From: Nonlabens spongiae
GTDB taxonomy: Bacteria > Bacteroidota > Bacteroidia > Flavobacteriales > Flavobacteriaceae
Reading direction: 5' to 3'
Length of the DNA stretch: 64,000 nt
Assembly: GCF_002117125.1 (NCBI RefSeq)
Contig: NZ_CP019344.1
Coordinates: 3,286,501-3,350,500, forward strand
Position 1 is the stretch's first letter, and each line of letters begins with the position of its first letter. This document shows positions 1 to 64,000 of this stretch, piece after piece. The notes beneath the pieces were generated by a model that was given only the letters and a program-made list of their open reading frames with translations, ran no database searches and was not told where the DNA came from. Position numbers and translations under genes: made by a program.

Positions 1-1145
1 AATTCTTCTCCAGAGGTAAGTGTATCGCCTATTTTGAAATTACCGGTATCGTGAAGTCCCACGATGTCACCAGGATAGGAAACATCAACAATTTCTTTTT
101 TCTCAGCAAAAAAGGCGTTGGGGCTGGAGAACTTCAGGTTTTTACCTAAGCGAACATGCTTGTAGGCCGTATTACGCTCAAATTTCCCGCTCACGATCTT
201 AACGAATGCCAATCGATCACGGTGTTTAGGATCCATATTTGCATGGATCTTAAAAACAAAACCGCTGAAATCGTCTTCAAGAGGTTTTACTTCACGCTCT
301 TCGGCATTTTTGGGACGTGGTGGTGGAGCTATTTCAATAAAGCCGTCGAGTAATTCTTTAACTCCAAAATTGTGCAATGCACTCCCGAAAAATACCGGTT
401 GTAGATTCCCAGCTAGATATTCCTCTCTGTCAAAGTCTGGATAAATTCCCTGCACCAGTTCAAGTTCTTCTCTCAACTGATCTGCCGATGTATCGCCTAA
501 AAGCTGATTTAATTTAGGATCGCTTAAATCTGAGATTTTAACCGTGTTATGAATATCTTTTGAGGTTTCGCCAGTGAAAAGATTAACATTCTTCTGGTGA
601 AGGTTGTAAATTCCTTTCAAATCATAACCCATTCCTATGGGGAAGCTTAGTGGAGTAACGTGCAAACCTAGCTTTTGCTCAATCTCATCCAGCAGATCAA
701 AAGCATCTTTACCCTCACGATCCATTTTGTTAATGAATACAATCATGGGAATCTGTCGCATACGACACACTTCAACCAGCTTTTCTGTTTGCTCCTCCAC
801 ACCTTTTGCCACATCTACAACGACTATCACGCTGTCCACGGCAGTAAGCGTCCTAAAAGTATCTTCAGCAAAGTCCTTGTGGCCCGGTGTATCGAGAATA
901 TTGATTTTTGTGCCATCATACTCAAACGCAAGTACTGAAGTAGCTACAGAAATTCCTCTCTGTCGCTCAATCTCCATAAAGTCACTCGCCGCACCTTTCT
1001 TTATCTTGTTGGACTTTACCGCACCCGCCTCTTGAATAGCGCCTCCGTAAAGAAGTAACTTCTCTGTAAGTGTGGTTTTACCAGCGTCTGGGTGAGAAAC
1101 AATACCAAAGGTTCTACGTCGCGCGACTTCGTCTTTAAACTTCAT
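1..1145 (-). CDS. prfC: Peptide chain release factor 3 (RF3), 3' end outside window
   Basis: Translational GTPase that removes class I release factors from the ribosome after termination. The gene reads leftward from ATG at 1145 and runs off the window with no stop, so about 381 N-terminal residues of a family of about 530 are present. Visible signatures: a P-loop in HPDAGKTTLTEK near residues 18-29, the switch region DFMEIERQRGISV, the G3 motif DTPGHKDF, then TAVDSVIVVVDVAKGVEEQT. The spacing KSNKIKKGAASDF before the switch region is the RF3 version, which separates it from EF-G, LepA and TypA. The start is chosen because MKFKDEVARRRTFGIVSHPD matches family N-termini. Its upstream side faces lacI across 247 bp. 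Identification is firm. Confidence 0.95.
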   Translation of the reverse strand, partial: MKFKDEVARRRTFGIVSHPDAGKTTLTEKLLLYGGAIQEAGAVKSNKIKKGAASDFMEIERQRGISVATSVLAFEYDGTKINILDTPGHKDFAEDTFRTLTAVDSVIVVVDVAKGVEEQTEKLVEVCRMRQIPMIVFINKMDREGKDAFDLLDEIEQKLGLHVTPLSFPIGMGYDLKGIYNLHQKNVNLFTGETSKDIHNTVKISDLSDPKLNQLLGDTSADQLREELELVQGIYPDFDREEYLAGNLQPVFFGSALHNFGVKELLDGFIEIAPPPRPKNAEEREVKPLEDDFSGFVFKIHANMDPKHRDRLAFVKIVSGKFERNTAYKHVRLGKNLKFSSPNAFFAEKKEIVDVSYPGDIVGLHDTGNFKIGDTLTSGEE

Positions 1146-1357
1146 GTGATCAATGTAAAGGGCTGCAAAAATACGAGGTTAGTTCATGTGCATCAATGAT
1201 TTTAAGGGGTCTTTTATTTACTGCGATAACAGCGAGAAAAATTCAAAATAGACCTGTGATTTTTGATGAATCCGCAGTTGAAATCAAGCTACAGGGCTTT
1301 CTGGTAATAAGTTTGTTATTTTAATCTCTCATAAGCTCCCAAAATTGCAGCAACAAT

Positions 1358-1365
1358 TATATTCG
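1358..1365 (+). promoter_or_regulatory. Possible -7 promoter box for the LacI-family gene
   Basis: TATATTCG differs from the Bacteroidota -7 consensus TAnnTTTG at one position and lies 27 bp before the ATG. No well-spaced -33 TTTG is visible, so support is weak. Confidence 0.3.
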
Positions 1366-1392
1366 TAGCTTACTTAAAACAGAAGTCGCATT

Positions 1393-2406
1393 ATGGTAAC
1401 GCTTAAAGATTTAGCCACTACGCTAGGTGTTTCAGTTTCTACGGTGTCTAAAGCGCTGAAAGACAGTCCGGAAATTAGTGAGGAAACCATAAAGCGGGTA
1501 AAGAATATTGCTAAAGAACTCAATTACAGACCCAACACACTAGCCCTAAGCCTCAAAAATCGCAAAACGATGACTATAGGGGTTTTGATACCAGACATAT
1601 TAAACAAATTTTTCTCAAAAATTCTTTATGGCCTTGAACTGGAGGCTCAAAAATCGGGTTATCAGATCATCACTTGTTTAACAAATGAATCACTTGAACG
1701 GGAGAAAAAAGCGCTGGATCTACTCTCAAATGGTAGCGTTGATGGTTTTATACTATCATGCGCCAGAGAAACTCAAACTGAAAACAGCATCGACCATTTT
1801 AAAAATATTATAGACCAGGGGACACCCATCGTTATGTTTGACCGTGTGGCAAATGATGTAGATTGTGATAAGGTCATTATGGATGATTATAAAGCCGCTT
1901 ACCAAGCTACTAAAAAACTGATTAGTGAAGGGCGTGAGAACATTGTGCTTTTTGACCGATTAGAGGGTTTGAGTGTAGGTAAACTACGCATTTTGGGCTA
2001 TCGTAAAGCGATTGAACAGTCTACTGAGTATCAAAGTCAGCCTAAAATCCATAGCACTACAGATGATCAAGGATCAACTACAGAATATCTTACAAAAATG
2101 CTTAAAGATGACCCCAGCATAGATGGTTTGCTCTGTATAGACAATATTGCAGGTGTTAAGGCAGTAGGTGCTGCTCAGCGATTAGGCAAGAATATTCCTC
2201 AAGATCTTTCTGTAATCGGTTTTGCATCAGACGATATTTATGACTTGTGTTATCCTAAGCTTACCACGGTAGCCCAGCGCGCCAGCCAGATTGGCCAGCA
2301 GTCCGTAAAAATGCTCATCGATAGGATTGAAAATAATAACGAAGTCAAACATTCTACCACGGCTACGGTGAACTTCGGGCTGGATTTGAGGGGAACAACT
2401 TTGTAG
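1393..2406 (+). CDS. LacI-family transcriptional regulator
   Basis: 337 residues with the full LacI/GalR layout. An N-terminal helix-turn-helix begins MVTLKDLATTLGVSVSTVSKAL, followed by the hinge-helix region RPNTLALSLKNRKT. A periplasmic-binding-protein-like effector domain follows from about residue 60 (TIGVLIPDILNKFFSKIL) to the end, with the late motif DLSVIGFASDDI typical of the C-terminal subdomain. It should be a cytoplasmic dimer repressing sugar-use genes until a ligand binds. No sugar-use, SusC/D or glycosidase gene adjoins it, so the regulon lies elsewhere and the effector cannot be named. It is transcribed alone, divergent from prfC and convergent with the next block. Confidence 0.92.
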   Translation: MVTLKDLATTLGVSVSTVSKALKDSPEISEETIKRVKNIAKELNYRPNTLALSLKNRKTMTIGVLIPDILNKFFSKILYGLELEAQKSGYQIITCLTNESLEREKKALDLLSNGSVDGFILSCARETQTENSIDHFKNIIDQGTPIVMFDRVANDVDCDKVIMDDYKAAYQATKKLISEGRENIVLFDRLEGLSVGKLRILGYRKAIEQSTEYQSQPKIHSTTDDQGSTTEYLTKMLKDDPSIDGLLCIDNIAGVKAVGAAQRLGKNIPQDLSVIGFASDDIYDLCYPKLTTVAQRASQIGQQSVKMLIDRIENNNEVKHSTTATVNFGLDLRGTTL

Positions 2407-2468
2407 GTTTGTAAACACGAAATTTTGTGAATTGAATTCAATTGTGAGCTACATAGTTTTATTTTCTT

Positions 2469-2530
2469 AGCTCTTAGCTCTTAGCTCTTGGCTCTTGGCT
2501 CTTGGCTCTTGGCTCTTGGCTCTTGGCTTA
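2469..2530. repeat. Heptanucleotide tandem repeat
   Basis: Three copies of AGCTCTT are followed in phase by five copies of GGCTCTT and a partial unit. The array lies between the convergent ends of the LacI-family gene and the DUF2809 gene. The clean step from AGCTCTT to GGCTCTT suggests expansion by slippage or unequal exchange. An open frame running through it encodes a low-complexity peptide and is not a gene. Confidence 0.9.
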
Positions 2531-2566
2531 CGGCACAAATTTCTATATTTAGTAACTTATTCAAAT

Positions 2567-2974
2567 TTACTGACGAGGTAATGATGATTGTTCCGCTTTC
2601 GCGAAAGCGTAATACCATTCAACAACACAGATTAAAAAGAACCCCAGGCAGTACATCACGAGATCCCATAAAGAGAAACTTGTCCCCAGAACAACAAGTG
2701 CAAATTTATATTGATCTAGGTTTAACCGATAAACCAACTCGAAAAACTGAGCAATTTCTACACAGAAGCTTATAAACAATGCCAGCGATGCAACTGGTAA
2801 TGGCTTCCCATTACTCACTCCCATTATAAATGTGTAAACTAAAATCGTAGCAAGTACATCGCCTAAAAAGGGTCTGATTACAGCATCATTTACATATAAC
2901 GCGATTACCACTTCAGTTACAAATATCACTAGTGTGGCTACTAAATAGTAGTATCTAGGAAATCTCTTAGACAT
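2567..2974 (-). CDS. DUF2809-type small membrane protein
   Basis: 135 residues starting MSKRFPRYYYL. The ATG at 2974 overlaps the stop of the upstream DUF1361 gene by 8 bp, so the two are probably translationally coupled; a longer reading from 3079 would run deep into that gene. About four to five hydrophobic segments are visible (residues 9-27, 38-53, 60-80, 86-120). The sequence ALYVNDAVIRPFLGDVLATILVY matches my memory of DUF2809, whose function is unknown. The C-terminus YYAFAKAEQ is created by a copy of the 16-bp palindrome at 2594, so the tail after the last helix is probably repeat-derived. Last gene of the minus-strand membrane-protein operon. Confidence 0.75.
   Translation of the reverse strand: MSKRFPRYYYLVATLVIFVTEVVIALYVNDAVIRPFLGDVLATILVYTFIMGVSNGKPLPVASLALFISFCVEIAQFFELVYRLNLDQYKFALVVLGTSFSLWDLVMYCLGFFLICVVEWYYAFAKAEQSSLPRQ
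2594..2609. repeat. Palindrome CGCTTTCGCGAAAGCG, site 1
   Basis: Perfect 16-bp palindrome inside the 3' end of the DUF2809 gene, read as AFAKA. Confidence 0.95.
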
Positions 2975-3626
2975 GGAAGAATTTTTTAGAGAGGTAAAGA
3001 GATGCAAGATAGATCCCGCTGAGTCCCAGCATCGCAAGCCATATACGTTTGTTGATGTAGTTGTATTGAAACAAATCAAGTATGTCGTAAAGCAAGCCTC
3101 GAGGATTAAAAACTACATCCCATGAATTCCAGCGGAGCACTCGACCCAGATAAACACCTATAGCGTTTAATATGGAGCAGCTTATGAAAAATAATAACTG
3201 GGTGACTATCGTCTTGTCTGGGAACAGGGTTTTATAAATAAGAAGAACGCTCGCGCTGCCTAGGATAAGCGCACTTAAGCTAAAACTTGATAATATCAAT
3301 GCGTCAAAATAGAATTGAAAGGCAGTCACGTATCGCAAATGAATAAAATCTGTGATGATATAAAAGGAGTTAGGCAAAAACAATAGCCATAGACAACTTG
3401 CTCCATAAACTACAGCAGACTTAATATGTGTAGACCATCTAGGGTTGTTTTGAGATTTGAAACGGTTAATCCAAAACGCTATATAAAAGGGTATGCCAGC
3501 TAGAAAAAGATTCCAGACTAAAAATGAATACCGTAACGATTCCATTAACATTATTCTGAAAAACAACATCGTGAGTGATAAAGTAATAAGGCAGATTAAC
3601 AGCTTATTAGATTTTGATATTTTCAT
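2967..3626 (-). CDS. DUF1361-type membrane protein
   Basis: 219 residues with about six hydrophobic segments. The segment WLLFLPNSFYIITDFIHLR near the middle is the hallmark I associate with DUF1361. No enzymatic motif is visible and the function is unknown. It lies 3 bp after the 98-residue membrane gene and overlaps the next gene by 8 bp, inside a tight operon headed by a winged-helix regulator. ATG at 3626 gives MKISKSNKLLICLITLSL, a plausible positively charged start before the first membrane helix. The pairing with DUF2809 suggests a shared membrane role, an inference from order only. Confidence 0.78.
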   Translation of the reverse strand: MKISKSNKLLICLITLSLTMLFFRIMLMESLRYSFLVWNLFLAGIPFYIAFWINRFKSQNNPRWSTHIKSAVVYGASCLWLLFLPNSFYIITDFIHLRYVTAFQFYFDALILSSFSLSALILGSASVLLIYKTLFPDKTIVTQLLFFISCSILNAIGVYLGRVLRWNSWDVVFNPRGLLYDILDLFQYNYINKRIWLAMLGLSGIYLASLYLSKKFFHV

Positions 3627-3629
3627 GAT

Positions 3630-3926
3630 TTAATCGAGTAAAGAAATAAGATATATAGCGAAAAGGGGAAATGACAGTAGATAGAAACACAAAAGCCACT
3701 CGCTAATGTTCTCTGGTTCAACGATACAGCTGAAAATTACAATTGCAGCTAGTAAGACATTTACCACAATGCAGATCAGCCCAAAAAGCAGAGCAATGTA
3801 GAAAAAAACATCTGCTGCGAGGCGCATTCCTATGATCAGAATAACCGAGCCTGAGATCAGTAAAAGTAGATTTGCAATGCAGACTCTTGTTATTTTAGAA
3901 AGATGGGAGGGAAGGCTATTGATCAT
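3630..3926 (-). CDS. Small membrane protein of unknown function
   Basis: 98 residues beginning MINSLPSHLSKITRV, with three hydrophobic stretches at about 16-36, 40-68 and 76-96. I do not recognise the family. The start at 3926 overlaps the stop of the upstream DUF4173 gene (3916) by 11 bp. The same frame stays open to 4040, but that extension would lie entirely within the upstream gene, so the shorter form is preferred. The overlaps on both sides indicate co-translation with its neighbours. Confidence 0.65.
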   Translation of the reverse strand: MINSLPSHLSKITRVCIANLLLLISGSVILIIGMRLAADVFFYIALLFGLICIVVNVLLAAIVIFSCIVEPENISEWLLCFYLLSFPLFAIYLISLLD

Positions 3927-5316
3927 CTTTATTATTCTGAGCGTTAATACTAGCAGCCACACCATTGTACTCTTGCCAATTGCGATCTTGGTATTCAGCC
4001 AAATCAAATTCAGAAATATATCTAGACCTTCTAAATTCATTCACCTCTGGTAGAAGATCGTATTGCTGGAGCTCTGCAGCATTTTGAGGCAATAGGTTAG
4101 AAAACTGATGATAATCTATAAACTCATTTTCAATATTGTACTTGGTAACTACAGAAGACCAATTGATAAAGGAGAACAAAAGAAGACTCGTGAAACCAAT
4201 GGTCGCATTGCGCCGCAACAAATACACAAAATTGAGTTTACGACTGATCTTAAGATAGGTAGTAAATAACCCGATAACGCATAGGCTCAGATACATTAAG
4301 ACTCCTATTCTCTTAAGGCTCAATCCATACTGGTCTATGTAAATATAGGTCTTGAACAATACAGAAAGGGTAAGTAGTACATTCAGACCTATCCATAAAT
4401 AACTGAGGTTTTTAAGTGTCGTATTTTTTTCTACAAAATTCAAATCACCTCTGAAGAAAATTAAAATCAAAACTATGGCAAGAACGATACTGGCAATGCT
4501 TGCGTAAACACCTGCGTGCACAGCATCAGAAAGTACTGAGGCTGGATACTCCTGAATATTTGAAACAAATACAAATTCTGATATCAGAAATACCACAAGT
4601 AATACATTTAGCGCAATTAGAGAAACCGTTCCCGTTTGAATCTCGTTTTTGATGCTACTAAGCCTATTTGAAATAGAGGTAGATGGTTTCAAACTATTTT
4701 CTGTGCTGAGATCTTTCTCCACCCACTCCTTGATGGTTGCCGTGCGTGAGATATTTGCCGTGATCCATGACCCAAGTATAGCCGTAAAAAACCATAGATA
4801 GTCGATTACTCCTAGATCAATAGCATCAACCCAATTACTAAAAATAGGATTGATCTGATAGTAAACAAAGATGAATATGACCGATAGCCCTAAAGGAATC
4901 AAACTGATCCTGGCAAGTTGTGAGTAGTCTCGATTTTCTCCAGATTCCTGTGGTGTTTTCTCATCTGGATAGAAAACCCCATGAAAGGAACCGAAAACCG
5001 TGGTATAAACCCCATTAAAAAAAGCGAGATAACTGCTTACCTGAGATTGCGCTACGCATCCTATGAATAAAAATGAACTGAAGAAATAAAAGGCGACAGC
5101 CATATTGGATCCATGTAAAGTTACCGCTGCAGCAGATAACAGCATACCTATTCCAGACCACAATATGGACCACTTCTCTTGAATACGTTTGACGTTTTGG
5201 AATAAAATCAGAATAAAGAAGATGGAGAGTAGAAGACAGTTAAGACCCAGACGTTGGTCATAAAATAAAGTGGCAAATGAAATGCCTCCGATTATTGCGA
5301 TGATTTTAGTTTTCAT
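3916..5316 (-). CDS. DUF4173-type polytopic membrane protein
   Basis: 466 residues with roughly ten to twelve hydrophobic segments. The motif YGLSLKRIGVLMYLSLCVIG in the second half is the feature I connect with DUF4173 proteins. The soluble C-terminal part (NEFIDYHQFSNLLPQNAAELQQYD) is typical of Bacteroidota members. Function unknown. The start overlaps the end of the Coq4-like gene (5306) by 11 bp, and the end overlaps the 98-residue gene by 11 bp. The central loop around residues 115-130 and the stretch around 205-225 are hydrophilic and probably face the cytoplasm. Expression is likely controlled with the upstream winged-helix regulator. Confidence 0.75.
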   Translation of the reverse strand: MKTKIIAIIGGISFATLFYDQRLGLNCLLLSIFFILILFQNVKRIQEKWSILWSGIGMLLSAAAVTLHGSNMAVAFYFFSSFLFIGCVAQSQVSSYLAFFNGVYTTVFGSFHGVFYPDEKTPQESGENRDYSQLARISLIPLGLSVIFIFVYYQINPIFSNWVDAIDLGVIDYLWFFTAILGSWITANISRTATIKEWVEKDLSTENSLKPSTSISNRLSSIKNEIQTGTVSLIALNVLLVVFLISEFVFVSNIQEYPASVLSDAVHAGVYASIASIVLAIVLILIFFRGDLNFVEKNTTLKNLSYLWIGLNVLLTLSVLFKTYIYIDQYGLSLKRIGVLMYLSLCVIGLFTTYLKISRKLNFVYLLRRNATIGFTSLLLFSFINWSSVVTKYNIENEFIDYHQFSNLLPQNAAELQQYDLLPEVNEFRRSRYISEFDLAEYQDRNWQEYNGVAASINAQNNKDDQ

Positions 5317-5845
5317 AATTCAGATTTAAAAGTTTATGGGTGAATATTTGATTTTGAATACGTAAGGAGTCCATAGGCTCTTGAAGGAGTTCTAAGTAAT
5401 TCAAGTGATGAATAGGCCGGCTTCTCTGACCCAGATACTGGCAGTCCATCAAGTAGCGGAATTTATCTGGATATAGGAGCAATCCTGCAGCCATCGCACT
5501 ATAAAGTGGAAAACTGCGCTTGCCATTTCCATGAAGCCAAAACTGCATACCTATTTCTTCAAGGGAGGAGGTATTGTATCCGGTTAAAACGTGAAATGCA
5601 TCATGAGTTTCAGCATGGTCTTGTAATTCTAGATCATGCTTTAATAAGAAACAACCTATGTGGAAACCTAATGAGTCTGTAGAATGATCAAGCAAATCAC
5701 TGGATCTAAGCTTCCAGCTAGAGCGTAAATGAAAGGGTTTATAAACTGTACTGACAATGTGAAACCCTATTTGAATCAAACAATGCCTTACATAATTTAA
5801 AGTACTTTGTATTTCAAAGTAAATGAATAAATTTTTTTGACTCAT
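5306..5845 (-). CDS. Coq4-like protein
   Basis: Related to the ubiquinone-biosynthesis scaffold/decarboxylase Coq4. With the start at 5845 it has 179 residues and carries HDAFHVLTGY at 81-90 with Glu97, which fits the Coq4 metal motif HD-x2-H-x11-E. Flavobacteria make menaquinone, so a true ubiquinone role is unlikely. Start is uncertain: ATG 5845 follows the regulator's TGA by 1 bp, ATG 5854 overlaps it, but a 17-bp operator-like palindrome lies inside the 5' end at 5804-5820. A TTG at 5779 would start translation just after that operator and give 157 residues closer to homologues as I remember them. The 3' end overlaps the DUF4173 gene. Confidence 0.7.
   Translation of the reverse strand: MSQKNLFIYFEIQSTLNYVRHCLIQIGFHIVSTVYKPFHLRSSWKLRSSDLLDHSTDSLGFHIGCFLLKHDLELQDHAETHDAFHVLTGYNTSSLEEIGMQFWLHGNGKRSFPLYSAMAAGLLLYPDKFRYLMDCQYLGQRSRPIHHLNYLELLQEPMDSLRIQNQIFTHKLLNLNYEN
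5804..5820. promoter_or_regulatory. Operator-like palindrome, copy 1
   Basis: ACTTTGTATTTCAAAGT, an inverted repeat ACTTTG-N5-CAAAGT. It is the exact reverse complement of the copy at 6899-6915, and the flanks AAAGT and AAATG are also shared. It lies just downstream of the regulator gene, within or before the Coq4-like gene. Likely binding site of the winged-helix regulator, by inference. Confidence 0.6.
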
Positions 5846-5846
5846 G

Positions 5847-6143
5847 TCAGTCATTTTTAGAAATGATTTTTTCAAGGGCAGTAATATGTTCTTGAAAGGC
5901 GTTTTTTCCTTCATCTGTTGCGATGTACTTAGTATTTGGTTTCCGGTTGATGAAAGTTTTTTCCACTCTAATGAAATTTTCTTTTTCCAAAGCTTTTGAA
6001 TGACTGGCTAAGTTCCCGTCAGTCACATCAAGCAGTTCCTTGAGCGATTTAAAATCGGCATGATCGTTCACCACGAGTATGGACATGATGCCCAATCTTA
6101 TGCGATGGTCAAAAGCTTTATTTAATTTACTGATTAAGCTCAT
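5847..6143 (-). CDS. Winged-helix transcriptional regulator (HTH_34/MarR-like)
   Basis: 98 residues, a single winged helix-turn-helix domain with no ligand domain: KAFDHRIRLGIMSILVVNDH, then FKSLKELLDVTDGNLASHSKALEKENFIRVEKTFINRKPNTKY as recognition helix and wing, and a short C-terminal helix likely for dimerisation. Such small regulators in Bacteroidota usually sit next to the membrane-protein genes they control. Here it lies between a predicted membrane protein and the Coq4/DUF4173 operon, and two copies of a 17-bp operator sit before each half. Autorepression with control of the flanking genes is a reasonable inference. The end is 1 bp from the next ATG. Confidence 0.85.
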   Translation of the reverse strand: MSLISKLNKAFDHRIRLGIMSILVVNDHADFKSLKELLDVTDGNLASHSKALEKENFIRVEKTFINRKPNTKYIATDEGKNAFQEHITALEKIISKND

Positions 6144-6165
6144 GTAAGATTATACTGATTTTGAA

Positions 6166-6201
6166 TTCCAATTCCGATAGCCATCGGAAAGAAGTTCCAA
6201 A
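6166..6201. repeat. 36-bp interspersed repeat with hairpin core, copy 1
   Basis: Core TTCCGAT-AGCC-ATCGGAA (6172-6189) forms a 7-bp stem, bordered by TTCCAA on both sides. It matches 58673-58708 at 30 of 36 positions by hand alignment. It lies in the gap between the membrane gene and the winged-helix gene. Confidence 0.7.
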
Positions 6202-6251
6202 TTGAAAAATTCACCTTTAAATTTTATAGGCACAATAAAAATCAAGAATTT

Positions 6252-6890
6252 TTAACTCCTATCATACTTATAATGCATAACTGCGCCATAGATAATGTGA
6301 CATAAACCAAAACCTGCTGTCCAAAAATACAGACCGTAGCCTATGAACTGTGTGTTGATCAGGCCAAGGATGGCGCATGAAATTCCTAAATATTTTACCG
6401 TTCCCAGCGTGTACGGCGCCGCCTGAATACAAGCTAGGCCATAAAAAACCAGCATGGCTGGAGCTACAAGACCTATAAGCTCATATTGAAAAAGAGTAAG
6501 AGTAAACAACCCGCCTATGGACAAATGGATAATAAAATTCTTAATTAAACGAATGGATTGAGCGTTCCAAATACGTTGTTTAAGACGTGCTGCCTTTGAT
6601 CGAGTCAATATAAACGCAGTTACAATAGACAATCCTAAAACTGCCCCAGCAACGAGTAAAATCTGAAGGGACGTGTTTTGTTCAAAAGGAGTTCTCAATA
6701 ATCGTTCAAATGTACCGTAGCTTCTATCATAAGAGGCATTTTGTAATATAAAATAGCCGGCGATTCCGCCCAGCAGAGCATATGTCCCTGCCAGTACGCC
6801 ACTCATGCCAGATAGAGAGATGAATCGGGTAGACTTGCTCATCAGATCTCTTATTTCTTGAATGTCTTGAAGATACTTTTGATTATCCAT
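6252..6890 (-). CDS. Predicted membrane protein upstream of winged-helix regulator
   Basis: 212 residues beginning MDNQKYLQDIQEIRDLMSKS, a soluble head of about 22 residues, then five or six hydrophobic segments (about 25-48, 74-94, 116-137, 140-156, 163-183, 187-205). I do not recognise a named domain. Proteins with this head and this neighbour, a small winged-helix regulator just downstream, recur in Flavobacteriia from memory and may sense or modulate the regulator, which is inference. The ATG at 6890 is 8 bp from the operator-like palindrome, so this gene is the most direct target of the regulator. A 108-bp gap separates it from the regulator gene. Confidence 0.7.
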   Translation of the reverse strand: MDNQKYLQDIQEIRDLMSKSTRFISLSGMSGVLAGTYALLGGIAGYFILQNASYDRSYGTFERLLRTPFEQNTSLQILLVAGAVLGLSIVTAFILTRSKAARLKQRIWNAQSIRLIKNFIIHLSIGGLFTLTLFQYELIGLVAPAMLVFYGLACIQAAPYTLGTVKYLGISCAILGLINTQFIGYGLYFWTAGFGLCHIIYGAVMHYKYDRS

Positions 6891-6898
6891 ATTAAAGT

Positions 6899-6915
6899 AC
6901 TTTGAAATACAAAGT
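6899..6915. promoter_or_regulatory. Operator-like palindrome, copy 2
   Basis: ACTTTGAAATACAAAGT, the exact reverse complement of 5804-5820, located 9 bp upstream of the start of the membrane gene at 6890. A repressor bound here would cover the promoter or the start. Confidence 0.65.
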
Positions 6916-6958
6916 AAATGTATTCGCTTTATTTTGACAAGGATTATTTTGATTATTT

Positions 6959-6974
6959 CGCTTTCGCGAAAGCG
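6959..6974. repeat. Palindrome CGCTTTCGCGAAAGCG, site 2
   Basis: Perfect copy in the intergenic space between divergent genes. Confidence 0.95.
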
Positions 6975-7206
6975 AGCTCTGCAAACCCATCACAACAAAT
7001 CAAGTTCCCTTGCGTGTAAATACCAGGTATAAATAATAGTTTTTGAAAAACAGGTATTTTTTGTAAGACTCTTCTGTATCGTGTCATTCATCTTTGTACT
7101 GGACTTGTGAAAGAGGCTACAGCATTTATTTGATGTGCTGTACCATTTGTGGAGAGGTGTTTCTGGGGGATTGAACCACCACAATTGCTACTTTTGATCA
7201 GGTTTG

Positions 7207-7243
7207 AAAACCTCAAGTTGCTGAGATACATCTTGGGGTTTTT
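7207..7243 (+). terminator. Terminator-like hairpin just upstream of the gene at 7281
   Basis: AAAACCTCAAG pairs with CTTGGGGTTTT (one G-T pair) across a 14-nt loop and is followed by a T-rich tract. Its position 37 bp before a start codon with no upstream plus-strand gene suggests attenuation of a leader RNA. Confidence 0.55.
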
Positions 7244-7280
7244 CATTTTTTTTCAAATCGCGTAATTTTAATTTTTTCTC

Positions 7281-7922
7281 ATGGCTAACTCAAACCAAAC
7301 TACCGTTAATTTTCAAACAATCTCACAATGGAACAATGAGCGTGGGTCTAAGACCTCACTCAAAAACATTTTGCAAAATGCAGGCAATCATTTTCAGTTT
7401 TCCTTTGGCGATGAATCTGTTGCTCAGGTTCATGTGTATTTGAGCTACGATTCAGATAGTCAAGACTTGAGTTTTCAGGTGATCCTAGCCGAACAGGATA
7501 CTAAGGAGAATACTCAAGCAGTAGCAATTGCAAGTGCTGGTCAAGCTAAACAGCAATTACCTAAACCAGCAAATGAAGTAGGCAGTAATCCTCATTTTAT
7601 AGATTATGCGACCGCATCGCAAAGAGTCGATGACTACATGAATGATGCTAAGCGTAACAAGTGGATTGATAACTTGTTTGATAATAATCTAGATGTGGTT
7701 CAAGCTTTTGTGGTAGATGCGACTGATTTTGAGCCAGGAGATGTTTATGACTGCTATTTAGGACTTAAAGACGCTAATAACTCCCAAGAAATTGATTTAA
7801 TCATATACAATACCTCTGATTCTGTTCTTGTGGGTGTCAGGGATATGACGCGTCCTATACCTCCCTATAAACCTATAGGAGGTTTGAGTAGAGATAAATT
7901 TGGAGCACTGGATAACATTTAA
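7281..7922 (+). CDS. Hypothetical protein preceding the two-component genes
   Basis: 213 residues, not recognised. There is no signal peptide or membrane segment. The N-terminal half is mixed alpha/beta and rich in Gln, Asn and Ser (NFQTISQWNNERGSKTSLKN, VHVYLSYDSDSQDLSFQVILAE). The C-terminal half includes VDDYMNDAKRNKWIDNLFDNNLDVVQAFVVDATDFEPGD-type segments and ends in a Pro-rich tail, RPIPPYKPIGGLSRDKFG. It probably acts in the cytoplasm. It lies 9 bp before a membrane protein gene that overlaps a histidine kinase gene, so it is likely the first gene of a four-gene signalling operon and may be its input or regulated product. The leader upstream is long and structured. Confidence 0.75.
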   Translation: MANSNQTTVNFQTISQWNNERGSKTSLKNILQNAGNHFQFSFGDESVAQVHVYLSYDSDSQDLSFQVILAEQDTKENTQAVAIASAGQAKQQLPKPANEVGSNPHFIDYATASQRVDDYMNDAKRNKWIDNLFDNNLDVVQAFVVDATDFEPGDVYDCYLGLKDANNSQEIDLIIYNTSDSVLVGVRDMTRPIPPYKPIGGLSRDKFGALDNI

Positions 7923-7931
7923 TATTCTTTC

Positions 7932-8555
7932 TTGATACTGGAATACCTAGCTGTTTATATCATACCTATTACACTCGTAATAGGTGTGTTCATGGGTATA
8001 TCAAATTTCAGAAATAGGGCTGGATATACTATTGTTCTATATTTGGGTCTATGCCTTTTGATAGATATTGCCTCTAGGGTAGTGGGTCAGCTGCAGATTA
8101 ACAATCTGATTTTATTTTCGTTTCTGAGCTTTTTTGAGATATTGATATTCTCTTATCTGTACTGGAGCAAATTGAAAAAATCTAGATGGCTGCAAATACT
8201 CACTGTGCTGGGGCTGACTTATCTCGTATATGAAGGGCTTACTCTTGATCAGTCCGATACTATCAATTATCAAACATATGCCAGAAATGTAAGTTCCCTG
8301 ATTATAGTCTTGTTAGTTCTCAAATATATCTTCAGTGAACTTAAGGCTGGATCTACTCTTAAGGGTGAAACCTTGCACTTCATACTCTTATCTTATTATT
8401 CTCTAGAATTTATGCTTTTGATACCTTTCAACTTTTTGATCAATTCTAGTGTTACGGCAATAATGTATATATGGGACGCTAGGATTTTACTTAATTTTAT
8501 CTTCTACGCTTACCTTACATTTTACCTATGGAGCAATGGAAAGACCCGGATATAA
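7932..8555 (+). CDS. Polytopic membrane protein coupled to histidine kinase
   Basis: 207 residues with about six or seven hydrophobic segments (from ILEYLAVYIIPITLVIGVFM to LLNFIFYAYLTFYLW) and only short loops. The start is a TTG at 7932, 9 bp after the preceding stop; no ATG at the correct end exists before the first helix. The 3' end overlaps the histidine kinase by 28 bp, so the products are probably made together. The kinase has only one membrane helix and no extracellular domain, so this protein is a plausible sensor partner. Similar membrane-protein/kinase/regulator trios are common in Bacteroidota from memory. No family name is assigned. Confidence 0.75.
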   Translation: MILEYLAVYIIPITLVIGVFMGISNFRNRAGYTIVLYLGLCLLIDIASRVVGQLQINNLILFSFLSFFEILIFSYLYWSKLKKSRWLQILTVLGLTYLVYEGLTLDQSDTINYQTYARNVSSLIIVLLVLKYIFSELKAGSTLKGETLHFILLSYYSLEFMLLIPFNFLINSSVTAIMYIWDARILLNFIFYAYLTFYLWSNGKTRI

Positions 8556-9289
8556 TATTGTTATGGATCCTATTGGGACTAGGATTTTTGACGATGTTGC
8601 TGGTCTTTATAATAGTCTTAACCCGTCTGATCATACGCAATGCGGTAGCTGCAAAGACTAAAGAAAATCAATTAAAATTGGCTAATCAGCAACAACTCAT
8701 ACAAGCATCCATCACTGCCCAAGAAAAGGAGCGAGGGCGACTGGCCGCTGACATACATGATGGTCTCATCAGCAAGCTGAATGGCCTTAAGTTACAAGCT
8801 GAGATTCAATACGCAGACACCGCCGTAGGTATAGTAGAGGGTCTTGACAGGTGCATAATGACAGCTAGACGCATCTCTCACGATTTGAGCCCACCATTGA
8901 TAGAACATTCTTCCATGGAAGACGTGATTGAAGAAGTAATAGAGCCTTATCGATCTTCCCTAGCGATTACTACGAGAATAGGAATGTTGAAAAACATTGA
9001 CTACTCCTCAGAAAAGAAGATTCAAGTGATGAGAATCATGGAGGAAGTAACGATGAATGTTCACAAACATGCAAATGCGTCAGAGCTTTATGTGCGATGG
9101 AGAGGCAATCCTACACACAGTCTACTTTATGTAAAGGATGATGGTGATGGCTTTGCAATGGATGAATCAAAAACTGGATTGGGTCTTCAAAATCTGGAAT
9201 CAAGAACTCAATTTCTGAACGGCCTGATTAAGATACATAGTACCCTTAATCATGGAACATCGATCCTTTTATGTTTTCCAAACAATTAA
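8528..9289 (+). CDS. Sensor histidine kinase, NarL/HisKA_3 type
   Basis: 253 residues. One membrane segment at about 9-33, a coiled linker (residues 44-70), the HisKA_3 dimerisation box ERGRLAADIHDGLISKLNGL with phospho-acceptor His77, and a HATPase_c domain with N-box TMNVHKHANASELYV and G-box DDGDGFAMDESKTGLGLQNL. There is almost no extracytoplasmic part, so the signal must come through the membrane or another protein, probably the overlapping polytopic protein. The partner regulator begins 2 bp after its stop. All key catalytic residues are visible, so it should be active. Confidence 0.93.
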   Translation: MEQWKDPDIILLWILLGLGFLTMLLVFIIVLTRLIIRNAVAAKTKENQLKLANQQQLIQASITAQEKERGRLAADIHDGLISKLNGLKLQAEIQYADTAVGIVEGLDRCIMTARRISHDLSPPLIEHSSMEDVIEEVIEPYRSSLAITTRIGMLKNIDYSSEKKIQVMRIMEEVTMNVHKHANASELYVRWRGNPTHSLLYVKDDGDGFAMDESKTGLGLQNLESRTQFLNGLIKIHSTLNHGTSILLCFPNN

Positions 9290-9291
9290 CT

Positions 9292-9975
9292 ATGAATAAT
9301 CTGACCATAAAACTAGGAATTGTAGATGATGAGACACTTATAGTTTCATTGCTGTCATCATATTTTGAAAAGCTGAATGATTTCAATGTTGTCCTCACGG
9401 CAGAGAGTGGTGAGCACCTGCTATCTCAACTAGAATCAGGACAAGAAAAGCCTGAAATTCTCTTGCTTGACATCAATATGGGAGGAATGAGTGGCATAGA
9501 GACTCTCAATCACTTGAGAAAAAAATATGATGACATACAGGTTATAGTGATGTCTTCCCATTATAAAAAGAATTTCACGGGATTCATGTTAAAAAACGGA
9601 GTGGCGGCCTTCATCCCCAAAGGTATTTCCCCACAAGCCCTTTCAGATATCATAAGGCATGTAAAAAACCACGATTACTATTTTTTGCCGGAACAAATGG
9701 AGGTCGTGCGCAAACAAATTTCAAGTAGATCACCTGAACCTATTCTAGATACAAAGAAAAGCTTGAGTGAACGTGAGATTGACGTATTACAACTCATCTG
9801 CCAGCAAAAAACCTCACAAGAGATATCTGAAAAACTGCATGTCACAAAGAGTACCGTAGAGGGACATAAACGCAGCATATTTGCTAAAACCAATACTAAG
9901 AACATTGCCGGGCTGGTGATCTTTGCGGTTCAGAATGAAATAGTTGATATCAACAACCTCAACGTAGAATTTTGA
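9292..9975 (+). CDS. LuxR/NarL-family response regulator
   Basis: 227 residues from MNNLTIKLGIVDDE. The receiver domain has the acidic pair Asp12-Asp13, phospho-acceptor Asp60 in ILLLDINMGG, and the conserved Lys in FIPKGISP. The C-terminal LuxR helix-turn-helix runs LSEREIDVLQLICQQKTSQEISEKLHVTKSTVEGH. The start at 9292 lies 2 bp after the kinase stop; an ATG at 9271 would add seven residues inside the kinase gene and is less likely. It should bind DNA when phosphorylated by the preceding kinase. Possible targets are its own operon and the next three-gene module, whose upstream hairpin resembles that of this operon. Confidence 0.93.
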   Translation: MNNLTIKLGIVDDETLIVSLLSSYFEKLNDFNVVLTAESGEHLLSQLESGQEKPEILLLDINMGGMSGIETLNHLRKKYDDIQVIVMSSHYKKNFTGFMLKNGVAAFIPKGISPQALSDIIRHVKNHDYYFLPEQMEVVRKQISSRSPEPILDTKKSLSEREIDVLQLICQQKTSQEISEKLHVTKSTVEGHKRSIFAKTNTKNIAGLVIFAVQNEIVDINNLNVEF

Positions 9976-10027
9976 ACTTTCTCCCTAGAAAATATGTTTT
10001 TGATGTTTGGTGAGTTGGTAAATTTCT

Positions 10028-10042
10028 CGCTTTCGCGAAAGC
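10028..10042. repeat. Palindrome near-copy (15 of 16), site 3
   Basis: CGCTTTCGCGAAAGC followed by A instead of G. Intergenic, downstream of the response regulator. Confidence 0.9.
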
Positions 10043-10264
10043 AGAATAGTTCAAAGCTGTATCGTAAACTTTAAGGTTTTAATGTTAAGGGAAATACATC
10101 TTGAAATGGCTGTAAAGGTTTAGTCAAAAAGATTATGTCAACACTTATTTTCAATATAATTATATCTCCATAATCCTATTATTTCCAATAGATTACTATG
10201 TGTAAAGCGTTGATCCTAAATTTACTTTGACACCGGCAATTGAAGTAGGATATTAGCTAGTTAT

Positions 10265-10299
10265 AAATACCTGTTTTTAAAAAACAGGTATTTTTTTTT
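10265..10299 (+). terminator. Strong terminator-like hairpin
   Basis: AAATACCTGTTTTT pairs perfectly with AAAAACAGGTATTT and is followed by a long T-run. It could end the two-component operon, although it is 290 bp past the last stop, or act in a leader before the gene at 10529. A degenerate relative with a 14-bp insertion in the left arm lies at 7022-7055. Confidence 0.65.
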
Positions 10300-10528
10300 G
10301 GTCTTCTAGCTGAGATTAACTCTAGTTTTAACCATGCAATTAAATGATGTACAACAAAGTCCTTCTTCGTAATCCAACCAATATGTTGAGGGGCTTTTTT
10401 TGTCATCATCAAATGTTTATACGTTCTAGATTCCAAATATTGAACTTTAATCAAAGTACGGCAGTCCTGTAATTACCAGTAAAGCTCAAGTCGACCAAAG
10501 AGTAAAGCTAACTACTAATCTATATACT

Positions 10529-10893
10529 ATGTACACTTTAAACCTAACAAACAACTTTCCTGATACGATTACGATGTCGGGCAATGGAAGTATCAACAGC
10601 GGCGATTCAGGTTCAGTTGAAAAGCTAGGCAATTTATCAATTACAATTCCTGGGGTGGGAGAGGCTCGACTTTTTGATATGGGAGAGAAAAAACTTCCAG
10701 GTTATAGTTTTCCAAAAGAAACTTGGGGGTATTGCTTCGTTATCAAACCATTGAGACTTATTACCGCTATGAGGGTGGTGGAGAATTGACGTTGGTAATT
10801 GATCAATTTGGCTCCATAACCGTGAGCACAACAAATGGCAGTATGATAAATGTGAGCTTGCCTGAATTAACCATAGCAACATCAGATGGCTAA
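10529..10893 (+). pseudogene. Small beta-rich protein with apparent frameshift
   Basis: The frame opened by ATG 10529 (MYTLNLTNNFPDTITMSGNG) ends at 10789 after 86 residues, and its last 20 residues look unnatural. Shifting by one base at the GGGGG run (10725-10729) continues as VLLRYQTIETYYRYEGGGEL and goes on to GSMINVSLPELTIATSDG, stopping at 10893. The full product would be 121 residues, rich in Ser, Thr, Gly and beta-formers. That stop overlaps the next gene's ATG (10886) by 8 bp, as expected for a coupled operon, which supports the longer form. One missing G (five instead of six), a true mutation, or a programmed -1 shift would all explain it. Family not recognised. Confidence 0.7.
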
Positions 10894-11920
10894 AAGTTTA
10901 GACATAGGCCTTATGATGCCTTATTCCTCTATTTATCCCATGGGGAAATTATTCAAAAATGGCTTGATTGAGATTTTGGATCACCATAAAGATGAAATAG
11001 ACTATACGCTTCACCAAGAGTTTGTGGGACCTGCATCAATTGAGGAGGTGAATAAGGCAGATGATAAGCATGCATCGTACAACGATGTGGATATTGTCTC
11101 GGGAATCGTGAATTCGCGTACCGTTGCTGAAGCCTCAGCGTCGTTCAAAAAAGGCACCCAATATCATTTCGCAAATTTAGGCGAGCATTTATATGATCAA
11201 AAAAGGCTACCTGACCATGTAGCTATTGAAAGCCGTTCCATTTGGAAGGAGGTTTATGCGCTAACTAACTATGCTTACAACAGTATCTCTAAAAATGGAG
11301 CATATGCAGCATCCTTCTATGACACGGGATATGCCTATGCGCAAATGGTGGATGTTGCTCTTAAGGATAATGGGAAAAAGGATTTTCTGCCTGTCTTAGT
11401 GTCTCAAATCCCACCACCTGGACAGCCTTCAAATGTAGAAGAGGTTGTTGATCGTATTGAACGACTCATGCCTGATTGGATTTTTGCTGCTTTTTGTGGT
11501 AGTGAAGCAACTAGGTTTTTGAAAGCTTTCTACAAAAAGGGATTGCACAAAAAAATCAAGCTTTTAGGTCTCTCTTTCTTTTCTGAGAAGCTTCTCGAGC
11601 TGGACACAGATGAGGTTGCGGTTTTAAGTGTATTAGAAACTACCGAAGACTCACTCGATATCTCGGAATATAACAAAAACCACTTTTATAATCTGGGTAG
11701 AAATTCGGCAAGAAGTATTTTATTGCAAAATGGAATAGAAAGTCAAAACCAGAAAACTGGAATCGGTAAGTCCATATTCTCCTGTAAAATGAAAGATGCT
11801 GGTGGCCTTTATCTGGAAAAAGTGCAATCAGCTAAGCAAATCAAAATGAATAACAAGCACATTCAAGAAATTTTGAAACAGCCTGCTTCAGTCTGGCAAA
11901 ATCCTTACATGTGCATCTAA
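10886..11920 (+). CDS. Periplasmic-binding-protein-like protein without signal peptide
   Basis: 344 residues. The start MAKSLDIGLMMPYSSIYPMG goes straight into the first strand of a type I periplasmic-binding fold, as in branched-chain amino-acid receptors (Peripla_BP_6-like). Further supporting segments are DVDIVSGIVNSRTVAEAS, NGAYAASFYDTGYAYAQM, PDWIFAAFCGSEATRFLKAF and IKLLGLSFFSEKLLELD. There is no signal peptide, lipobox or membrane segment, and no transporter gene is nearby, so it probably acts in the cytoplasm or is exported by another route. It overlaps the small beta-rich gene by 8 bp and is followed 36 bp later by a tail-collar gene. Fold call is moderate; function unknown. Confidence 0.7.
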   Translation: MAKSLDIGLMMPYSSIYPMGKLFKNGLIEILDHHKDEIDYTLHQEFVGPASIEEVNKADDKHASYNDVDIVSGIVNSRTVAEASASFKKGTQYHFANLGEHLYDQKRLPDHVAIESRSIWKEVYALTNYAYNSISKNGAYAASFYDTGYAYAQMVDVALKDNGKKDFLPVLVSQIPPPGQPSNVEEVVDRIERLMPDWIFAAFCGSEATRFLKAFYKKGLHKKIKLLGLSFFSEKLLELDTDEVAVLSVLETTEDSLDISEYNKNHFYNLGRNSARSILLQNGIESQNQKTGIGKSIFSCKMKDAGGLYLEKVQSAKQIKMNNKHIQEILKQPASVWQNPYMCI

Positions 11921-11956
11921 AATTTTTCTTATTAACTAAATCTAAAAAATATTATT

Positions 11957-12553
11957 ATGAATGATTTTCTTGGTCAAATTATTATGTTCGGTGGCAATTT
12001 TGCCATCAGGGATTACGCCATTTGCGGCGGTCAGTTGATGTCCATCAGTTCTAACAGCGCTTTATTTTCGCTTTTGGGCACCACCTTTGGAGGTGATGGT
12101 CGTACAACCTTCGGTCTACCTGATTTAAGAGGGCGTTCACCTATCGGTGTAGGTCATGGCCCTGGACTTCAAAATTATGTTTGGGGTGAAAGAGGTGGTC
12201 TTGAATATGTTACGTTGAATCAATTGGAAATGCCCATTCACACGCATCAAGTTTTCGGTTCAGGCTCTCAAAGTTCTAACTTAGAGCTAAGCACAGATGA
12301 TGGGATACGCGATGTTCCAGTTGCAGGCGATGTTCCGGCAGTTGGTAATTACCCTGGAAGTTTAGGCCCTGAAAAAACAAAGAATTTTGGTCCAGCGACT
12401 AATGTTGTTGCCGGACAAGCCTTACCTGGGTTCAATCCTTCTAGTGTGCAGTTAGGTACAAGCGGTGGCAGTCAGAGTCATGAGAACCGTTCACCTTTCC
12501 TAGCGATTTACTTCTTGATTGCTTTAACAGGAGTTTATCCATCACGTAACTAA
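11957..12553 (+). CDS. Phage tail collar domain protein (MdpB-like)
   Basis: 198 residues. The N-terminal tail-collar domain (about 1-65) shows FLGQIIMFGGNFAIRDYAICGGQLMSISSN and TTFGLPDLRGRSPIG, the classic pattern of microcystin-dependent-protein-like and phage tail fibre proteins. The C-terminal part is Gly/Ser-rich and ends HENRSPFLAIYFLIALTGVYPSR, also typical. There is no signal peptide. Such single-domain collar proteins are common in bacteria outside prophages, and no capsid, sheath, baseplate or portal gene is present here. It closes the three-gene module, with a hairpin terminator downstream at 12577-12602. Confidence 0.9.
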   Translation: MNDFLGQIIMFGGNFAIRDYAICGGQLMSISSNSALFSLLGTTFGGDGRTTFGLPDLRGRSPIGVGHGPGLQNYVWGERGGLEYVTLNQLEMPIHTHQVFGSGSQSSNLELSTDDGIRDVPVAGDVPAVGNYPGSLGPEKTKNFGPATNVVAGQALPGFNPSSVQLGTSGGSQSHENRSPFLAIYFLIALTGVYPSRN

Positions 12554-12576
12554 AAGTTTATTCAACAATGCGTTTA

Positions 12577-12602
12577 AGCCCTACTTAAGTTCAAATAGGG
12601 CT
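12577..12602 (+). terminator. Hairpin after the tail-collar gene
   Basis: AGCCCTA (12577-12583) pairs with TAGGGCT (12596-12602) over a 12-nt loop, 24 bp after the stop. The T-run afterwards is weak. Confidence 0.5.
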
Positions 12603-12657
12603 AATTGCTTATATTTATTACTCTATAATAAAAGCTTTTATTTTAGTTACCTAATCC

Positions 12658-12673
12658 CGCTTTCGCGAAAGCG
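12658..12673. repeat. Palindrome CGCTTTCGCGAAAGCG, site 4
   Basis: Perfect copy in the intergenic space; flanking CC and GG extend the dyad to 18 bp. Confidence 0.95.
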
Positions 12674-12772
12674 GAATGTATAGGATACCGTCCTAATTTA
12701 ACATATCGTTATCCATCGAAATATTCTTCAATGATTAAACAAAACAATATTTGAAAGTGTTAAAAAATTACT

Positions 12773-15700
12773 ATGAAACAATTAATTACTTTTATTTCGG
12801 TAATAAGCATGCTTTTTGTAAGCGTAGATGCAAATTCACAAACCGTCTTTGACCTGAGTCCTGAAACAACTACCGATAATACGCCCACAAATGTTCAAGA
12901 AACGGTAGACGGCATTACCATGACAGTAAGTGCTATAACTACAAGTGGCCCTAATACTTTATTTATAGCATCGGCTCCATCTGGTTTTGGGACAGTTGGA
13001 TTGGCAGTCCATAGCTCGGCTTCTCAGGCAAGTAGAGAGACGATAGTCAGTTTTAGTTCATCGGTAGATGTTGCTTCTATAAATGTAGCTTCGGGTGCAT
13101 TAGGTAGTAGAACTTGGACTTTTACTCCTACTGGTGGCAGTAATTCTGCGGTGACAGAAACTAGAGCCTTTGACGGGAATCATCTAATCTCATTGAACTT
13201 TACAGGAATTACCGCGATCACAATTACTTCAAGTAGAGCTGGAGTTGATGCGGAACAGATTGGAGTTGATAAAGTGACCCTAGCGGCCCCTACCTGCAAC
13301 CTGTCTGCCAGCATAACTTCACTGACCAATGTAAATTGTAATGGTGACAGCACAGGATCACTGACCGTAACGGCTTCCAGCGGCACGGCAAACTATAATT
13401 ATTCATGGACTAGAAATGGCTCAAGTTATACTTCGGTTTCTGGTAGCTCTTCTAACTCAAATACAATTTCAAACCTTCCAGCAGGAGTCTATGAGGTTAC
13501 TGTTGAAGACAGCAATGGATGCACAGATACAACAAGTGCTACGATAACACAGCCTACTGCCCTTTCTGCGACCATTACTTCCCAGTTCAACGTAACCTGC
13601 AACGGAGGCAATGACGGTAGGATTACCATTTCACCCAGCGGAGGTACAAGTCCCTATTCTTATGAATGGAATGATAGTCAGACTACGGCAACCGCTTCAG
13701 GCCTCGCAGCAGGCGTTTATTCTGTTACGGTAACTGATGCGCTAGGCTGTCAAACAACTGCAAATAATATTACTGTGACCGAACCTATGGCCTTGTCAGC
13801 TACAGCAAGCGGAACTAATCCTACGACACCAGGTGGCATAGATGGTACGGTAACTGCGTCTGTGACAGGAGGGACAGGGCCCTTTACCTATTTGTGGAAC
13901 ATAGGTGCCACCACCGAAACAATTACCGGACTGGCTGCCGGCACCTACACAGTGACCGTAAGAGACAGGAATAATTGCCTCGCAGCAGATTCCAGCGTGA
14001 CATTGACTGATCCCAAAGAATTTTCAATCAACGACTCTTCAATAGCTGAAGGGAATTCAGGAACAAGTCCAATTACTTTTACGGTTAGTCTGAGCAGTCC
14101 AGCACCAGCTGGAGGAGCAACCGTAGATTATGCCACCAGCGATGATACTGCAACATCAGGATCTGATTATGTGCCTAGCAGTGGTACATTGAGCTTTTCA
14201 GTTGGAGAGACATCTAAAACTATTGATGTAAGCGCACTGGGAGATCTACGAGTTGAAGCAGATGAAACTTTCAATCTCACATTGAGTAATCCTACTGGGA
14301 CAAACGTGAATATAGGTGATGCAACAGGAACAGGTACGATCACGAACAATGACTCCGCCACGGTAACCATCGCAGATGTCAATGTGAACGAGGGATCAAG
14401 GACGGCTACGGTGCGTCTGGTATTGAACAACGCCGTACAGGGCGGCCTCAGTGTAGGTGTAAGCACCTCAGATGCCACGGCAACCGCTGGCCAGGACTAT
14501 ACCGCCGTAACCAGTGCTTCAGAGACCTTTGCGGGAACCGCTGGAGAAGAGGAGACCCTTACCGTCTCGATAACAAACGATGCGATCGTCGAGAATGATG
14601 AAACCATAAGTGTCGCCATGAGCAACCTGGTGCCCACCAACTCCGGTATCGACCCTGCAAACATCAATATTACGGATACGGCAACCATTACCGTATTTGA
14701 CAATGACACGGCCACGGTGACCATTGCAGACGTGAGCGGCAACGAGGATGATGGTGCCATTACCGTTACGGTAACGGTCGACAATGCGGTTGATGGTGGT
14801 TTCGACGTGAATGTCAATACTGCTGACGGTACGACCACCACAGCAAACAACGATTATTTTGCCGTGGTAAATCAAACCTTGAACTTTGCCGGCACTGCAG
14901 GAGAGAGCGAGACCTTTACCATTACCCCCATTGCAGATAGCAACATTGAGCAGAACGAGACCCTTACGGTAAGCATGTCAAGCCTGGTTCCGGTTACCGT
15001 ATCCAGTTCTGACATCAACATCACCGATACAGCCACGGTGACCATTCTCAACGATGATTTCGTTAACGGCCTCCAAGTAGCTGCAATGGATACGGTCTAC
15101 CTGATCGATTTTGACAACACGGTAGCTGGAGTAAACAATGGAGAATTTGAGGGCGGCGGCCTGAGTCCTAGTCCTGCATCTGGACAGCTGGACAGCAACG
15201 GTCTCAGGATTGAGGGTCTATCCGATGGGGATACCAGTTTTGGTGGCAGCCATGCCTCTGGAGACTTCACCCGAGGCGGCTCTACAGGTGGCGTCTCAAC
15301 CGGTGGGCTCTATGCCTTTGACGTTTCCAACGGAGGAACTTCAGACATAGCACTTGGCGTACAGCCAGTTGGTAGCGACTTCACTCCGGGAGCGATCATA
15401 CTGAAATTTGAGAACCGTACGGGAAGCACGATCACCGACCTGAACATCGCCTACGAGGTGTTGGTAAGAAACAATGAGGCGCGAGGAAACTCCATCACCT
15501 TTGAGACCGGTAGCGACTTCAACAACACCACGGCAGTAAACGGACTGGACTATGAGACTCCAGCCGCGACGGACGGAATCTTCAACACGAGCTGGAGACG
15601 AAGCCTCTTCCAGACCAATGTGAGCGTCAGCATCGCAGATGGTGCGGAGTACTACCTGAAGTGGAACAGCGACGATGCTACCGGAAGTGGTAACAGAGAC

Positions 15701-17434
15701 GAGTTTGCGATCGATGACATCCAGATCGTTGCCAACTCGAACACTACCGCACCTGTAGTAACTGGAGACTTTGAAGACCTCTTCATCGATGGGACCTATT
15801 CCCTGCAGAACACGGTAAACGTGGAGGGAAGGTTGAACGTATCAGGCGGAAGCCTTGTGACCAACGACAACCTCACCATGAAGAGCATCAATTACTCGGG
15901 AACGATCAGGACGGCAATACTTGATCCGGTACTCAATGGCGGTAGCATCAACGGAAACGTGACCGTGGAGCAGTTCTACCCGGCAAACAGGGCGTTTAGG
16001 TTTGTGAATAGTCCAGTTTTAAATATAAGCTCAACAATTTTTGACAACTGGCAGGAGGGAGGCAGCAATACACCAGGTTTTGGAACACAGATTACTGGTG
16101 GGACCGCCAGTGATGGCTTTGACCAGAGTACCAGTAACAACCCCTCGGCATTTTTATATGATCCCACCGGGACCAGTGGTACTACGGGCTGGATAGCGAT
16201 GGGAAGTACCCCCTCAGGTACATTTGTCCCCAACCAGACCCCTTTGCTGAGCTCGTTTGGGTTCAGGCTCTTGATACGTGGCGATCGTACGGTATCCCTG
16301 ACCGACCAGAATGCACCGGCTACTTCAACGGTGCTCAGGTCCACCGGTTCACTCGTGACCGGAGACTATACGGTAGATGGAGATATGTTCTCCAGCCAGA
16401 TAGCCTTCGGCGCCGACGGTAGCTTCTATCTGGCTCCAAACCCGTATCAGGCTCAAGTGGATCTTGCACAGGCACTCAATGGGACAAATAGTGAAGACAT
16501 CAACCAGGGAACCTACTGGTTCTACCAGCCAGCCACACAAAACTATGTGGCCTACGACCTTGTTACGGGAGGAGTGCAGAATGGCGTGAGTCAATTTATC
16601 CAGCCGGGCCAGGCATTCTTCGTGCAGACTGACGAGGCGAGCGGTAGCACCGCAGGTTATGCTCCCAGTTTCACCTATACGGAGTTCATGAAAAGTACTG
16701 ACGTCACCGCAACGGCGACCTATAGTCAGCCTGCGGGATCGTACACCATCAGAATGTTCACTCCAGAAACCATGGGTGGAGCCATCGCGACGGATATGGT
16801 CAGAGGTTTTATCAATCCAGGGTTCGCCAACGGCATCGACACGGGTGACGCGCTCAAGATCACCGGTGAGAGCGAGCAACTGGGAATCCTGAGCAACGGG
16901 ACGCTGCTGAGCAACGAGCGCAGGGAGGCATTCATGGACGGTGAGGTCGTACCGCTACAGATCAGCCAGATGGATAACGGTAGCTATAGTTTTGAGCTGA
17001 ACTTCCAGTTGCCAGATCACGAGGTGTATCTTGTGGACAATCACCTAAACACGAGGGTGCTGATCGATCAGAGCCAGATAACGAATTATTCTTTTGATGT
17101 GGACTTAAGCGATGCAGGTAGCTTTGCAGCCGATCGATTCCAGCTGGAGTTTGAAACGGTGACCTTGAGTAGTGGAGATCTCGCTTTCGCGAAAGCGGTA
17201 CAGCTCTACCCAAATCCCGTGACTGGGGATGTGTTGAATATCTCAGGCCTACAGGCCGGAGATGTGGAACTCACCATCACAAACATGCTGGGACAACGCG
17301 TGACTCAATTGAAAAAATCTACAACAAATGGATCTGTTGAGGTTCTGGGGAACGATGCATTTGATGCGGGAGTTTACTTAATCACCATAGTGCAAAATGG
17401 ACAAAGCACGACTAAGCGTTTTATCATCAAATAA
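12773..17434 (+). CDS. Large cell-surface adhesin with SprB and Calx-beta repeats, T9SS sorting domain
   Basis: 1553 residues. Signal peptide MKQLITFISVISMLFVSVDA is followed by an N-terminal domain to about 172. Three SprB-like repeats span about 174-415 (NVNCNGDSTGSLTV, NVTCNGGNDGRITI, GGIDGTVTASVTGG). Three Calx-beta repeats span about 415-762, each with a DYxxxSGTLxF or DYFAVxxxTLNFAG core and a TGTITNND-like end. A long beta-rich region follows, and a T9SS type A sorting domain occupies about 1478-1553 (LYPNPVTGDVLNISGLQAGD to the terminal TKRFIIK). It should be exported by Sec and then T9SS to the surface for adhesion or gliding. Palindrome site 5 encodes LAFAKAV just before the sorting domain. 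From about 14350 to 17150 the DNA is visibly richer in G+C than the gene's ends. Confidence 0.92.
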   Translation: MKQLITFISVISMLFVSVDANSQTVFDLSPETTTDNTPTNVQETVDGITMTVSAITTSGPNTLFIASAPSGFGTVGLAVHSSASQASRETIVSFSSSVDVASINVASGALGSRTWTFTPTGGSNSAVTETRAFDGNHLISLNFTGITAITITSSRAGVDAEQIGVDKVTLAAPTCNLSASITSLTNVNCNGDSTGSLTVTASSGTANYNYSWTRNGSSYTSVSGSSSNSNTISNLPAGVYEVTVEDSNGCTDTTSATITQPTALSATITSQFNVTCNGGNDGRITISPSGGTSPYSYEWNDSQTTATASGLAAGVYSVTVTDALGCQTTANNITVTEPMALSATASGTNPTTPGGIDGTVTASVTGGTGPFTYLWNIGATTETITGLAAGTYTVTVRDRNNCLAADSSVTLTDPKEFSINDSSIAEGNSGTSPITFTVSLSSPAPAGGATVDYATSDDTATSGSDYVPSSGTLSFSVGETSKTIDVSALGDLRVEADETFNLTLSNPTGTNVNIGDATGTGTITNNDSATVTIADVNVNEGSRTATVRLVLNNAVQGGLSVGVSTSDATATAGQDYTAVTSASETFAGTAGEEETLTVSITNDAIVENDETISVAMSNLVPTNSGIDPANINITDTATITVFDNDTATVTIADVSGNEDDGAITVTVTVDNAVDGGFDVNVNTADGTTTTANNDYFAVVNQTLNFAGTAGESETFTITPIADSNIEQNETLTVSMSSLVPVTVSSSDINITDTATVTILNDDFVNGLQVAAMDTVYLIDFDNTVAGVNNGEFEGGGLSPSPASGQLDSNGLRIEGLSDGDTSFGGSHASGDFTRGGSTGGVSTGGLYAFDVSNGGTSDIALGVQPVGSDFTPGAIILKFENRTGSTITDLNIAYEVLVRNNEARGNSITFETGSDFNNTTAVNGLDYETPAATDGIFNTSWRRSLFQTNVSVSIADGAEYYLKWNSDDATGSGNRDEFAIDDIQIVANSNTTAPVVTGDFEDLFIDGTYSLQNTVNVEGRLNVSGGSLVTNDNLTMKSINYSGTIRTAILDPVLNGGSINGNVTVEQFYPANRAFRFVNSPVLNISSTIFDNWQEGGSNTPGFGTQITGGTASDGFDQSTSNNPSAFLYDPTGTSGTTGWIAMGSTPSGTFVPNQTPLLSSFGFRLLIRGDRTVSLTDQNAPATSTVLRSTGSLVTGDYTVDGDMFSSQIAFGADGSFYLAPNPYQAQVDLAQALNGTNSEDINQGTYWFYQPATQNYVAYDLVTGGVQNGVSQFIQPGQAFFVQTDEASGSTAGYAPSFTYTEFMKSTDVTATATYSQPAGSYTIRMFTPETMGGAIATDMVRGFINPGFANGIDTGDALKITGESEQLGILSNGTLLSNERREAFMDGEVVPLQISQMDNGSYSFELNFQLPDHEVYLVDNHLNTRVLIDQSQITNYSFDVDLSDAGSFAADRFQLEFETVTLSSGDLAFAKAVQLYPNPVTGDVLNISGLQAGDVELTITNMLGQRVTQLKKSTTNGSVEVLGNDAFDAGVYLITIVQNGQSTTKRFIIK
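17182..17197. repeat. Palindrome CGCTTTCGCGAAAGCG, site 5
   Basis: Perfect copy in the adhesin gene, read as AFAKA in the linker before the sorting domain. Confidence 0.95.
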
Positions 17435-17454
17435 TCTATTTTGATACTATCTTT

Positions 17455-17487
17455 AAACCGTGGTTTGATTTAAGCCACGGTTTTTTT
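17455..17487 (+). terminator. Intrinsic terminator of the adhesin gene
   Basis: AAACCGTGG (17455-17463) pairs with CCACGGTTT (17475-17483) and is followed by T residues to 17487. The next start codon is the very next base. Confidence 0.88.
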
Positions 17488-17835
17488 ATGCATGAAGCGT
17501 TACAGTACATAGAAGATCTTCCAGAACCGTTTGTTCAAGTTGCAAGAGAACTACACCTGATGATCATGGAACGTTCTGATTCCATGAAATTAGAATTCAA
17601 ATGGAGTCTTCCATTTTACAAACTCGATGGCAAGATGTTCTGTTTTATTAATTTCAGGAAGGATTATCTCGATCTAGGATTAATGAATGGTATTCATTTA
17701 GAAGACAGTTTTGGCAAGCTGGTGGATGGCGAAAATAGAAAGCGTTTACGCTCGTTGAGATTTACGGATCTTGAAGATATCGCAAACAATCGTACAGAAT
17801 TTTATCTGGAACAAGCAACAGGATTTCAATCATAA
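17488..17835 (+). CDS. DUF1801 domain protein
   Basis: 115 residues, a near-complete DUF1801 domain: YIEDLPEPFVQVARELHLMI, LEFKWSLPFYKLDGKMFCFI and the late LRFTDLEDIANN segment. DUF1801 proteins are small cytoplasmic proteins of unknown biochemical role, structurally related to the YdhG family. The ATG follows directly on the T-run of the adhesin's terminator. Its mRNA must therefore come from readthrough, from a promoter embedded in the terminator, or be leaderless. The next in-frame Met (MIMERSDSM) would cut away a conserved helix, so the first ATG is kept. A bidirectional terminator follows. Confidence 0.85.
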   Translation: MHEALQYIEDLPEPFVQVARELHLMIMERSDSMKLEFKWSLPFYKLDGKMFCFINFRKDYLDLGLMNGIHLEDSFGKLVDGENRKRLRSLRFTDLEDIANNRTEFYLEQATGFQS

Positions 17836-17839
17836 AAAA

Positions 17840-17862
17840 ACCGCTGGTGAAATACCAGCGGT
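17840..17862. terminator. Bidirectional terminator
   Basis: ACCGCTGGT-GAAAT-ACCAGCGGT with an A-run on the left, between convergent genes ending at 17835 (+) and 17885 (-). Confidence 0.85.
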
Positions 17863-17884
17863 CTATTATTATGTTACACTTTGA

Positions 17885-18373
17885 TTAACTTGTAATTACA
17901 ACGCCATCAACAGTTTCTTTTCTGTTTTTTGCATCTTTACATACAACGCTGCTATTCTTGGTACGCATGACATTTAGGTTTTCAACTTTCAATTCACCTA
18001 AGTCTACAGAACTATTGTCAGAAGTTTGTACTACTAGATCATTTTGAAACTTAAAGCGGCTCAAAGAAACTTCTGTATCTCCCTTCACGGCAAGAGCAGA
18101 AACTCTATTTGTATAAATACGGATTCTCAAGTCTTCAAATTTTTTATCATTTAATTGTTTGATGATAAGTGCGCCGTTCTTCACATCGACATTAAGATTT
18201 GTGAGCTGATTTTCCGGAAGATTCATCATTACCTGGCTTTTCGGTGAGTAAATGACTTCCACTTGAGCATCAGTATCGATCATGATACGGTGAAAATCCT
18301 CTACTTCTTGAACGGATTGCGCTTTCGCGAAAGCGACAATTAAAAGGGCGAATACTAAAACTACATTTTTCAT
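17885..18373 (-). CDS. Secreted GIN-domain (DUF2807-like) protein
   Basis: 162 residues. A signal peptide of about 18 residues (MKNVVLVFALLIVAFAKAQS) is followed by a beta-helix-like stretch with a repeated pattern: FHRIMIDTDAQVEVIYSPKS, LNVDVKNGALIIKQL, LRIRIYTNRVSALAVKGDTE, DLVVQTSDNSSVDL. This is the putative auto-transporter head GIN domain (DUF2807), common in Bacteroidota and of unknown role. The product should be periplasmic or at the outer membrane. The AFAKA peptide in the signal region, just before the predicted cleavage, comes from palindrome site 6, so the repeat appears to supply the cleavage-site residues. Confidence 0.8.
   Translation of the reverse strand: MKNVVLVFALLIVAFAKAQSVQEVEDFHRIMIDTDAQVEVIYSPKSQVMMNLPENQLTNLNVDVKNGALIIKQLNDKKFEDLRIRIYTNRVSALAVKGDTEVSLSRFKFQNDLVVQTSDNSSVDLGELKVENLNVMRTKNSSVVCKDAKNRKETVDGVVITS
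18320..18335. repeat. Palindrome CGCTTTCGCGAAAGCG, site 6
   Basis: Perfect copy inside the signal-peptide coding region of the GIN-domain gene, read as AFAKA. Confidence 0.95.
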
Positions 18374-18541
18374 ATCTGTTTGTTTTTTAGAAAGGTTATT
18401 TATCTAAAAGACGGTTTAGAAATGAGAATGTTACCTGCGTTAACTTTGTTTAACCTTCAGATAAAGCTATGGTAATAAATATTAATCAAAATAATAGGCG
18501 AGAACTACTGATATCAAAAGCTCAACGCGATTTGTTAATAT

Positions 18542-19363
18542 TTACTTAAAACCAGTCACCGTTTTTCTTATAGCGGTTAATCGACCAAGAAGTCCCTCGA
18601 GAAGAGACAAATCAAGCATGTTAGCGCCATCACTCTTGGCATTTTTAGGATCAAAGTGGGTTTCTATGAACAACCCATCCACATTGTTTACAATACCGGC
18701 ACGGGCAATGGTTTCGATCATCTCAGGTCTTCCTCCCGTTACACCACTGCTTTGGTTAGGCTGTTGCAGACTGTGAGTAACATCCAGCACAGTGGGAGCA
18801 AATTTTCTCATGGTGGGAATACCTCTGAAATCGACAATCATATCTTGATACCCAAACATAGTTCCACGATCTGTGATCATGGCCATGTCGTTTCCAGCAT
18901 CAGTGACTTTTGTTACGGCATGTTGCATGGATTCAGGCGACATAAATTGTCCCTTTTTCAAATTTACCGTTTTACCAGTTTCAGCGGCTGCCACGACTAA
19001 ATCTGTTTGACGCACAAGGAAAGCCGGGATCTGCAAAATATCCACATATTCTGCCGCCATGGCAGCATCACTCACCTCGTGAATATCAGTAACCGTAGGA
19101 ATATCAAAAGTCTCAGAAACCTTTCTCAATATTTTAAGTGCTTTCTCATCACCTATTCCTGTAAAGCTATCGAGTCTACTTCTATTGGCTTTTTTGAAGC
19201 TACCTTTAAATACGTAAGGGATTTTGAAAGCATCCGTAATTGCGACTACCTTTTCTGCGATGCGTAGAGCCATTTCTTCACCTTCAATGGCACAGGGCCC
19301 TGAGAGTAGGAAGAAATTATTTGAATCGGTGTGCTTGAGTTTATTGATCTTTTTGAGATCCAT
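18542..19363 (-). CDS. kdsA: 3-deoxy-8-phosphooctulonate synthase
   Basis: 273 residues. Condenses arabinose 5-phosphate with phosphoenolpyruvate to make Kdo-8-phosphate for lipopolysaccharide. Signatures: FLLSGPCAIEGEEMALRIAE, FKGSFKKANRSRLDSFTGIG, VTDIHEVSDAAMAAEYVDIL, IPAFLVRQTDLV, KKGQFMSPESM and the late IETHFDPKNAKSDGAN. The start at 19363 (MDLKKINKLKHTD) is preferred; the frame is open further upstream to 19444, but that extension is not conserved-looking and enters the rhodanese gene. The length fits the family. The upstream neighbour is a rhodanese gene ending at 19414, so it may be read from that operon. Confidence 0.95.
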   Translation of the reverse strand: MDLKKINKLKHTDSNNFFLLSGPCAIEGEEMALRIAEKVVAITDAFKIPYVFKGSFKKANRSRLDSFTGIGDEKALKILRKVSETFDIPTVTDIHEVSDAAMAAEYVDILQIPAFLVRQTDLVVAAAETGKTVNLKKGQFMSPESMQHAVTKVTDAGNDMAMITDRGTMFGYQDMIVDFRGIPTMRKFAPTVLDVTHSLQQPNQSSGVTGGRPEMIETIARAGIVNNVDGLFIETHFDPKNAKSDGANMLDLSLLEGLLGRLTAIRKTVTGFK

Positions 19364-19413
19364 AATTTTGGTATTTGGTGAAAAGTAGATGGTTGATTTT
19401 TGAATTAATAGTT

Positions 19414-19731
19414 TTAAGCCTTGTGGGTTACCTCTCCGTCCCACTGACTGAATCCTGTCTGGAGGTTGTAAGTGTTTTTAAAACCCATTTGCTCCATGAT
19501 TTGACATGCCTGAGAGCTTCTACTCCCTGCACGACAATAAACATAGTAATTCCCTTCTTTGTCCAGCTTATTAACTCCGTCCATGAATTCTTGCGGTTTG
19601 TGGATGTCCAGGTGCAGAGCGTTTCCGATCATACCTTCTGCTACTTCTTCATCTGTGCGCACATCGATGATCTGCGCATTTTCATCTGCTGCAAGGGCTT
19701 GTTGGAACTCGTAATTATTTAAATCTTTCAT
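19414..19731 (-). CDS. Single-domain rhodanese-like sulfurtransferase
   Basis: 105 residues, one rhodanese domain. AQIIDVRTDEEVAEGMIGNALHLDI opens it, the active-site loop is YVYCRAGSRSSQ with catalytic Cys, and GFKNTYNLQTGFSQWDGEV closes it. It should bind sulfane sulfur as a persulfide in the cytoplasm. It starts 2 bp after the stop of a metallo-beta-lactamase/rhodanese fusion gene, so the two are co-transcribed and likely share sulfane-sulfur chemistry such as persulfide detoxification or transfer. Family assignment is firm; the physiological acceptor is unknown. Confidence 0.92.
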   Translation of the reverse strand: MKDLNNYEFQQALAADENAQIIDVRTDEEVAEGMIGNALHLDIHKPQEFMDGVNKLDKEGNYYVYCRAGSRSSQACQIMEQMGFKNTYNLQTGFSQWDGEVTHKA

Positions 19732-19733
19732 GT

Positions 19734-21134
19734 TTATTCTTTTATTATGTCAATCTGCGAGAGCTCTGCTTTTTTAATAGCTCCAAAGCCCCCCAGGACA
19801 TTTTGTAAATTTTTAATTCCATTTGCTTTTAAAATACTGGCATAAATCACTGATCGATAGCCTCCAGCGCAATGGATGCTAAATGTTTTTTCAGGATCAT
19901 ACTTCTGTATATCCACATGAATATTGCTCAGCGGGAAGTGATGTACATTCTCCAGGTGAGCGTTTTTAAATTCACCTGGTTTTCTTACATCTGCGGCATA
20001 TTTGATGGCTCCGTTTTCAAGGCCATCCACAAATTCTTGAGCGGTGATATCTTCAATTGTTTCCAGCTCGTAACCTGCATTCTTCCAAGCTTCTATACCC
20101 CCTTTTAAGTATCCTTGAGCGTTGTCATAACCTACGCGAGCTAATCGCGTAACAGCCTCTTCTTCACGACCGTCAGGAACAACTAGTATGATTTTCTGAT
20201 CTATATTTTCTATGAGTGCACCTACCCAAGGAGCAAACTGGCCATCCAGTCCTATAAACCAAGAGCCAGGTATACTACCTGCGGTATATTCTTGAGGCGA
20301 CCGTACGTCCAAAACTAAAAAGTCAGCATCATCTGCAAGTGCCTTGAATGATTTTGCGTTAATTGGGGAGGTTCCTCGCGAGATGATCTCATCGATACTG
20401 GAATTTACTCCCTTGTTCATCCACACGTTTTTAGGAAAATAGGCGGGTGGGGGAGCGATGCCGGTCGTTACTTCTTTGATGAAATCTTCCTTGGACAGAT
20501 CAGTCGCCAGTGCGTAATTAGTTTTCTTTTGATTTCCCAACGTGTCGCTGGTCTCACTGCTCATATTTTTACCACATGCACTTCCCGCTCCATGCGCTGG
20601 GTAAATGGTGATATCATCGGGTAGCGGCATAACAATATTACGCAGTGAGTCATATAAATGCCCTGCTAGATCTTCTTTGCTTAAGTCAGATTTTACAGCG
20701 AGGTCGGGCCGGCCGACATCGCCAATAAAAAGAGTATCTCCAGTAAATAACGCTTCTTCCTTGCCATCTTCGTTTCTTAATAGATAGCAAGACGATTCCA
20801 TGGTATGACCTGGAGTGTGTAGTAATTGCAAAGTGATATTGCCTAGATTGAAAGTTTGAAGGTGTTCCGCTTTCGCGAAAGCGTAACTAGTCACAGCCTC
20901 TGGTCCGATAACTATAGTAGCGCCAGTTTTATCTGCTAGATCAACGTGGCCTGAGACAAAATCTGCATGGAAATGGGTTAGAAAAATATATTTGAACTTC
21001 ACGCCATCTTCATTTGCGCGATCGATGTATGGCTGCACTTCACGCAATGGGTCTATGATAGCTGCCTCACCTTCTGAGGCTATGTAATAGGTTCCCTGTG
21101 CAAGACATTTAGTGTAATACTGCTCTAGGATCAT
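19734..21134 (-). CDS. Metallo-beta-lactamase/rhodanese fusion, persulfide dioxygenase-like
   Basis: 466 residues. The N-terminal metallo-hydrolase domain (1-250) has THFHADFVSGH (His54, His56, Asp58), HTPGHTMESSCYLL and TGDTLFIGDVGRPDL, the layout of ETHE1/CstB-type iron persulfide dioxygenases. The first rhodanese domain (about 265-355) has VVPDGREEEA at the active-site loop and lacks the catalytic Cys. The second (about 370-455) keeps it in SIHCAGGYRS. Expected role: oxidation of glutathione or similar persulfide to sulfite, with the active rhodanese feeding or shuttling sulfur. Palindrome site 7 encodes YAFAKAEH inside the catalytic domain near residue 87. The single-domain rhodanese follows by 2 bp. 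Confidence 0.88.
   Translation of the reverse strand: MILEQYYTKCLAQGTYYIASEGEAAIIDPLREVQPYIDRANEDGVKFKYIFLTHFHADFVSGHVDLADKTGATIVIGPEAVTSYAFAKAEHLQTFNLGNITLQLLHTPGHTMESSCYLLRNEDGKEEALFTGDTLFIGDVGRPDLAVKSDLSKEDLAGHLYDSLRNIVMPLPDDITIYPAHGAGSACGKNMSSETSDTLGNQKKTNYALATDLSKEDFIKEVTTGIAPPPAYFPKNVWMNKGVNSSIDEIISRGTSPINAKSFKALADDADFLVLDVRSPQEYTAGSIPGSWFIGLDGQFAPWVGALIENIDQKIILVVPDGREEEAVTRLARVGYDNAQGYLKGGIEAWKNAGYELETIEDITAQEFVDGLENGAIKYAADVRKPGEFKNAHLENVHHFPLSNIHVDIQKYDPEKTFSIHCAGGYRSVIYASILKANGIKNLQNVLGGFGAIKKAELSQIDIIKE
20868..20883. repeat. Palindrome CGCTTTCGCGAAAGCG, site 7
   Basis: Perfect copy inside the metallo-hydrolase domain coding region, read as AFAKA. Confidence 0.95.
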
Positions 21135-21149
21135 GCTTAAATTTTAAAC

Positions 21150-21181
21150 AAAAATAAGCAATCAAGAAGTCTCGATTGCTT
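21150..21181 (-). terminator. Terminator after the thioredoxin-like pair
   Basis: On the minus strand AAGCAATC (21181-21174) pairs with GATTGCTT (21163-21156) and is followed by ATTTTTG. It separates the thioredoxin-like genes from the downstream metallo-hydrolase gene. Confidence 0.75.
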
Positions 21182-21212
21182 ATAAGCATTAATGCGTTAT
21201 GATGGGGAAAAT

Positions 21213-21962
21213 TTATTTCTTGATACTACAACCTATGGCTACGGTGGTTTTGGTTTTGATTTCTTCACCAGCAAGTAAAGCATCTACGGCTTCTTCTACA
21301 AAGTGGTTTTTTACCTTATCAGAATTTTTATAATTATCATCAATTGCGCCGATGTATTTGACGATATGGTCAGCCTCTTTTTTTTCTAGTAGAAAAACGT
21401 GTGGTGTTTTTGTGGCTCCATATTTAGGATACACCACTTGACCTTTATCAAATAAGTAAGGGAATGTGAAACCTTTCTCCTTTGCCCTTATTTTCATGTT
21501 CTCAAAACTATCCTCTGGATAAGCCTGTGGATTATTAGGGTTAATAGCTATTACGGGAAATCCCTGACTTGCATATTTTTTGTCCAGGTTGTTGATGCGA
21601 TCTTCATAAGCAACGCTATACGGACAGTGGTTAGTGGTAAAGATTACGATGAAGCCTTTGGCATCTGGGTAGTCTGATAAAGACACATATTCATCATCAA
21701 CGTTCTGAAGTCTGAAATTTGCAGCTTTGTCACCAATTGAATAGCCAAAGTCTGATTCAACCTCTGGATCTGAGGATTCTAATACCTCGTTAACTTTCGG
21801 TGGGGCTTGCTTTTCACTTTGATCATCAGAATATTCTCTATCCTGTTTAGGGTCATCAGCATAAAAATTTTCTCGGTCTTCGCCAAATTCTATGGAGCCT
21901 GTAGCAAATACAATTATAAGTGCTACTATTACCACTCCAGTAAGTATTTTAAGGGTCTTCAT
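21213..21962 (-). CDS. Membrane-anchored peroxiredoxin/thioredoxin-like protein (PRX_like1 type)
   Basis: 249 residues. One N-terminal membrane anchor (6-23), then an acidic Ser/Asp/Glu-rich linker (25-70) and a redoxin domain from SIGDKAANFRLQNVDDEYVS. The active-site region is FTTNHCPYSVAYEDRI with a single Cys, the rest being AHPC/TSA-like (PVIAINPNNPQAYPEDSF, YPKYGATKTPHVFLLEK). The terminal GCSIKK is typical of the PRX_like1 group. It probably faces the periplasm and acts in thiol redox or peroxide chemistry. It overlaps the preceding TlpA-like gene by 4 bp, so the two form one unit. Confidence 0.83.
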   Translation of the reverse strand: MKTLKILTGVVIVALIIVFATGSIEFGEDRENFYADDPKQDREYSDDQSEKQAPPKVNEVLESSDPEVESDFGYSIGDKAANFRLQNVDDEYVSLSDYPDAKGFIVIFTTNHCPYSVAYEDRINNLDKKYASQGFPVIAINPNNPQAYPEDSFENMKIRAKEKGFTFPYLFDKGQVVYPKYGATKTPHVFLLEKKEADHIVKYIGAIDDNYKNSDKVKNHFVEEAVDALLAGEEIKTKTTVAIGCSIKK

Positions 21963-22438
21963 AAGAAGGATTGTATTTCTTTTTCTAATTCATTTTCAGT
22001 AAAAGTGCGGTTATAAAACCTACTCTTACTATTATTCTTTATTAAAGTAACGGGAATGGCACCATCCCAATGCGGATCTACCATAGGAATCCACTCAGAT
22101 GAGTAGGGGTCGTCCAATAGTAAAACCGTGGCGGTAATCTCATTCTCCCTTAAAAATGGATTCACCTTTTTATCAATTAAGTCTGCGTCGTCTAATGAAA
22201 TGAGCGTCATATCTAATTCATCATCATACTTTTTACTCATTTCTTCAAAAGCTGGTAATTCTTCTACGCAAGGCGCACACCATGTAGCCCAAAAGTTAAT
22301 TACCTGGACTTTTTCACTTTCCTTTTTGAGAACTTTTTTGAATTCATCTCTATCGATTTTTTGAGCCTGTGCTATAGTTAATTGCTTCTCGCAAGAGATT
22401 AAGCTCAAAATCAAGAAAAGAAAAAACATTTTTTTCAT
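21959..22438 (-). CDS. TlpA-like thiol-disulfide oxidoreductase lipoprotein
   Basis: 159 residues. Lipoprotein signal MKKMFFLFLILSLISC with lipobox Cys16, then a thioredoxin fold with the active site NFWATWCAPCVEELPAF (CAPC) and the later cis-Pro region DGAIPVTLI. It should be anchored in the periplasm and reduce disulfides, as in cytochrome c maturation or redox defence. The 4-bp overlap with the downstream peroxiredoxin-like gene suggests it supplies electrons to that protein, which is an inference from order. Confidence 0.9.
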   Translation of the reverse strand: MKKMFFLFLILSLISCEKQLTIAQAQKIDRDEFKKVLKKESEKVQVINFWATWCAPCVEELPAFEEMSKKYDDELDMTLISLDDADLIDKKVNPFLRENEITATVLLLDDPYSSEWIPMVDPHWDGAIPVTLIKNNSKSRFYNRTFTENELEKEIQSFL

Positions 22439-22563
22439 GAGATTAAAAATACACCGTGATTGAAGAATTATGATGTGTTTTAACTATGATTAGCTATAAT
22501 CAAGGTTCTGTAACAAAATAATTGTAAGAATTCTTAAAAAAATTATGTAAGATTAGGAGAATT

Positions 22564-23052
22564 TTACTTCATTCTCTCTTTGATACGCTCGACGATTTCA
22601 AGAGCTGCTGGACAGATGTGGGTGTTTTTTACAGAAAGATTCCCTATCTGATACAATTTACGTCTGTCAGTATGTGGGTATTCACGGCAGGCTTTGGGCC
22701 GTACCTCATAAATAGAACAATAGTTATCAGAACCTAGAAAGTGACAAGGAGTGGACTGCAAAATGTAATCACCTTCTTCATCTACCTTGAGGTATTGATC
22801 AACAAAATCGGCTGGTCGCATTTTAAAATGCTTTGCAATGCGATTGATGTCGTTATCAGTAAATAAGGGTCCAGTAGTTTTACAGCAATTAGCACATTCT
22901 AAACAGTCGATTTCATCAAAAACCGAATCGTGCTCTTCTCGTGCTATAAGATCAAGATCTTTAGGCTTCTTTTTTTTGAGGCGCTTAAAAAAGGCTCGGT
23001 TTTCAGATTCCTTCTGCCGAGCCTTGTTTTCAAGATTTTCTAATAGAGACAC
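22564..23052 (-). CDS. YkgJ-family cysteine cluster protein
   Basis: 162 residues. The CxxCxxCC motif CLECANCCKTTG and the later Cys residues in STPCHFLGSDNYCSIYEVRPKACREYP define the YkgJ/zinc- or iron-binding cysteine cluster family. The N-terminal 40 residues are basic and helical. Function unknown; a metal site is likely. It lies 6 bp downstream of folD on the same strand and is probably co-transcribed. Length is usual for the longer family members. Confidence 0.88.
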   Translation of the reverse strand: MSLLENLENKARQKESENRAFFKRLKKKKPKDLDLIAREEHDSVFDEIDCLECANCCKTTGPLFTDNDINRIAKHFKMRPADFVDQYLKVDEEGDYILQSTPCHFLGSDNYCSIYEVRPKACREYPHTDRRKLYQIGNLSVKNTHICPAALEIVERIKERMK

Positions 23053-23058
23053 TTTAAA

Positions 23059-23943
23059 CTATTCTGATTCTCTGTGACGTTCTCTCGCCAATAAAGTATT
23101 CTTTAGTAACATGGCAATCGTCATAGGACCTACGCCACCTGGAACTGGAGTGATAAAACTTGCTTTTTCTTTCACCGCCTCAAAATCTACGTCACCCGTA
23201 ATATAATAGCCTCGTTCTCTAGTCTCATCGGGAACACGGGTGATACCCACATCTATAATGACCGCATCGTCTTTGACCATTTCAGCTTTCAAGAAACCAG
23301 GGACTCCCAGCGCGGTGATGATGATATCTGCCTGTGAGGTGATTTGAGTGATGTTTTTGGTATGGCTGTGGGTTAAGGTTACCGTAGAATTCCCGGGAAA
23401 GCCTTTACGTCCCATTAAGATACTCATGGGTCGCCCTACAATATGAGACCTACCGATAACCACAGTGTGTTTTCCTTTAGTTTCAACATTGTAACGCTCC
23501 AGCAGTTCCAGAATCCCAAATGGCGTTGCAGGAATAAACGTACTCATGTCCAGTGCCATCCTACCAAAATTAGTAGGGTGGAAGCCATCCACATCCTTAT
23601 CCGGATTCACCGCCATCAGGATTTTTTGTGTATCGATTTGTTTGGGTAGTGGTAGTTGAACGATAAAACCATCTATATCAGGATTCTCGTTCAATTTTTT
23701 GATCTCTCGAAGCAATTCGGTCTCGCTGGTAGTGTTAGGCATGCGCACCATAGTACTTTCAAAACCCACTTGTTCACACGCGCGAACCTTAGAACCTACA
23801 TAAGTAAGACTCGCACCATCATTTCCCACTATAACTGCGGCTAGATGCGGTACTTTCTCACCTTTATTTTTCATTTCCTGAACGATCTCCGTAATCTCGT
23901 TCTTGATGTCGTTACTGGTTATTTTACCGTCGAGAATTATCAT
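23059..23943 (-). CDS. folD: Methylenetetrahydrofolate dehydrogenase/cyclohydrolase
   Basis: 294 residues. Converts 5,10-methylene-THF to 10-formyl-THF in the cytoplasm. Seen: the substrate motif LTYVGSKVRACEQVGF with catalytic Lys, GFIVQLPLPKQID, KDVDGFHPTNFGRM, the NADP site VVIGRSHIVGRPMSILMG and PVPGGVGPMTIAML near the end. Start ATG 23943 gives MIILDGKITSNDIKNEI, as in other family members. The YkgJ-type gene follows by 6 bp. Upstream, a four-helix-bundle gene with repeat arms separates it from ffh. Confidence 0.96.
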   Translation of the reverse strand: MIILDGKITSNDIKNEITEIVQEMKNKGEKVPHLAAVIVGNDGASLTYVGSKVRACEQVGFESTMVRMPNTTSETELLREIKKLNENPDIDGFIVQLPLPKQIDTQKILMAVNPDKDVDGFHPTNFGRMALDMSTFIPATPFGILELLERYNVETKGKHTVVIGRSHIVGRPMSILMGRKGFPGNSTVTLTHSHTKNITQITSQADIIITALGVPGFLKAEMVKDDAVIIDVGITRVPDETRERGYYITGDVDFEAVKEKASFITPVPGGVGPMTIAMLLKNTLLARERHRESE

Positions 23944-23958
23944 GAGTTTGCATTTTGC

Positions 23959-23975
23959 AGTTGCAGTAGGCAGTA
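23959..23975. repeat. Left arm of inverted repeat around the four-helix-bundle gene
   Basis: A 17-bp arm starting AGTTGCAGTAGG whose reverse complement recurs at 24387-24403 with one mismatch. The surrounding bases show a loose 6-7 bp rhythm of GCAG units. Confidence 0.75.
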
Positions 23976-23978
23976 TAC

Positions 23979-24344
23979 TTATTTAGCCCCAAACTTTTCA
24001 GGGTTTTGAATCATAAAGTTAATCAGCTTACCTATTTCTATACTTTTATTTTCGAGATCTTTTTCTAAATCTTTTGAAATGTATCCACAAGCTTGAGCAA
24101 AACTAAGCCATGTTTGCGTTTCAGAATTCTCAGCATCTGAATCTACGAGGCTAGATATGTAGCTCTTTGTATAACGGCGTCTCCTGTATGCTTCCGTAAT
24201 ATTTGCGCATACAGATCTCGACGATCTTCTTATTTTGTCAGTTAGCGAGTAGATTTCTTCTCTAGGAAAGTTTTTTGAAACTTCAAAAATTTCCATAGCT
24301 AGACCAAAAGCCTTTTGGTATGCAAGAAGTGTCTTAAAACTCAA
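23979..24344 (-). CDS. Four-helix-bundle protein (S23/IVS type)
   Basis: 121 residues of the 23S rRNA intervening-sequence (S23) protein family. Seen: LLAYQKAFGLAMEIFEVSKNFP, EIYSLTDKIRRSSRSVCANITEAYRRR and a last helix EIGKLINFMIQNPEKFG. Members fold as pentameric four-helix bundles; the variable-protein accessory Avd of diversity-generating retroelements is a relative, but no reverse transcriptase is here. It lies alone between folD and ffh, is much more AT-rich than they are, and is flanked by 17-bp inverted repeats. It looks like an inserted cassette. Function unknown. Confidence 0.9.
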   Translation of the reverse strand: MSFKTLLAYQKAFGLAMEIFEVSKNFPREEIYSLTDKIRRSSRSVCANITEAYRRRRYTKSYISSLVDSDAENSETQTWLSFAQACGYISKDLEKDLENKSIEIGKLINFMIQNPEKFGAK

Positions 24345-24386
24345 AATGTTTTATTGAAATATTTTTTTACCCCTACTGCAAACTGC

Positions 24387-24403
24387 TACCGCCTACTGCA
24401 ACT
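24387..24403. repeat. Right arm of inverted repeat around the four-helix-bundle gene
   Basis: TACCGCCTACTGCAACT, reverse complement of 23959-23975 with one mismatch. Preceded by further ACTGC units from 24374. Confidence 0.75.
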
Positions 24404-24410
24404 ATTCAAA

Positions 24411-25739
24411 CTATTTCATACGACTCATCGCCTGCATCATCGCCTTTCCTTTACCGCCTTGCATCATCTTCATCATCTTGCTCATCTGGTCAAATTGCTT
24501 TAGTAGCTGATTCACTTCAGTAACAGTGGTTCCGCTACCTTTTGCGATACGTTTTTTACGAGAGCCGTTGATGACTTCAGGGTTGGTGCGTTCTTTTGGA
24601 GTCATGGAGTGGATAATGGACTCGATACCTTTGAAAGCATCATCGTCGATATCTACATTTTTAAGCATTTTACCAGCACCAGGGATCATACCCATCAAGT
24701 CCTTCATGCTACCCATTTTCTTGATCTGCTGAATCTGAGAAAGAAAGTCATCAAAACCAAACTGATTCTTTGCAATCTTCTTGCTCAGTTTGCGAGCTTC
24801 TTCTTCGTCGTATTGTTCCTGGGCGCGCTCCACGAGGGAAACCACGTCACCCATTCCCAGAATACGATCAGCCATACGTTCTGGATAGAAAACGTCCAGC
24901 GCGTCCATTTTCTCACCCGTTCCTATAAATTTGATAGGTTTATCCACCACAGATTTGATGGATAGTGCTGCACCACCGCGAGTATCACCATCAAGTTTTG
25001 TAAGGACTACTCCGTCAAAGTCAAGGCGGTCGTTAAAAGCCTTGGCTGTGTTCACAGCGTCCTGACCCGTCATGGAATCAACTACGAAAAGAGTCTCCTG
25101 TGGTTGCACCGCTGCGTGAACATTAGCAATCTCGGTCATCATTTGCTCATCTACAGCAAGTCGACCGGCCGTATCTATGATTACTGCGTTGAATCCGTTT
25201 TGTTTTGCGTGGGCTATCGCCGCTTGAGAGATCTTTACCGGATCTTTTTCATCGCGGTTTGAGAAAACTTCTACACCTACACTTTCACCCACCACGTGCA
25301 ACTGGTCGATCGCCGCAGGTCTGTAGATATCACAGGCTACGAGAAGGGGTTGCTTACTCTTTTTAGTTTTTAGAAACTTAGCGAGTTTCCCAGAAAATGT
25401 TGTCTTACCAGAACCTTGAAGACCAGACATCAAGATCACGGTAGGATTACCACTCAAATTCAGTCCCACAGCATCTCCACCCATTAGTTCGGTGAGCTCG
25501 TCCTTAACGATTTTGGTGAGCAGCTGTCCAGGTTTTAAGGTAGTAAGTACTCCTTGACCCAGCGCTTTTTCTTTCGCCTTGGCAGTAAAAGATTTAGCAA
25601 TTTTATAGTTGACGTCGGCATCTACGAGCGCGCGTCTTATTTCTTTTAAGGTATCGGCTACGTTGACTTCTGTAATGCTTCCGTGTCCTTTGAGCACGTG
25701 CATCGCCTTGTCCAGCTTGTCCGTAAGATTATCAAACAT
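24411..25739 (-). CDS. ffh: Signal recognition particle GTPase
   Basis: 442 residues. Binds signal sequences on ribosomes and, with 4.5S RNA and FtsY, targets them to the membrane. N domain from MFDNLTDKLDKAMHVLKGHG; G domain with GLQGSGKTTFSGKLAKFL, DTAGRLAVDEQMM and TKLDGDTRGGAALS; Met-rich M domain MKKMGSMKDLMGMIPGAGKM ending GKAMMQAMSRMK. The start 25739 is the conserved one; 18 extra upstream codons are open but non-conserved. The SRP RNA gene is not in this window. The gene ends next to the repeat arm of the four-helix cassette. Confidence 0.97.
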   Translation of the reverse strand: MFDNLTDKLDKAMHVLKGHGSITEVNVADTLKEIRRALVDADVNYKIAKSFTAKAKEKALGQGVLTTLKPGQLLTKIVKDELTELMGGDAVGLNLSGNPTVILMSGLQGSGKTTFSGKLAKFLKTKKSKQPLLVACDIYRPAAIDQLHVVGESVGVEVFSNRDEKDPVKISQAAIAHAKQNGFNAVIIDTAGRLAVDEQMMTEIANVHAAVQPQETLFVVDSMTGQDAVNTAKAFNDRLDFDGVVLTKLDGDTRGGAALSIKSVVDKPIKFIGTGEKMDALDVFYPERMADRILGMGDVVSLVERAQEQYDEEEARKLSKKIAKNQFGFDDFLSQIQQIKKMGSMKDLMGMIPGAGKMLKNVDIDDDAFKGIESIIHSMTPKERTNPEVINGSRKKRIAKGSGTTVTEVNQLLKQFDQMSKMMKMMQGGKGKAMMQAMSRMK

Positions 25740-25837
25740 TTGGGTACTTTTTTCGTAATGGGCAAAGGTAAATAAACAGCCCTTTAACCTCAAGGTTTTA
25801 AGGGAGTAGTTCTGTTGAATAGTGATTGTGGGGATTA

Positions 25838-25853
25838 CGCTTTCGCGAAAGCG
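25838..25853. repeat. Palindrome CGCTTTCGCGAAAGCG, site 8
   Basis: Perfect intergenic copy between ffh and the outer-membrane protein gene. Confidence 0.95.
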
Positions 25854-25894
25854 TAAAAATCAAAAATCCTTTCTACTATTTTGAAGTTTATAAA

Positions 25895-26485
25895 CTAAAA
25901 ACGGAAACCGAAGTTTACGCCAAACCGTGGCTCTACCACACCAAGTCCTCCCCAAGGATCTTCAGGCTCATCACCCAAGGCACGGAAAAGCTCACCAGTT
26001 ACGCTCAAGGAAAATTTATCAGCAAACAGCCATTTGTGACCGAGACCGAATCCAGCTAGAAATCCGCCGATATCATAGGAATAGCCTTCATCATAATATT
26101 GATCATCAAAGCCATAATATTCATCTTCCACAGTGACCTCACCGGTCCTGATTTTCAAAGCAGGGTAGAAGTAGAAACCGTAATGCTGTTTTTTGCTGGA
26201 AAAATAAATATTGTAGGCTGCGCGCAGGCTCACAGCGTTGCTCTCATCCAGGTAGCCAGCGTCATAGTACCCGTAGGTGTCAAAACCCGTTACAGCAATA
26301 TGTAAAGATTGATTGCTAGGAAAAAGCCGCTCGTAGCTCACGTTGAAAGAACCCGCGACCACGAGGTCTAGAAGGTTTGAGGTGATCTCGTTTTTCTTCT
26401 CGATAACCGAGTCTGTCGCATCATGATTTTGTGCGGAAGCAAGTACTCCTAAGGCTAGGAATAGGACTAGAACTTTAGATTTCAT
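25895..26485 (-). CDS. Outer-membrane beta-barrel protein
   Basis: 196 residues from ATG 26485. Signal peptide MKSKVLVLFLALGVLASAQ, then alternating amphipathic strands (NVSYERLFPSNQSLHIAVTG, HYGFYFYPALKIRTGEVTV) ending in Phe (FGVNFGFRF), the usual barrel signature. It resembles the small porin-like DUF3575 group but I cannot confirm this. An acidic Tyr-rich loop (EDEYYGFDDQYYDEGYSYD) probably faces outward or binds cations. It is divergent from the amidohydrolase gene and has its own promoter region. Confidence 0.75.
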   Translation of the reverse strand: MKSKVLVLFLALGVLASAQNHDATDSVIEKKNEITSNLLDLVVAGSFNVSYERLFPSNQSLHIAVTGFDTYGYYDAGYLDESNAVSLRAAYNIYFSSKKQHYGFYFYPALKIRTGEVTVEDEYYGFDDQYYDEGYSYDIGGFLAGFGLGHKWLFADKFSLSVTGELFRALGDEPEDPWGGLGVVEPRFGVNFGFRF

Positions 26486-26618
26486 AGTTGATTGTTTTAT
26501 CCAAATGTAATACAAGTTTCAACAGATTACGCAAATTATTTTCAGGTGAAAATCATCTAAATAATAGAGGGTGTTCAACACCATCATCAATTGAATATCG
26601 CATTATATCTTTACCTGC

Positions 26619-28265
26619 ATGAAAAATGCTACTCTTTTCTTATTACTGATTTTATCAATTGCGTGTAAGGATGCGCGAGAAGAAACTCCTAAAACTGCCG
26701 ATTTGCTCATAAAAAACGCCACGATTTACACGGTAGACGAGGCATTTTCCAGAGCGCAATCTATGGTAGTAACTGACGGTAAGATCGTCGCGATAGGTTC
26801 CAATGAAGAAATCGCAGAAATGGGATATGAAGTAGAAGAGGAGCTGGATTATAAAAACCAATATATCTATCCGGGTCTAATTGATGCTCATTGTCACTTT
26901 TACGGTTTAGGACAGCAATTACAACGTGTAGACCTGATGGGAACCAAAAGCTTTGAAGAGGTTTTGGACAAGGTGGTGAAATTTCAAAAAGAGAAGAACA
27001 AACCCTTCATCATAGGTCGTGGTTGGGATCAAAACGATTGGGAAAATAAAATCTTCCCAACTAAAAAAGAGCTGGACAGCCTTTTTCCAGAAACTCCGGT
27101 TGCGCTCACTCGCATCGACGGTCATGCCATGCTGGTAAATCAGGCAGCTCTAGACCTAGCAGGGATTACAGCCGAGACGAAAGCTGAGGGCGGTGAGATC
27201 ACTCTTGAAAATGGTGTGCCTTCAGGTATTCTTGTAGATAACCCCATGGAGCTGGTAGAAAAAACCTTCCCAGCAAAAACCCGTGAGGAAACGATTAATT
27301 CACTGCTACAGGCTCAGAAAATTAATCTTGCTTATGGACTCACTACGGTAGATGACGCAGGTTTGTACCGAGAAACCATTGAAATCATAGACAGCTTGCA
27401 TCAATCTGGTGATTTAAAAATCAAGATGTATGCGATGATCAGCAACTCTCCTGAAAATCTAGATTATTATTTGACAAACGGAATCGTAAAAACAGATCGT
27501 TTAAATGTGCGATCCGTGAAGTTTTATGCTGATGGAGCGTTGGGAAGTCGTGGTGCGGCAATGAAAGAACCCTACAGCGATCAACACAATCACTACGGTG
27601 CACTATTGAGTTCTATCGAAGATTTTCAAGCCACCGCTGAGCGCATCGCAGCTACCGATTTTCAGATGAATACCCACGCGATAGGAGATAGTGCTAATTA
27701 TGTGGTTTTGGACAGTTACAAAAAGATTTTAAAGGGTATGGAAGATCGCCGCTGGAGAGTGGAGCATGCCCAGATCGTGAGCATGGATGACTTCGATTAT
27801 TTCAACAAGAATAATATCATTCCGTCTGTACAGCCTACACATGCGACCAGCGACATGTATTGGGCAGAAGATCGGGTAGGAGCTGAGCGACTTAAAGGTG
27901 CTTATGCTTATAAAACGCTTTTGAAAAAATCGGGTATTGTAGCTCTGGGAACCGATTACCCTGTAGAGCAGGTGAATCCTTTTTTAACTTTTTACGCTGC
28001 AGTCGCAAGAAAAGATACCAGCGGTTTCCCAGACAATGGCTACCTGTCAGACGAAGCATTGACAAGAGAAGAAGCACTACGAGGCATGACCATCTGGGCG
28101 GCTTTCTCCAATTTTGAAGAAAAAGAGAAAGGAAGCCTCGAAGTAGGCAAGGCAGCAGATTTTATGGTGATGGATATTGACTTAATGCAAGTGGATATCT
28201 CAAAAGTCCCACAGCTTGAGGTGAATGAGACTTTTATCAATGGGGAGCGGGTGTATAGGAAATAA
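26619..28265 (+). CDS. Amidohydrolase-family lipoprotein (YtcJ-like)
   Basis: 548 residues. Lipoprotein signal MKNATLFLLLILSIACKD with Cys16. The amidohydrolase-3 domain has metal ligands DAHCHFYGLG, the region RSVKFYADGALGSRGAA, MNTHAIGDSAN, RVEHAQIV and the metal Asp in ALGTDYPVEQVNPF. Family members hydrolyse N-acyl or ring amides and exoenzyme substrates; the real substrate cannot be told. It is likely anchored in the periplasm or outer membrane. It is transcribed alone between two divergent or convergent outer-membrane protein genes. Confidence 0.9.
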   Translation: MKNATLFLLLILSIACKDAREETPKTADLLIKNATIYTVDEAFSRAQSMVVTDGKIVAIGSNEEIAEMGYEVEEELDYKNQYIYPGLIDAHCHFYGLGQQLQRVDLMGTKSFEEVLDKVVKFQKEKNKPFIIGRGWDQNDWENKIFPTKKELDSLFPETPVALTRIDGHAMLVNQAALDLAGITAETKAEGGEITLENGVPSGILVDNPMELVEKTFPAKTREETINSLLQAQKINLAYGLTTVDDAGLYRETIEIIDSLHQSGDLKIKMYAMISNSPENLDYYLTNGIVKTDRLNVRSVKFYADGALGSRGAAMKEPYSDQHNHYGALLSSIEDFQATAERIAATDFQMNTHAIGDSANYVVLDSYKKILKGMEDRRWRVEHAQIVSMDDFDYFNKNNIIPSVQPTHATSDMYWAEDRVGAERLKGAYAYKTLLKKSGIVALGTDYPVEQVNPFLTFYAAVARKDTSGFPDNGYLSDEALTREEALRGMTIWAAFSNFEEKEKGSLEVGKAADFMVMDIDLMQVDISKVPQLEVNETFINGERVYRK

Positions 28266-28331
28266 TTCGGATTTTCTCTCACGATATTTTTAGTAGTCGA
28301 GGGTCAGGTTGAATTAGCTGGACAGCATAGT

Positions 28332-28967
28332 TTACAACTTGTAACGCACAGAAAAATGCGGAAATTGAATAAAGTTACTGAGAAATGGGCCAATTGTGAA
28401 GTCATCTTCACGCTCAAAGTTTCTAGAAGCTGAATGATAGGTTGCAAAATCCTTGAACAGCAAGGACACAGCAAATGATTCACTTGCTCTAACCCTCAAG
28501 CCAATATCCATGTATGACTTCCAATAGTCGACGGTCTGGTTATCGCTCGCAATTGCACTGTTTGAGGTCTGGTAAATATTATAGTTTGCTCCTATCTCGA
28601 TATAGGGTCTCAAACCATAGATGTTGAATTTCTCATATTGCGCATGCCCGCCTACCTTATACAGGTTGCGATGAACAACTTCGTTATTTTGTTCAGCAAT
28701 TTTAAATCTCTCATATCCAAAACCTACGTGAGGGCCTACAACTAATTTTGAGTTGTTGATTGGAAAGTTGACCTTAGGAATGATTTGAAACCTAAAATAA
28801 TCCTCAGGTTGAAATTCTTCTGGCAGCACTACATCTTGAGAAATGATAGCTAAATCCTCATTGTAGAAACTGAGACCTGCTACAACCTCAAGATAATTGT
28901 TATGGGATTGAGCGCTCACTAAATGCATTCCGACAAAACAAATCAATAGAACAAAAAATTTTCTCAC
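28332..28967 (-). CDS. Outer-membrane beta-barrel protein
   Basis: 211 residues using GTG at 28967 (VRKFFVLLICFVGMHLVSAQ as a signal peptide). The frame is open to 29036, but the extra residues would precede the signal peptide and overlap the upstream gene. The mature part shows alternating beta strands (YFRFQIIPKVNFPINNSKLVVGPHVGFGYERF, MDIGLRVRASESFAVSLLFKDFA) and ends HFSVRYKL, consistent with a porin-like outer-membrane barrel. Function unknown. Follows a membrane metallopeptidase-like gene by 25 bp. Confidence 0.72.
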   Translation of the reverse strand: MRKFFVLLICFVGMHLVSAQSHNNYLEVVAGLSFYNEDLAIISQDVVLPEEFQPEDYFRFQIIPKVNFPINNSKLVVGPHVGFGYERFKIAEQNNEVVHRNLYKVGGHAQYEKFNIYGLRPYIEIGANYNIYQTSNSAIASDNQTVDYWKSYMDIGLRVRASESFAVSLLFKDFATYHSASRNFEREDDFTIGPFLSNFIQFPHFSVRYKL

Positions 28968-28992
28968 TGTTACGATTTTAAGAAATGTAATC

Positions 28993-29745
28993 CTAAGGCA
29001 ATAAAATAGGTCCCAATACATCCATCCAGAGGACAAATCCTACTATTCCGCCTACTAAACCACTCACAATAAAAGTGAATCTCTTTGGAGATGGTACAAC
29101 CTTAAAAATTACATAAAGGCTTAAAGTTAAACCGATCATTCCTAATAGTACAGAAAAAGTCCCATCCCATAAACCAAGTTCTGTAGAGATCAGTTCCTCA
29201 TCTCCACCGAACCATTCGCCATTTGGTGAAATTAATTCTCTCGTAGTAGACATCACTAAATTAAAAACTTCACGTAACCAGAACAGCGATAGAAAAACGC
29301 CCAGCCAATCCACTAATTTAAAACCTTGCATTGCTCGCAGCTTTCTTCTAAAGAACAAAATGAGTAATCCGCATATGCCAGTAAGCATGGTCTGTGCAGG
29401 TCCACCCATGGTAATGTATAAACCATCGTTTGAATTATCACTCCAATACCACTCGTACAAAATGTCATGATGCTCTTGATGCAACTTTCTGACATTTTCA
29501 GGCAAATCCAGATATGGTGTATCGGGATATTTATTGAAAAGTGAGTCTAAAGCGATATAGCTAGGATCATCTTTATATCCAGGAGGATTAAAGCTGACCA
29601 TTCCATAATGCAGCTGGGTCTCGTAACCATATACCTTTGCTATCAAAATATGTCCATACTCATGCGATACGGTTCCTATAGCGGTAAACAGAACAAAACC
29701 TAGCGTGAGGAGAAAAAAGAGTTGAGGTTGGAATTTAAATCTCAT
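28993..29745 (-). CDS. M50-like membrane metallopeptidase-related protein
   Basis: 250 residues from MRFKFQPQLFF (29745). The first helix is followed by TVSHEYGHILIAKVYGY, an HExxH-type zinc motif (HEYGH) in a membrane helix as in M50 site-2 proteases and related DUFs. Later helices run around residues 120-140, 145-165, 200-220 and 225-245, and GGPAQTMLTG resembles the conserved NxxP/GPxxN region. The soluble loop of about 60 residues after the first helices is unusual. Activity as a protease is possible but unproven. Downstream is an outer-membrane protein gene. Confidence 0.65.
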   Translation of the reverse strand: MRFKFQPQLFFLLTLGFVLFTAIGTVSHEYGHILIAKVYGYETQLHYGMVSFNPPGYKDDPSYIALDSLFNKYPDTPYLDLPENVRKLHQEHHDILYEWYWSDNSNDGLYITMGGPAQTMLTGICGLLILFFRRKLRAMQGFKLVDWLGVFLSLFWLREVFNLVMSTTRELISPNGEWFGGDEELISTELGLWDGTFSVLLGMIGLTLSLYVIFKVVPSPKRFTFIVSGLVGGIVGFVLWMDVLGPILLP

Positions 29746-29888
29746 GCTTTTTATTTTCAACAGATCTTTAAATGAGCGGTAGTGTGTTCATAAAGGTTTT
29801 ATATGAACGTAAAAACTTATTTTTCAAACCAGTCAAGGAGTTCTTGTAGTGTAAAAAGGGCAATGTACAAATCCATAACCTTCTGTAT

Positions 29889-29918
29889 AAAAAAAGCATG
29901 ATCGTTGTGTTCATGCTT
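29889..29918 (-). terminator. Terminator after the YkvA-type gene
   Basis: On the minus strand AAGCATGA and TCATGCTT pair perfectly over a 9-nt loop and are followed by T residues, 33 bp past the stop at 29952. Confidence 0.7.
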
Positions 29919-29951
29919 AAATTTACAAATAATCATAGAGTATCTGGAAGG

Positions 29952-30365
29952 TCACTCATCGTGAGCCTGATCCTCATGACCTAGTTTCCAGTCCAGGTAC
30001 TTATGTAGATCAGTATCGATCCAGCCAGTGACTATGGTAAGAAAAGTCATATCATCCAAATAGCCTAAACCTGGTATAAAATCTGGAATAAGATCAAAGG
30101 GGCTTACCACATAAATAAATGTAGCTGCAATTGCAGAAATGGTAAACCATGGCACTTGCCTGTATACGCCAGCTCGATAGTCTTTTACCATCATGACCAT
30201 GATCTCATAGAGTTTTGTGTAGCGTTTTAAGGTCTTTATGCCTCTAAAGAGACGAGATAGCTTTGATTCTTGTTTCATGACGCGATCCACGTCTTCTACG
30301 GTGGTGTTTTGCGTAGCTTCCATCGCATAATCCTCATCGGGATTTAAAAATTCTTTCCAACTCAT
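29952..30365 (-). CDS. YkvA-family (DUF1232) membrane protein
   Basis: 137 residues. DUF1232 core: [42 protein letters not shown], with the hallmark [12 protein letters not shown] charged N-terminal region of about 60 residues precedes it. The biochemical role of the family is unknown. The ATG overlaps the stop of the VOC gene by 4 bp. A terminator follows at 29889-29918, so this is the last gene of the ClpP-VOC-YkvA unit. Confidence 0.9.
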
Positions 30366-30778
30366 TTTGCAAATATTTGTTTGAAATCCCGAAACGATTT
30401 AAACTCGAGTGCGTTTCCGCTAGGATCTTTGAAAAACATCGTAGCTTGCTCTCCAGTCTGACCTTCAAAACGGGTATAGGGCTCGATGATGAACTCAACG
30501 CCTTTGGATTGTATCGCTTTCGCGAAAGCGTGAAAATCTTCCCACTCCAGTACTACACCAAAATGCGGCACCGGCACAGACTTGCCATCCACGCCATTGT
30601 AATCTGGTTCAGGAGTATTTTCTGCAACATGTATGACCAGCTGGTGACCAAAAAAGTCAAAGTCCACCCAGTGGTCAGAACTGCGCCCTTCCTTCAAACC
30701 CAGCGTGTCGCGATAAAAGTCGCGAGTAGTCGTGATTTCCTTTACGGGAATGGCAAGATGGAAGGGCGTCAATTTCAT
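30362..30778 (-). CDS. VOC-family (glyoxalase-like) protein
   Basis: 138 residues with two beta-alpha-beta-beta-beta modules. [22 protein letters not shown] opens the first and [20 protein letters not shown] the second, ending [15 protein letters not shown]. His7, the Glu near the end and other VOC metal positions appear present, so a metal-dependent enzyme is possible; the substrate is unknown. Palindrome site 9 supplies AFAKA in a helix of the second module where family members have variable residues. Overlaps the downstream YkvA-type gene by 4 bp. Confidence 0.88.
30515..30530. repeat. Palindrome CGCTTTCGCGAAAGCG, site 9
   Basis: Perfect copy inside the VOC gene, read as AFAKA. Confidence 0.95.
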
Positions 30779-30787
30779 ATTTGCGTA

Positions 30788-31330
30788 TTATATAACATTA
30801 TCCACGATCCCGTAGGTGAGAGCCTCTTCAGCATCCATCCAGTAGTCACGATTGAAGTCTTTCATCACTTTTTCAAACGGCTGACCGCAATTCTTTTCGT
30901 ACAATCTAGCAAGAATTTCACGGGTCTTGACGATTTCCTGAGCTGATATCTCAATGTCAGTCGATACTCCGCGAGCACCGCCACTAGGCTGGTGAATCAT
31001 CACACGACCGTGTTTCTGTATATGTCTGTGTCCCTTCTCACCTCCAGAAAGTAGGAGCGAACCCATAGAAGCTGCAAGACCGCTACACACGGTGCTTACT
31101 GGACTGGCAATTTCTTGCATGGTGTCATAGATACTAAAACCAGCCGTCACATAACCTCCAGGACTGTTGATTACAAAAGTGATCTTTTCATTACTCAAGG
31201 AATCGAGGTATAGCAGGCGATCCACACAATGTCTTGCAGTTTTATCATCCACCATTCCCCATATAAAGAGCTTGCGCTGCTCTATGAAGCTTTCGTCTAT
31301 TTTATCTTGTAATTTAAAGGTCTTGCTCAT
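30788..31330 (-). CDS. ClpP-like ATP-dependent protease proteolytic subunit
   Basis: 180 residues. Catalytic triad visible: Ser in CSGLAASMGSLLL, His in HGRVMIHQPSGG, and Asp in NRDYWMDAEEALTYGIVD. The handle region TDIEISAQEIVKTREILARL is present. It is shorter than canonical ClpP and the N-terminal loop region differs (FIEQRKLFIWGMVDDKTARHCV), so this may be a paralogue rather than the main ClpP partnered with ClpX. No clpX or tig gene lies beside it. It starts the unit that continues with VOC and YkvA-type genes. Confidence 0.88.
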   Translation of the reverse strand: MSKTFKLQDKIDESFIEQRKLFIWGMVDDKTARHCVDRLLYLDSLSNEKITFVINSPGGYVTAGFSIYDTMQEIASPVSTVCSGLAASMGSLLLSGGEKGHRHIQKHGRVMIHQPSGGARGVSTDIEISAQEIVKTREILARLYEKNCGQPFEKVMKDFNRDYWMDAEEALTYGIVDNVI

Positions 31331-31491
31331 TCAATAATATTTGAGGATAAAAATAAGAAATAGCCTTTAGTTCGGTCTTGCTGTTTTCTTAAATTAAGAC
31401 GGTTATTTAATTGGTAAAATTGACCTTCAATAGTGCGGGTCAGAGTAAATCCTTCGGGACAGGTCCATAGTTCATGATTTCAGTCTATTGA

Positions 31492-32553
31492 CTATGGGCT
31501 ACCTGATTTGACTTCGGCTTTCAATCGTTCATTATTTTCATGTTCATGAACACCGTATTCAGCTTTATAAATTTTGACAAGTAATAAAAACGAACTCACT
31601 AACAGGGGGCCAAAAACAAGCCCTATGAACCCAAACAACGGCACCCCCACTAGAACTCCAAACAACGTAATCAGCGGGTGTATATCGGCAAGTTTGCGTT
31701 GTACCACCAGCCTAAATACATTATCAGTGGCACCCACGACCGCAGTACCGTAAATCAACATCCCTATTGCGTTCCCGGTTTCTCCTTGAGACAACAAAAT
31801 CAAACACACGGGAACTATTCCCAGCGCCGTTCCCACAAAAGGAATCATGCTACCTATAGTGGTAATTACAAACCAAAACAACGGATTCTCCACCCCAAAT
31901 ATGTAGTAACCTGCCAGCGCAATCACACCCTGAAGAACCGCTACCAATGGAATACCTATGGCGTTTGACTTAACCAGTTCGAGACTCTTTGTTCCTAAGG
32001 TTTCTATATTGTCTCGCTTTAGCGGCAAATATTCCAGAGCCGCTTTCTGCCACGTTTTTCTAAAGACTAGTAAGTAGTAGAGTATAAACAGCATCAAGCC
32101 TATGGCAATAAATACGGTGAGACCACTGCTGACAAGATCCTTTAAGGAGCTGGACACAACACCGCCTATTTTACTGAAATCGATTTGTGAAGAAAGGTCA
32201 TATCCAACATAATCTTCTATACTATTTACTTGACTTTTGATCTGGCTCTCGATAGCATCACGATTATTCATCAATGATTTAACTCGAGAAGTGAACAGCA
32301 AGCCTATTCCTATTATAGGTGCTAAAATTGTGATGGAAGAGATTAGTATGAGTAGACCCGCCGCAATGGAAGGTCGCCAATTCATTTCTTCTAATTTTTT
32401 CTGAAATCGTGCGAGTAAAACGTAAAGTGTTATCGCTCCAAGGATGCCACCTAGGTAGGGCACCATCTCTTTGGCAATTACAAAAAAGAATAAAATAATG
32501 ATCAGCAGGGTAAAAAGCTGCCTGATTATGCTTGATGGAATTGTTTTTCTCAT
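31492..32553 (-). CDS. AI-2E family transporter
   Basis: 353 residues with about eight hydrophobic segments and the long central amphipathic region typical of the AI-2E (PF01594) family, including PLFWFVITTIGSMIPFVGTALGIVP, the conserved G-x-x-x-P-F-x-G region, and the late PLITLFGVLVGVPLFGFIGLVFGPLL. Members export various solutes or act as Na+/H+ antiporters; transport of autoinducer-2 should not be assumed. The ATG shares one base with the stop of the small Rho-N protein gene upstream. Confidence 0.9.
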   Translation of the reverse strand: MRKTIPSSIIRQLFTLLIIILFFFVIAKEMVPYLGGILGAITLYVLLARFQKKLEEMNWRPSIAAGLLILISSITILAPIIGIGLLFTSRVKSLMNNRDAIESQIKSQVNSIEDYVGYDLSSQIDFSKIGGVVSSSLKDLVSSGLTVFIAIGLMLFILYYLLVFRKTWQKAALEYLPLKRDNIETLGTKSLELVKSNAIGIPLVAVLQGVIALAGYYIFGVENPLFWFVITTIGSMIPFVGTALGIVPVCLILLSQGETGNAIGMLIYGTAVVGATDNVFRLVVQRKLADIHPLITLFGVLVGVPLFGFIGLVFGPLLVSSFLLLVKIYKAEYGVHEHENNERLKAEVKSGSP

Positions 32554-32792
32554 CAGTTGTTCCTCAAGGCTTGTATAAGTTCCTCTTTATCCATTTTAGA
32601 TCTGCCCTCGATGCCTATTTCCTTGGCTTGCTCATAAAGTTCCTCCTTGGTGCGTTCTTCATATTTGGAAGCCTTGCCGCCTTTCTTTCCTGAATTATCA
32701 CTATTGGCTATGCGAGCCGCCTTTTCCTTACTATAACCTTGATCTCGCAAAGCCTCATATTGATCTTCATTCATGATACTGGGTCTGCCCAT
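32553..32792 (-). CDS. Small Rho N-terminal-like (SAP-like) protein
   Basis: 79 residues from MGRPSIMNEDQYEALRD. The N-terminal half DQGYSKEKAARIANSDNSGKKGG is a basic helix-turn region of plasmid-stabilisation or stress-protein type, and the C-terminal half RTKEELYEQAKEIGIEGRSKMDKEELIQALRNN is a Rho N-terminal/SAP-like helix-extended loop that often binds nucleic acid. The shorter start at 32792 is preferred over 32807. Function unknown; DNA or RNA binding is inferred. Its stop shares one base with the next gene's ATG. Confidence 0.82.
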   Translation of the reverse strand: MGRPSIMNEDQYEALRDQGYSKEKAARIANSDNSGKKGGKASKYEERTKEELYEQAKEIGIEGRSKMDKEELIQALRNN

Positions 32793-32897
32793 AATTTTTA
32801 TTTTCAAAATACTCCTTTTGAAAATTATTGAGCGTTAAGAATGTAAGAAAATTAACATGAATTGAATCGATTTGATCGTTGTGGGCTATTTATAGTA

Positions 32898-32913
32898 CGC
32901 TTTCGCGAAAGCG
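32898..32913. repeat. Palindrome CGCTTTCGCGAAAGCG, site 10
   Basis: Perfect intergenic copy between the alpha/beta hydrolase and Rho-N-like genes. Confidence 0.95.
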
Positions 32914-32945
32914 TAACAAATACTAACCTGATAGAAAATTCCGGC

Positions 32946-33788
32946 TTATGATCTTTCCAAAAACTCTATCACCCTATCCACAACCTCTGGAGTGTGTAGA
33001 CTGTGACCGCCAGTAGGAGAAACAAATGACTCGGCGTGGGGCATTTTTTCCTTGATCTGATAAAAAGCCTCAATAGGTACGACCTGATCATCTGGATTAT
33101 GAACCAAGAGCGTAGGGACTTTAATCTTTGAAGCAAAATCAGCCGAATTGAATTCTTCGATCTTAAAATCGTAGGTCTCTTTAAGCAAATCATTTAGGGA
33201 ACCGTAGACTCGCTGATTGAATCCCGTCATTTTTTGATAGCTCCTCATAATTACCTCAAGAGAGTTGGGGCCGCCTAATAGTACTAGCTTCTTTAAGAAC
33301 TCATGCTGCGCTGTAGCTTCTTGATAAATGGTTGCCATAGCGCCTACACTGTGCGCCATCACAATGGGAGGCTCATAAAGTTCCATGACCTGGGTAATGA
33401 CCTTGCTATACTTAACTGCTGTGAAGTACTTCCCGTCACTGGCTCCGTGTGCAGGTGCGTCGATCGCAATAAGGTTGAAGTTCTTTTTCTTGAGCGGCTC
33501 GATCAAGTGTTTCCATCGCCATGCATTTGATTCCCAGCCGTGAAGCAAAAGAATAAATGGGCCATTGCCTTCCCAATGGTAAAGCTTGATCAAACCATCT
33601 TCAAAGGCAATGCGTTGCTGGCGAGCCTGAGATAAATAAGCCTCCTGATCTGGGTTCAAGCGTCCTTTTCTAGGATAACTGAAAACCTGAAGGGCTTTAT
33701 CTGCTGCCTTAGAGCTGGAAAATAAATGGGTCAGGTTAAAATACGAACCGTATAACCTGGGTATCAATTTTTGAAGAAATTGCTTCAT
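32946..33788 (-). CDS. Alpha/beta hydrolase
   Basis: 280 residues. Oxyanion strand FILLLHGWESNAWRW, second strand NLIAIDAPAHGASDGKYF, nucleophile elbow VMAHSVGAMATIYQ (Ser in the A-H-S-V-G version of GxSxG), acid in PTLLVHNPDDQVVP and His in SPTGGHSLHTPEV. The triad is complete, so it should be an active cytoplasmic esterase or similar; substrate unknown. It starts 9 bp after a lipoprotein gene on the same strand, possibly one operon. Confidence 0.9.
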   Translation of the reverse strand: MKQFLQKLIPRLYGSYFNLTHLFSSSKAADKALQVFSYPRKGRLNPDQEAYLSQARQQRIAFEDGLIKLYHWEGNGPFILLLHGWESNAWRWKHLIEPLKKKNFNLIAIDAPAHGASDGKYFTAVKYSKVITQVMELYEPPIVMAHSVGAMATIYQEATAQHEFLKKLVLLGGPNSLEVIMRSYQKMTGFNQRVYGSLNDLLKETYDFKIEEFNSADFASKIKVPTLLVHNPDDQVVPIEAFYQIKEKMPHAESFVSPTGGHSLHTPEVVDRVIEFLERS

Positions 33789-33797
33789 TTGACAAGC

Positions 33798-34349
33798 TTA
33801 CCAAGCTACAAAAACTCGCTCAGGCTGAGTATTGTCAGGAATCATGGTTTTTTCAATAGTCTCGGTCATGTCGTATTTGACCTCGCTGGGCAAATCTTCT
33901 TTGCTGATCGCAAAATAAAAATTCTGACCGTCTACCCAGATAATAGCATCTTCAATCATGTTATCGATACCACTTACTTTATAAGCTTTAGAAATCTCAG
34001 CAAAAGTGGAGTTGATGGAAATACCTTCAGCAGTAATGTAACGATCGTCTCTTACGATGATGTTCTCAATAGTTGCTGTACTGTCCAGTGCCATGCTAGG
34101 CGTAAGGGTCAACAAGTGTTTACCGCCTTTTTCAAAGATCTCTATTTCACTCGCACCAGTACCAAATTCATCTCCTTTAACAGGATTCACAATACTGTCG
34201 TTTGCGTATAAACTATCTAGTTGGTATACCTGAGTTTCTTTGGTGATATAACCTATTTTATCCTTGTTCCACTCAAACGGATTCTGCTCTTCTTTTGAAC
34301 AACTTGCAAATGCAACAACAGCGATAAATAGTACAGCTAATTTTTTCAT
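33798..34349 (-). CDS. Hypothetical lipoprotein
   Basis: 183 residues. Lipoprotein signal MKKLAVLFIAVVAFASCSKE with Cys17. The mature part has no motif I recognise; it is acidic and beta-rich (GASEIEIFEKGGKHLLTLTP, NIIVRDDRYITAEGISINST). It is probably attached to the outer or inner membrane facing the periplasm. A hydrolase gene follows 9 bp later. Homologues appear in Flavobacteriia as uncharacterised proteins, from memory only. Confidence 0.75.
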   Translation of the reverse strand: MKKLAVLFIAVVAFASCSKEEQNPFEWNKDKIGYITKETQVYQLDSLYANDSIVNPVKGDEFGTGASEIEIFEKGGKHLLTLTPSMALDSTATIENIIVRDDRYITAEGISINSTFAEISKAYKVSGIDNMIEDAIIWVDGQNFYFAISKEDLPSEVKYDMTETIEKTMIPDNTQPERVFVAW

Positions 34350-34441
34350 GACTTCAATTATGGTACAAAACTACAATTGCAAAAGTGATTGTAAAGTAAA
34401 AGGAATGAAAAAGTGTCTAGGACTATTAACTTGCAAAGATC

Positions 34442-34476
34442 GACAACCGACTGGATGACGACTGATAATTGACCAT
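34442..34476. repeat. Degenerate heptanucleotide-phased repeat
   Basis: GACAACC, GACTGGA, TGACGAC, TGATAAT, TGACCAT in phase, each keeping a GA core. Weaker than other arrays in the window; the remaining part of this 253-bp gap holds short dyads (GGAGTGACTCC, GCTGTCAGGACAGC near 34498-34530). Confidence 0.4.
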
Positions 34477-34602
34477 TTTTCTGTCAAACTATGCAAGCGG
34501 AGTGACTCCCGTACAGCTGTCAGGACAGCATCTCATTGTTTGGGGGTTTCAGACTCAAGTTAAATCGAGATCAAAAAATGATGAGACTATATATCTTGTT
34601 TT

Positions 34603-34881
34603 TTAAACCTCTCTTCTTAGATATAAATACTGCTCTCGATCTGATTGTGAAATCACGTCTCTTAAATATCGAGGGTCGCTAACTTTAAACTTTTTGAAGT
34701 TAGTACGACCCTCTCTAAGCGTAATGTGATTAGGTCCAGAATTTTTATCCAACTCTTTTAAATCCTGTCCGTCATCTTCCCAAAAACAGACAGGACATAT
34801 TTCAAATCCAGCCATTTCTGCAATCGTAAAATAATCGCAGCAAGGACATTGGTTATAGTTTTTGTCGGGATTAAGTTCCAT
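34603..34881 (-). CDS. CPCC-family cysteine-rich protein
   Basis: 92 residues. The motif QCPCCDYFTI with a second pair in FEICPVCFWEDDGQD defines the CPCC cysteine-rich family, likely a zinc ribbon. The tail HITLREGRTNFKKFKVSDPR is also typical. Family function is unknown; members are often found near toxin immunity genes, but no toxin is visible here. Expressed singly on the minus strand downstream of the HerA-like gene. Confidence 0.88.
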   Translation of the reverse strand: MELNPDKNYNQCPCCDYFTIAEMAGFEICPVCFWEDDGQDLKELDKNSGPNHITLREGRTNFKKFKVSDPRYLRDVISQSDREQYLYLRREV

Positions 34882-34945
34882 AGTGTTCTGTTAATCCGAA
34901 GTTTAGAATTAGTCGGTTGTCAGTCTTCAACAAATCTTTCGTTAC

Positions 34946-36460
34946 CTATTTCAATGCCTTCCCTAAAATTCCCATTATGCCACGTATAAATGACGCACTG
35001 GTCAAAACTTTGATCAATGGATGTTGTCTCGTGCTGGTTCTAGTGCTTCTGGCTCGAGACTTAGTAGCTTCTTTTTTACTTTTTGCCTTAATTTCTTCCT
35101 CGTGAGCTAGCTCGATTTTTTCTTGAAGCATTTCTTCGGCACTATGACGATTGATGTCTTCATTGTATTTATAGAGCAGCTGCGATTGATCAAGTATGTT
35201 TTTGAGCTCTGACTTAGTGAGCACATCCATTCTACTTTCAGGTGCGCGTAAAAGTGTTGCGGCAAGAGCACTAGGCCTTCCTTTCTCGTCAAGAGCGCTA
35301 ATAAAAGCTTCTCCTATCCCAAGCGAAGTCAGAACTTCAGCAGTATCATAATATTCAGAAATAGGATAATTCTCAGCGGTAAGCTTGATCGCTCTACGAT
35401 CTTTAGCGGTAAAAGCTCTTAAAGCGTGCTGTATTTTTAGACCCAGTTGACTCAAAACCGCATCTGGAATATCGGTGGGATTTTGAGTGACAAAATAGAT
35501 TCCGACACCTTTAGAACGTATCAGTTTGACGATGCTTTCTATTTGCTCCAGTAAAACTTTACTAGCGTTGTCAAAAATCAAGTGTGCTTCGTCAATAAAA
35601 AGGACGAGTTCCGGTTTGTCACTGTCGCCTTGCTCAGGAAAAGTGCTGTAGATTTCTGCCAGCAACGAGAGCATAAAAGTAGAAAACAGCTTGGGACGGT
35701 GCTGGATATCGGTCAGTCTTAAAATGTTGACATAACCATCGCCATTGCCATCTTTGCGCAGCAAATCTGCCACATCAAAACTGCGTTCACCAAAAAACTT
35801 ATCGGCTCCCTGTTGTTCCAGTGCGATGAGTTTGCGCATAATAGCTCCAGTAGAAGCGGTGGAAATGCGACCGTATTCGCTCTGAAATTCTTCTTTTCCT
35901 TCTTCGGTAGCATATCTCAAGATTTTCTTCAGATCGGCTAGGTCCAGAAGAGGTAATTTATTGTCGTCGCAATATTTGAAAACCACAGCGATGATCCCTG
36001 CTTGGGTTTCGGTCACATCCAGAATACGAGACAATAAAACAGGGCCGAATTCACTCACGGTTGCCCGCATTCTAATACCCGCATCTTTTGAGATAGTCAT
36101 GAGCTCAACGGGAGATGATCTTTTCTTGAATGGAATGCCTATTTGGGCATGACGTTCATCAATCTTTACATGCCCCTCGCTCGCCGCCGCGATACCTGAA
36201 AGATCACCTTTAATATCCATAAGCAGAGAAGGGACACCATGTTGCGACAGTTGCTCTGCAATGATCTGCAGGGTTTTGGTTTTTCCCGTTCCCGTGGCAC
36301 CAGCGATAAGTCCGTGCCGGTTCATGGTTTTGAGGGGGATTTTGACCAAAGCATCTGTTACGGCAGTTCCATCCAGCATGGCGGCTCCCATGGTAATACT
36401 GGCGCCTTTGGGCTGGTAGGCGGTGGTAATGTGATTGAAAAAGTCTTGTTTCTGGCTCAT
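34946..36460 (-). CDS. HerA/YjgR-like P-loop ATPase (DUF853)
   Basis: 504 residues. Walker A GATGTGKTKTLQIIAEQL, early LMDIKGDLSGIA, Walker B LVLFIDEAHLIFD and the arginine-finger-type region GLKIQHALRAFTAKDRRAI place it in the DUF853 branch of HerA/FtsK-like ATPases (E. coli YjgR). The C-terminal 60 residues are basic and rich in Ser/Thr/Arg. It probably forms a hexamer; the substrate is unknown. No nurA-type nuclease gene is next to it. It is divergent from queE. Confidence 0.92.
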   Translation of the reverse strand: MSQKQDFFNHITTAYQPKGASITMGAAMLDGTAVTDALVKIPLKTMNRHGLIAGATGTGKTKTLQIIAEQLSQHGVPSLLMDIKGDLSGIAAASEGHVKIDERHAQIGIPFKKRSSPVELMTISKDAGIRMRATVSEFGPVLLSRILDVTETQAGIIAVVFKYCDDNKLPLLDLADLKKILRYATEEGKEEFQSEYGRISTASTGAIMRKLIALEQQGADKFFGERSFDVADLLRKDGNGDGYVNILRLTDIQHRPKLFSTFMLSLLAEIYSTFPEQGDSDKPELVLFIDEAHLIFDNASKVLLEQIESIVKLIRSKGVGIYFVTQNPTDIPDAVLSQLGLKIQHALRAFTAKDRRAIKLTAENYPISEYYDTAEVLTSLGIGEAFISALDEKGRPSALAATLLRAPESRMDVLTKSELKNILDQSQLLYKYNEDINRHSAEEMLQEKIELAHEEEIKAKSKKEATKSRARSTRTSTRQHPLIKVLTSASFIRGIMGILGKALK

Positions 36461-36537
36461 AAAATGACATTATCGCGTAAAAATAGAGTTTTACACGGAT
36501 AATAAGTAGGTAAATATGTGGTGTGTTGCGGTAAGCT

Positions 36538-36545
36538 TATCTTTG
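36538..36545 (+). promoter_or_regulatory. -7 promoter box of queE
   Basis: TATCTTTG fits TAnnTTTG exactly and ends 4 bp before the ATG at 36550. Transcription would begin at or very near the start codon, which implies a leaderless mRNA. Confidence 0.5.
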
Positions 36546-36549
36546 CACC

Positions 36550-37182
36550 ATGCTTGAAAAAGAGATCAAAACAGCCGTAGATCGTGGGGATATGTTACCG
36601 CTCATGGAAGAGTTCTACACCATACAAGGAGAAGGTTATCATACCGGGCGAGCGGCCTATTTTATAAGAGTGGGAGGTTGCGACGTGGGTTGCCACTGGT
36701 GTGATGTAAAGGAGAGCTGGGATCCAGCTAAGCACCCACCTACAGAGACGAGTAAAATTGTTGAAAACGCTGCCAAATACAGCAAAACCATCGTCGTTAC
36801 AGGTGGCGAGCCGCTCACTTGGGATATGAATCCGTTGACGAGTCAGCTCAAGGCAAAAGACTTGCAGGTTCACATTGAAACCAGCGGAGCTTATCCACTT
36901 ACGGGAACTTGGGACTGGATTTGTCTAAGTCCCAAAAAAGTAAAAATGCCACTTCCCGAAGCTTATGAGGCGGCACACGAGCTTAAAGTGATTGTATATA
37001 ACCGTCATGATCTCGCTTTCGCGAAAGCGGAATCCCAAAAAGTAAATCCAGACTGCAAATTATTTCTTCAACCAGAATGGTCTGTACGTGAAAAGATAAT
37101 ACCACTCATCACCGATTTTGTGATGCAAAATCCTGAATGGCAAGTCTCTTTGCAAACACATAAATACTTAAATATTCCGTAA
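36550..37182 (+). CDS. queE: 7-carboxy-7-deazaguanine synthase
   Basis: 210 residues, a short radical-SAM enzyme of queuosine precursor synthesis. Seen: EEFYTIQGEGYHTGRAAYFIRVGGCDVGCHWCD, with the Cys cluster CDVGCHWC and the substrate-binding start, then VVTGGEPLTWD, VHIETSGAYPL and WICLSPKKVKMPL. Length and motif order fit the QueE family. Palindrome site 11 encodes LAFAKAES late in the protein, between two strands. Other queuosine genes are not in the window. The -7 box lies almost at the ATG. Confidence 0.95.
   Translation: MLEKEIKTAVDRGDMLPLMEEFYTIQGEGYHTGRAAYFIRVGGCDVGCHWCDVKESWDPAKHPPTETSKIVENAAKYSKTIVVTGGEPLTWDMNPLTSQLKAKDLQVHIETSGAYPLTGTWDWICLSPKKVKMPLPEAYEAAHELKVIVYNRHDLAFAKAESQKVNPDCKLFLQPEWSVREKIIPLITDFVMQNPEWQVSLQTHKYLNIP
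37014..37029. repeat. Palindrome CGCTTTCGCGAAAGCG, site 11
   Basis: Perfect copy inside queE, read as AFAKA. Confidence 0.95.
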
Positions 37183-37208
37183 GTGTTGAGCAGAGGTTTT
37201 TATGATAA

Positions 37209-37748
37209 CTAGTCCGCCAGTTCAATAGGCACTTGGGCGATTACGTCGTCCCAACCCATAAAAAGCACCATTTCATCAGCCATTTCGGCAAAACTGATGG
37301 AGAATGATTCAATGGTGGAGGGAGGGGGAAGCGTATCAATCTCAGTCTCAAGGACATTTTTAGAAGCGTCGTACTTTGTTCCCCACTGCGTGGTTTGTGA
37401 ATTGAGTATAAAAGTCCAGCCATCTTTCTTAGGAATGGTATAGATGCTATAGGCACCCGCCGGAACTTTTTGCTCGGCGATGATCACGTCTCGATAAAAA
37501 GCAATCTCGGTAGCTTCATTTGCTCCGGTACGCCATACTTCTCCAAAGGGGACCAATTCTCCAAAAATCACCCGATCCTTTTTTGAAGGGCGGCTGTAAA
37601 TTACTCTCGCGATGGCGTTATTGTCATCATCGCGTGCCATGACGACATCAAGTGGGCTGGCGTCAAGATTTGCAAATAAAGTTGCGTCTTGAGCGTTGAT
37701 TTGGGTTAAAGTAATTATAACAAGGGCAATAGAATTAATCCATTTCAT
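37209..37748 (-). CDS. Secreted DUF2911 protein
   Basis: 179 residues. Signal peptide MKWINSIALVIITLTQINAQ, then a DUF2911 domain: VIYSRPSKKDRVIFGELVPFGEVWRTGANEATEI, AGAYSIYTIPKKDGWTFILN and a late DEMVLFMGWDDVIAQVPIE. DUF2911 is a periplasmic beta-sandwich family of unknown function common in Bacteroidota. Convergent with queE, whose stop is 26 bp away; no clear terminator between them. Confidence 0.88.
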   Translation of the reverse strand: MKWINSIALVIITLTQINAQDATLFANLDASPLDVVMARDDDNNAIARVIYSRPSKKDRVIFGELVPFGEVWRTGANEATEIAFYRDVIIAEQKVPAGAYSIYTIPKKDGWTFILNSQTTQWGTKYDASKNVLETEIDTLPPPSTIESFSISFAEMADEMVLFMGWDDVIAQVPIELAD

Positions 37749-37863
37749 AAGTGCAGATTTTATTTAAAAATAACGAGCTGTTAGAGCATATGTGTATTAA
37801 TAATCTGTTAATAACTTAAATCGTGCCAAACCTTTGTACGCCCTATAAACATGAGGGTTTTAG

Positions 37864-37871
37864 TATATTTG
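37864..37871 (+). promoter_or_regulatory. -7 promoter box of gyrB
   Basis: TATATTTG matches TAnnTTTG, 37 bp before the ATG at 37909. A TTTG at 37833 is 27 bp upstream, a longer gap than usual for a -33 element. Confidence 0.5.
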
Positions 37872-37902
37872 TTTAATACGCATTTAGAGTAAAATATCAT
37901 AG

Positions 37903-39846
<1,944 letters not shown>

Positions 39847-39866
39847 TCATATTTATCAGTAAATTT

Positions 39867-39898
39867 AAGCCGCAACAAAATTTTTGTTGCGGCTTTCT
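39867..39898 (+). terminator. Intrinsic terminator of gyrB
   Basis: AAGCCGCAACAAAA (39867-39880) pairs with TTTTTGTTGCGGCTT (39881-39895) and runs into TTCTTATTT. It ends 18-20 bp before the next gene's ATG. Confidence 0.88.
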
Positions 39899-39915
39899 TA
39901 TTTAAAACCTTTTAA

Positions 39916-41007
39916 ATGAAAAGATTTATTCCTCTATACTTAGTGCTGACATTGTCTTATGCCTTAAATGCACAGAACAATATATCTGAGATTTTGGCTG
40001 CTGGTTTAGTAGCTGCCCAAGAGTATTCAGACTCTTACACTACTCCTGCAGGAGAATCCTTTGTCACAAATCTTTCAACAGGTTGGTATGATGACGCAAA
40101 ATCCTTAAACAAATGGCAATTTGAGCTATCACTCAAAGGGCAGGCCACATTCTCTCCTGATGATCAACGGAATTTTGTTTTAGATCCACAGCGATATGCG
40201 CAGATTATCCAAGATGAATATGACAGTTCAGGAAATCCACCTGCACGGATTGAGGTTTCATTTGCAGATGGGTCCACGAACCCAAGAAATATAGCTACCG
40301 CATTGGGAGTCAATAATCCGTCTGAGTTCTTGATAATAAGAGCAGTGGATCAGACAACTGGATTATTAATTGAAGACACTCCTATCGAATTGGGACAAGG
40401 TCTTGAGAATGAAAATGTAGATTTTATACCTACCGTTTTTTTACAAGCCGGTCTAGGATTAGGTGGTGGACTTGAAATTAAAGCTCGATTTGTTCCAAAA
40501 ATTCAAGTTGACGAAGCAAAAACATCGCTCTACGGTGGTGCCGTACAGTGGGAGATCACAAAGCTCTTTGAAGATGAATCAGGGAACTCTGCGTTCCCAC
40601 TAAGGCTGGCAGCGTTGGGTGGTTTGACCAAGGTAGATGCTGAATACGATTTTAGAGATGGCGTGATGGTTGATGGAGTCAATCAAACTATAGAAGTACA
40701 GTCTACTAGTTTCACATTTGCAGCGATAACCAGTACGCGATGGAATGTTTTTAATCTGTTTGCTGGGGTGAATTACGTAACGGGCAGTACAGAAAGTGAT
40801 TTATTAGGCACCTACACGGTAAGCAGTGAATCAATTCTTTTTCCTGGGAGTGCCACTTTTGAAGATCCTTTAAGCGTACGAGCAGATGTGGATATGATTA
40901 TGACTACCGTAGGTGCTAAGCTTAATTTAGGACCAGCTTCCTTAGTGACCAGTTATACGTTTTCTGAATACAGTACGGCAAATGCAGGACTAGCATTTAG
41001 ATTCTAG
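39916..41007 (+). CDS. DUF6588-like outer-membrane protein
   Basis: 363 residues. Signal peptide MKRFIPLYLVLTLSYALNAQ, a soluble N-terminal region AAGLVAAQEYSDSYTTPAGE typical of the flavobacterial DUF6588 group as I recall it, then many amphipathic strands (LQAGLGLGGGLEIKARFVPK, FPLRLAALGGLTKVDAEYDF) ending in Phe (NAGLAFRF), as in outer-membrane barrels. Function unknown. The ATG lies 20 bp after the gyrB terminator, so expression depends on readthrough or a promoter hidden in that region. Confidence 0.75.
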   Translation: MKRFIPLYLVLTLSYALNAQNNISEILAAGLVAAQEYSDSYTTPAGESFVTNLSTGWYDDAKSLNKWQFELSLKGQATFSPDDQRNFVLDPQRYAQIIQDEYDSSGNPPARIEVSFADGSTNPRNIATALGVNNPSEFLIIRAVDQTTGLLIEDTPIELGQGLENENVDFIPTVFLQAGLGLGGGLEIKARFVPKIQVDEAKTSLYGGAVQWEITKLFEDESGNSAFPLRLAALGGLTKVDAEYDFRDGVMVDGVNQTIEVQSTSFTFAAITSTRWNVFNLFAGVNYVTGSTESDLLGTYTVSSESILFPGSATFEDPLSVRADVDMIMTTVGAKLNLGPASLVTSYTFSEYSTANAGLAFRF

Positions 41008-41038
41008 TTTGAAATGCGGGTGGGGCTTGTTTTGATCC

Positions 41039-41054
41039 CGCTTTCGCGAAAGCG
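41039..41054. repeat. Palindrome CGCTTTCGCGAAAGCG, site 12
   Basis: Perfect intergenic copy between the DUF6588-like gene and mdh. Confidence 0.95.
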
Positions 41055-41163
41055 TGAGCATTAAAAGTTGAATCACAATCATTAAATAGATTTTTGAATC
41101 AAACTTTGCTCATTGCATCTTAACTTTTAGCAAAGGTTTACTATGGTTTAGACGTTTAAGGAT

Positions 41164-41171
41164 TATTTTTG
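41164..41171 (+). promoter_or_regulatory. -7 promoter box of mdh
   Basis: TATTTTTG fits TAnnTTTG, 34 bp upstream of the ATG. The -33 region lacks a clear TTTG. Confidence 0.4.
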
Positions 41172-41205
41172 AAAGCAATAATTTCAAACGTAAAAATTAG
41201 AATAC

Positions 41206-42126
41206 ATGAAAGTTACAGTAGTAGGTGCAGGTGCCGTAGGTGCCAGCTGTGCAGAATACATCGCGATCAAAGACTTTGCTAGCGAGGTAGTTTTATTAGA
41301 CATTAAAGAAGGATTTGCCGAGGGTAAAGCCATGGACTTGATGCAAACTGCTTCTCTCAATGGTTTTGACACAAAAATCACTGGAGTTACAAACGATTAT
41401 TCAAAAACTGCTGATAGTCACATCGCTGTTATAACATCAGGTATTCCACGTAAGCCAGGAATGACTCGTGAGGAACTTATCGGAATCAACGCTGGTATCG
41501 TGAAGTCGGTTTCGGAGAGTCTGGTAAAGGAATCGCCTAATGTGATTTTAATCGTAGTATCTAACCCAATGGATACGATGACTTACCTGGCTCACCAAGT
41601 TACTGGCTTGCCAAAAAACAGAATCATAGGTATGGGTGGTGCTTTAGACAGTGCCCGTTTCAAATACAGACTTGCCGAAGCCCTTGAAGCTCCTATCTCA
41701 GACGTAGATGGAATGGTGATAGGTGGACATTCTGACAAAGGAATGGTGCCACTTACAAGATTGGCAACCCGTAATTCCGTTCCTGCAAGTGAATTCTTGA
41801 GTGATGACCGTTTAGAGCAAGTACTTCAAGACACCAAAGTAGGTGGAGCAACACTTACCAAATTATTGGGTACTAGCGCATGGTACGCACCAGGAGCAGC
41901 AGTTTCTGGACTTGTTCAAGCTATCGCATGTGACCAAAAGAAAATTTTCCCATGTAGTGCGTTACTTGACGGTGAATACGGTTTGAGCGACCTGTGTATA
42001 GGTGTGCCAGTCGTTCTTGGAAAAGACGGTATCGAGAAAATCGTAGAGATCAATCTTAACGATAAGGAAAAAGCAGCGCTTCAAGAAAGTGCTGAAGGTG
42101 TTAAGAAAACTAATGAGTTGATTTAA
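41206..42126 (+). CDS. mdh: Malate dehydrogenase
   Basis: 306 residues. NAD-dependent oxidation of malate to oxaloacetate in the TCA cycle. NAD fold MKVTVVGAGAVGASCAEYIA with the acidic strand end VVLLDIKEG; substrate Arg in ITSGIPRKPGMTREEL; IVVSNPMDTMTYL; MGGALDSARFKY and catalytic His in MVIGGHSDKGMVPL. The LDH-like MDH type 3, usual in Bacteroidota. Terminator shared with fbp downstream. Confidence 0.96.
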   Translation: MKVTVVGAGAVGASCAEYIAIKDFASEVVLLDIKEGFAEGKAMDLMQTASLNGFDTKITGVTNDYSKTADSHIAVITSGIPRKPGMTREELIGINAGIVKSVSESLVKESPNVILIVVSNPMDTMTYLAHQVTGLPKNRIIGMGGALDSARFKYRLAEALEAPISDVDGMVIGGHSDKGMVPLTRLATRNSVPASEFLSDDRLEQVLQDTKVGGATLTKLLGTSAWYAPGAAVSGLVQAIACDQKKIFPCSALLDGEYGLSDLCIGVPVVLGKDGIEKIVEINLNDKEKAALQESAEGVKKTNELI

Positions 42127-42150
42127 TCAGCATCAGAATTGAGAATATTA

Positions 42151-42177
42151 AAAAAGCCGTCGCGAGACGGCTTTTTT
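42151..42177. terminator. Bidirectional terminator between mdh and fbp
   Basis: AAAAAGCCGTC-GCGA-GACGGCTTTTTT: GC-rich stem with A-run and T-run on either side, between convergent genes. Confidence 0.92.
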
Positions 42178-42197
42178 ATTTGGGTTAATTTGAAGAG

Positions 42198-43205
42198 TTA
42201 GTCAGCTTTTTGAATATATTCTTCTACTTTTTCCACCATTTCTTTATTGCCACAAAAGAAGGGTACGCGTTCATGCAGTTCAGAAGGCTTAAGATTCATG
42301 ATACGCTCATAGCCATTACTGGCAGCACCACCAGCTTGTTCTGCTATAAATGCCATAGGATTACATTCATAAAGCAAGCGTAGTTTACCATTATTTGCAA
42401 CCGAACTTTTGGGATACATATAAATACCACCTTTGATGATATTTCTATGTATGTCACTCACTAGACTTCCTATATAACGACTGGTGTAAGGTCGATCTTC
42501 TTCCTCCTTCTGGCAATATTTGATGTAATCCTTCACACCTTGTGGGAAGTGGTTGTAATTTCCTTCATTCACACTATAAATGCGTCCCGTTTCGGGAAAG
42601 GTCATGTTAGGATGCGAGAGATAATATGTTCCCAGCGCTGGATTCAATGTAAAGCCATTCACGCCGTGACCGGTGGTATAAACCAGCATGGTTGAGGTTC
42701 CATAAATAATGTAGCCGGCTGCCACTTGCATATTACCGGGTTGTAAAAAATCTTCCATCTGAACGGGCGTTCCCACGGGAGTAACACGCCTATAAATGGA
42801 GAAAATAGTACCTACAGATACATTGACATCGATATTAGAACTACCGTCAAGTGGATCGATAAGGACCACATATTTATTTTTATTATCACATCGCTGACCC
42901 TCGATAATGATATAATCATCATTTTCCTCACTCGCGATACCACAAACGATCTCCCGATTGGTTAAGGTTTTGATGAACGTGTTATTAGCAAAAACATCAA
43001 GTTTTTGCTGGTCTTCACCCTGAGTATTTACATTTCCAGCACTCCCAGTAATATCTACAAGACCAGCCTTGTTGACCTCGTGGTTCACCATTTTGGCAGC
43101 TAGTCTAATGGAATTGATCAGGCGAGAGAGTTCACCGCTACTGTATTGAAATTCTGCTTGATTCTCGATGATGAATTCACCGAGTGTTTGATTTTTGGTA
43201 GCCAT
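42198..43205 (-). CDS. fbp: Class I fructose-1,6-bisphosphatase
   Basis: 335 residues. Hydrolyses fructose 1,6-bisphosphate in gluconeogenesis. Seen: metal-site acids in [13 protein letters not shown] and [62 protein letters not shown] with GGIYMYP, and [20 protein letters not shown]. All fit class I FBPase. Start at 43205 ([15 protein letters not shown]). Alone on the minus strand, convergent with mdh, sharing the terminator; a link to central carbon flow is natural. Confidence 0.97.
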
Positions 43206-43413
43206 AGTGTCTGTTGATAATGCAAATATGCTATATAAATGACACTTTCTACAACGTTGTAGTGGGTAAATTTCAATGCAATGTTCATTTGTTGAGAATC
43301 TGTGGTTATCACTTAATAATCCTCAAAATTTACTTCTTAACTTGCCGTTTTTATCAAATAGCTCTGGATTTGAGCGGGAGTTTGTTAGTAATCAAAATAT
43401 ACAATAGGGTATT

Positions 43414-44082
43414 ATGTCTTTATTGAAAAATTTATTTTCTCGCTTTCGCGCGGTCGCTGAGCGTAGTCGAAGTGAAAGTGAGAACTCCACAAAAATCCTT
43501 GATGAAGATGATACCATGAAAAAATTTTTAATTGTAGGCTTAGGAAACATAGGTCCTAAGTATGCCGAAACTCGTCATAATATAGGCTTCAAGATTGTAG
43601 ATGAGATCGCATCAATGAAGGAGGCGGCATTTGAAACCAAAAAGCTGGGGGATATTGTGGCAATTAAGCATAAAGGGAAAAGTGTATTACTTCTCAAGCC
43701 TAGTACTTACATGAATCTGAGCGGAAAAGCAATAAAATACTATATGCAGCAAGAAGGCATTGCCATCGATCAGATCTTGGTAATTACTGATGATCTTAAT
43801 TTACCTTTTGGGACGTTGCGCATGAAGGGAAAAGGAACTGATGGTGGTCATAATGGTTTGAAAGACACTCAAATAACGCTTAATACACCAAAATACCCGC
43901 GTTTGAGATTTGGGATTTCAGATGACTTCAGCAAAGGTCGTCAAGTAAATTATGTGCTGGGAGAGTGGAGCGATGAAGAGCGCAAGTCTCTTCCAGAACG
44001 ACTGGATACTGCTGCAAAAATGGCTTTGACCTTCACCCACGCCGGTCTTGCAAATACCATGAATGAATATAACGGGAAGTAA
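43414..44082 (+). CDS. pth: Peptidyl-tRNA hydrolase, with N-terminal extension
   Basis: 222 residues. Releases peptides from stalled peptidyl-tRNA. The catalytic core starts MKKFLIVGLGNIGPKYAETRHNIGF (catalytic His in ETRHNIGF), then LLKPSTYMNLSGKAI, ITDDLNLPFGTLRMKGKGTDGGHNGLK. The gene can start at 43516 (core only), but a 34-residue extension MSLLKNLFSRF...DEDDT is open, and I recall similar short extensions in other flavobacterial Pth, so 43414 is kept. The extension contains a palindrome site (43441-43480), read as RFR...ES, interrupted by a 24-bp REP-like insert that adds eight residues in frame. Confidence 0.9.
   Translation: MSLLKNLFSRFRAVAERSRSESENSTKILDEDDTMKKFLIVGLGNIGPKYAETRHNIGFKIVDEIASMKEAAFETKKLGDIVAIKHKGKSVLLLKPSTYMNLSGKAIKYYMQQEGIAIDQILVITDDLNLPFGTLRMKGKGTDGGHNGLKDTQITLNTPKYPRLRFGISDDFSKGRQVNYVLGEWSDEERKSLPERLDTAAKMALTFTHAGLANTMNEYNGK
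43441..43480. repeat. Palindrome split by an insert, site 13
   Basis: CGCTTTCGC (43441-43449) and GAAAGTG (43474-43480) match the two parts of the 16-bp palindrome with one mismatch, separated by a 24-bp insert. Inside the N-terminal extension of pth. Confidence 0.75.
43450..43473. repeat. 24-bp REP-like insert in pth
   Basis: The insert contains GGTCGCTGAGCG and GTCGAAGT, a pattern I associate with interspersed repeats of flavobacteria. A related GGTCGCT...GTCGACGAAGT stretch lies at 52465-52489. Length is a multiple of three, so the reading frame is kept. Confidence 0.6.
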
Positions 44083-44152
44083 GATTTCCCTAAACAAGAC
44101 CAGCTATTTCTTATAGATAATCATTTACTTTGTTGCAGGAAAAGCAAATCGA

Positions 44153-45088
44153 TTGAATACTTTCAATAATATAAAAGATTACAGACCCAGCAAAGGAGCT
44201 GTAGTTACCATAGGTACTTTTGATGGTTTACATCAAGGCCATCAGAAGATTCTGGACCGTGTACTTGCACGGTCAGAAGGTGATGGACTTACCAGCCTGG
44301 TGCTTACTTTTTTTCCGCATCCCAGGATGGTGTTGCAGCCTGATCATGATCTTAAATTGATCAATACTATTGAAGAACGTAAACAATTACTTGCTGAGTA
44401 CGGTATTGAAAACATCGTAATTCATCCGTTTTCCAAGGAATTCTCTAGAACTACAGCTCAAGAATATGTAGAGGAGATCTTGGTAAAGAAATTCAATGCC
44501 AAGGTTGTTGTCATAGGATATGATCATAGGTTTGGGAGGAATCGCTCTGCCAGTATTAAGGAGCTAAGAGAATATGCTCAAGAATTCAATTTTGAGATTG
44601 TTGAGATTACTAAGGAAGAAGTAGAAGAAGTTGCTGTAAGCAGCACCAAAATACGCAACGCTTTGAACGAGGGCGATGTAGAAACTGCCACCCGCTACTT
44701 GAACCGACCCTTCAGTATACGTGGAACCATTGAGAAAGGAAAGCAGCTGGGAAGAACGATCAATTATCCTACAGCCAACTTAAAAATTGAGGAAAAATAT
44801 AAAATCATTCCAGCAAACGGCGTTTATGTCACCAGTTCAATTATAAATGGTTGCAAGGTCTACGGTATGACTAACGTAGGTGTCAACCCCACAGTTACTG
44901 ACGAGGGGATCAGAAAGATTGAAACCTATTACTTGGATTTTGATCAAGACCTTTACGATTCAGAAATGGAACTGTTTTTCCATCACCGATTAAGAAATGA
45001 GGCTCGATTCAAAGATCTGGAACTTTTGAAAAAAGCGATGCTAAAAGACGAAAATGACACACGCGACTACATCCAGCAAATGGGATAG
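44153..45088 (+). CDS. ribF: Bifunctional riboflavin kinase/FAD synthetase
   Basis: 311 residues. Makes FMN and FAD from riboflavin. FAD synthetase half: VVTIGTFDGLHQGHQKILDR, VIGYDHRFGRNRSASI, EVAVSSTKIRNALNEGDV. Riboflavin kinase half: RGTIEKGKQLGRTINYPTANL, GVYVTSSIINGCKVYGMTNVGVNPT, and IETYYLDFDQDLYDSEMELFF. The start appears to be TTG at 44153, giving MNTFNNIKDYRPSKGAVV; there is no ATG at the right place. The 3' end overlaps the HTTM gene by 35 bp. Confidence 0.95.
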   Translation: MNTFNNIKDYRPSKGAVVTIGTFDGLHQGHQKILDRVLARSEGDGLTSLVLTFFPHPRMVLQPDHDLKLINTIEERKQLLAEYGIENIVIHPFSKEFSRTTAQEYVEEILVKKFNAKVVVIGYDHRFGRNRSASIKELREYAQEFNFEIVEITKEEVEEVAVSSTKIRNALNEGDVETATRYLNRPFSIRGTIEKGKQLGRTINYPTANLKIEEKYKIIPANGVYVTSSIINGCKVYGMTNVGVNPTVTDEGIRKIETYYLDFDQDLYDSEMELFFHHRLRNEARFKDLELLKKAMLKDENDTRDYIQQMG

Positions 45089-46415
45089 ATTGCTGTTTAC
45101 TCAGGTAGATAATTCTGCACTGGTATTGTTCAGGATAATCTATGGTTTGCTGCTCGCAGCAGAGGCTTTTGGGTCCATTGCGCTAGGTGCTGTAGATCGA
45201 CTTTTTATCGAGCCACAATTCACTTTCACGTTTATAGGATTTGACTTTCTGCAGCCTTTGCCTGGTTTTGGAATGTACACTTTGTACAGTTTGATGGGAA
45301 TAGCTGGTCTTATGATCATGGTGGGCTGGAAGTATAGAACAGCGATCATTTTTTATTCCATAGCTTGGGCTTATGTCTATCTACTGCAAAAATCCAGCTA
45401 CAACAACCACTGCTACCTGATCATGCTGCTCAACTTCTTGATGGTGTATCTGCCAGCGCACCGGTCGGCGTCGATAGATGCGTGGCGCAATCCAGAGATA
45501 CGCAAAGAATTTATGTCGCGCTGGATCTACTTTTTTATCATAGGTTTTCTATTCATTATTTATTCTTATGCCAGCGTTGCTAAGTTTTATCCTGACTGGC
45601 TGGACGGCTCGTTTCCTAAATACTTGATGTCCACCAGAGGAAAGAATTTTGATATTCTGCAAAATGAATGGGCGCACATTTCCATATTGTATTTTGGGTT
45701 ATTTTTTGACTTATTGATTATTCCCTTTCTATTATGGAAACGCACCCGATGGATAGCGGTGGTGGCCTCTTTATTCTTTCACTTGTTTAACAGTGTGGTT
45801 TTTCAGATCGGTATATTTCCATACCTCGCATTGTCATTTTTATTGTTTTTCTTCACGACAGAAACCATTCACAAAAGATTGATCTGGAAGAAGACCTATT
45901 ACAAGGCCCGCGAGATTATTGTCCCCAAAAGCAAGAACATTATTATTTTCTGCTCCACTGGATTTTTGCTCGTCATGCTGTTATTACCCTTGAGACACTG
46001 GATCATAGAAGATGATGTGCTATGGACAGAAGAAGGTCACCGCTTGAGTTGGCGCATGATGTTGCGCAGTCGTAGTGGCAGAACAACTTATTATGTGGTG
46101 GATAAGGCCACCCAAGAACGTACGAGAATTAAGTTAAGCGATTATCTTACCGAGAAACAAAGCCGATCGGCTCAGAGCAAGCCTGATTTTATCTGGCAAT
46201 TTGCTCAAAAGCTTGAAGAAATCTACGCTGCAAAAGGTCAGGATATTGAGGTCTACGTGAAAAGCCGAGTCTCTATTAATGGAAGACGCTACAGTCCATT
46301 TATCGATCCCGAGGTAGACCTTGCTGCCGAAGAATGGGATCATTTCAAGCACCACGACTGGATTCTTCCCTCTCCACTCTATGTTGAGGAAGAGTCGGTG
46401 CTATCCATGCAATGA
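45054..46415 (+). CDS. HTTM domain membrane protein
   Basis: 453 residues. N-terminal HTTM (vitamin-K-dependent gamma-carboxylase-like) domain with several membrane helices: ALVLFRIIYGLLLAAEAFGS, FGMYTLYSLMGIAGLMIMVG, YKYRT-like turn, KSSYNNHCYLIMLLNFLMVY with the conserved NN..YL, and later FFHLFNSVVFQIGIFPYLAL. The C-terminal soluble part is beta-rich and Arg-rich (RLSWRMMLRSRSGRTTYYVV, GRRYSPFIDPEVDLA). Bacterial members have no proven carboxylase role. The ATG overlaps ribF by 35 bp, so the pair is co-translated. Confidence 0.88.
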   Translation: MTHATTSSKWDRLLFTQVDNSALVLFRIIYGLLLAAEAFGSIALGAVDRLFIEPQFTFTFIGFDFLQPLPGFGMYTLYSLMGIAGLMIMVGWKYRTAIIFYSIAWAYVYLLQKSSYNNHCYLIMLLNFLMVYLPAHRSASIDAWRNPEIRKEFMSRWIYFFIIGFLFIIYSYASVAKFYPDWLDGSFPKYLMSTRGKNFDILQNEWAHISILYFGLFFDLLIIPFLLWKRTRWIAVVASLFFHLFNSVVFQIGIFPYLALSFLLFFFTTETIHKRLIWKKTYYKAREIIVPKSKNIIIFCSTGFLLVMLLLPLRHWIIEDDVLWTEEGHRLSWRMMLRSRSGRTTYYVVDKATQERTRIKLSDYLTEKQSRSAQSKPDFIWQFAQKLEEIYAAKGQDIEVYVKSRVSINGRRYSPFIDPEVDLAAEEWDHFKHHDWILPSPLYVEEESVLSMQ

Positions 46416-46719
46416 AAGATTTTACAAGAGCTTCGAGAACCTCGTACCTTATAAATTATCTTTTATCTAATTTTCCTTATTAGCATTCGGACTTCGAGAG
46501 CCTCAGACCTCGCGTTGAACTTCTTATTTCTGATCTCTTATTTCTGATCTGTTATTTTCCGAGTTCGGGCTTCGAGAACCGCAGCCCTCGCAGTATCTCA
46601 CCAATCTCTAATTTGTAATTTCTCACTATCTCTAAAGCATTCTTTCAATTTGCCATGGCAGCATTGGCATATCGTTGCTGATATTCCTAATTTTACCCAC
46701 TTATTCTAGAACAGACTCC
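46416..46719. other. 304-bp repeat-rich intergenic region upstream of serS
   Basis: No gene. It carries three copies of a CTTCGAGAnCC element at 46431, 46492 and 46570, each followed by a CTCG or CTCGC motif, and a 14-bp tandem TTATTTCTGATCTC/G at 46524-46551 with a partial third unit. The last 100 bp are AT-rich and may hold the serS promoter, but I cannot define it. Confidence 0.6.
46524..46560. repeat. 14-bp tandem repeat
   Basis: TTATTTCTGATCTC and TTATTTCTGATCTG followed by a partial TTATTTTCC, a period of twice seven. Confidence 0.75.
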
Positions 46720-47991
46720 ATGTTACAAATTGCCGAGATACGTGAGCATAAAGACGCTTTCGCGAAAGCGTTACAAAAAAGAAACATAGACGCCAAATTA
46801 ATGCTGGAAAGTGCCATAACCATTGATGAGAAACGTCGTGGTTTGCAGGCAGAACTTGATGAAACCCTTGCCCAAAGCAACAAGATTTCAAAGCAGATAG
46901 GCGAGTTGTTCAAATCTGGGAAACCTCAAGAAGCTAACGAGCTGAAGGCCCAAACCGGCGAGTTGAAGGAGCGTTCAAAGGTTTTGAGCGAGGAACTCAA
47001 CAAAGCAGTAGAAGAATTACAGGTGGTTCTTTATAACATTCCCAATATTCCTCAAGAATCAGTCCCTGCTGGGAATAGCGATGAGGATAATGAGGTGGTT
47101 TCTGAACACGGCGAGGTGCCTGAGCTCCATGCGGGCGCACAACCTCATTGGGAGCTGGTCAAAAAATACGACATCATCGATTTTGAATTGGGGAACAAGA
47201 TAACCGGAGCTGGCTTTCCCGTCTACAAAAATAAGGGAGCGCGATTGCAACGTGCGTTGATCAATTATTTTCTAGATAAAAACACCGAAGCAGGTTACCA
47301 AGAAATGCAGGTGCCTCATTTAGTGAATGAAGCAAGTGGTTATGGTACGGGTCAGCTTCCAGATAAAGAAGGGCAAATGTATCATGTAGGGAATGAAGAT
47401 CTCTATTTAATCCCAACGGCTGAGGTGCCTATAACAAATTTATACAGAGGAGACTTGTTAGAAGAGGCAGATCTACCTATTGCAATGACGGGTTACACAC
47501 CTTGTTTCAGACGTGAGGCTGGAAGTTATGGGAGCGATGTGCGAGGCTTGAATAGATTGCACCAGTTTGATAAAGTAGAAATTTTGCGCATCGAGCATCC
47601 CGATAAAAGTGATGGAGCGCTAGATGCCATGGTGGTGCATGTGAAAGGGATTCTAGATGAATTAAAGCTGCCCTATAGAATCTTGAGATTATGCGGCGGT
47701 GATTTAGGATTTACATCTACATTAACTTATGATTTTGAAATCTACAGCACGGCACAACAAAAATGGCTAGAAGTGAGTAGCGTGTCCAATTTTAAAACCT
47801 TTCAGGCTAACAGACTTAAACTAAGATTCAGAAATGGAAAAAAGGGCACGGAACTCGCGCATACGCTTAACGGTAGTGCCTTAGCTTTGCCACGTATCCT
47901 CGCTGGAATTTTAGAGAATTATCAGCGTGAGGACGGTATTGAAATCCCTGAAGTTTTAAGGCCCTATTGTGGTTTTGACAAGATTTCTTGA
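46720..47991 (+). CDS. serS: Serine--tRNA ligase
   Basis: 423 residues from MLQIAEIREHKDAFAKALQK. N-terminal tRNA-binding coiled coil (about 25-110); class II catalytic core with motif 2 TPCFRREAGSYGSDVRGLNR, IPTAEVPITNLY, and motif 3 HTLNGSALALPRILAGILENYQ. The frame is open to 46675 but that extension is not conserved. Palindrome site 14 encodes AFAKAL in the N-terminal helix, where other SerRS have variable residues. A hairpin terminator follows at 48023. Confidence 0.97.
   Translation: MLQIAEIREHKDAFAKALQKRNIDAKLMLESAITIDEKRRGLQAELDETLAQSNKISKQIGELFKSGKPQEANELKAQTGELKERSKVLSEELNKAVEELQVVLYNIPNIPQESVPAGNSDEDNEVVSEHGEVPELHAGAQPHWELVKKYDIIDFELGNKITGAGFPVYKNKGARLQRALINYFLDKNTEAGYQEMQVPHLVNEASGYGTGQLPDKEGQMYHVGNEDLYLIPTAEVPITNLYRGDLLEEADLPIAMTGYTPCFRREAGSYGSDVRGLNRLHQFDKVEILRIEHPDKSDGALDAMVVHVKGILDELKLPYRILRLCGGDLGFTSTLTYDFEIYSTAQQKWLEVSSVSNFKTFQANRLKLRFRNGKKGTELAHTLNGSALALPRILAGILENYQREDGIEIPEVLRPYCGFDKIS
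46755..46770. repeat. Palindrome CGCTTTCGCGAAAGCG, site 14
   Basis: Perfect copy inside serS, read as AFAKA in the N-terminal helical arm. Confidence 0.95.
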
Positions 47992-48022
47992 TCACTCTCA
48001 CAAGTTATTAATTATTTCCATT

Positions 48023-48054
48023 ACCTCTTTTCTGATTTCAGGGAAGAGGTTTTT
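48023..48054 (+). terminator. Intrinsic terminator of serS
   Basis: ACCTCTT (48023-48029) pairs with AAGAGGT (48044-48050), followed by TTTT. Confidence 0.75.
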
Positions 48055-48131
48055 GATTTTACGTATTAAGATCCGTAGAAAATCTTCCTCTCAATTAAAC
48101 TATCTTTCCGTTTATCAGTCTTAGTTAATGT

Positions 48132-48680
48132 ATGTCGTCCATCGCAGAGCAAGATCTTCTTGATAAATTGCGTGATCCTGATCAATTTGAGTCGGGATTT
48201 TCCTTGCTGGTAAAAAAATACAGCGAGCAGATGTACTGGCAAATCAGGAAGATTGTAATAACCCACGAAGATGCAGATGATGTCCTGCAACAAGTATTCA
48301 TCAAAGTTTTCAAGGGCTTCAAAAACTTTAAGGGTGACAGTAAGTTAAGCACCTGGCTTTACCGTATCTGCTATAATGAAAGCATGACGCATCTCAAGAA
48401 GAAGTCGCGACAGCTACAACTTTCTGACGGCGAGATGTTGCAGCGACTCACGGAGAATCTAGAGGCAGACGTCTATTTCACTGGAGATAAAATTCAAATT
48501 GAACTTCAGAAAGCACTCGCTCAGCTTCCAGATCGACAGCGTGAGGTTTTTAACATGAGATATTTTGACGATCTTAAGTTTCAAGAAATTGCGGAGATTC
48601 TAAATCTCACTGAGGGTGCAGTAAAAAGTAGCTATCACCACGCAGCAAACAAAGTCAAAGAATTTATAACCAGCGATTAA
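48132..48680 (+). CDS. ECF-type RNA polymerase sigma factor
   Basis: 182 residues. Region 2: FSLLVKKYSEQMYWQIRKIV with DADDVLQQVFIKVFKGFKNF and STWLYRICYNESM. Region 4: ALAQLPDRQREVFNMRYFDDLKFQEIAEILNLTEGAVKSSYHHA. Sigma-70 ECF family. It heads an operon with a one-helix membrane protein, which is probably an anti-sigma factor, and a periplasmic Spy/CpxP-like protein. This suggests an envelope-stress response, by inference. Start ATG 48132. Confidence 0.93.
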   Translation: MSSIAEQDLLDKLRDPDQFESGFSLLVKKYSEQMYWQIRKIVITHEDADDVLQQVFIKVFKGFKNFKGDSKLSTWLYRICYNESMTHLKKKSRQLQLSDGEMLQRLTENLEADVYFTGDKIQIELQKALAQLPDRQREVFNMRYFDDLKFQEIAEILNLTEGAVKSSYHHAANKVKEFITSD

Positions 48681-48710
48681 ACCTTTTGAACAAACTACAG
48701 TCATAATAGT

Positions 48711-49307
48711 ATGTCAACCAGAGATAAGCATAATAAGATAGGTTTTGAAACGCCAGAGGGTTATTTTGATCGCCTTGCAGATCGCATGATTAAAAAATCA
48801 TGGAAGGCGGCTGATCAGATAGACTCTGCTGGATTTCAAGTGCCTGATGGTTATTTTGAGAAGCTGAACGATCGAGTGATGCAAAATGTTCAGTCGAGCG
48901 GTTTGGATCAGGACAAACTTCCAGCAGAAAAAGACGCTAAAGTCGTTCAACTGATTACGATCGATCATAGTAGATCTTCAGAACAATCTGAGAAAGTCGG
49001 GAAGAAGTCGATTGGAAATTTATTATATGAATACGCCTTACCTATTATAGGTACTGCAGCCGCCATAGTGGCCCTAATTACAATAAATGGGGGAGAAGGC
49101 TCTCCACAAGATGCTAGCCTAGATTCCGATGCACTTTCAACTTATGTCTACAACCTTGATGATTATCTAGATCCAGAAACTGTCGATATTTTATATGATG
49201 ATGCGATCGTTCTGGACGATATAGACGCAAGTTTGGATATAGATGATGCGGCCTTGATGGATTATCTAGTTAGTGAAATGGACATGAATCAAATACTTTC
49301 AGAATGA
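48711..49307 (+). CDS. Single-pass membrane protein, probable anti-sigma factor
   Basis: 198 residues. The N-terminal cytoplasmic part (1-105) has two related GFETPEGYFDRLADRM / GFQVPDGYFEKLNDRV segments, a repeat seen in flavobacterial proteins beside ECF sigma genes as I recall. One membrane helix follows at about 115-130 (YALPIIGTAAAIVALITING), then an acidic Asp-rich periplasmic tail. Position 30 bp after a sigma gene and this topology suggest an anti-sigma factor; no zinc-binding HxxxCxxC is visible, so it is not a classic ZAS protein. Confidence 0.65.
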   Translation: MSTRDKHNKIGFETPEGYFDRLADRMIKKSWKAADQIDSAGFQVPDGYFEKLNDRVMQNVQSSGLDQDKLPAEKDAKVVQLITIDHSRSSEQSEKVGKKSIGNLLYEYALPIIGTAAAIVALITINGGEGSPQDASLDSDALSTYVYNLDDYLDPETVDILYDDAIVLDDIDASLDIDDAALMDYLVSEMDMNQILSE

Positions 49308-49897
49308 AAACATATTTTTTTAAATCAGTCATATTCTTTTGCTTTTTAAGCTCAGTTTCATTCATGTTCTCTCAAAATCCTAAGCTTATTAAACAAGTGG
49401 AGCGTGATGTGAAAGAAATTCATGAAAAGATAAAAACTTTACATGTAGCTCACATTACTGCGGAGCTGGAACTCACAGAGAGTGAAGCACAGGAATTCTG
49501 GCCGGTTTATAACAAGATGCGAGAAGAAGACCGGCAGATTGATCATGAGAAACGTGACCTCATGAGAGAAATAGATCGTAATTATAGTTCCATGACTAAT
49601 GCGCAGGCTAAGTCATACCTAGAGAAATATAAAGCGCTGGAACGACGAGAAGCTGCTGCTGAATTCTCAGAATATCATGAACGCATCATCGATATAGTAG
49701 GAATAAAGCGTTTCTTTAAGCTTAAGAAGGCCGATTATGATTTCAGGCGTAAAATGTTGAGAAAATTCAAGAGCAAACGGGATAAAAGAACCGGCTTTAT
49801 CAACGACCGAATCCAAGAGCATAAGCTCGAAGCTCAAAAGCGCCGTGATCTCTTGATGGAAAAGCGAGATAGTCTCAAGGTAGTTCGGGAGAGCTAA
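49304..49897 (+). CDS. Spy/CpxP-like periplasmic helical protein
   Basis: 197 residues. Signal peptide MKTYFFKSVIFFCFLSSVSFMFSQ, then an all-helical highly charged chain: HITAELELTESEAQEFWPVYNKMREEDRQ is reminiscent of the LTxxQ-type repeat in Spy and CpxP (here LTESEAQEFW). A long basic C-terminal coil ends SLKVVRES. It overlaps the preceding membrane protein by 4 bp. A periplasmic chaperone or sensor under control of the ECF sigma is a reasonable inference. Confidence 0.7.
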   Translation: MKTYFFKSVIFFCFLSSVSFMFSQNPKLIKQVERDVKEIHEKIKTLHVAHITAELELTESEAQEFWPVYNKMREEDRQIDHEKRDLMREIDRNYSSMTNAQAKSYLEKYKALERREAAAEFSEYHERIIDIVGIKRFFKLKKADYDFRRKMLRKFKSKRDKRTGFINDRIQEHKLEAQKRRDLLMEKRDSLKVVRES

Positions 49898-50001
49898 CTC
49901 AAAAACCGATTTCTGAAGGGGCAGTCCTAATTATCTTTTAGCGCTCAGAAGGTCAAATTTTCCATCTTCTTTTTATTTTTGATCTTAAAATGATAACGGT
50001 T

Positions 50002-50343
50002 ATGCGCATATTTTTGATTTCAGTATTTTGTTTGAGTCTCTTCTCATGCAATCAGCAGGAGGCTGAGAAGAAAGAAGATGTAGTCTTGGATAAAGTGGCA
50101 TCTAGTGATACATATGAGAAGTATGTAGCTGCTTATAACGATTATAAATCTTGTAAGGAAGAGCGCCCACAGCTCACTCAAGATTACATGGATAAGAAGA
50201 TCACGGCAGAGGAGTTCCGTGAGCGATTAAAAGTAAATGGCAAAGCTTGCAACATCAAGCGTGACATCTACAATCGATACTACCGTTTGCTTCAGGCCGA
50301 GTTTGATAAAGAGGCCGAAGCTTATAAAATCAACGAGGAGTAA
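50002..50343 (+). CDS. Small hypothetical lipoprotein
   Basis: 113 residues from ATG 50002; an in-frame ATG at 49990 would add four residues. Signal MRIFLISVFCLSLFSC with lipobox Cys16, then a charged helical chain (SSDTYEKYVAAYNDYKSCKE, ITAEEFRERLKVNGKACNIK) with two Cys that could form a disulfide. Not recognised. It follows the Spy-like gene by about 100 bp and may belong to the same response. Convergent with the DUF4230 gene, whose stop is 2 bp away. Confidence 0.65.
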   Translation: MRIFLISVFCLSLFSCNQQEAEKKEDVVLDKVASSDTYEKYVAAYNDYKSCKEERPQLTQDYMDKKITAEEFRERLKVNGKACNIKRDIYNRYYRLLQAEFDKEAEAYKINEE

Positions 50344-50344
50344 A

Positions 50345-50977
50345 TTAATCCAAGAACGATTTTAATTCTTTTGTGCTGTTGATGTTCTCACCATTATAAA
50401 CGAGCCTCCAGCCCATAGATTTTGATAGGACATAAATATTGCTCAGTTCAGACAATAGTCGGTTCTGGGCATTATTCATTTCTGGATCAGCGAGTACTTC
50501 CATTCTGATTTTTTCTGTTATTCCCTTTTTTACCTTATTGTAATCCTGAGCGCTGAATTTATTAAGCGGATAATCCTTCACATCGTAGAATCTGATATCT
50601 GGATTGATACTTATTTCAGGTGGTGGTAATTGCGTAAGGTGGATCGTTTTGTTCTCGGGATCCAATTCGTATTTGAGTTGCCTGAGGTCGTAAGAAATCT
50701 GCGCTTTTGCCTCTGATATGATGAGTGCTCTTTTTGGCACGCCAAAGACATCCCAGTAATCCCACCCAAACTGTCTGGTATTTTCATAAGAAAAAACTTT
50801 AGCGTACTGAATCTCGGTCACAACAAGTTTGCTTGTGTGCTCGATTTGCTTTTGTAACAGACTCGTTTGTTCTATCAGGCGACCCTCATCCTGTCGACTT
50901 TTTAACCAGCTGGAGACACCATAAAATGCTACTGCGACTAATACGACAAACAGTATAAACTTCAGCTTTCTACTCAT
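50345..50977 (-). CDS. DUF4230 membrane-anchored protein
   Basis: 210 residues. N-terminal anchor LKFILFVVLVAVAFYGVSSWL, then a coiled segment and the DUF4230 core: TSKLVVTEIQYAKVFSYEN, RALIISEAKAQISYDLRQLKYELDPENKTIHLTQLPPPEI. Role unknown. The ATG overlaps the stop of the GSCFA gene by 4 bp. The end nearly touches the opposing lipoprotein gene, with no terminator visible between them. Confidence 0.85.
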   Translation of the reverse strand: MSRKLKFILFVVLVAVAFYGVSSWLKSRQDEGRLIEQTSLLQKQIEHTSKLVVTEIQYAKVFSYENTRQFGWDYWDVFGVPKRALIISEAKAQISYDLRQLKYELDPENKTIHLTQLPPPEISINPDIRFYDVKDYPLNKFSAQDYNKVKKGITEKIRMEVLADPEMNNAQNRLLSELSNIYVLSKSMGWRLVYNGENINSTKELKSFLD

Positions 50978-51891
50978 AATAAGGACAGGTTTGGGTATTT
51001 CTCCAGCAAATCTCTTCTCGCGACTTCTACGTTTTCTCTGTGCAGATCAGGATTTTTAGGCCGGTGGGCCGCAAGTCTTTGATATTTTTCTACGACGTTC
51101 ATCGTGTCGTAGTTGTTTTTGTTGATTCCGCTTTCGCGAAAGCATAACCACACATAATCCGTGCCCGTTTCATTTAAATGGATCATATCTGGTTTGTAGA
51201 AACGGTAGTCCCGCAGCTCGTCCATAACAATCTCATAGGCAGGAAAATATTGCAGACCTTGATCAACTTGATGCTGAATGGCATCATGCAAGCGTGATTT
51301 GCTACGCATATTCTCAACATGTCCATCTTTGAGGTGTCGCACTGGTGAAAGTGTGATACAAATCGTGCAGTCTGGATTGAGTTTCTCAACCTGTTCTACA
51401 ATAGATTCAAGATGCAAATTGATCTGATTTGCCGTGAGCAACTGTTTGCTGAAGGCTGACTGGGGCTGTTTGTGGCAATTGGCCACAAACATATCCCGAT
51501 CTAAATGTCTGTAAACCCAAGCAGTGCCCAGTGTGATGAAAATATGACTTGAGTTTTTGATCCTTTCACGCATCAACGGTAATGCCTTATTCAGATTACT
51601 GACGGTTTCTTCTTCATTGGAACCATTGAGATCACTATGCGCAAAATAGCTGAAGGTGCTTTCAACGTCTTCCTCAGTAAACTTCTCATCATTGACACTT
51701 CGTTCTAACAAAGTTGCCAGACTCGCTGGATTGAAAATGATCCCAAACGGATTAATCAGTGTGTCAAAACCGTAGTACTGCAATTTCTTACCAATGTTTT
51801 CAGCAAAACAGCTTCCTAAACACAAAATTTTAGACTCATAATCTATTTGTGGCACAAGCGGCTGGATGGGTACTATGGTAGAGAGTTTCAT
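50974..51891 (-). CDS. GSCFA domain protein
   Basis: 305 residues. The name-giving motif is KILCLGSCFAENIGKKLQYYGF near the start, followed by INPFGIIFNPASL, FITLGTAWVYRHLD and the late KPDMIHLNETGTDYVW. GSCFA proteins are SGNH-hydrolase relatives of unknown substrate; the GSC Ser and the DxxH pair are visible. Palindrome near-copy site 15 encodes CFRES next to the conserved C-terminal region, in the FRES frame. Overlaps DUF4230 by 4 bp. Confidence 0.9.
   Translation of the reverse strand: MKLSTIVPIQPLVPQIDYESKILCLGSCFAENIGKKLQYYGFDTLINPFGIIFNPASLATLLERSVNDEKFTEEDVESTFSYFAHSDLNGSNEEETVSNLNKALPLMRERIKNSSHIFITLGTAWVYRHLDRDMFVANCHKQPQSAFSKQLLTANQINLHLESIVEQVEKLNPDCTICITLSPVRHLKDGHVENMRSKSRLHDAIQHQVDQGLQYFPAYEIVMDELRDYRFYKPDMIHLNETGTDYVWLCFRESGINKNNYDTMNVVEKYQRLAAHRPKNPDLHRENVEVARRDLLEKYPNLSLL
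51129..51143. repeat. Palindrome near-copy (15 of 16), site 15
   Basis: CGCTTTCGCGAAAGC followed by A. Inside the GSCFA gene, read as (C)FRES rather than AFAKA. Confidence 0.92.
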
Positions 51892-51967
51892 ATTGCAGTA
51901 ATCAACTCAAATATAGAACACATGCAATAAGAGCTGTGTTGGAATTAGATTAAAAAACTAGATTGAA

Positions 51968-52243
51968 TTATGCACTCAAGAAAACAATTAAAACGTAAAA
52001 GAAAAAAATGGTAAGCAAAATAGTCAGAATCCAAGTCAGAAGCGTACGCCTTTTTTCAGCAGAGACTTCTTTACGGAACGATTTACGAAATGCTTCAACT
52101 TCTTCTGGACTGTGCTTTTTACGTTTTTTGGAAATAACAAATTTGTTTTTAAACAACAGTCCATGGCGCTTGTCCGCAAAGATATTTTTCTTGCGTGCTG
52201 CCATGTCCACGAGTCGTTGCCTTACAAATTGGTCCCTATTCAT
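51968..52243 (-). CDS. Small basic membrane protein
   Basis: 91 residues. A strongly basic N-terminal part (FVRQRLVDMAARKKNIFADK, KNKFVISKKRKKHSPEEVEAFRK) and one membrane helix at the C-terminus (LLTWILTILLTIFFFYVLIVFL). Not recognised. The tail-anchored layout suggests the basic part lies in the cytoplasm and may touch nucleic acid or ribosomes, which is speculation. It is isolated between GSCFA and a repeat-rich gap. Confidence 0.6.
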   Translation of the reverse strand: MNRDQFVRQRLVDMAARKKNIFADKRHGLLFKNKFVISKKRKKHSPEEVEAFRKSFRKEVSAEKRRTLLTWILTILLTIFFFYVLIVFLSA

Positions 52244-52559
52244 ACTTTATGAGTACAAAGAATTACTGATTTGTTACAAGTTATTGTATTTCCAGCATCA
52301 CGAGCGTTCAAACCTTTTTTGCTTTTCAGCAAGCTGCCAAACATCTTTTGGCACATTCCTCTCGCTCCGCTCGTCGGATGTGAGGTCTAAAGGGAAAAGC
52401 TTGCCTTCGCGGGTTAGTTTTTCAATTCGAGGTTCGAAGCCTCTCCCTTCGTTGAAGGGAGACCGGTCGCTTATAAGGTCGACGAAGTCGGCTTGGCGAC
52501 CAGAGGGTTTTACGGTTGATCCGGAAGTAATCGGAACACCCTATTATCTTATGAATTTA
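52244..52559. other. 316-bp hairpin-rich intergenic region
   Basis: No gene. It contains a perfect 9-bp stem TCTCCCTTC-GTT-GAAGGGAGA at 52442-52462, GGTCGC/GCGACC arms at 52465 and 52496, and a GAGG/CCTC dyad at 52429-52443. This looks like a mosaic of REP-like elements. The GGTCGCT part resembles the insert in pth at 43450. Confidence 0.65.
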
Positions 52560-53093
52560 TTACTCAGCTTTCACCACAACCGTTTTAGCAATACGATCAT
52601 GAAGACTGCGGTGCATGGGATCCATATTCATAAAAAGAACTTCGGCCAATAGGATGAAAAATAAGGCGTTAGATATATATCCCACACCAGCATAGGCGTC
52701 AAGAAATTCAGTCTGAAAATCAGCATATCCTTCAGTGTCAAGAAGTATCGGATCATGAAAAGCTGCGTAGTAAAAAAATACGCTCAGTAAAAATTGCGAA
52801 ATTCTAAAGATGTGCCTCAGCCATGCTTGAGCCGCATTTATAGAATTACCATCATAATCAACCACCTTTAAATTGATCAACATCTTACCGAGCGTAGCTC
52901 CAAAGAAAGTCTCCATTAATGGTTTGTAAGATAGAGCGATAATATTTGAAATGAGATAAACAGAGAAGTCGCGATGAAACGATAGATTGATAAAAGACAC
53001 CGCGGTGAGGAATAGCCCCACAATGATATTATCAATTAAGAACGATTTCCATCTACTGCTAAATCCTTGATAATGCAGTTCTTTGAGTTCCAT
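52560..53093 (-). CDS. RDD-family membrane protein
   Basis: 177 residues. RDD signature: GFSSRWKSFLIDNIIVGLFLTAV (R and D in the first helix) and the later TFFGATLGKMLINLKVVDYDG, with about four membrane helices and DPMHRSLHDRIAKTVVV at the end. Members include a Na+ antiporter-like protein, but most are uncharacterised. It starts 6 bp after the stop of alaS on the same strand, so the two are likely co-transcribed. The 3' side faces the hairpin-rich gap. Confidence 0.88.
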   Translation of the reverse strand: MELKELHYQGFSSRWKSFLIDNIIVGLFLTAVSFINLSFHRDFSVYLISNIIALSYKPLMETFFGATLGKMLINLKVVDYDGNSINAAQAWLRHIFRISQFLLSVFFYYAAFHDPILLDTEGYADFQTEFLDAYAGVGYISNALFFILLAEVLFMNMDPMHRSLHDRIAKTVVVKAE

Positions 53094-53099
53094 AAAATC

Positions 53100-55724
53100 T
53101 TAAACGATATAACCACGAGCCGCATCAAGAGCCGCAGTAATTCCAGACGGATTTTTACCTCCAGCAGTAGCAAAATGCGGAGCGCCACCGCCACCACCTT
53201 GAATGAACTTGCCCAGCTCTCTTACTATTTGACCGGCATTGAGATCTTTTTCTTTGACAAGATTCTTGCTTAGAATGACGCTTAGTGTCGCTTTTCCATC
53301 ATTTTCTGCACCTAGAATCATGAATAGGTTTTCCATTTCACGATCTATTTCAAATGCGAGATCCTTGATGCTTTTAGGATCAAGATCAATTTTTTGAGCG
53401 ATGAAATTGATGCCATTAATATTCTGAGCTGAGTTGACCAATTCAGATTTGAAGCTCTTGGCTTTCTCTCTTTTTAAGGATTCAATCTCTTTTTTAAGCG
53501 CACTGTTTTCTTCCATCATTTGTTGGATGGATTCTTCTGAAGATTTGTTGGGAGCATTAAGCAGTTTTTTGATATCCTCCAGGCGTTTTGATTGTTCTGT
53601 GAAGAAATCTTTTACCGCATCGCTGGTTATAGCTTCTATCCTGCGTATTCCAGATGCTACTGCGGTTTCATTTGTGATTTTAAAATGCCAAATGTCGCTG
53701 GTGTTTGCTACATGCGTACCACCGCACAATTCATGACTTCGACCAAATTTGATCGTACGCACCACATCCCCATACTTTTCACCAAAAAGCGCTATGGCAC
53801 CATCCTTCACCGCATTTTCATACGTATTGCTTCTATTTTCCTCAAGCGGAATCTGTTCCTGAATACGTGCATTAACAAAATTTTCCACTTCCTTGAGCTC
53901 TGAATCTGACACTTTTGAGAAATGAGAGAAATCAAATCTCAAATAACCGCTGCGTACCATGGAACCTTTTTGTTCAACGTGAGTTCCCAATACCGCTCGT
54001 AAACCTTGGTGGAGCAGGTGAGTGGCAGTGTGATTTGCCGAGGTTTTGGCGCGATAGCCTTTATCCACAATCAGCTTATGGAAACCTTCTATCTGCTTGG
54101 GAAGGTTTTTAGTAATGTGGAGGTTCTCACCATTTTCCTTTTTCGTGTCAACGATATATACCGTATCACCATCGGGACTTTCTAAATAGCCTTTATCGCC
54201 TGTCTGACCACCACTTTCTCCATAAAACGGCGTCATATTGAAAACCAGCTGATATTGATCTCCGTCCTTTTGAGTTTGAACTTTACGATACTTGGTAATC
54301 TTCACTTCTGCTTCTAGCTGATCATAGCCTATGAATTCTTGTGTTTCATCTTCTTGAACAATGGTCCAGTCGCTAGTTTCCTGAGAGCTGGCCCTGCGAG
54401 AAGTGTCCTGTTGTTTTTTAAGAGCTTTGTTGAAGCCCTCTTCATCCATTTTGAAACCTTGCTCACTCAAGATGAGTCGAGTCAACTCCTTTGGAAAACC
54501 ATACGTATCATTGAGTTCAAAGGCTTTTGCACCATCTAGGATGTCTTTCTTTTTACTCTTCAGCTGGTCGATCATTCTGTCTAGAAGCGTCAATCCATTT
54601 TCCAGCGTTTTGAGAAAAGAGCTTTCCTCTTCTTTGATAACGTTTGTAATCAAGTTTTTCTGGCTTTTCAATTCTGGAAATGCTGTTCCCATTTGAGACG
54701 CAAGCGTTTCAACTAATTGATAGATAAATGGTTCTTTTTTATCAAGATACGTGAAACCATAACGAACAGCTCTCCTCAAAATCATTCGGATGACATAGCC
54801 GGCACCGTTATTTGACGGTAACTGGCCATCTGCAATACTGAAGGACACCGCTCGCACGTGATCTGCGATTACGCGTATCGCCACATCAGTTTCTGTTGTC
54901 TTTCCGTATTTGGTCTGAGTGATGGTTTCGATTTCTCTGATGAGCGGTTTAAAAACATCAGTATCATAGTTTGAGGTCACGCCTTGTAAAACCATGGCAA
55001 GACGCTCAAATCCCATTCCCGTATCCACATGTTGTTGCGGGAGGTTTTTCAAGCTGCCGTCTGCCATACGGTTGAACTGCATAAAAACCAGATTCCAGAT
55101 CTCAACTACCTGTGGATGGTCTTGATTTACGAGACTGGCTCCGGGAGTCAGTGCTTTTTCTTTAGCACTCCTTATGTCTACGTGAATTTCAGAACACGGT
55201 CCACACGGGCCTTGCGCTCCCATTTCCCAGAAATTATCTTTTTTTGATCCGTTGAGAATCCGATCTTCTGCAATATGTTGCTTCCAAAAGTCATAAGCCT
55301 CTGTATCCCGATCTAGACCATCCTGCTCGTCTCCTTCAAAGATGGTCACGTAGATGATATCCTTATCAATTTTATAGACTTCTGTGAGTAATTCCCAGGC
55401 CCAAGCGATCGCTTCCTTTTTGAAATAATCGCCAAAACTCCAATTCCCAAGCATCTCAAAAAGCGTGTGGTGATAGGTATCTACGCCCACTTCCTCAAGG
55501 TCGTTGTGCTTACCGCTTACGCGCAGACATTTCTGACTATCTGCAATTCTCGCATTTTTGGGAGTGCTGTTGCCTAGAAAATATTCCTTAAACGGATTCA
55601 TCCCGGCATTGACAAACATGAGGGTAGGGTCGTTTTTCAGGACAAGTGGTGCGCTGGGTACGATCTCATGTTTTTTGCTTTCAAAAAAATCAAGAAATTG
55701 CTGGCGTATCTGCTGGGACTTCAT
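53100..55724 (-). CDS. alaS: Alanine--tRNA ligase
   Basis: 874 residues. Class II catalytic domain: [72 protein letters not shown]. Editing domain: zinc-type [12 protein letters not shown] and [15 protein letters not shown]-terminal oligomerisation and DHHA1-like end [20 protein letters not shown]. Length and domain order fit AlaRS. The RDD gene follows by 6 bp. The M23 gene is divergent. Confidence 0.97.
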
Positions 55725-55786
55725 AAAAAGAGGGTTTTTCCTATTTTCTTACTTTTGCTTTTTGTCTGGAGTTGATGTGGTGGTTC

Positions 55787-55802
55787 CGCTTTCGCGAAAG
55801 CG
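55787..55802. repeat. Palindrome CGCTTTCGCGAAAGCG, site 16
   Basis: Perfect copy in the intergenic space between divergent alaS and the M23 peptidase gene. Confidence 0.95.
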
Positions 55803-55872
55803 AGATAATAAAAATCTCCATTACACCGTTTACAACTCCCGTAAAACGGGCAAAAATAGTACTTTATAACGT

Positions 55873-56853
55873 ATGTCTAAGGTTAAGTATTACTACGATT
55901 CTGAAACGCTTTCCTACCGAAGGGTAGAGCGGCGCAAGCGGTATTATTTCTTTAAGACGCTGTTATTCATGGTCTCCTCTGCCGCGGTGGGAATAGCCTG
56001 TTATTTTTTTGCCGATCAGTTTTATGATTCCCCACAGTACAAACGTGCGGTCAATCAGAATGCGTATCTAGAAAATCAGTTGGAAAACGCTCAAAAAGAA
56101 ATCGATCAACTCGCTGCCGTCATTGTAGACGTGGAGCAGCGCGACAATACGATCTATCGCATCTACTTTGATGCCAACCCCATAAGCGATGAGCAGCGTA
56201 ATGCTGGTTTTGGAGGGGTGAACAGATACCGAGAGTTTGAAGGATACGATAGTTCTAAGAAGGTCATTACATTACGTAAATCTCTGGATAAACTAAAGAA
56301 ACGAGTCGCGATTCAATCTAAATCGCTGGATGAGATTGCCGCTTTAGCTGAAACCAAAGAAGAATTACTCGCGAGTATACCAGCTATTCAACCTGTTAGA
56401 AATCAGGATTTGACAAGGATGGCAAGTGGCTATGGTTACCGAACGGATCCTTTTAATAAAACCAGAAAATTCCACTACGGAATGGACTTCACGGCTCCGC
56501 GTGGTACTCCAGTATTTGCAACTGGAGATGGCGTTGTGACACGAGCAGATGCCAATAGCTCTGGTTATGGAAATCACATACGTATCGATCATGGATTTGG
56601 TTATGTATCGTTGTATGCCCATTTGAGACGTAGAAAGCCCTACAATGTAAGGAAAGGTCAGCGAGTAAAACGTGGCGATATCATTGGATACGTGGGAAGT
56701 ACGGGAAGATCACAAGCACCTCATCTACATTATGAAGTTTTCAAAGATGGTGAGCGTATTAATCCTATAAATTTCTATTACGGTAATTTATCGCCCGAAG
56801 AATTTAATGAGTTACTCAAAAAATCCCAACAAGAAAATATCTCCCTAGACTAA
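55873..56853 (+). CDS. M23-family metallopeptidase
   Basis: 326 residues. One membrane helix near the N-terminus (about 29-47, TLLFMVSSAAVGIACYFFAD), a coiled-coil section (65-170), then a LytM/M23 domain with YGYRTDPFNKTRKFHYGMDF (zinc His and Asp), GVVTRADANSSGYGNHIRID, and PHLHYEV with the HxH. Likely cuts or regulates peptidoglycan cross-bridges in the periplasm. Overlaps the MerR gene by one base (TAATG). It is divergent from alaS. Confidence 0.93.
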   Translation: MSKVKYYYDSETLSYRRVERRKRYYFFKTLLFMVSSAAVGIACYFFADQFYDSPQYKRAVNQNAYLENQLENAQKEIDQLAAVIVDVEQRDNTIYRIYFDANPISDEQRNAGFGGVNRYREFEGYDSSKKVITLRKSLDKLKKRVAIQSKSLDEIAALAETKEELLASIPAIQPVRNQDLTRMASGYGYRTDPFNKTRKFHYGMDFTAPRGTPVFATGDGVVTRADANSSGYGNHIRIDHGFGYVSLYAHLRRRKPYNVRKGQRVKRGDIIGYVGSTGRSQAPHLHYEVFKDGERINPINFYYGNLSPEEFNELLKKSQQENISLD

Positions 56854-57179
56854 TGCATGTAGACCTACCAGAAAAACTGTATTATTCCATGGGGGAAGTC
56901 ACTAAGGCGTTCAAAGTAAATGCATCATTGATACGCTTTTGGGAAAAGGAATTTGATGTTCTTCAACCCAAGAAAAACACTAGGGGAAACAGGAAGTTTA
57001 GAAAAGAAGATATCAAAAATATCCAGACAATCTATCATCTTACCAAAGAGAAGGGCTTCACCCTGGAAGGGGCTAAAGAATACATGAAATCGCACAAGAA
57101 TGAGCTGGATACCTTTGATATCATTGAAAAGCTAGAATTTGTAAAGGCAGAATTACTCAAGATCAAGAAAAACCTTTAA
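56853..57179 (+). CDS. MerR-family transcriptional regulator
   Basis: 108 residues, only the DNA-binding domain and dimerisation helix: YYSMGEVTKAFKVNASLIRFWEKEFDVLQPKKNTRGNRKFRKEDIK, the helix-turn-helix with wing, then KGFTLEGAKEYMKSHKNEL. No ligand-binding domain and no Cys metal site, so it is probably not a metal sensor. The ATG overlaps the stop of the M23 gene, a pairing I recall as conserved in Bacteroidota, so it may control cell-wall functions. Confidence 0.92.
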   Translation: MHVDLPEKLYYSMGEVTKAFKVNASLIRFWEKEFDVLQPKKNTRGNRKFRKEDIKNIQTIYHLTKEKGFTLEGAKEYMKSHKNELDTFDIIEKLEFVKAELLKIKKNL

Positions 57180-57212
57180 GTAAGGATTTGATCTGAATGT
57201 TAATTTCTACAT

Positions 57213-57245
57213 TTTGTGCTCAAGTCTACAGTTAGAGTATATTTG
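57213..57245 (+). promoter_or_regulatory. Promoter of the sugar transferase gene
   Basis: A -33-like TTTG at 57213-57216 and -7 box TATATTTG at 57238-57245 are 21 bp apart, close to the Bacteroidota consensus. The expected start of transcription is about 10-15 bp before the TTG start codon. Confidence 0.6.
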
Positions 57246-57263
57246 CGATTCAATTGAACACAC

Positions 57264-58646
57264 TTGGCCACCTCTATACATTTTGAGATCTCAGAACGTA
57301 AGATATTCTTGCGCATTATAGATGTGTTTGTCGTACTTGCAGGTCTTCATTGCACGGGTCTTCTTTTTAATTTTGATTATTTTCTTATCAACGAGCAACA
57401 CTGGCTGTGGTCATTGATCTTGGCATTTTACCTTCTATTGTTCGCTACCATCTTTGAGTTATATAACTTGAATAGAGCGAGTAGGATTAATGCTACCTTA
57501 CGATCTATTTTTTCAACAACGGCCATGACCTCTCTGGTGTATCTTCTTACACCTTTCTTTACACCTCAATTACCACAGAATAGGCTACAAATATTATACT
57601 TTACCATTACGATAGCCATTGCATTAATTATCTGGAGAGCGCTTTACATTAAGCTATTTGCAAGTTCTAGGTTTAATAAGAATATTCTTTTAGTCGGTAA
57701 CAGAGTAGAGGCAGAACGTATGACTGCTAGCTTGAAGCAGGTTGATCCACACTTTAATGTTATAGGTTTTATTAATACAGATCTTAAAGTTCGGATTCCA
57801 AATGAAAAAGGGCTAAGAGAGTTACATCCTAAAATGGCTCAAAGAATCCTTGTTCGCAATGGGATAAAAGAAATCATCGTAGGAGCTGATACTGACGACT
57901 TCAATAAAGATCTGTACGACTGGCTCCTCAGCTGCATGGAAAAGGGTTACCACGTTCGTGACTATATCATGGTTTATGAGGATATGACTGATAGTGTACC
58001 CTTAGAGGTCATTGGTCGCGATTTCTACCGTCACTTTCCTTTCTCACGTAGTAATCAAAATCAACTATATCGACTCTATCATCGTGTCTTTGATATTATC
58101 GCGTCACTCATAGGACTCACAATCGGTCTTGTATTCCTACCCTTGATATTGATAGGTAATTTAATAGGTAATAGAGGGCCATTATTTTATTTTCAAGAAC
58201 GTCTCGGTAAGAACAGAAAGCCTTTCAAAATTATTAAGTATCGCAGCATGGTCACTAATGCTGAGGCACAAGGTGCACAGTTTGCCCAAAAAAATGATGC
58301 TCGGATTACAGCTTTCGGTAAGTTTCTAAGAAAATCACGGCTCGATGAGTTCCCTCAATTCATCAACATTCTTAAAGGAGAAATGAGTATCATAGGACCT
58401 CGTCCTGAGCGTCCCATGTTCACGCAACAACTCGCTGAAAAAATCCCTTATTACGAGACCAGAACCATGGTAAAACCTGGACTTACAGGCTGGGCTCAAG
58501 TAAGAGGTAAGTACGGTGAAACAGACGACGATCACCGTGAAAAACTGCGTTATGACCTTTATTATATCAAAAAGCGAAGTGTCTCCCTAGATCTCAGGAT
58601 CATTGTTAAAACGCTGAGCACTATTGTCTTTTTCAAAGGACAGTAG
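57264..58646 (+). CDS. Undecaprenyl-phosphate sugar transferase (exopolysaccharide initiating)
   Basis: 460 residues. Four or five N-terminal membrane helices, a Rossmann-like domain (ILLVGNRVEAERMTASLKQVDPHFNVIGFI), and a C-terminal bacterial sugar transferase domain: membrane-entering helix DIIASLIGLTIGLVFLPLIL, KIIKYRSMVTNAEAQ, LRKSRLDEFPQFINILKGEM, SIIGPRPERP and KPGLTGWAQVRGKYGE. It adds a hexose-1-phosphate to the lipid carrier to start a polysaccharide. Start is TTG at 57264 (MATSIHFEIS). No glycosyltransferase cluster follows, so it works with genes elsewhere. Confidence 0.93.
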   Translation: MATSIHFEISERKIFLRIIDVFVVLAGLHCTGLLFNFDYFLINEQHWLWSLILAFYLLLFATIFELYNLNRASRINATLRSIFSTTAMTSLVYLLTPFFTPQLPQNRLQILYFTITIAIALIIWRALYIKLFASSRFNKNILLVGNRVEAERMTASLKQVDPHFNVIGFINTDLKVRIPNEKGLRELHPKMAQRILVRNGIKEIIVGADTDDFNKDLYDWLLSCMEKGYHVRDYIMVYEDMTDSVPLEVIGRDFYRHFPFSRSNQNQLYRLYHRVFDIIASLIGLTIGLVFLPLILIGNLIGNRGPLFYFQERLGKNRKPFKIIKYRSMVTNAEAQGAQFAQKNDARITAFGKFLRKSRLDEFPQFINILKGEMSIIGPRPERPMFTQQLAEKIPYYETRTMVKPGLTGWAQVRGKYGETDDDHREKLRYDLYYIKKRSVSLDLRIIVKTLSTIVFFKGQ

Positions 58647-58672
58647 TTGAGAGTTAGATTTTAAATCTCAAG

Positions 58673-58708
58673 TTCCAATCTCGATAGCCATCGGGACTAA
58701 ATTCCAAA
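58673..58708. repeat. 36-bp interspersed repeat with hairpin core, copy 2
   Basis: Core CGATAGCCATCGG with TTCCAA/TTCCAAA borders, 30 of 36 positions identical to 6166-6201. Confidence 0.7.
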
Positions 58709-58762
58709 AGATCAAATTATTATTTCCTATCCGTAAGGGAGTTAGATGTTGTTATGCATATC

Positions 58763-58790
58763 GCCCATAGCACATAGCGCCCAGCGCTCA
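58763..58790. repeat. Heptanucleotide repeat, four imperfect units
   Basis: GCCCATA, GCACATA, GCGCCCA, GCGCTCA in phase just upstream of the stop of lnt, in the gap between convergent genes. Confidence 0.65.
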
Positions 58791-58792
58791 GT

Positions 58793-60400
58793 TCACTTCC
58801 GCTTCATAGTGCCGCGTTTGAACACGCTAAATAGAAAGGTGAAGATGGCTATAAACCCAGCAATACGCACGATATAATCGCCGTGCTTAGTGTAAAAAGT
58901 TGTTTCGTCGTTTAATAATACCGAGCCGTTGAGTGTTCCTTTTTTCTCGTAGCCTAACTGTTGCTTGATCTCGCCACGATGGTCAATGATCGCGCTGATT
59001 CCGGTATTGGCACTTCTAGCAACATAGCGTCTATTTTCTACAGCCCGGAGTCGTGCCAGACTCAAATGTTGTTTGTGCCCTTGAGTATTTCCCCACCAGC
59101 CGTCGTTTGTAATGATGGCGAGCATGTTTGCGCCATTGTTCACATAATCGGTGACATATTCCCCATAAACACTTTCATAGCAAATAATGGGAGCTGCGGC
59201 GATGGAATCTTGAATTTTAAAAATAGAACGCTCCTTCTGCGTAGTTTTAGTAGCTACCGTACCGCCCATATCCAGCATCACGTCACCCAATATGGGTTCA
59301 AGAATGGATTTATAGGGAAAGTTCTCTACGCCTACCACAAGTTTCGATTTGTGATAGAGTTCAACCGGCTGATTTTGTGTGACCAGCATTGCGCTGTTGT
59401 ACACATCATAAAATGTTGTGCCGTCAGGAGCAGTATTGCTTTGAGAGGTTTTCCTAGCGGAATCGTAAAAAATATCAAACAAAGAAACTCCACCTATAAA
59501 TCCAGCTTTGCCGTGGTCATTGACCAAGGTTTTTAGCTTGATGACGGCATTATCGCGTTCCACTTGAGAAATTCTAAGATCTTCTGCTAGAACAGTTTCT
59601 GGAGCGATAATCGCGTCCGTATCGGGTTGCAGTCCGGATTTGATGAGCGTGATCAGAGAATCCGTTATCGCTGCGTTTTCAGTTTCAAACTTCTCTGAGT
59701 ATGGATCAACATTAGGCTGTATGATCAATACATTAGCTACTGATTTTGAGGAAAGGTTATTTTCTTTAGGTTTTATTATAAAGGAAGTAACTATAGGGAT
59801 CAGAACGATCCCAATTGCTAGTATAAGCCCGATGTTTTTCTTAGTAAAATTCTCTTTCCCGCTTTCGCGAAAGCGTAACCACCATAAAAAAACAGCAATA
59901 TTCACCAGCCAAACCCACAAAGAGCCACCAAATGTTCCTGTAAACTCATACCACTGGATCCAGTCTACGTATTCACTGAATCCATTGCCTAAATTGAGCC
60001 AAGGCCAAGAAAAATCCCAGTGCAAGTGTAGGTACTCAAATAAAATCCACAGACTGGCAAGAAAGGAAAGTGCCGCGCCTTGAGTAGTTCTTCTTGCGAC
60101 AAGATGATAAAACAGAAACACCAGCGACATGAGCAATGCGTTTACTAAAACGGCAAAAAACATCCCAAATGGCGTTGAAAAATACAACCATGAAGTGGTC
60201 GCAAAATTCCAAATAACAAAACTGAGATAGGCGAGCAGCCATACTTTTCTGCCAGGTTTCTTTGAATCGCCTAGTCTTATATTTCTTTCCACGAGAAGAA
60301 GTGGGACAAACGCAACAAATAGTAAACCTGCAAAGCCATAAGTGGGCCACGCCAGCCATAAAAGCAAACCGCTCGCGACAGAAAGGAGGAGATTTTTCAA
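58793..60400 (-). CDS. lnt: Apolipoprotein N-acyltransferase
   Basis: 535 residues. Six or so N-terminal membrane helices, then a nitrilase-like domain: Glu in IIAPETVLAED, Lys in ELYHKSKLVVGVE, Cys in APIICYESVYGEYV, and the typical LAIITNDGWWGNTQGHKQHLSLARLRAVENRRYVARSANTG. A final membrane helix follows. Adds the third acyl chain to lipoproteins in the inner membrane. Palindrome site 17 encodes LRFRESGK at the end of the transmembrane part, in the FRES frame. It starts 63 bp after the stop of the PorV2-like gene. Confidence 0.96.
   Translation of the reverse strand: MKNLLLSVASGLLLWLAWPTYGFAGLLFVAFVPLLLVERNIRLGDSKKPGRKVWLLAYLSFVIWNFATTSWLYFSTPFGMFFAVLVNALLMSLVFLFYHLVARRTTQGAALSFLASLWILFEYLHLHWDFSWPWLNLGNGFSEYVDWIQWYEFTGTFGGSLWVWLVNIAVFLWWLRFRESGKENFTKKNIGLILAIGIVLIPIVTSFIIKPKENNLSSKSVANVLIIQPNVDPYSEKFETENAAITDSLITLIKSGLQPDTDAIIAPETVLAEDLRISQVERDNAVIKLKTLVNDHGKAGFIGGVSLFDIFYDSARKTSQSNTAPDGTTFYDVYNSAMLVTQNQPVELYHKSKLVVGVENFPYKSILEPILGDVMLDMGGTVATKTTQKERSIFKIQDSIAAAPIICYESVYGEYVTDYVNNGANMLAIITNDGWWGNTQGHKQHLSLARLRAVENRRYVARSANTGISAIIDHRGEIKQQLGYEKKGTLNGSVLLNDETTFYTKHGDYIVRIAGFIAIFTFLFSVFKRGTMKRK
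59860..59875. repeat. Palindrome CGCTTTCGCGAAAGCG, site 17
   Basis: Perfect copy inside lnt, read as FRES in a loop between membrane helices and the catalytic domain. Confidence 0.95.
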
Positions 60401-60463
60401 ACGAATTCTTTGAAGGGCTAAATTAAGGGTATCAGAACGTTTGCCCTAATTTCAGCATTTGGT

Positions 60464-61663
60464 TTATCTTGAAAAGACAGAAAGATCTACATTCAGCGAA
60501 AACACATTTGAATACAGCGCCTCGCTGCTGTCGCCTATGTCCGTAAGTGCATAATCCACGGCAATGCCCTTGTATTTGAAGCCTACCCCTATATTGGGCT
60601 GCATGGTGAGGCTCTCGCTACCATCTAGCTGATCGATGTTTTGGAAATTCCCCACACCAGCTCTCACAAATACCAGATCTAGAAATCCATATTGCAATCC
60701 CACCGCCGGCGTCGCACTAAAAGAGCTGCTCGAGATCACATCGTTAGTCTGTATAAAACGCATGTTGAGGTCGACTTCTGCCGTGAGGACATGATCGTAA
60801 CGTATGGTAAACGTGCGCGCAATCCCTGCTTGCAGCTTGGGCAGAGTGATTTCTGTCGTTTCTGGTAGTTCTTGATTTTGACCTTCTACCGCGCCGCTTA
60901 TAGTTGCATACTCGTCATCATCGATCGTCCATGAATTATAGGTGGTCGTAATATCACGCGCCATAAAACCGATCTCGTAACCACCTCTACGGAACTGCAA
61001 TCCCGCATCAAAACCAAATCCCCATGATGAAGCAAAATCTCCTATCACCCTCCGGATCACCTTGACATTCCCTCCATAAGAGAAACCGTCCAGTTTTGCG
61101 CGACGGGCATATGAAAAGGCAAAGGCCCAATCTGCATTTGAGAACGTAGAGATGCGATCGTAGTTGATGTTACCCTGATCGTCTATTAGTTGGGTAGTAT
61201 TGAGAATATCATCTACTGAAAACCGGATCACTGAAATCCCAAAAGCACTATCGTCATCGATGGGTTTTGCGTAGCTGCCGTAATTATATTGAGCGATATT
61301 GGCAAAATAACTGGCGTGCATGAGCGAGACTTCCTGTTGTTCCAGTTGCATGAGTCCAGCGGGATTCCAGTAGGTGCTGTTTGCATTGCCACTGCTCGCA
61401 ACTACCGCATTGCTCATACCCAGCGCCGCAGCGTCGACTCCTATGTTTAGGAATTCGTTTGAGTAGGCTCTTGAGGTTTGCGCTTTTCCTCCTAGGCTTA
61501 TTCCGATAAACAGGACTAAAAGTAGGTACGCTTTCGCGAAAGCGGAATCATAACAGCTATTGTGCAAGCTCTGGCGGACAGGCGCAATCGCGAGACCCAC
61601 AACAATAAAAAGAAACGACAAATATTTTTTCAATACGCTACGCAATGCAGATGCAAAGATCAT
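60464..61663 (-). CDS. PorV/PorQ-family outer-membrane protein (PorV2-like)
   Basis: 399 residues as written. FadL-like/PorV core: QTSRAYSNEFLNIGVDAAALGM, NSTYWNPAGLMQLEQQEVSL, then paired beta strands to the terminal LNVDLSVFSR. Homologues act with the type IX secretion system; this one matches those placed beside lnt in flavobacteria from memory. The start is unclear. A signal-like KKYLSFLFIVVGLAIAP stretch (possible TTG start at 61633) is followed by palindrome site 18 encoding SAFAKA and then a second signal-like YLLLVLFIGISLGGKAQ. A TTG at 61564 could start just before the second. Two signal peptides in a row suggest the palindrome sits in an altered N-terminus. Confidence 0.78.
   Translation of the reverse strand: MIFASALRSVLKKYLSFLFIVVGLAIAPVRQSLHNSCYDSAFAKAYLLLVLFIGISLGGKAQTSRAYSNEFLNIGVDAAALGMSNAVVASSGNANSTYWNPAGLMQLEQQEVSLMHASYFANIAQYNYGSYAKPIDDDSAFGISVIRFSVDDILNTTQLIDDQGNINYDRISTFSNADWAFAFSYARRAKLDGFSYGGNVKVIRRVIGDFASSWGFGFDAGLQFRRGGYEIGFMARDITTTYNSWTIDDDEYATISGAVEGQNQELPETTEITLPKLQAGIARTFTIRYDHVLTAEVDLNMRFIQTNDVISSSSFSATPAVGLQYGFLDLVFVRAGVGNFQNIDQLDGSESLTMQPNIGVGFKYKGIAVDYALTDIGDSSEALYSNVFSLNVDLSVFSR
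61529..61544. repeat. Palindrome CGCTTTCGCGAAAGCG, site 18
   Basis: Perfect copy at the N-terminus of the PorV2-like gene, read as AFAKA between two signal-like segments. Confidence 0.95.
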
Positions 61664-61747
61664 GGTTTACGAGATAATAACAGCGTAAATGGCGACATAT
61701 TGTACGGTGGCGCGGGCGAGCGTAGTATTTTTCTGCATATTTGTAGG

Positions 61748-62479
61748 ATGAAGAAATGGATCCCTAATCTCATCACGCTGCTCAATCTTTTGATGGGTTG
61801 CGTTGCAGCGCTCTACGCTTTTAATCAAGATTTGCTTACTGCTGGCTTTTTTGTGGGACTGGGCATTTTCTTTGACTTCTTTGATGGTCTTGCTGCCCGA
61901 TTGCTAAAAGTATCCAGTGACCTGGGAACGCAACTCGATTCACTGGCCGATATGGTGACCAGTGGCCTAGTGCCTGGAATTGCGATGTATGTCATGATCT
62001 ATAACTCGGTAGGTCTGGATGCTTATGATGACCAATTTCGCACGATTACAGAGGTGGATAAGCAATGGCTGTGGCATCACTTGCTTCCGTTTTTTGGATT
62101 TATAATCACTCTAGGAAGTTGTTACCGACTGGCTAAGTTCAACATCGACACCCGCCAGACCGATTCATTTATAGGCCTGCCCACACCCGCCAATGCAACT
62201 TTGATCATCTCCATAGGCGTATTGTTCCAGCAAGGCATGCTGGGCGACTTGGAGTCTATCGTCGGTAATGTTTACTTTCTGATTGGTTTATGTATACTCA
62301 GTTGTTATTTGCTGAATGCAGAGTTACCTCTTTTTGCGCTCAAGTTCAAGAGTTTTGGCTGGAAAGGCAACGAGGTACGTTGGATCTTTTTGCTTTCATG
62401 CTTGTTGATGCTTATTTTCTTAAAACTGATTGCTATTCCATTGATTATCGTGTTGTATGTGTTGATGAGTGTGGGGTGA
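61748..62479 (+). CDS. pssA: CDP-diacylglycerol--serine O-phosphatidyltransferase
   Basis: 243 residues from ATG 61748 (MKKWIPNLITLLNLLMGCVA). Type II phosphatidylserine synthase: the CDP-alcohol phosphotransferase motif DFFDGLAARLLKVSSDLGTQLDSLADMV (D-x2-DG-x2-AR-x8-G-x3-D-x3-D) in the second helix region, and about six membrane helices, with CYRLAKFNIDTRQTDSFIGLPTPANA typical of PssA. First step toward phosphatidylethanolamine. An open frame continues upstream to 61562, overlapping the divergent PorV2-like gene, but it is not conserved. Confidence 0.94.
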   Translation: MKKWIPNLITLLNLLMGCVAALYAFNQDLLTAGFFVGLGIFFDFFDGLAARLLKVSSDLGTQLDSLADMVTSGLVPGIAMYVMIYNSVGLDAYDDQFRTITEVDKQWLWHHLLPFFGFIITLGSCYRLAKFNIDTRQTDSFIGLPTPANATLIISIGVLFQQGMLGDLESIVGNVYFLIGLCILSCYLLNAELPLFALKFKSFGWKGNEVRWIFLLSCLLMLIFLKLIAIPLIIVLYVLMSVG

Positions 62480-62579
62480 ATGTATTGAGAAGAAGTTGAG
62501 CGTCTTTAATGAGCGATTCATGATAGAAAGAGTTTTTTCAATACAAATAGGAATTTGTTCTACAACGATAAAATTGATA

Positions 62580-63173
62580 ATGATATTGATCTTGTTGGCG
62601 TTCTCCATCTGTTCTTGTAGGAATAACATTAAAAACCATTTGAATAGATCGGAATTAGAACTTTACACAACTAAAGAACTTCTTCCATTTGATAATGGAA
62701 TTCCTATAATACAAGTTGGAAATTTTGAAGATCGTGACTCGCTATTCAAGTCAAGGGCTAAATTTGATACCATAAATAATCAAATCATTTATGCTGGAGC
62801 TTTTCAGTCCAATTTTCGTGACTTAGAAAAGGTTCCAATTCTAAATGACAGTGATATTCTAGGTTTCGATTTCGAAAGTAATGAATTGTTGGTCTCTAGT
62901 GCATCAATTCATAAGCTGAATGGATTAGATATACATGGACTATGGAAAAAACAGTTTGTCTTAACAGCTAACAAGGAAAAAATCTTGTCTGGCTATTTAT
63001 GCGATTCAATGGGAGCTTGCTTAGTGAATGATAATTATATCTATACTTTTCAAAGTAGACGAGTTATGTCAAATGATACTGTGCGATTGAGAGTAGACTC
63101 TGTTTCAACGCAAGATTATCGTAAAGATTATTCAAAAAACAGTAAGTTCTTTAACGCCTTTAAAGAAAGATAA
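62580..63173 (+). CDS. Hypothetical lipoprotein
   Basis: 197 residues using ATG 62580 (MILILLAFSICSC with a lipobox Cys13). The frame is open from 62469 but the extra residues precede the signal peptide and overlap pssA. The mature part is beta-rich with no motif I recognise (GIPIIQVGNFEDRDSLFKSR, DILGFDFESNELLVSSASIH). The region is more AT-rich than its neighbours and borders a REP-transposase cassette, so it may be recently acquired. Confidence 0.65.
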   Translation: MILILLAFSICSCRNNIKNHLNRSELELYTTKELLPFDNGIPIIQVGNFEDRDSLFKSRAKFDTINNQIIYAGAFQSNFRDLEKVPILNDSDILGFDFESNELLVSSASIHKLNGLDIHGLWKKQFVLTANKEKILSGYLCDSMGACLVNDNYIYTFQSRRVMSNDTVRLRVDSVSTQDYRKDYSKNSKFFNAFKER

Positions 63174-63199
63174 TACTCTATGCTTGCTCCACGTCGCGC

Positions 63200-63243
63200 G
63201 CGTCTTTGACGCGAGTGGTTAGTCTGGAGCGTTTGCAACGCGT
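63200..63243. repeat. REP hairpins on the left of the RAYT gene
   Basis: GCGTC-TTT-GACGC (63200-63212) and GCGTT-TGC-AACGC (63229-63241) are two 5-bp stems with 3-nt loops. GCGTTTGCAACGCGT (63229-63243) is the exact reverse complement of 63870-63884. Confidence 0.88.
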
Positions 63244-63288
63244 CTTTAAAGCATCAGTACGGTTTTAATAATTTACTAATTTTAGACT

Positions 63289-63837
63289 ATGTCAGAAAGG
63301 TACAAAGTTCGAGATCAAGAAGAAAATTACTTCATTACTTTGACTATTTTACAATGGATTGATTTATTTACAAGAGATCGTTATGTACATATAGTTGAAG
63401 AATCTCTTAACTATTGTATTGAAGAGAAAGGTCTAGTGGTTTTCGCATATGTTATTATGCCAAGTCATATCCACATGATTGTAGGCTCTAAGGGTATGCT
63501 ATTAAATGATATCGTGAGAGACTTCAAAAAACATACTAGCAAAACTTTTATCGAAGCGATTAGTGAAGCTGGAGAAAGCAGAACCCAATGGCTGCTCAAC
63601 ACATTCTCTTTTCATGCCCAAAGGTCCAGGCGGCATTCTAAGTATAGAGTTTGGAAAGATGGTTTTCACCCTAAAATAATGGATCGAATGGAAAAGCTGG
63701 AAGCAACGTTCAACTATATTCATTACAATCCTGTTGCTGCAGGTTATGTTAGAAACGAACAAGACTGGATACATAGTAGTGCTAGTGCTTATATGGATGA
63801 TGGTTCATGTCCAATTAATTTAACAAAATGGTATTAA
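63289..63837 (+). CDS. REP-associated tyrosine transposase (RAYT)
   Basis: 182 residues of the Y1/HUH transposase superfamily. VVFAYVIMPSHIHMIVGSKG holds the HUH motif (H-I-H), and the C-terminal TFNYIHYNPVAAGYVRNEQDWIHSSA carries the catalytic Tyr region (YIHYNPV). Such proteins bind and nick REP hairpins and probably spread them. The gene is flanked by four hairpins of one style (GCGTx-NNN-xACGC and GCATT-GCA-AATGC), two on each side, with a 15-bp exact inverted repeat. No other copy of this REP is seen in the window. Apparently intact. Confidence 0.95.
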   Translation: MSERYKVRDQEENYFITLTILQWIDLFTRDRYVHIVEESLNYCIEEKGLVVFAYVIMPSHIHMIVGSKGMLLNDIVRDFKKHTSKTFIEAISEAGESRTQWLLNTFSFHAQRSRRHSKYRVWKDGFHPKIMDRMEKLEATFNYIHYNPVAAGYVRNEQDWIHSSASAYMDDGSCPINLTKWY

Positions 63838-63843
63838 TATTGA

Positions 63844-63884
63844 GCATTGCAAATGCGCAGCTTGGTTACACGCGTTGCAAACGC
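63844..63884. repeat. REP hairpins on the right of the RAYT gene
   Basis: GCATT-GCA-AATGC (63844-63856) and GCGTT-GCA-AACGC (63872-63884). ACGCGTTGCAAACGC (63870-63884) is the exact reverse complement of the left element. Confidence 0.88.
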
Positions 63885-64000
63885 GCGCTACATCAGAGAA
63901 TGATCCTAATTGTCATTCTATACAAATCGATAATCGATTCATTTCAAATGATGAATCTTTTGCTGAGCACGGCGTGTGTTTTGTTGATTTTGTAACAGAA

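Follow-up and report, generated by a model that had tools for sequence, protein, structure and literature searches.

A palindrome spread across Nonlabens and Dokdonia genomes, tentatively read as a self-DNA signature for uptake or for recombination after uptake

The window, the whole 64-kb stretch of Nonlabens spongiae DNA analyzed here, carries 15 perfect copies of the 16-mer palindrome CGCTTTCGCGAAAGCG. Intergenic copies lie at 2594..2609, 6959..6974, 12658..12673, 25838..25853, 32898..32913, 41039..41054 and, upstream of alaS, 55787..55802. Within genes, the palindrome reads AFAKA in a large T9SS sorting domain gene (17182..17197), close to the 5′ end of gene 17885-18373 (−) (18320..18335), in a metallo-beta-lactamase-fold/rhodanese gene (−; 20868..20883), in gene 30362-30778 (−) (30515..30530), in the queE-like gene 36550-37182 (+) (37014..37029), close to the start of serS (46755..46770), and in a PorV2-like gene (−; 61529..61544); it reads RFRES in an lnt-like gene (−; 59860..59875). 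Two copies are altered only at the last base, one intergenic (10028..10043) and one within gene 50974-51891 (−) (51129..51144). At the start of pth (peptidyl-tRNA hydrolase; 43441..43480), an 18th copy is split at its centre, with CGCTTTCGCG followed by a 24-nt REP-like insert and then by a slightly altered right half (AAAGTG). When we scanned the window allowing at most three mismatches, we obtained 17 matches compared to 0.18 expected from shuffles, a number reached by 0 of 100 shuffles, and found no copies with two or three mismatches in the window. These results confirm the 18 copies (15 perfect, two end-mismatched, and one split) reported by an earlier sequence-only reading, together with its claim that they far exceed chance. 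Elsewhere in the window, ORF 63289-63837 (+) gave a weak match to a Y1/IS200-like transposase (PF01797, E 3e-7) of the REP-associated type.

The sequence-only reading had proposed counting the palindrome across the genome and in relatives. The 3.39-Mb genome that contains the window holds 671 perfect copies, compared to 0 for the reversed control, and its 14-kb second contig holds two; the palindrome is thus neither a product of chance nor confined to the window. All 23 Nonlabens genomes searched carry it, at 180–737 copies per genome, which speaks against an assembly artefact as its source. Among the short named loci compared, Nonlabens ulvanivorans gave the best match to proteins of the window. 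Beside these, 35 of 36 other genomes had 0 copies and one had four. All 18 Dokdonia genomes searched are also rich, with 138–711 copies each. A scan of 397 genomes of the family found a match in 48, comprising six rich genomes and 42 with 1–13 copies, and none in the other 349. The six rich genomes were four Nonlabens, one Dokdonia (G250, 630 copies), and G234, the sole genome of its genus searched, which has 153 copies of the 16-mer and 408 of its 14-mer core. Two genera plus this one further genome carry the palindrome densely. In a gyrB tree from which nine Nonlabens rows were left out, Nonlabens made up one clade of rich genomes and Dokdonia with G234 a second, and the tree did not resolve how the two join. 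Aligning a sample of Nonlabens DNA against 307 kb from Dokdonia gave nothing at or above 80%, whereas other genera reached 83%; no recent exchange between Nonlabens and Dokdonia is seen in this sample. Strong genome-wide over-representation common to related species, as in the uptake sequences DUS and USS, is thus present here.

Outside the rich genomes, copies are sporadic. Among viral contigs of unspecified host, 41 stretches on 30 contigs contained a copy, at 0.09–1.7 per 10 kb. We also compared 15 stretches around copies in 11 genomes of other genera: 14 share homologous DNA that is ~71% to 99.9% alike, and the remaining stretch (G352b) matched none of them. In the one such stretch that was annotated (L263), this DNA encodes Cd/Zn and Cu P-type ATPases, a CzcA/CusA pump, a TolC-like protein, and a multicopper oxidase; no transfer genes were seen in this annotated metal-resistance stretch, and we hence call it an island. 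Island copies often occupy the same places across genera, and motif-less relatives mostly differ there by substitutions (126 pairwise comparisons the same, 101 different, and 48 not spanned, counts that are not independent and come from stretches picked for holding copies). In G145 and G328, island copies are broken by ~90 bp. Searching for dialects of the palindrome in 20-kb samples from 18 genomes without the dense motif, we saw no palindrome of at least 12 bases three times; one 12-mer palindrome occurred twice, and the inner 10-mer TTTCGCGAAA occurred twice each in G146 and G380. A 20-kb stretch of G234 (L241) contains separate short repeats, ACAACACATAACGC-like (five times) and ACAACGGTCTC (six times).

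The strict part of the site is an inner 14-bp palindrome, GCTTTCGCGAAAGC, usually capped to 16. Across 484 kb of the window's own genome, 99 copies were perfect, and 15, 7, and 5 copies had one, two, and three mismatches, respectively; 10 of the 15 one-mismatch copies were off at an outermost base; the ratio of end-mismatched to perfect copies was higher in G005, G010, and G022. The sequence-only reading had noted TTCC before and GGAA after many copies. This holds only in part: the flank signal consists of an A/C-rich arm of ~18 nt on either side, depleted of G on the outward-read strand at both genic and intergenic copies. The arms do not covary, and an extended hairpin was rejected on the finding that matches between arm positions at equal distance were no commoner than in shuffled pairs (the five larger sets gave mean z values of −0.47 to 0.01, and G234, which contributed only 7 sites, gave 0.82). 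Core and arms together thus look more like a symmetric site for a protein, ~52 bp in length, than like a longer hairpin.

By simple gene models, copies within genes numbered 54 of 93 in G000, 15 of 38 in G004, and 13 of 35 in G008; genes cover 79% of the window and 85–86% of the G004 and G008 stretches, so copies are enriched between genes. Intergenic copies occupy co-directional, convergent, and divergent gaps. Because many copies are genic, all gap orientations are used, and copies are not restricted to gene ends or promoters, we rejected an intrinsic terminator or an operator, in agreement with the earlier judgment that this is not a regulon operator. The 82 genic copies read AFAKA (64), RFRES (14), or LSRKR (4), and 17 of them fall within the first tenth of their gene; near gene starts (18320 and others), AFAKA may resemble the end of a signal peptide.

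In two genome pairs, accessory DNA contained 2 core sites in 63.5 kb, compared to 135 in 676.5 kb of shared DNA (p 0.001, with paired genomes non-independent); this comparison and the placement null described below used the first 190 kb of G004, 198 kb of G008, and 28–180 kb of G010. The one phage checked, Nonlabens phage P12024S, had 0 copies in 35.7 kb. Depletion from accessory DNA and from this phage, together with a density near one copy per 4–5 kb, would fit a recombination, repair, or self-marking signal, either Chi-like or a mark that lets a defence system spare self DNA. Chi has a density similar to that of the palindrome, but it is short and directional and the site here is long and symmetric, and a protective mark should favour phages that bear it, whereas the single phage checked has none. 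We regard this explanation as unlikely.

To see how sites arise, we compared related genomes. Between G004 and G008, 31 of 34 alignable sites in 200 kb were intact on both sides, and the three others comprised one point change and two copies with a 21-bp insert at the centre. Over 280 kb of the same pair, the 14 core letters agreed at 54 of 55 aligned places, a letter count that is blind to inserts, compared to ~47% expected at the overall divergence of 5.3% (0.947 to the 14th power). In the G005/G010 pair, 12 of the 19 sites that aligned were intact, six differed by point changes, and one differed by inserted sequence. Sites arise via point changes in place. As with DUS and USS, the motif accumulates through point changes in place and is less frequent in coding DNA and in DNA gained recently.

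The queE-like site at 37014 was examined across the genus. Its 16 bases were intact in 18 of 22 Nonlabens genomes; the remaining four each differed by a single base. Majority shares for the motif codons were 1.0, 1.0, 0.91, 1.0, and 1.0, compared to an average of 0.52 (maximum 0.85) for 48 other conserved four-fold codons and 0.74 for 59 two-fold codons, five of which reached at least 0.95. The eight homologues found in other genera have RFAEEQ at the motif position (KFAEEQ in one), with no length difference. Frozen codons in Nonlabens and FAEEQ elsewhere argue that the DNA word, not the peptide, is kept and that it was made there by substitution. These alignments point to a DNA-level force stronger than protein sequence.

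A mobile palindromic element of the REP or Rickettsia-palindrome type, inserting copies of itself, could account for hundreds of near-identical copies, and other small repeats do insert at the palindrome centre. However, motif-less homologous sites are mostly equal in length and differ by substitutions, and even spacing and the use of one frame in 64 of 82 genic copies are not insertion-like. A Y1 transposase was found in 9 of 23 genomes and was absent from the rich genomes G004, G008, G019, G022, G439, and G234. With Y1 missing from six rich genomes and copies not gained by insertion, we rejected a REP element with a RAYT, and we give the mobile-element explanation as a whole a negligible probability. 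When both strands were scanned, the 21-bp REP-like element CCTGCCTGCCG(A/G)(A/T)CAGGCAGG occurred 13 times in Nonlabens stretches (six in G004, six in G008, one in G022, and none in G000, G002, G005, or G010). All 13 occurrences were at the exact palindrome centre (for example, L184 8714 and L198 6500), and in two of them the left palindrome half had one mismatch in its inner eight letters. G004 and G008 carry this element yet have no Y1 transposase match. The 24-nt insert that splits the copy at 43441-43480 is of a second kind, and it is read through in frame at the start of pth.

Candidate readers and machinery did not follow the motif. ComEC (PF03772) was present in 20 of 20 genomes, motif-bearing or not, and its equal presence without the motif means that it is not diagnostic. 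ParB was present in all 22 genomes searched, none of which had a ParB paralog limited to rich genomes; extra copies of ~600 aa occurred in rich and non-rich genomes alike. On these grounds we rejected a parS/Noc-type site with a dedicated ParB-family reader. The PF00145 C5-methylase, the only methylase family searched, was absent from 8 of 16 rich genomes, and a link to methylation, raised by the sequence-only reading, is unsupported for the C5 class. A methylation-linked iterated palindrome, in the style proposed for HIP1, would share with our site its occurrence both within and between genes, and HIP1 likewise takes inserts at a fixed place (PMC4390886, excerpt), but with half of the rich genomes examined lacking this methylase we consider such a role very unlikely. 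None of ComEC, ParB, Y1 transposase, and C5-methylase explains the motif distribution.

We next consider spacing. In the window's own genome, 114 gaps (98 between the first 100 copies listed and 16 in the window, including its two one-mismatch copies, with one gap >40 kb dropped) had a mean of 4156 bp, a CV of 0.44, and a gamma shape of 5.1, and only 1 of 114 was shorter than 1 kb, compared to 21% expected for a random process. The CV was lower than for random placement that kept the genic/intergenic mix in G004 (p 0.0002), G008 (p 0.0006), and the window (p 0.0002). In Dokdonia G439, 98 gaps had a CV of 0.61 after one gap >30 kb was dropped, with two shorter than 1 kb compared to 20% expected; for the 14-mer core in G234, 99 gaps had a CV of 0.68, with 0 shorter than 1 kb compared to 12.6 expected. 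Spacing is thus quasi-regular, beyond a gene-map null. Density was roughly flat, at 2–8 copies per 20 kb in 15 stretches along the window's own chromosome. Two regions of this genome (1–24 kb and 261–305 kb; L203-L206) contained one- and two-mismatch copies but no perfect ones, and coding density at 261–305 kb was low by simple gene models; these regions are possibly islands with decaying sites.

Even spacing and flat density would suit a chromosome-organizing lattice, in which the ~52-bp dyads, one about every 4 kb, would be bound by a dimeric nucleoid-associated protein that shapes or partitions the chromosome, with selection keeping coverage even. The perfect symmetry of core and arms and the long retention of the queE site at one place also favour this explanation. 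Selection on each of ~670 sites, however, would need to outweigh protein change, and among the 22 genomes we did not see the obvious candidate, an additional ParB/Noc-type protein found in rich genomes only. Sites for a nucleoid protein are the main rival to an uptake signature, and we rate them a real possibility, though well short of probable.

We favour, tentatively and with somewhat less than even confidence, a palindromic genome-wide self-DNA signature that most likely serves to signal DNA uptake, or recombination once DNA has been taken up. From the observed counts, spacing, arms, in-place origin, conservation, and accessory depletion, we infer a reader, an uptake step, and a drive that might work as follows. 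A putative symmetric DNA-binding protein would read the ~52-bp site (14-bp core plus symmetric G-poor arms), and motif-carrying DNA would be preferentially taken up and recombined. Chance near-motifs would then become motifs via point mutation and biased homologous replacement. A second copy on one fragment would add nothing, and copies would consequently repel each other at kilobase range. In-place origin, depletion from new and coding DNA, even spacing, and an apparently protein-overriding force would all fit such a biased uptake or recombination drive by analogy with known systems. Work on H. influenzae and on Neisseria describes such a molecular drive (PMC7811141 and PMC1939737, excerpts). 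The uptake sequences of H. influenzae, which are explained by this drive, are reported to be underrepresented in newly acquired and coding DNA, as our site is (PMC7811141, excerpt).

In favour of uptake, third-codon positions diverged less between G004 and G008 within 600 bp of a site than at distances above 1.5 kb (p 0.0675 and 0.0185 by shifting), and the corresponding dip between G005 and G010 was weak and not significant (p 0.14 and 0.28). Against uptake, the dip could reflect site retention in slow regions. The weakness of this dip, the lack of recent exchange seen between Nonlabens and Dokdonia, and the symmetry of palindrome and arms, which favours a dimeric reader and would fit a nucleoid role as well, limit our confidence in the uptake signature. 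The established uptake sequences are not known to be palindromic, which also counts against the uptake reading. An uptake, recombination, or chromosome-organizing signal, as the sequence-only reading had suggested, is still the best class.

To our knowledge, few genome-wide signature sequences have a known function. Neither the 16-mer nor its 12-mer core appears in any paper of the literature searched, outside which most subscription papers fall, and among the matches listed on palindromes in Flavobacteria, Nonlabens, or Dokdonia and on uptake sequences in Flavobacteria, no title or abstract start describes it. We think it a little better than an even chance that the palindrome represents an unreported kind of signal, a palindromic, dimer-read site of ~52 bp that forms a quasi-regular ~4-kb lattice across whole chromosomes of two marine genera, has enough force to change amino acids in a conserved enzyme, and acts either as a symmetric sequence for self-recognition (uptake) among Bacteroidota or as a chromosome-wide nucleoid lattice. 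The Nonlabens/Dokdonia palindrome is long, fully symmetric, and evenly spaced, and in queE, the one gene examined genus-wide, it freezes synonymous codons and goes with altered residues. Named Nonlabens and Dokdonia strains exist, which makes tests of binding, uptake, and nucleoid association directly feasible. If uptake proves true, the palindrome would open self-recognition in Bacteroidota gene transfer to study; Riemerella columbina shows a preference for self DNA for which no motif has been established (PMC7965970). If uptake does not prove true, the palindrome would point to a hitherto unknown chromosome organizer.

The parS/Noc, matS, and SlmA sites are palindromic, are of about this length, and are read by dimeric proteins, but they number tens of copies in limited regions, compared to 671 copies genome-wide here; in the 22 genomes searched, no ParB paralog was limited to the rich ones. 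The earlier likening to HIP1 in style was upheld: like HIP1 of cyanobacteria, which SDR5 enters at a fixed place (PMC4390886, excerpt), our site is a highly iterated palindrome of unassigned function that occurs within and between genes and into which small repeats insert at one defined position. It is not HIP1 itself, as its sequence is CGCTTTCGCGAAAGCG and not GCGATCGC; HIP1 is an 8-mer linked to methylases, whereas our palindrome has double that length, shows quasi-regular spacing, and is not tied to a C5-methylase. DUS (Neisseriaceae), for which dialects are described (PMC3630211, excerpt), and USS (Pasteurellaceae) resemble it in having hundreds of copies common to at least a genus, a lower frequency in coding DNA and in DNA gained recently, and an origin by point changes (PMC7811141, PMC1939737, and PMC3630211, excerpts). 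Unlike them, the site described here is a palindrome of ~14–16 bp, perfectly symmetric with symmetric arms and known from sequence alone, and its mean spacing is ~4 kb, compared to ~1 kb for the USS of H. influenzae (PMC7811141, excerpt).
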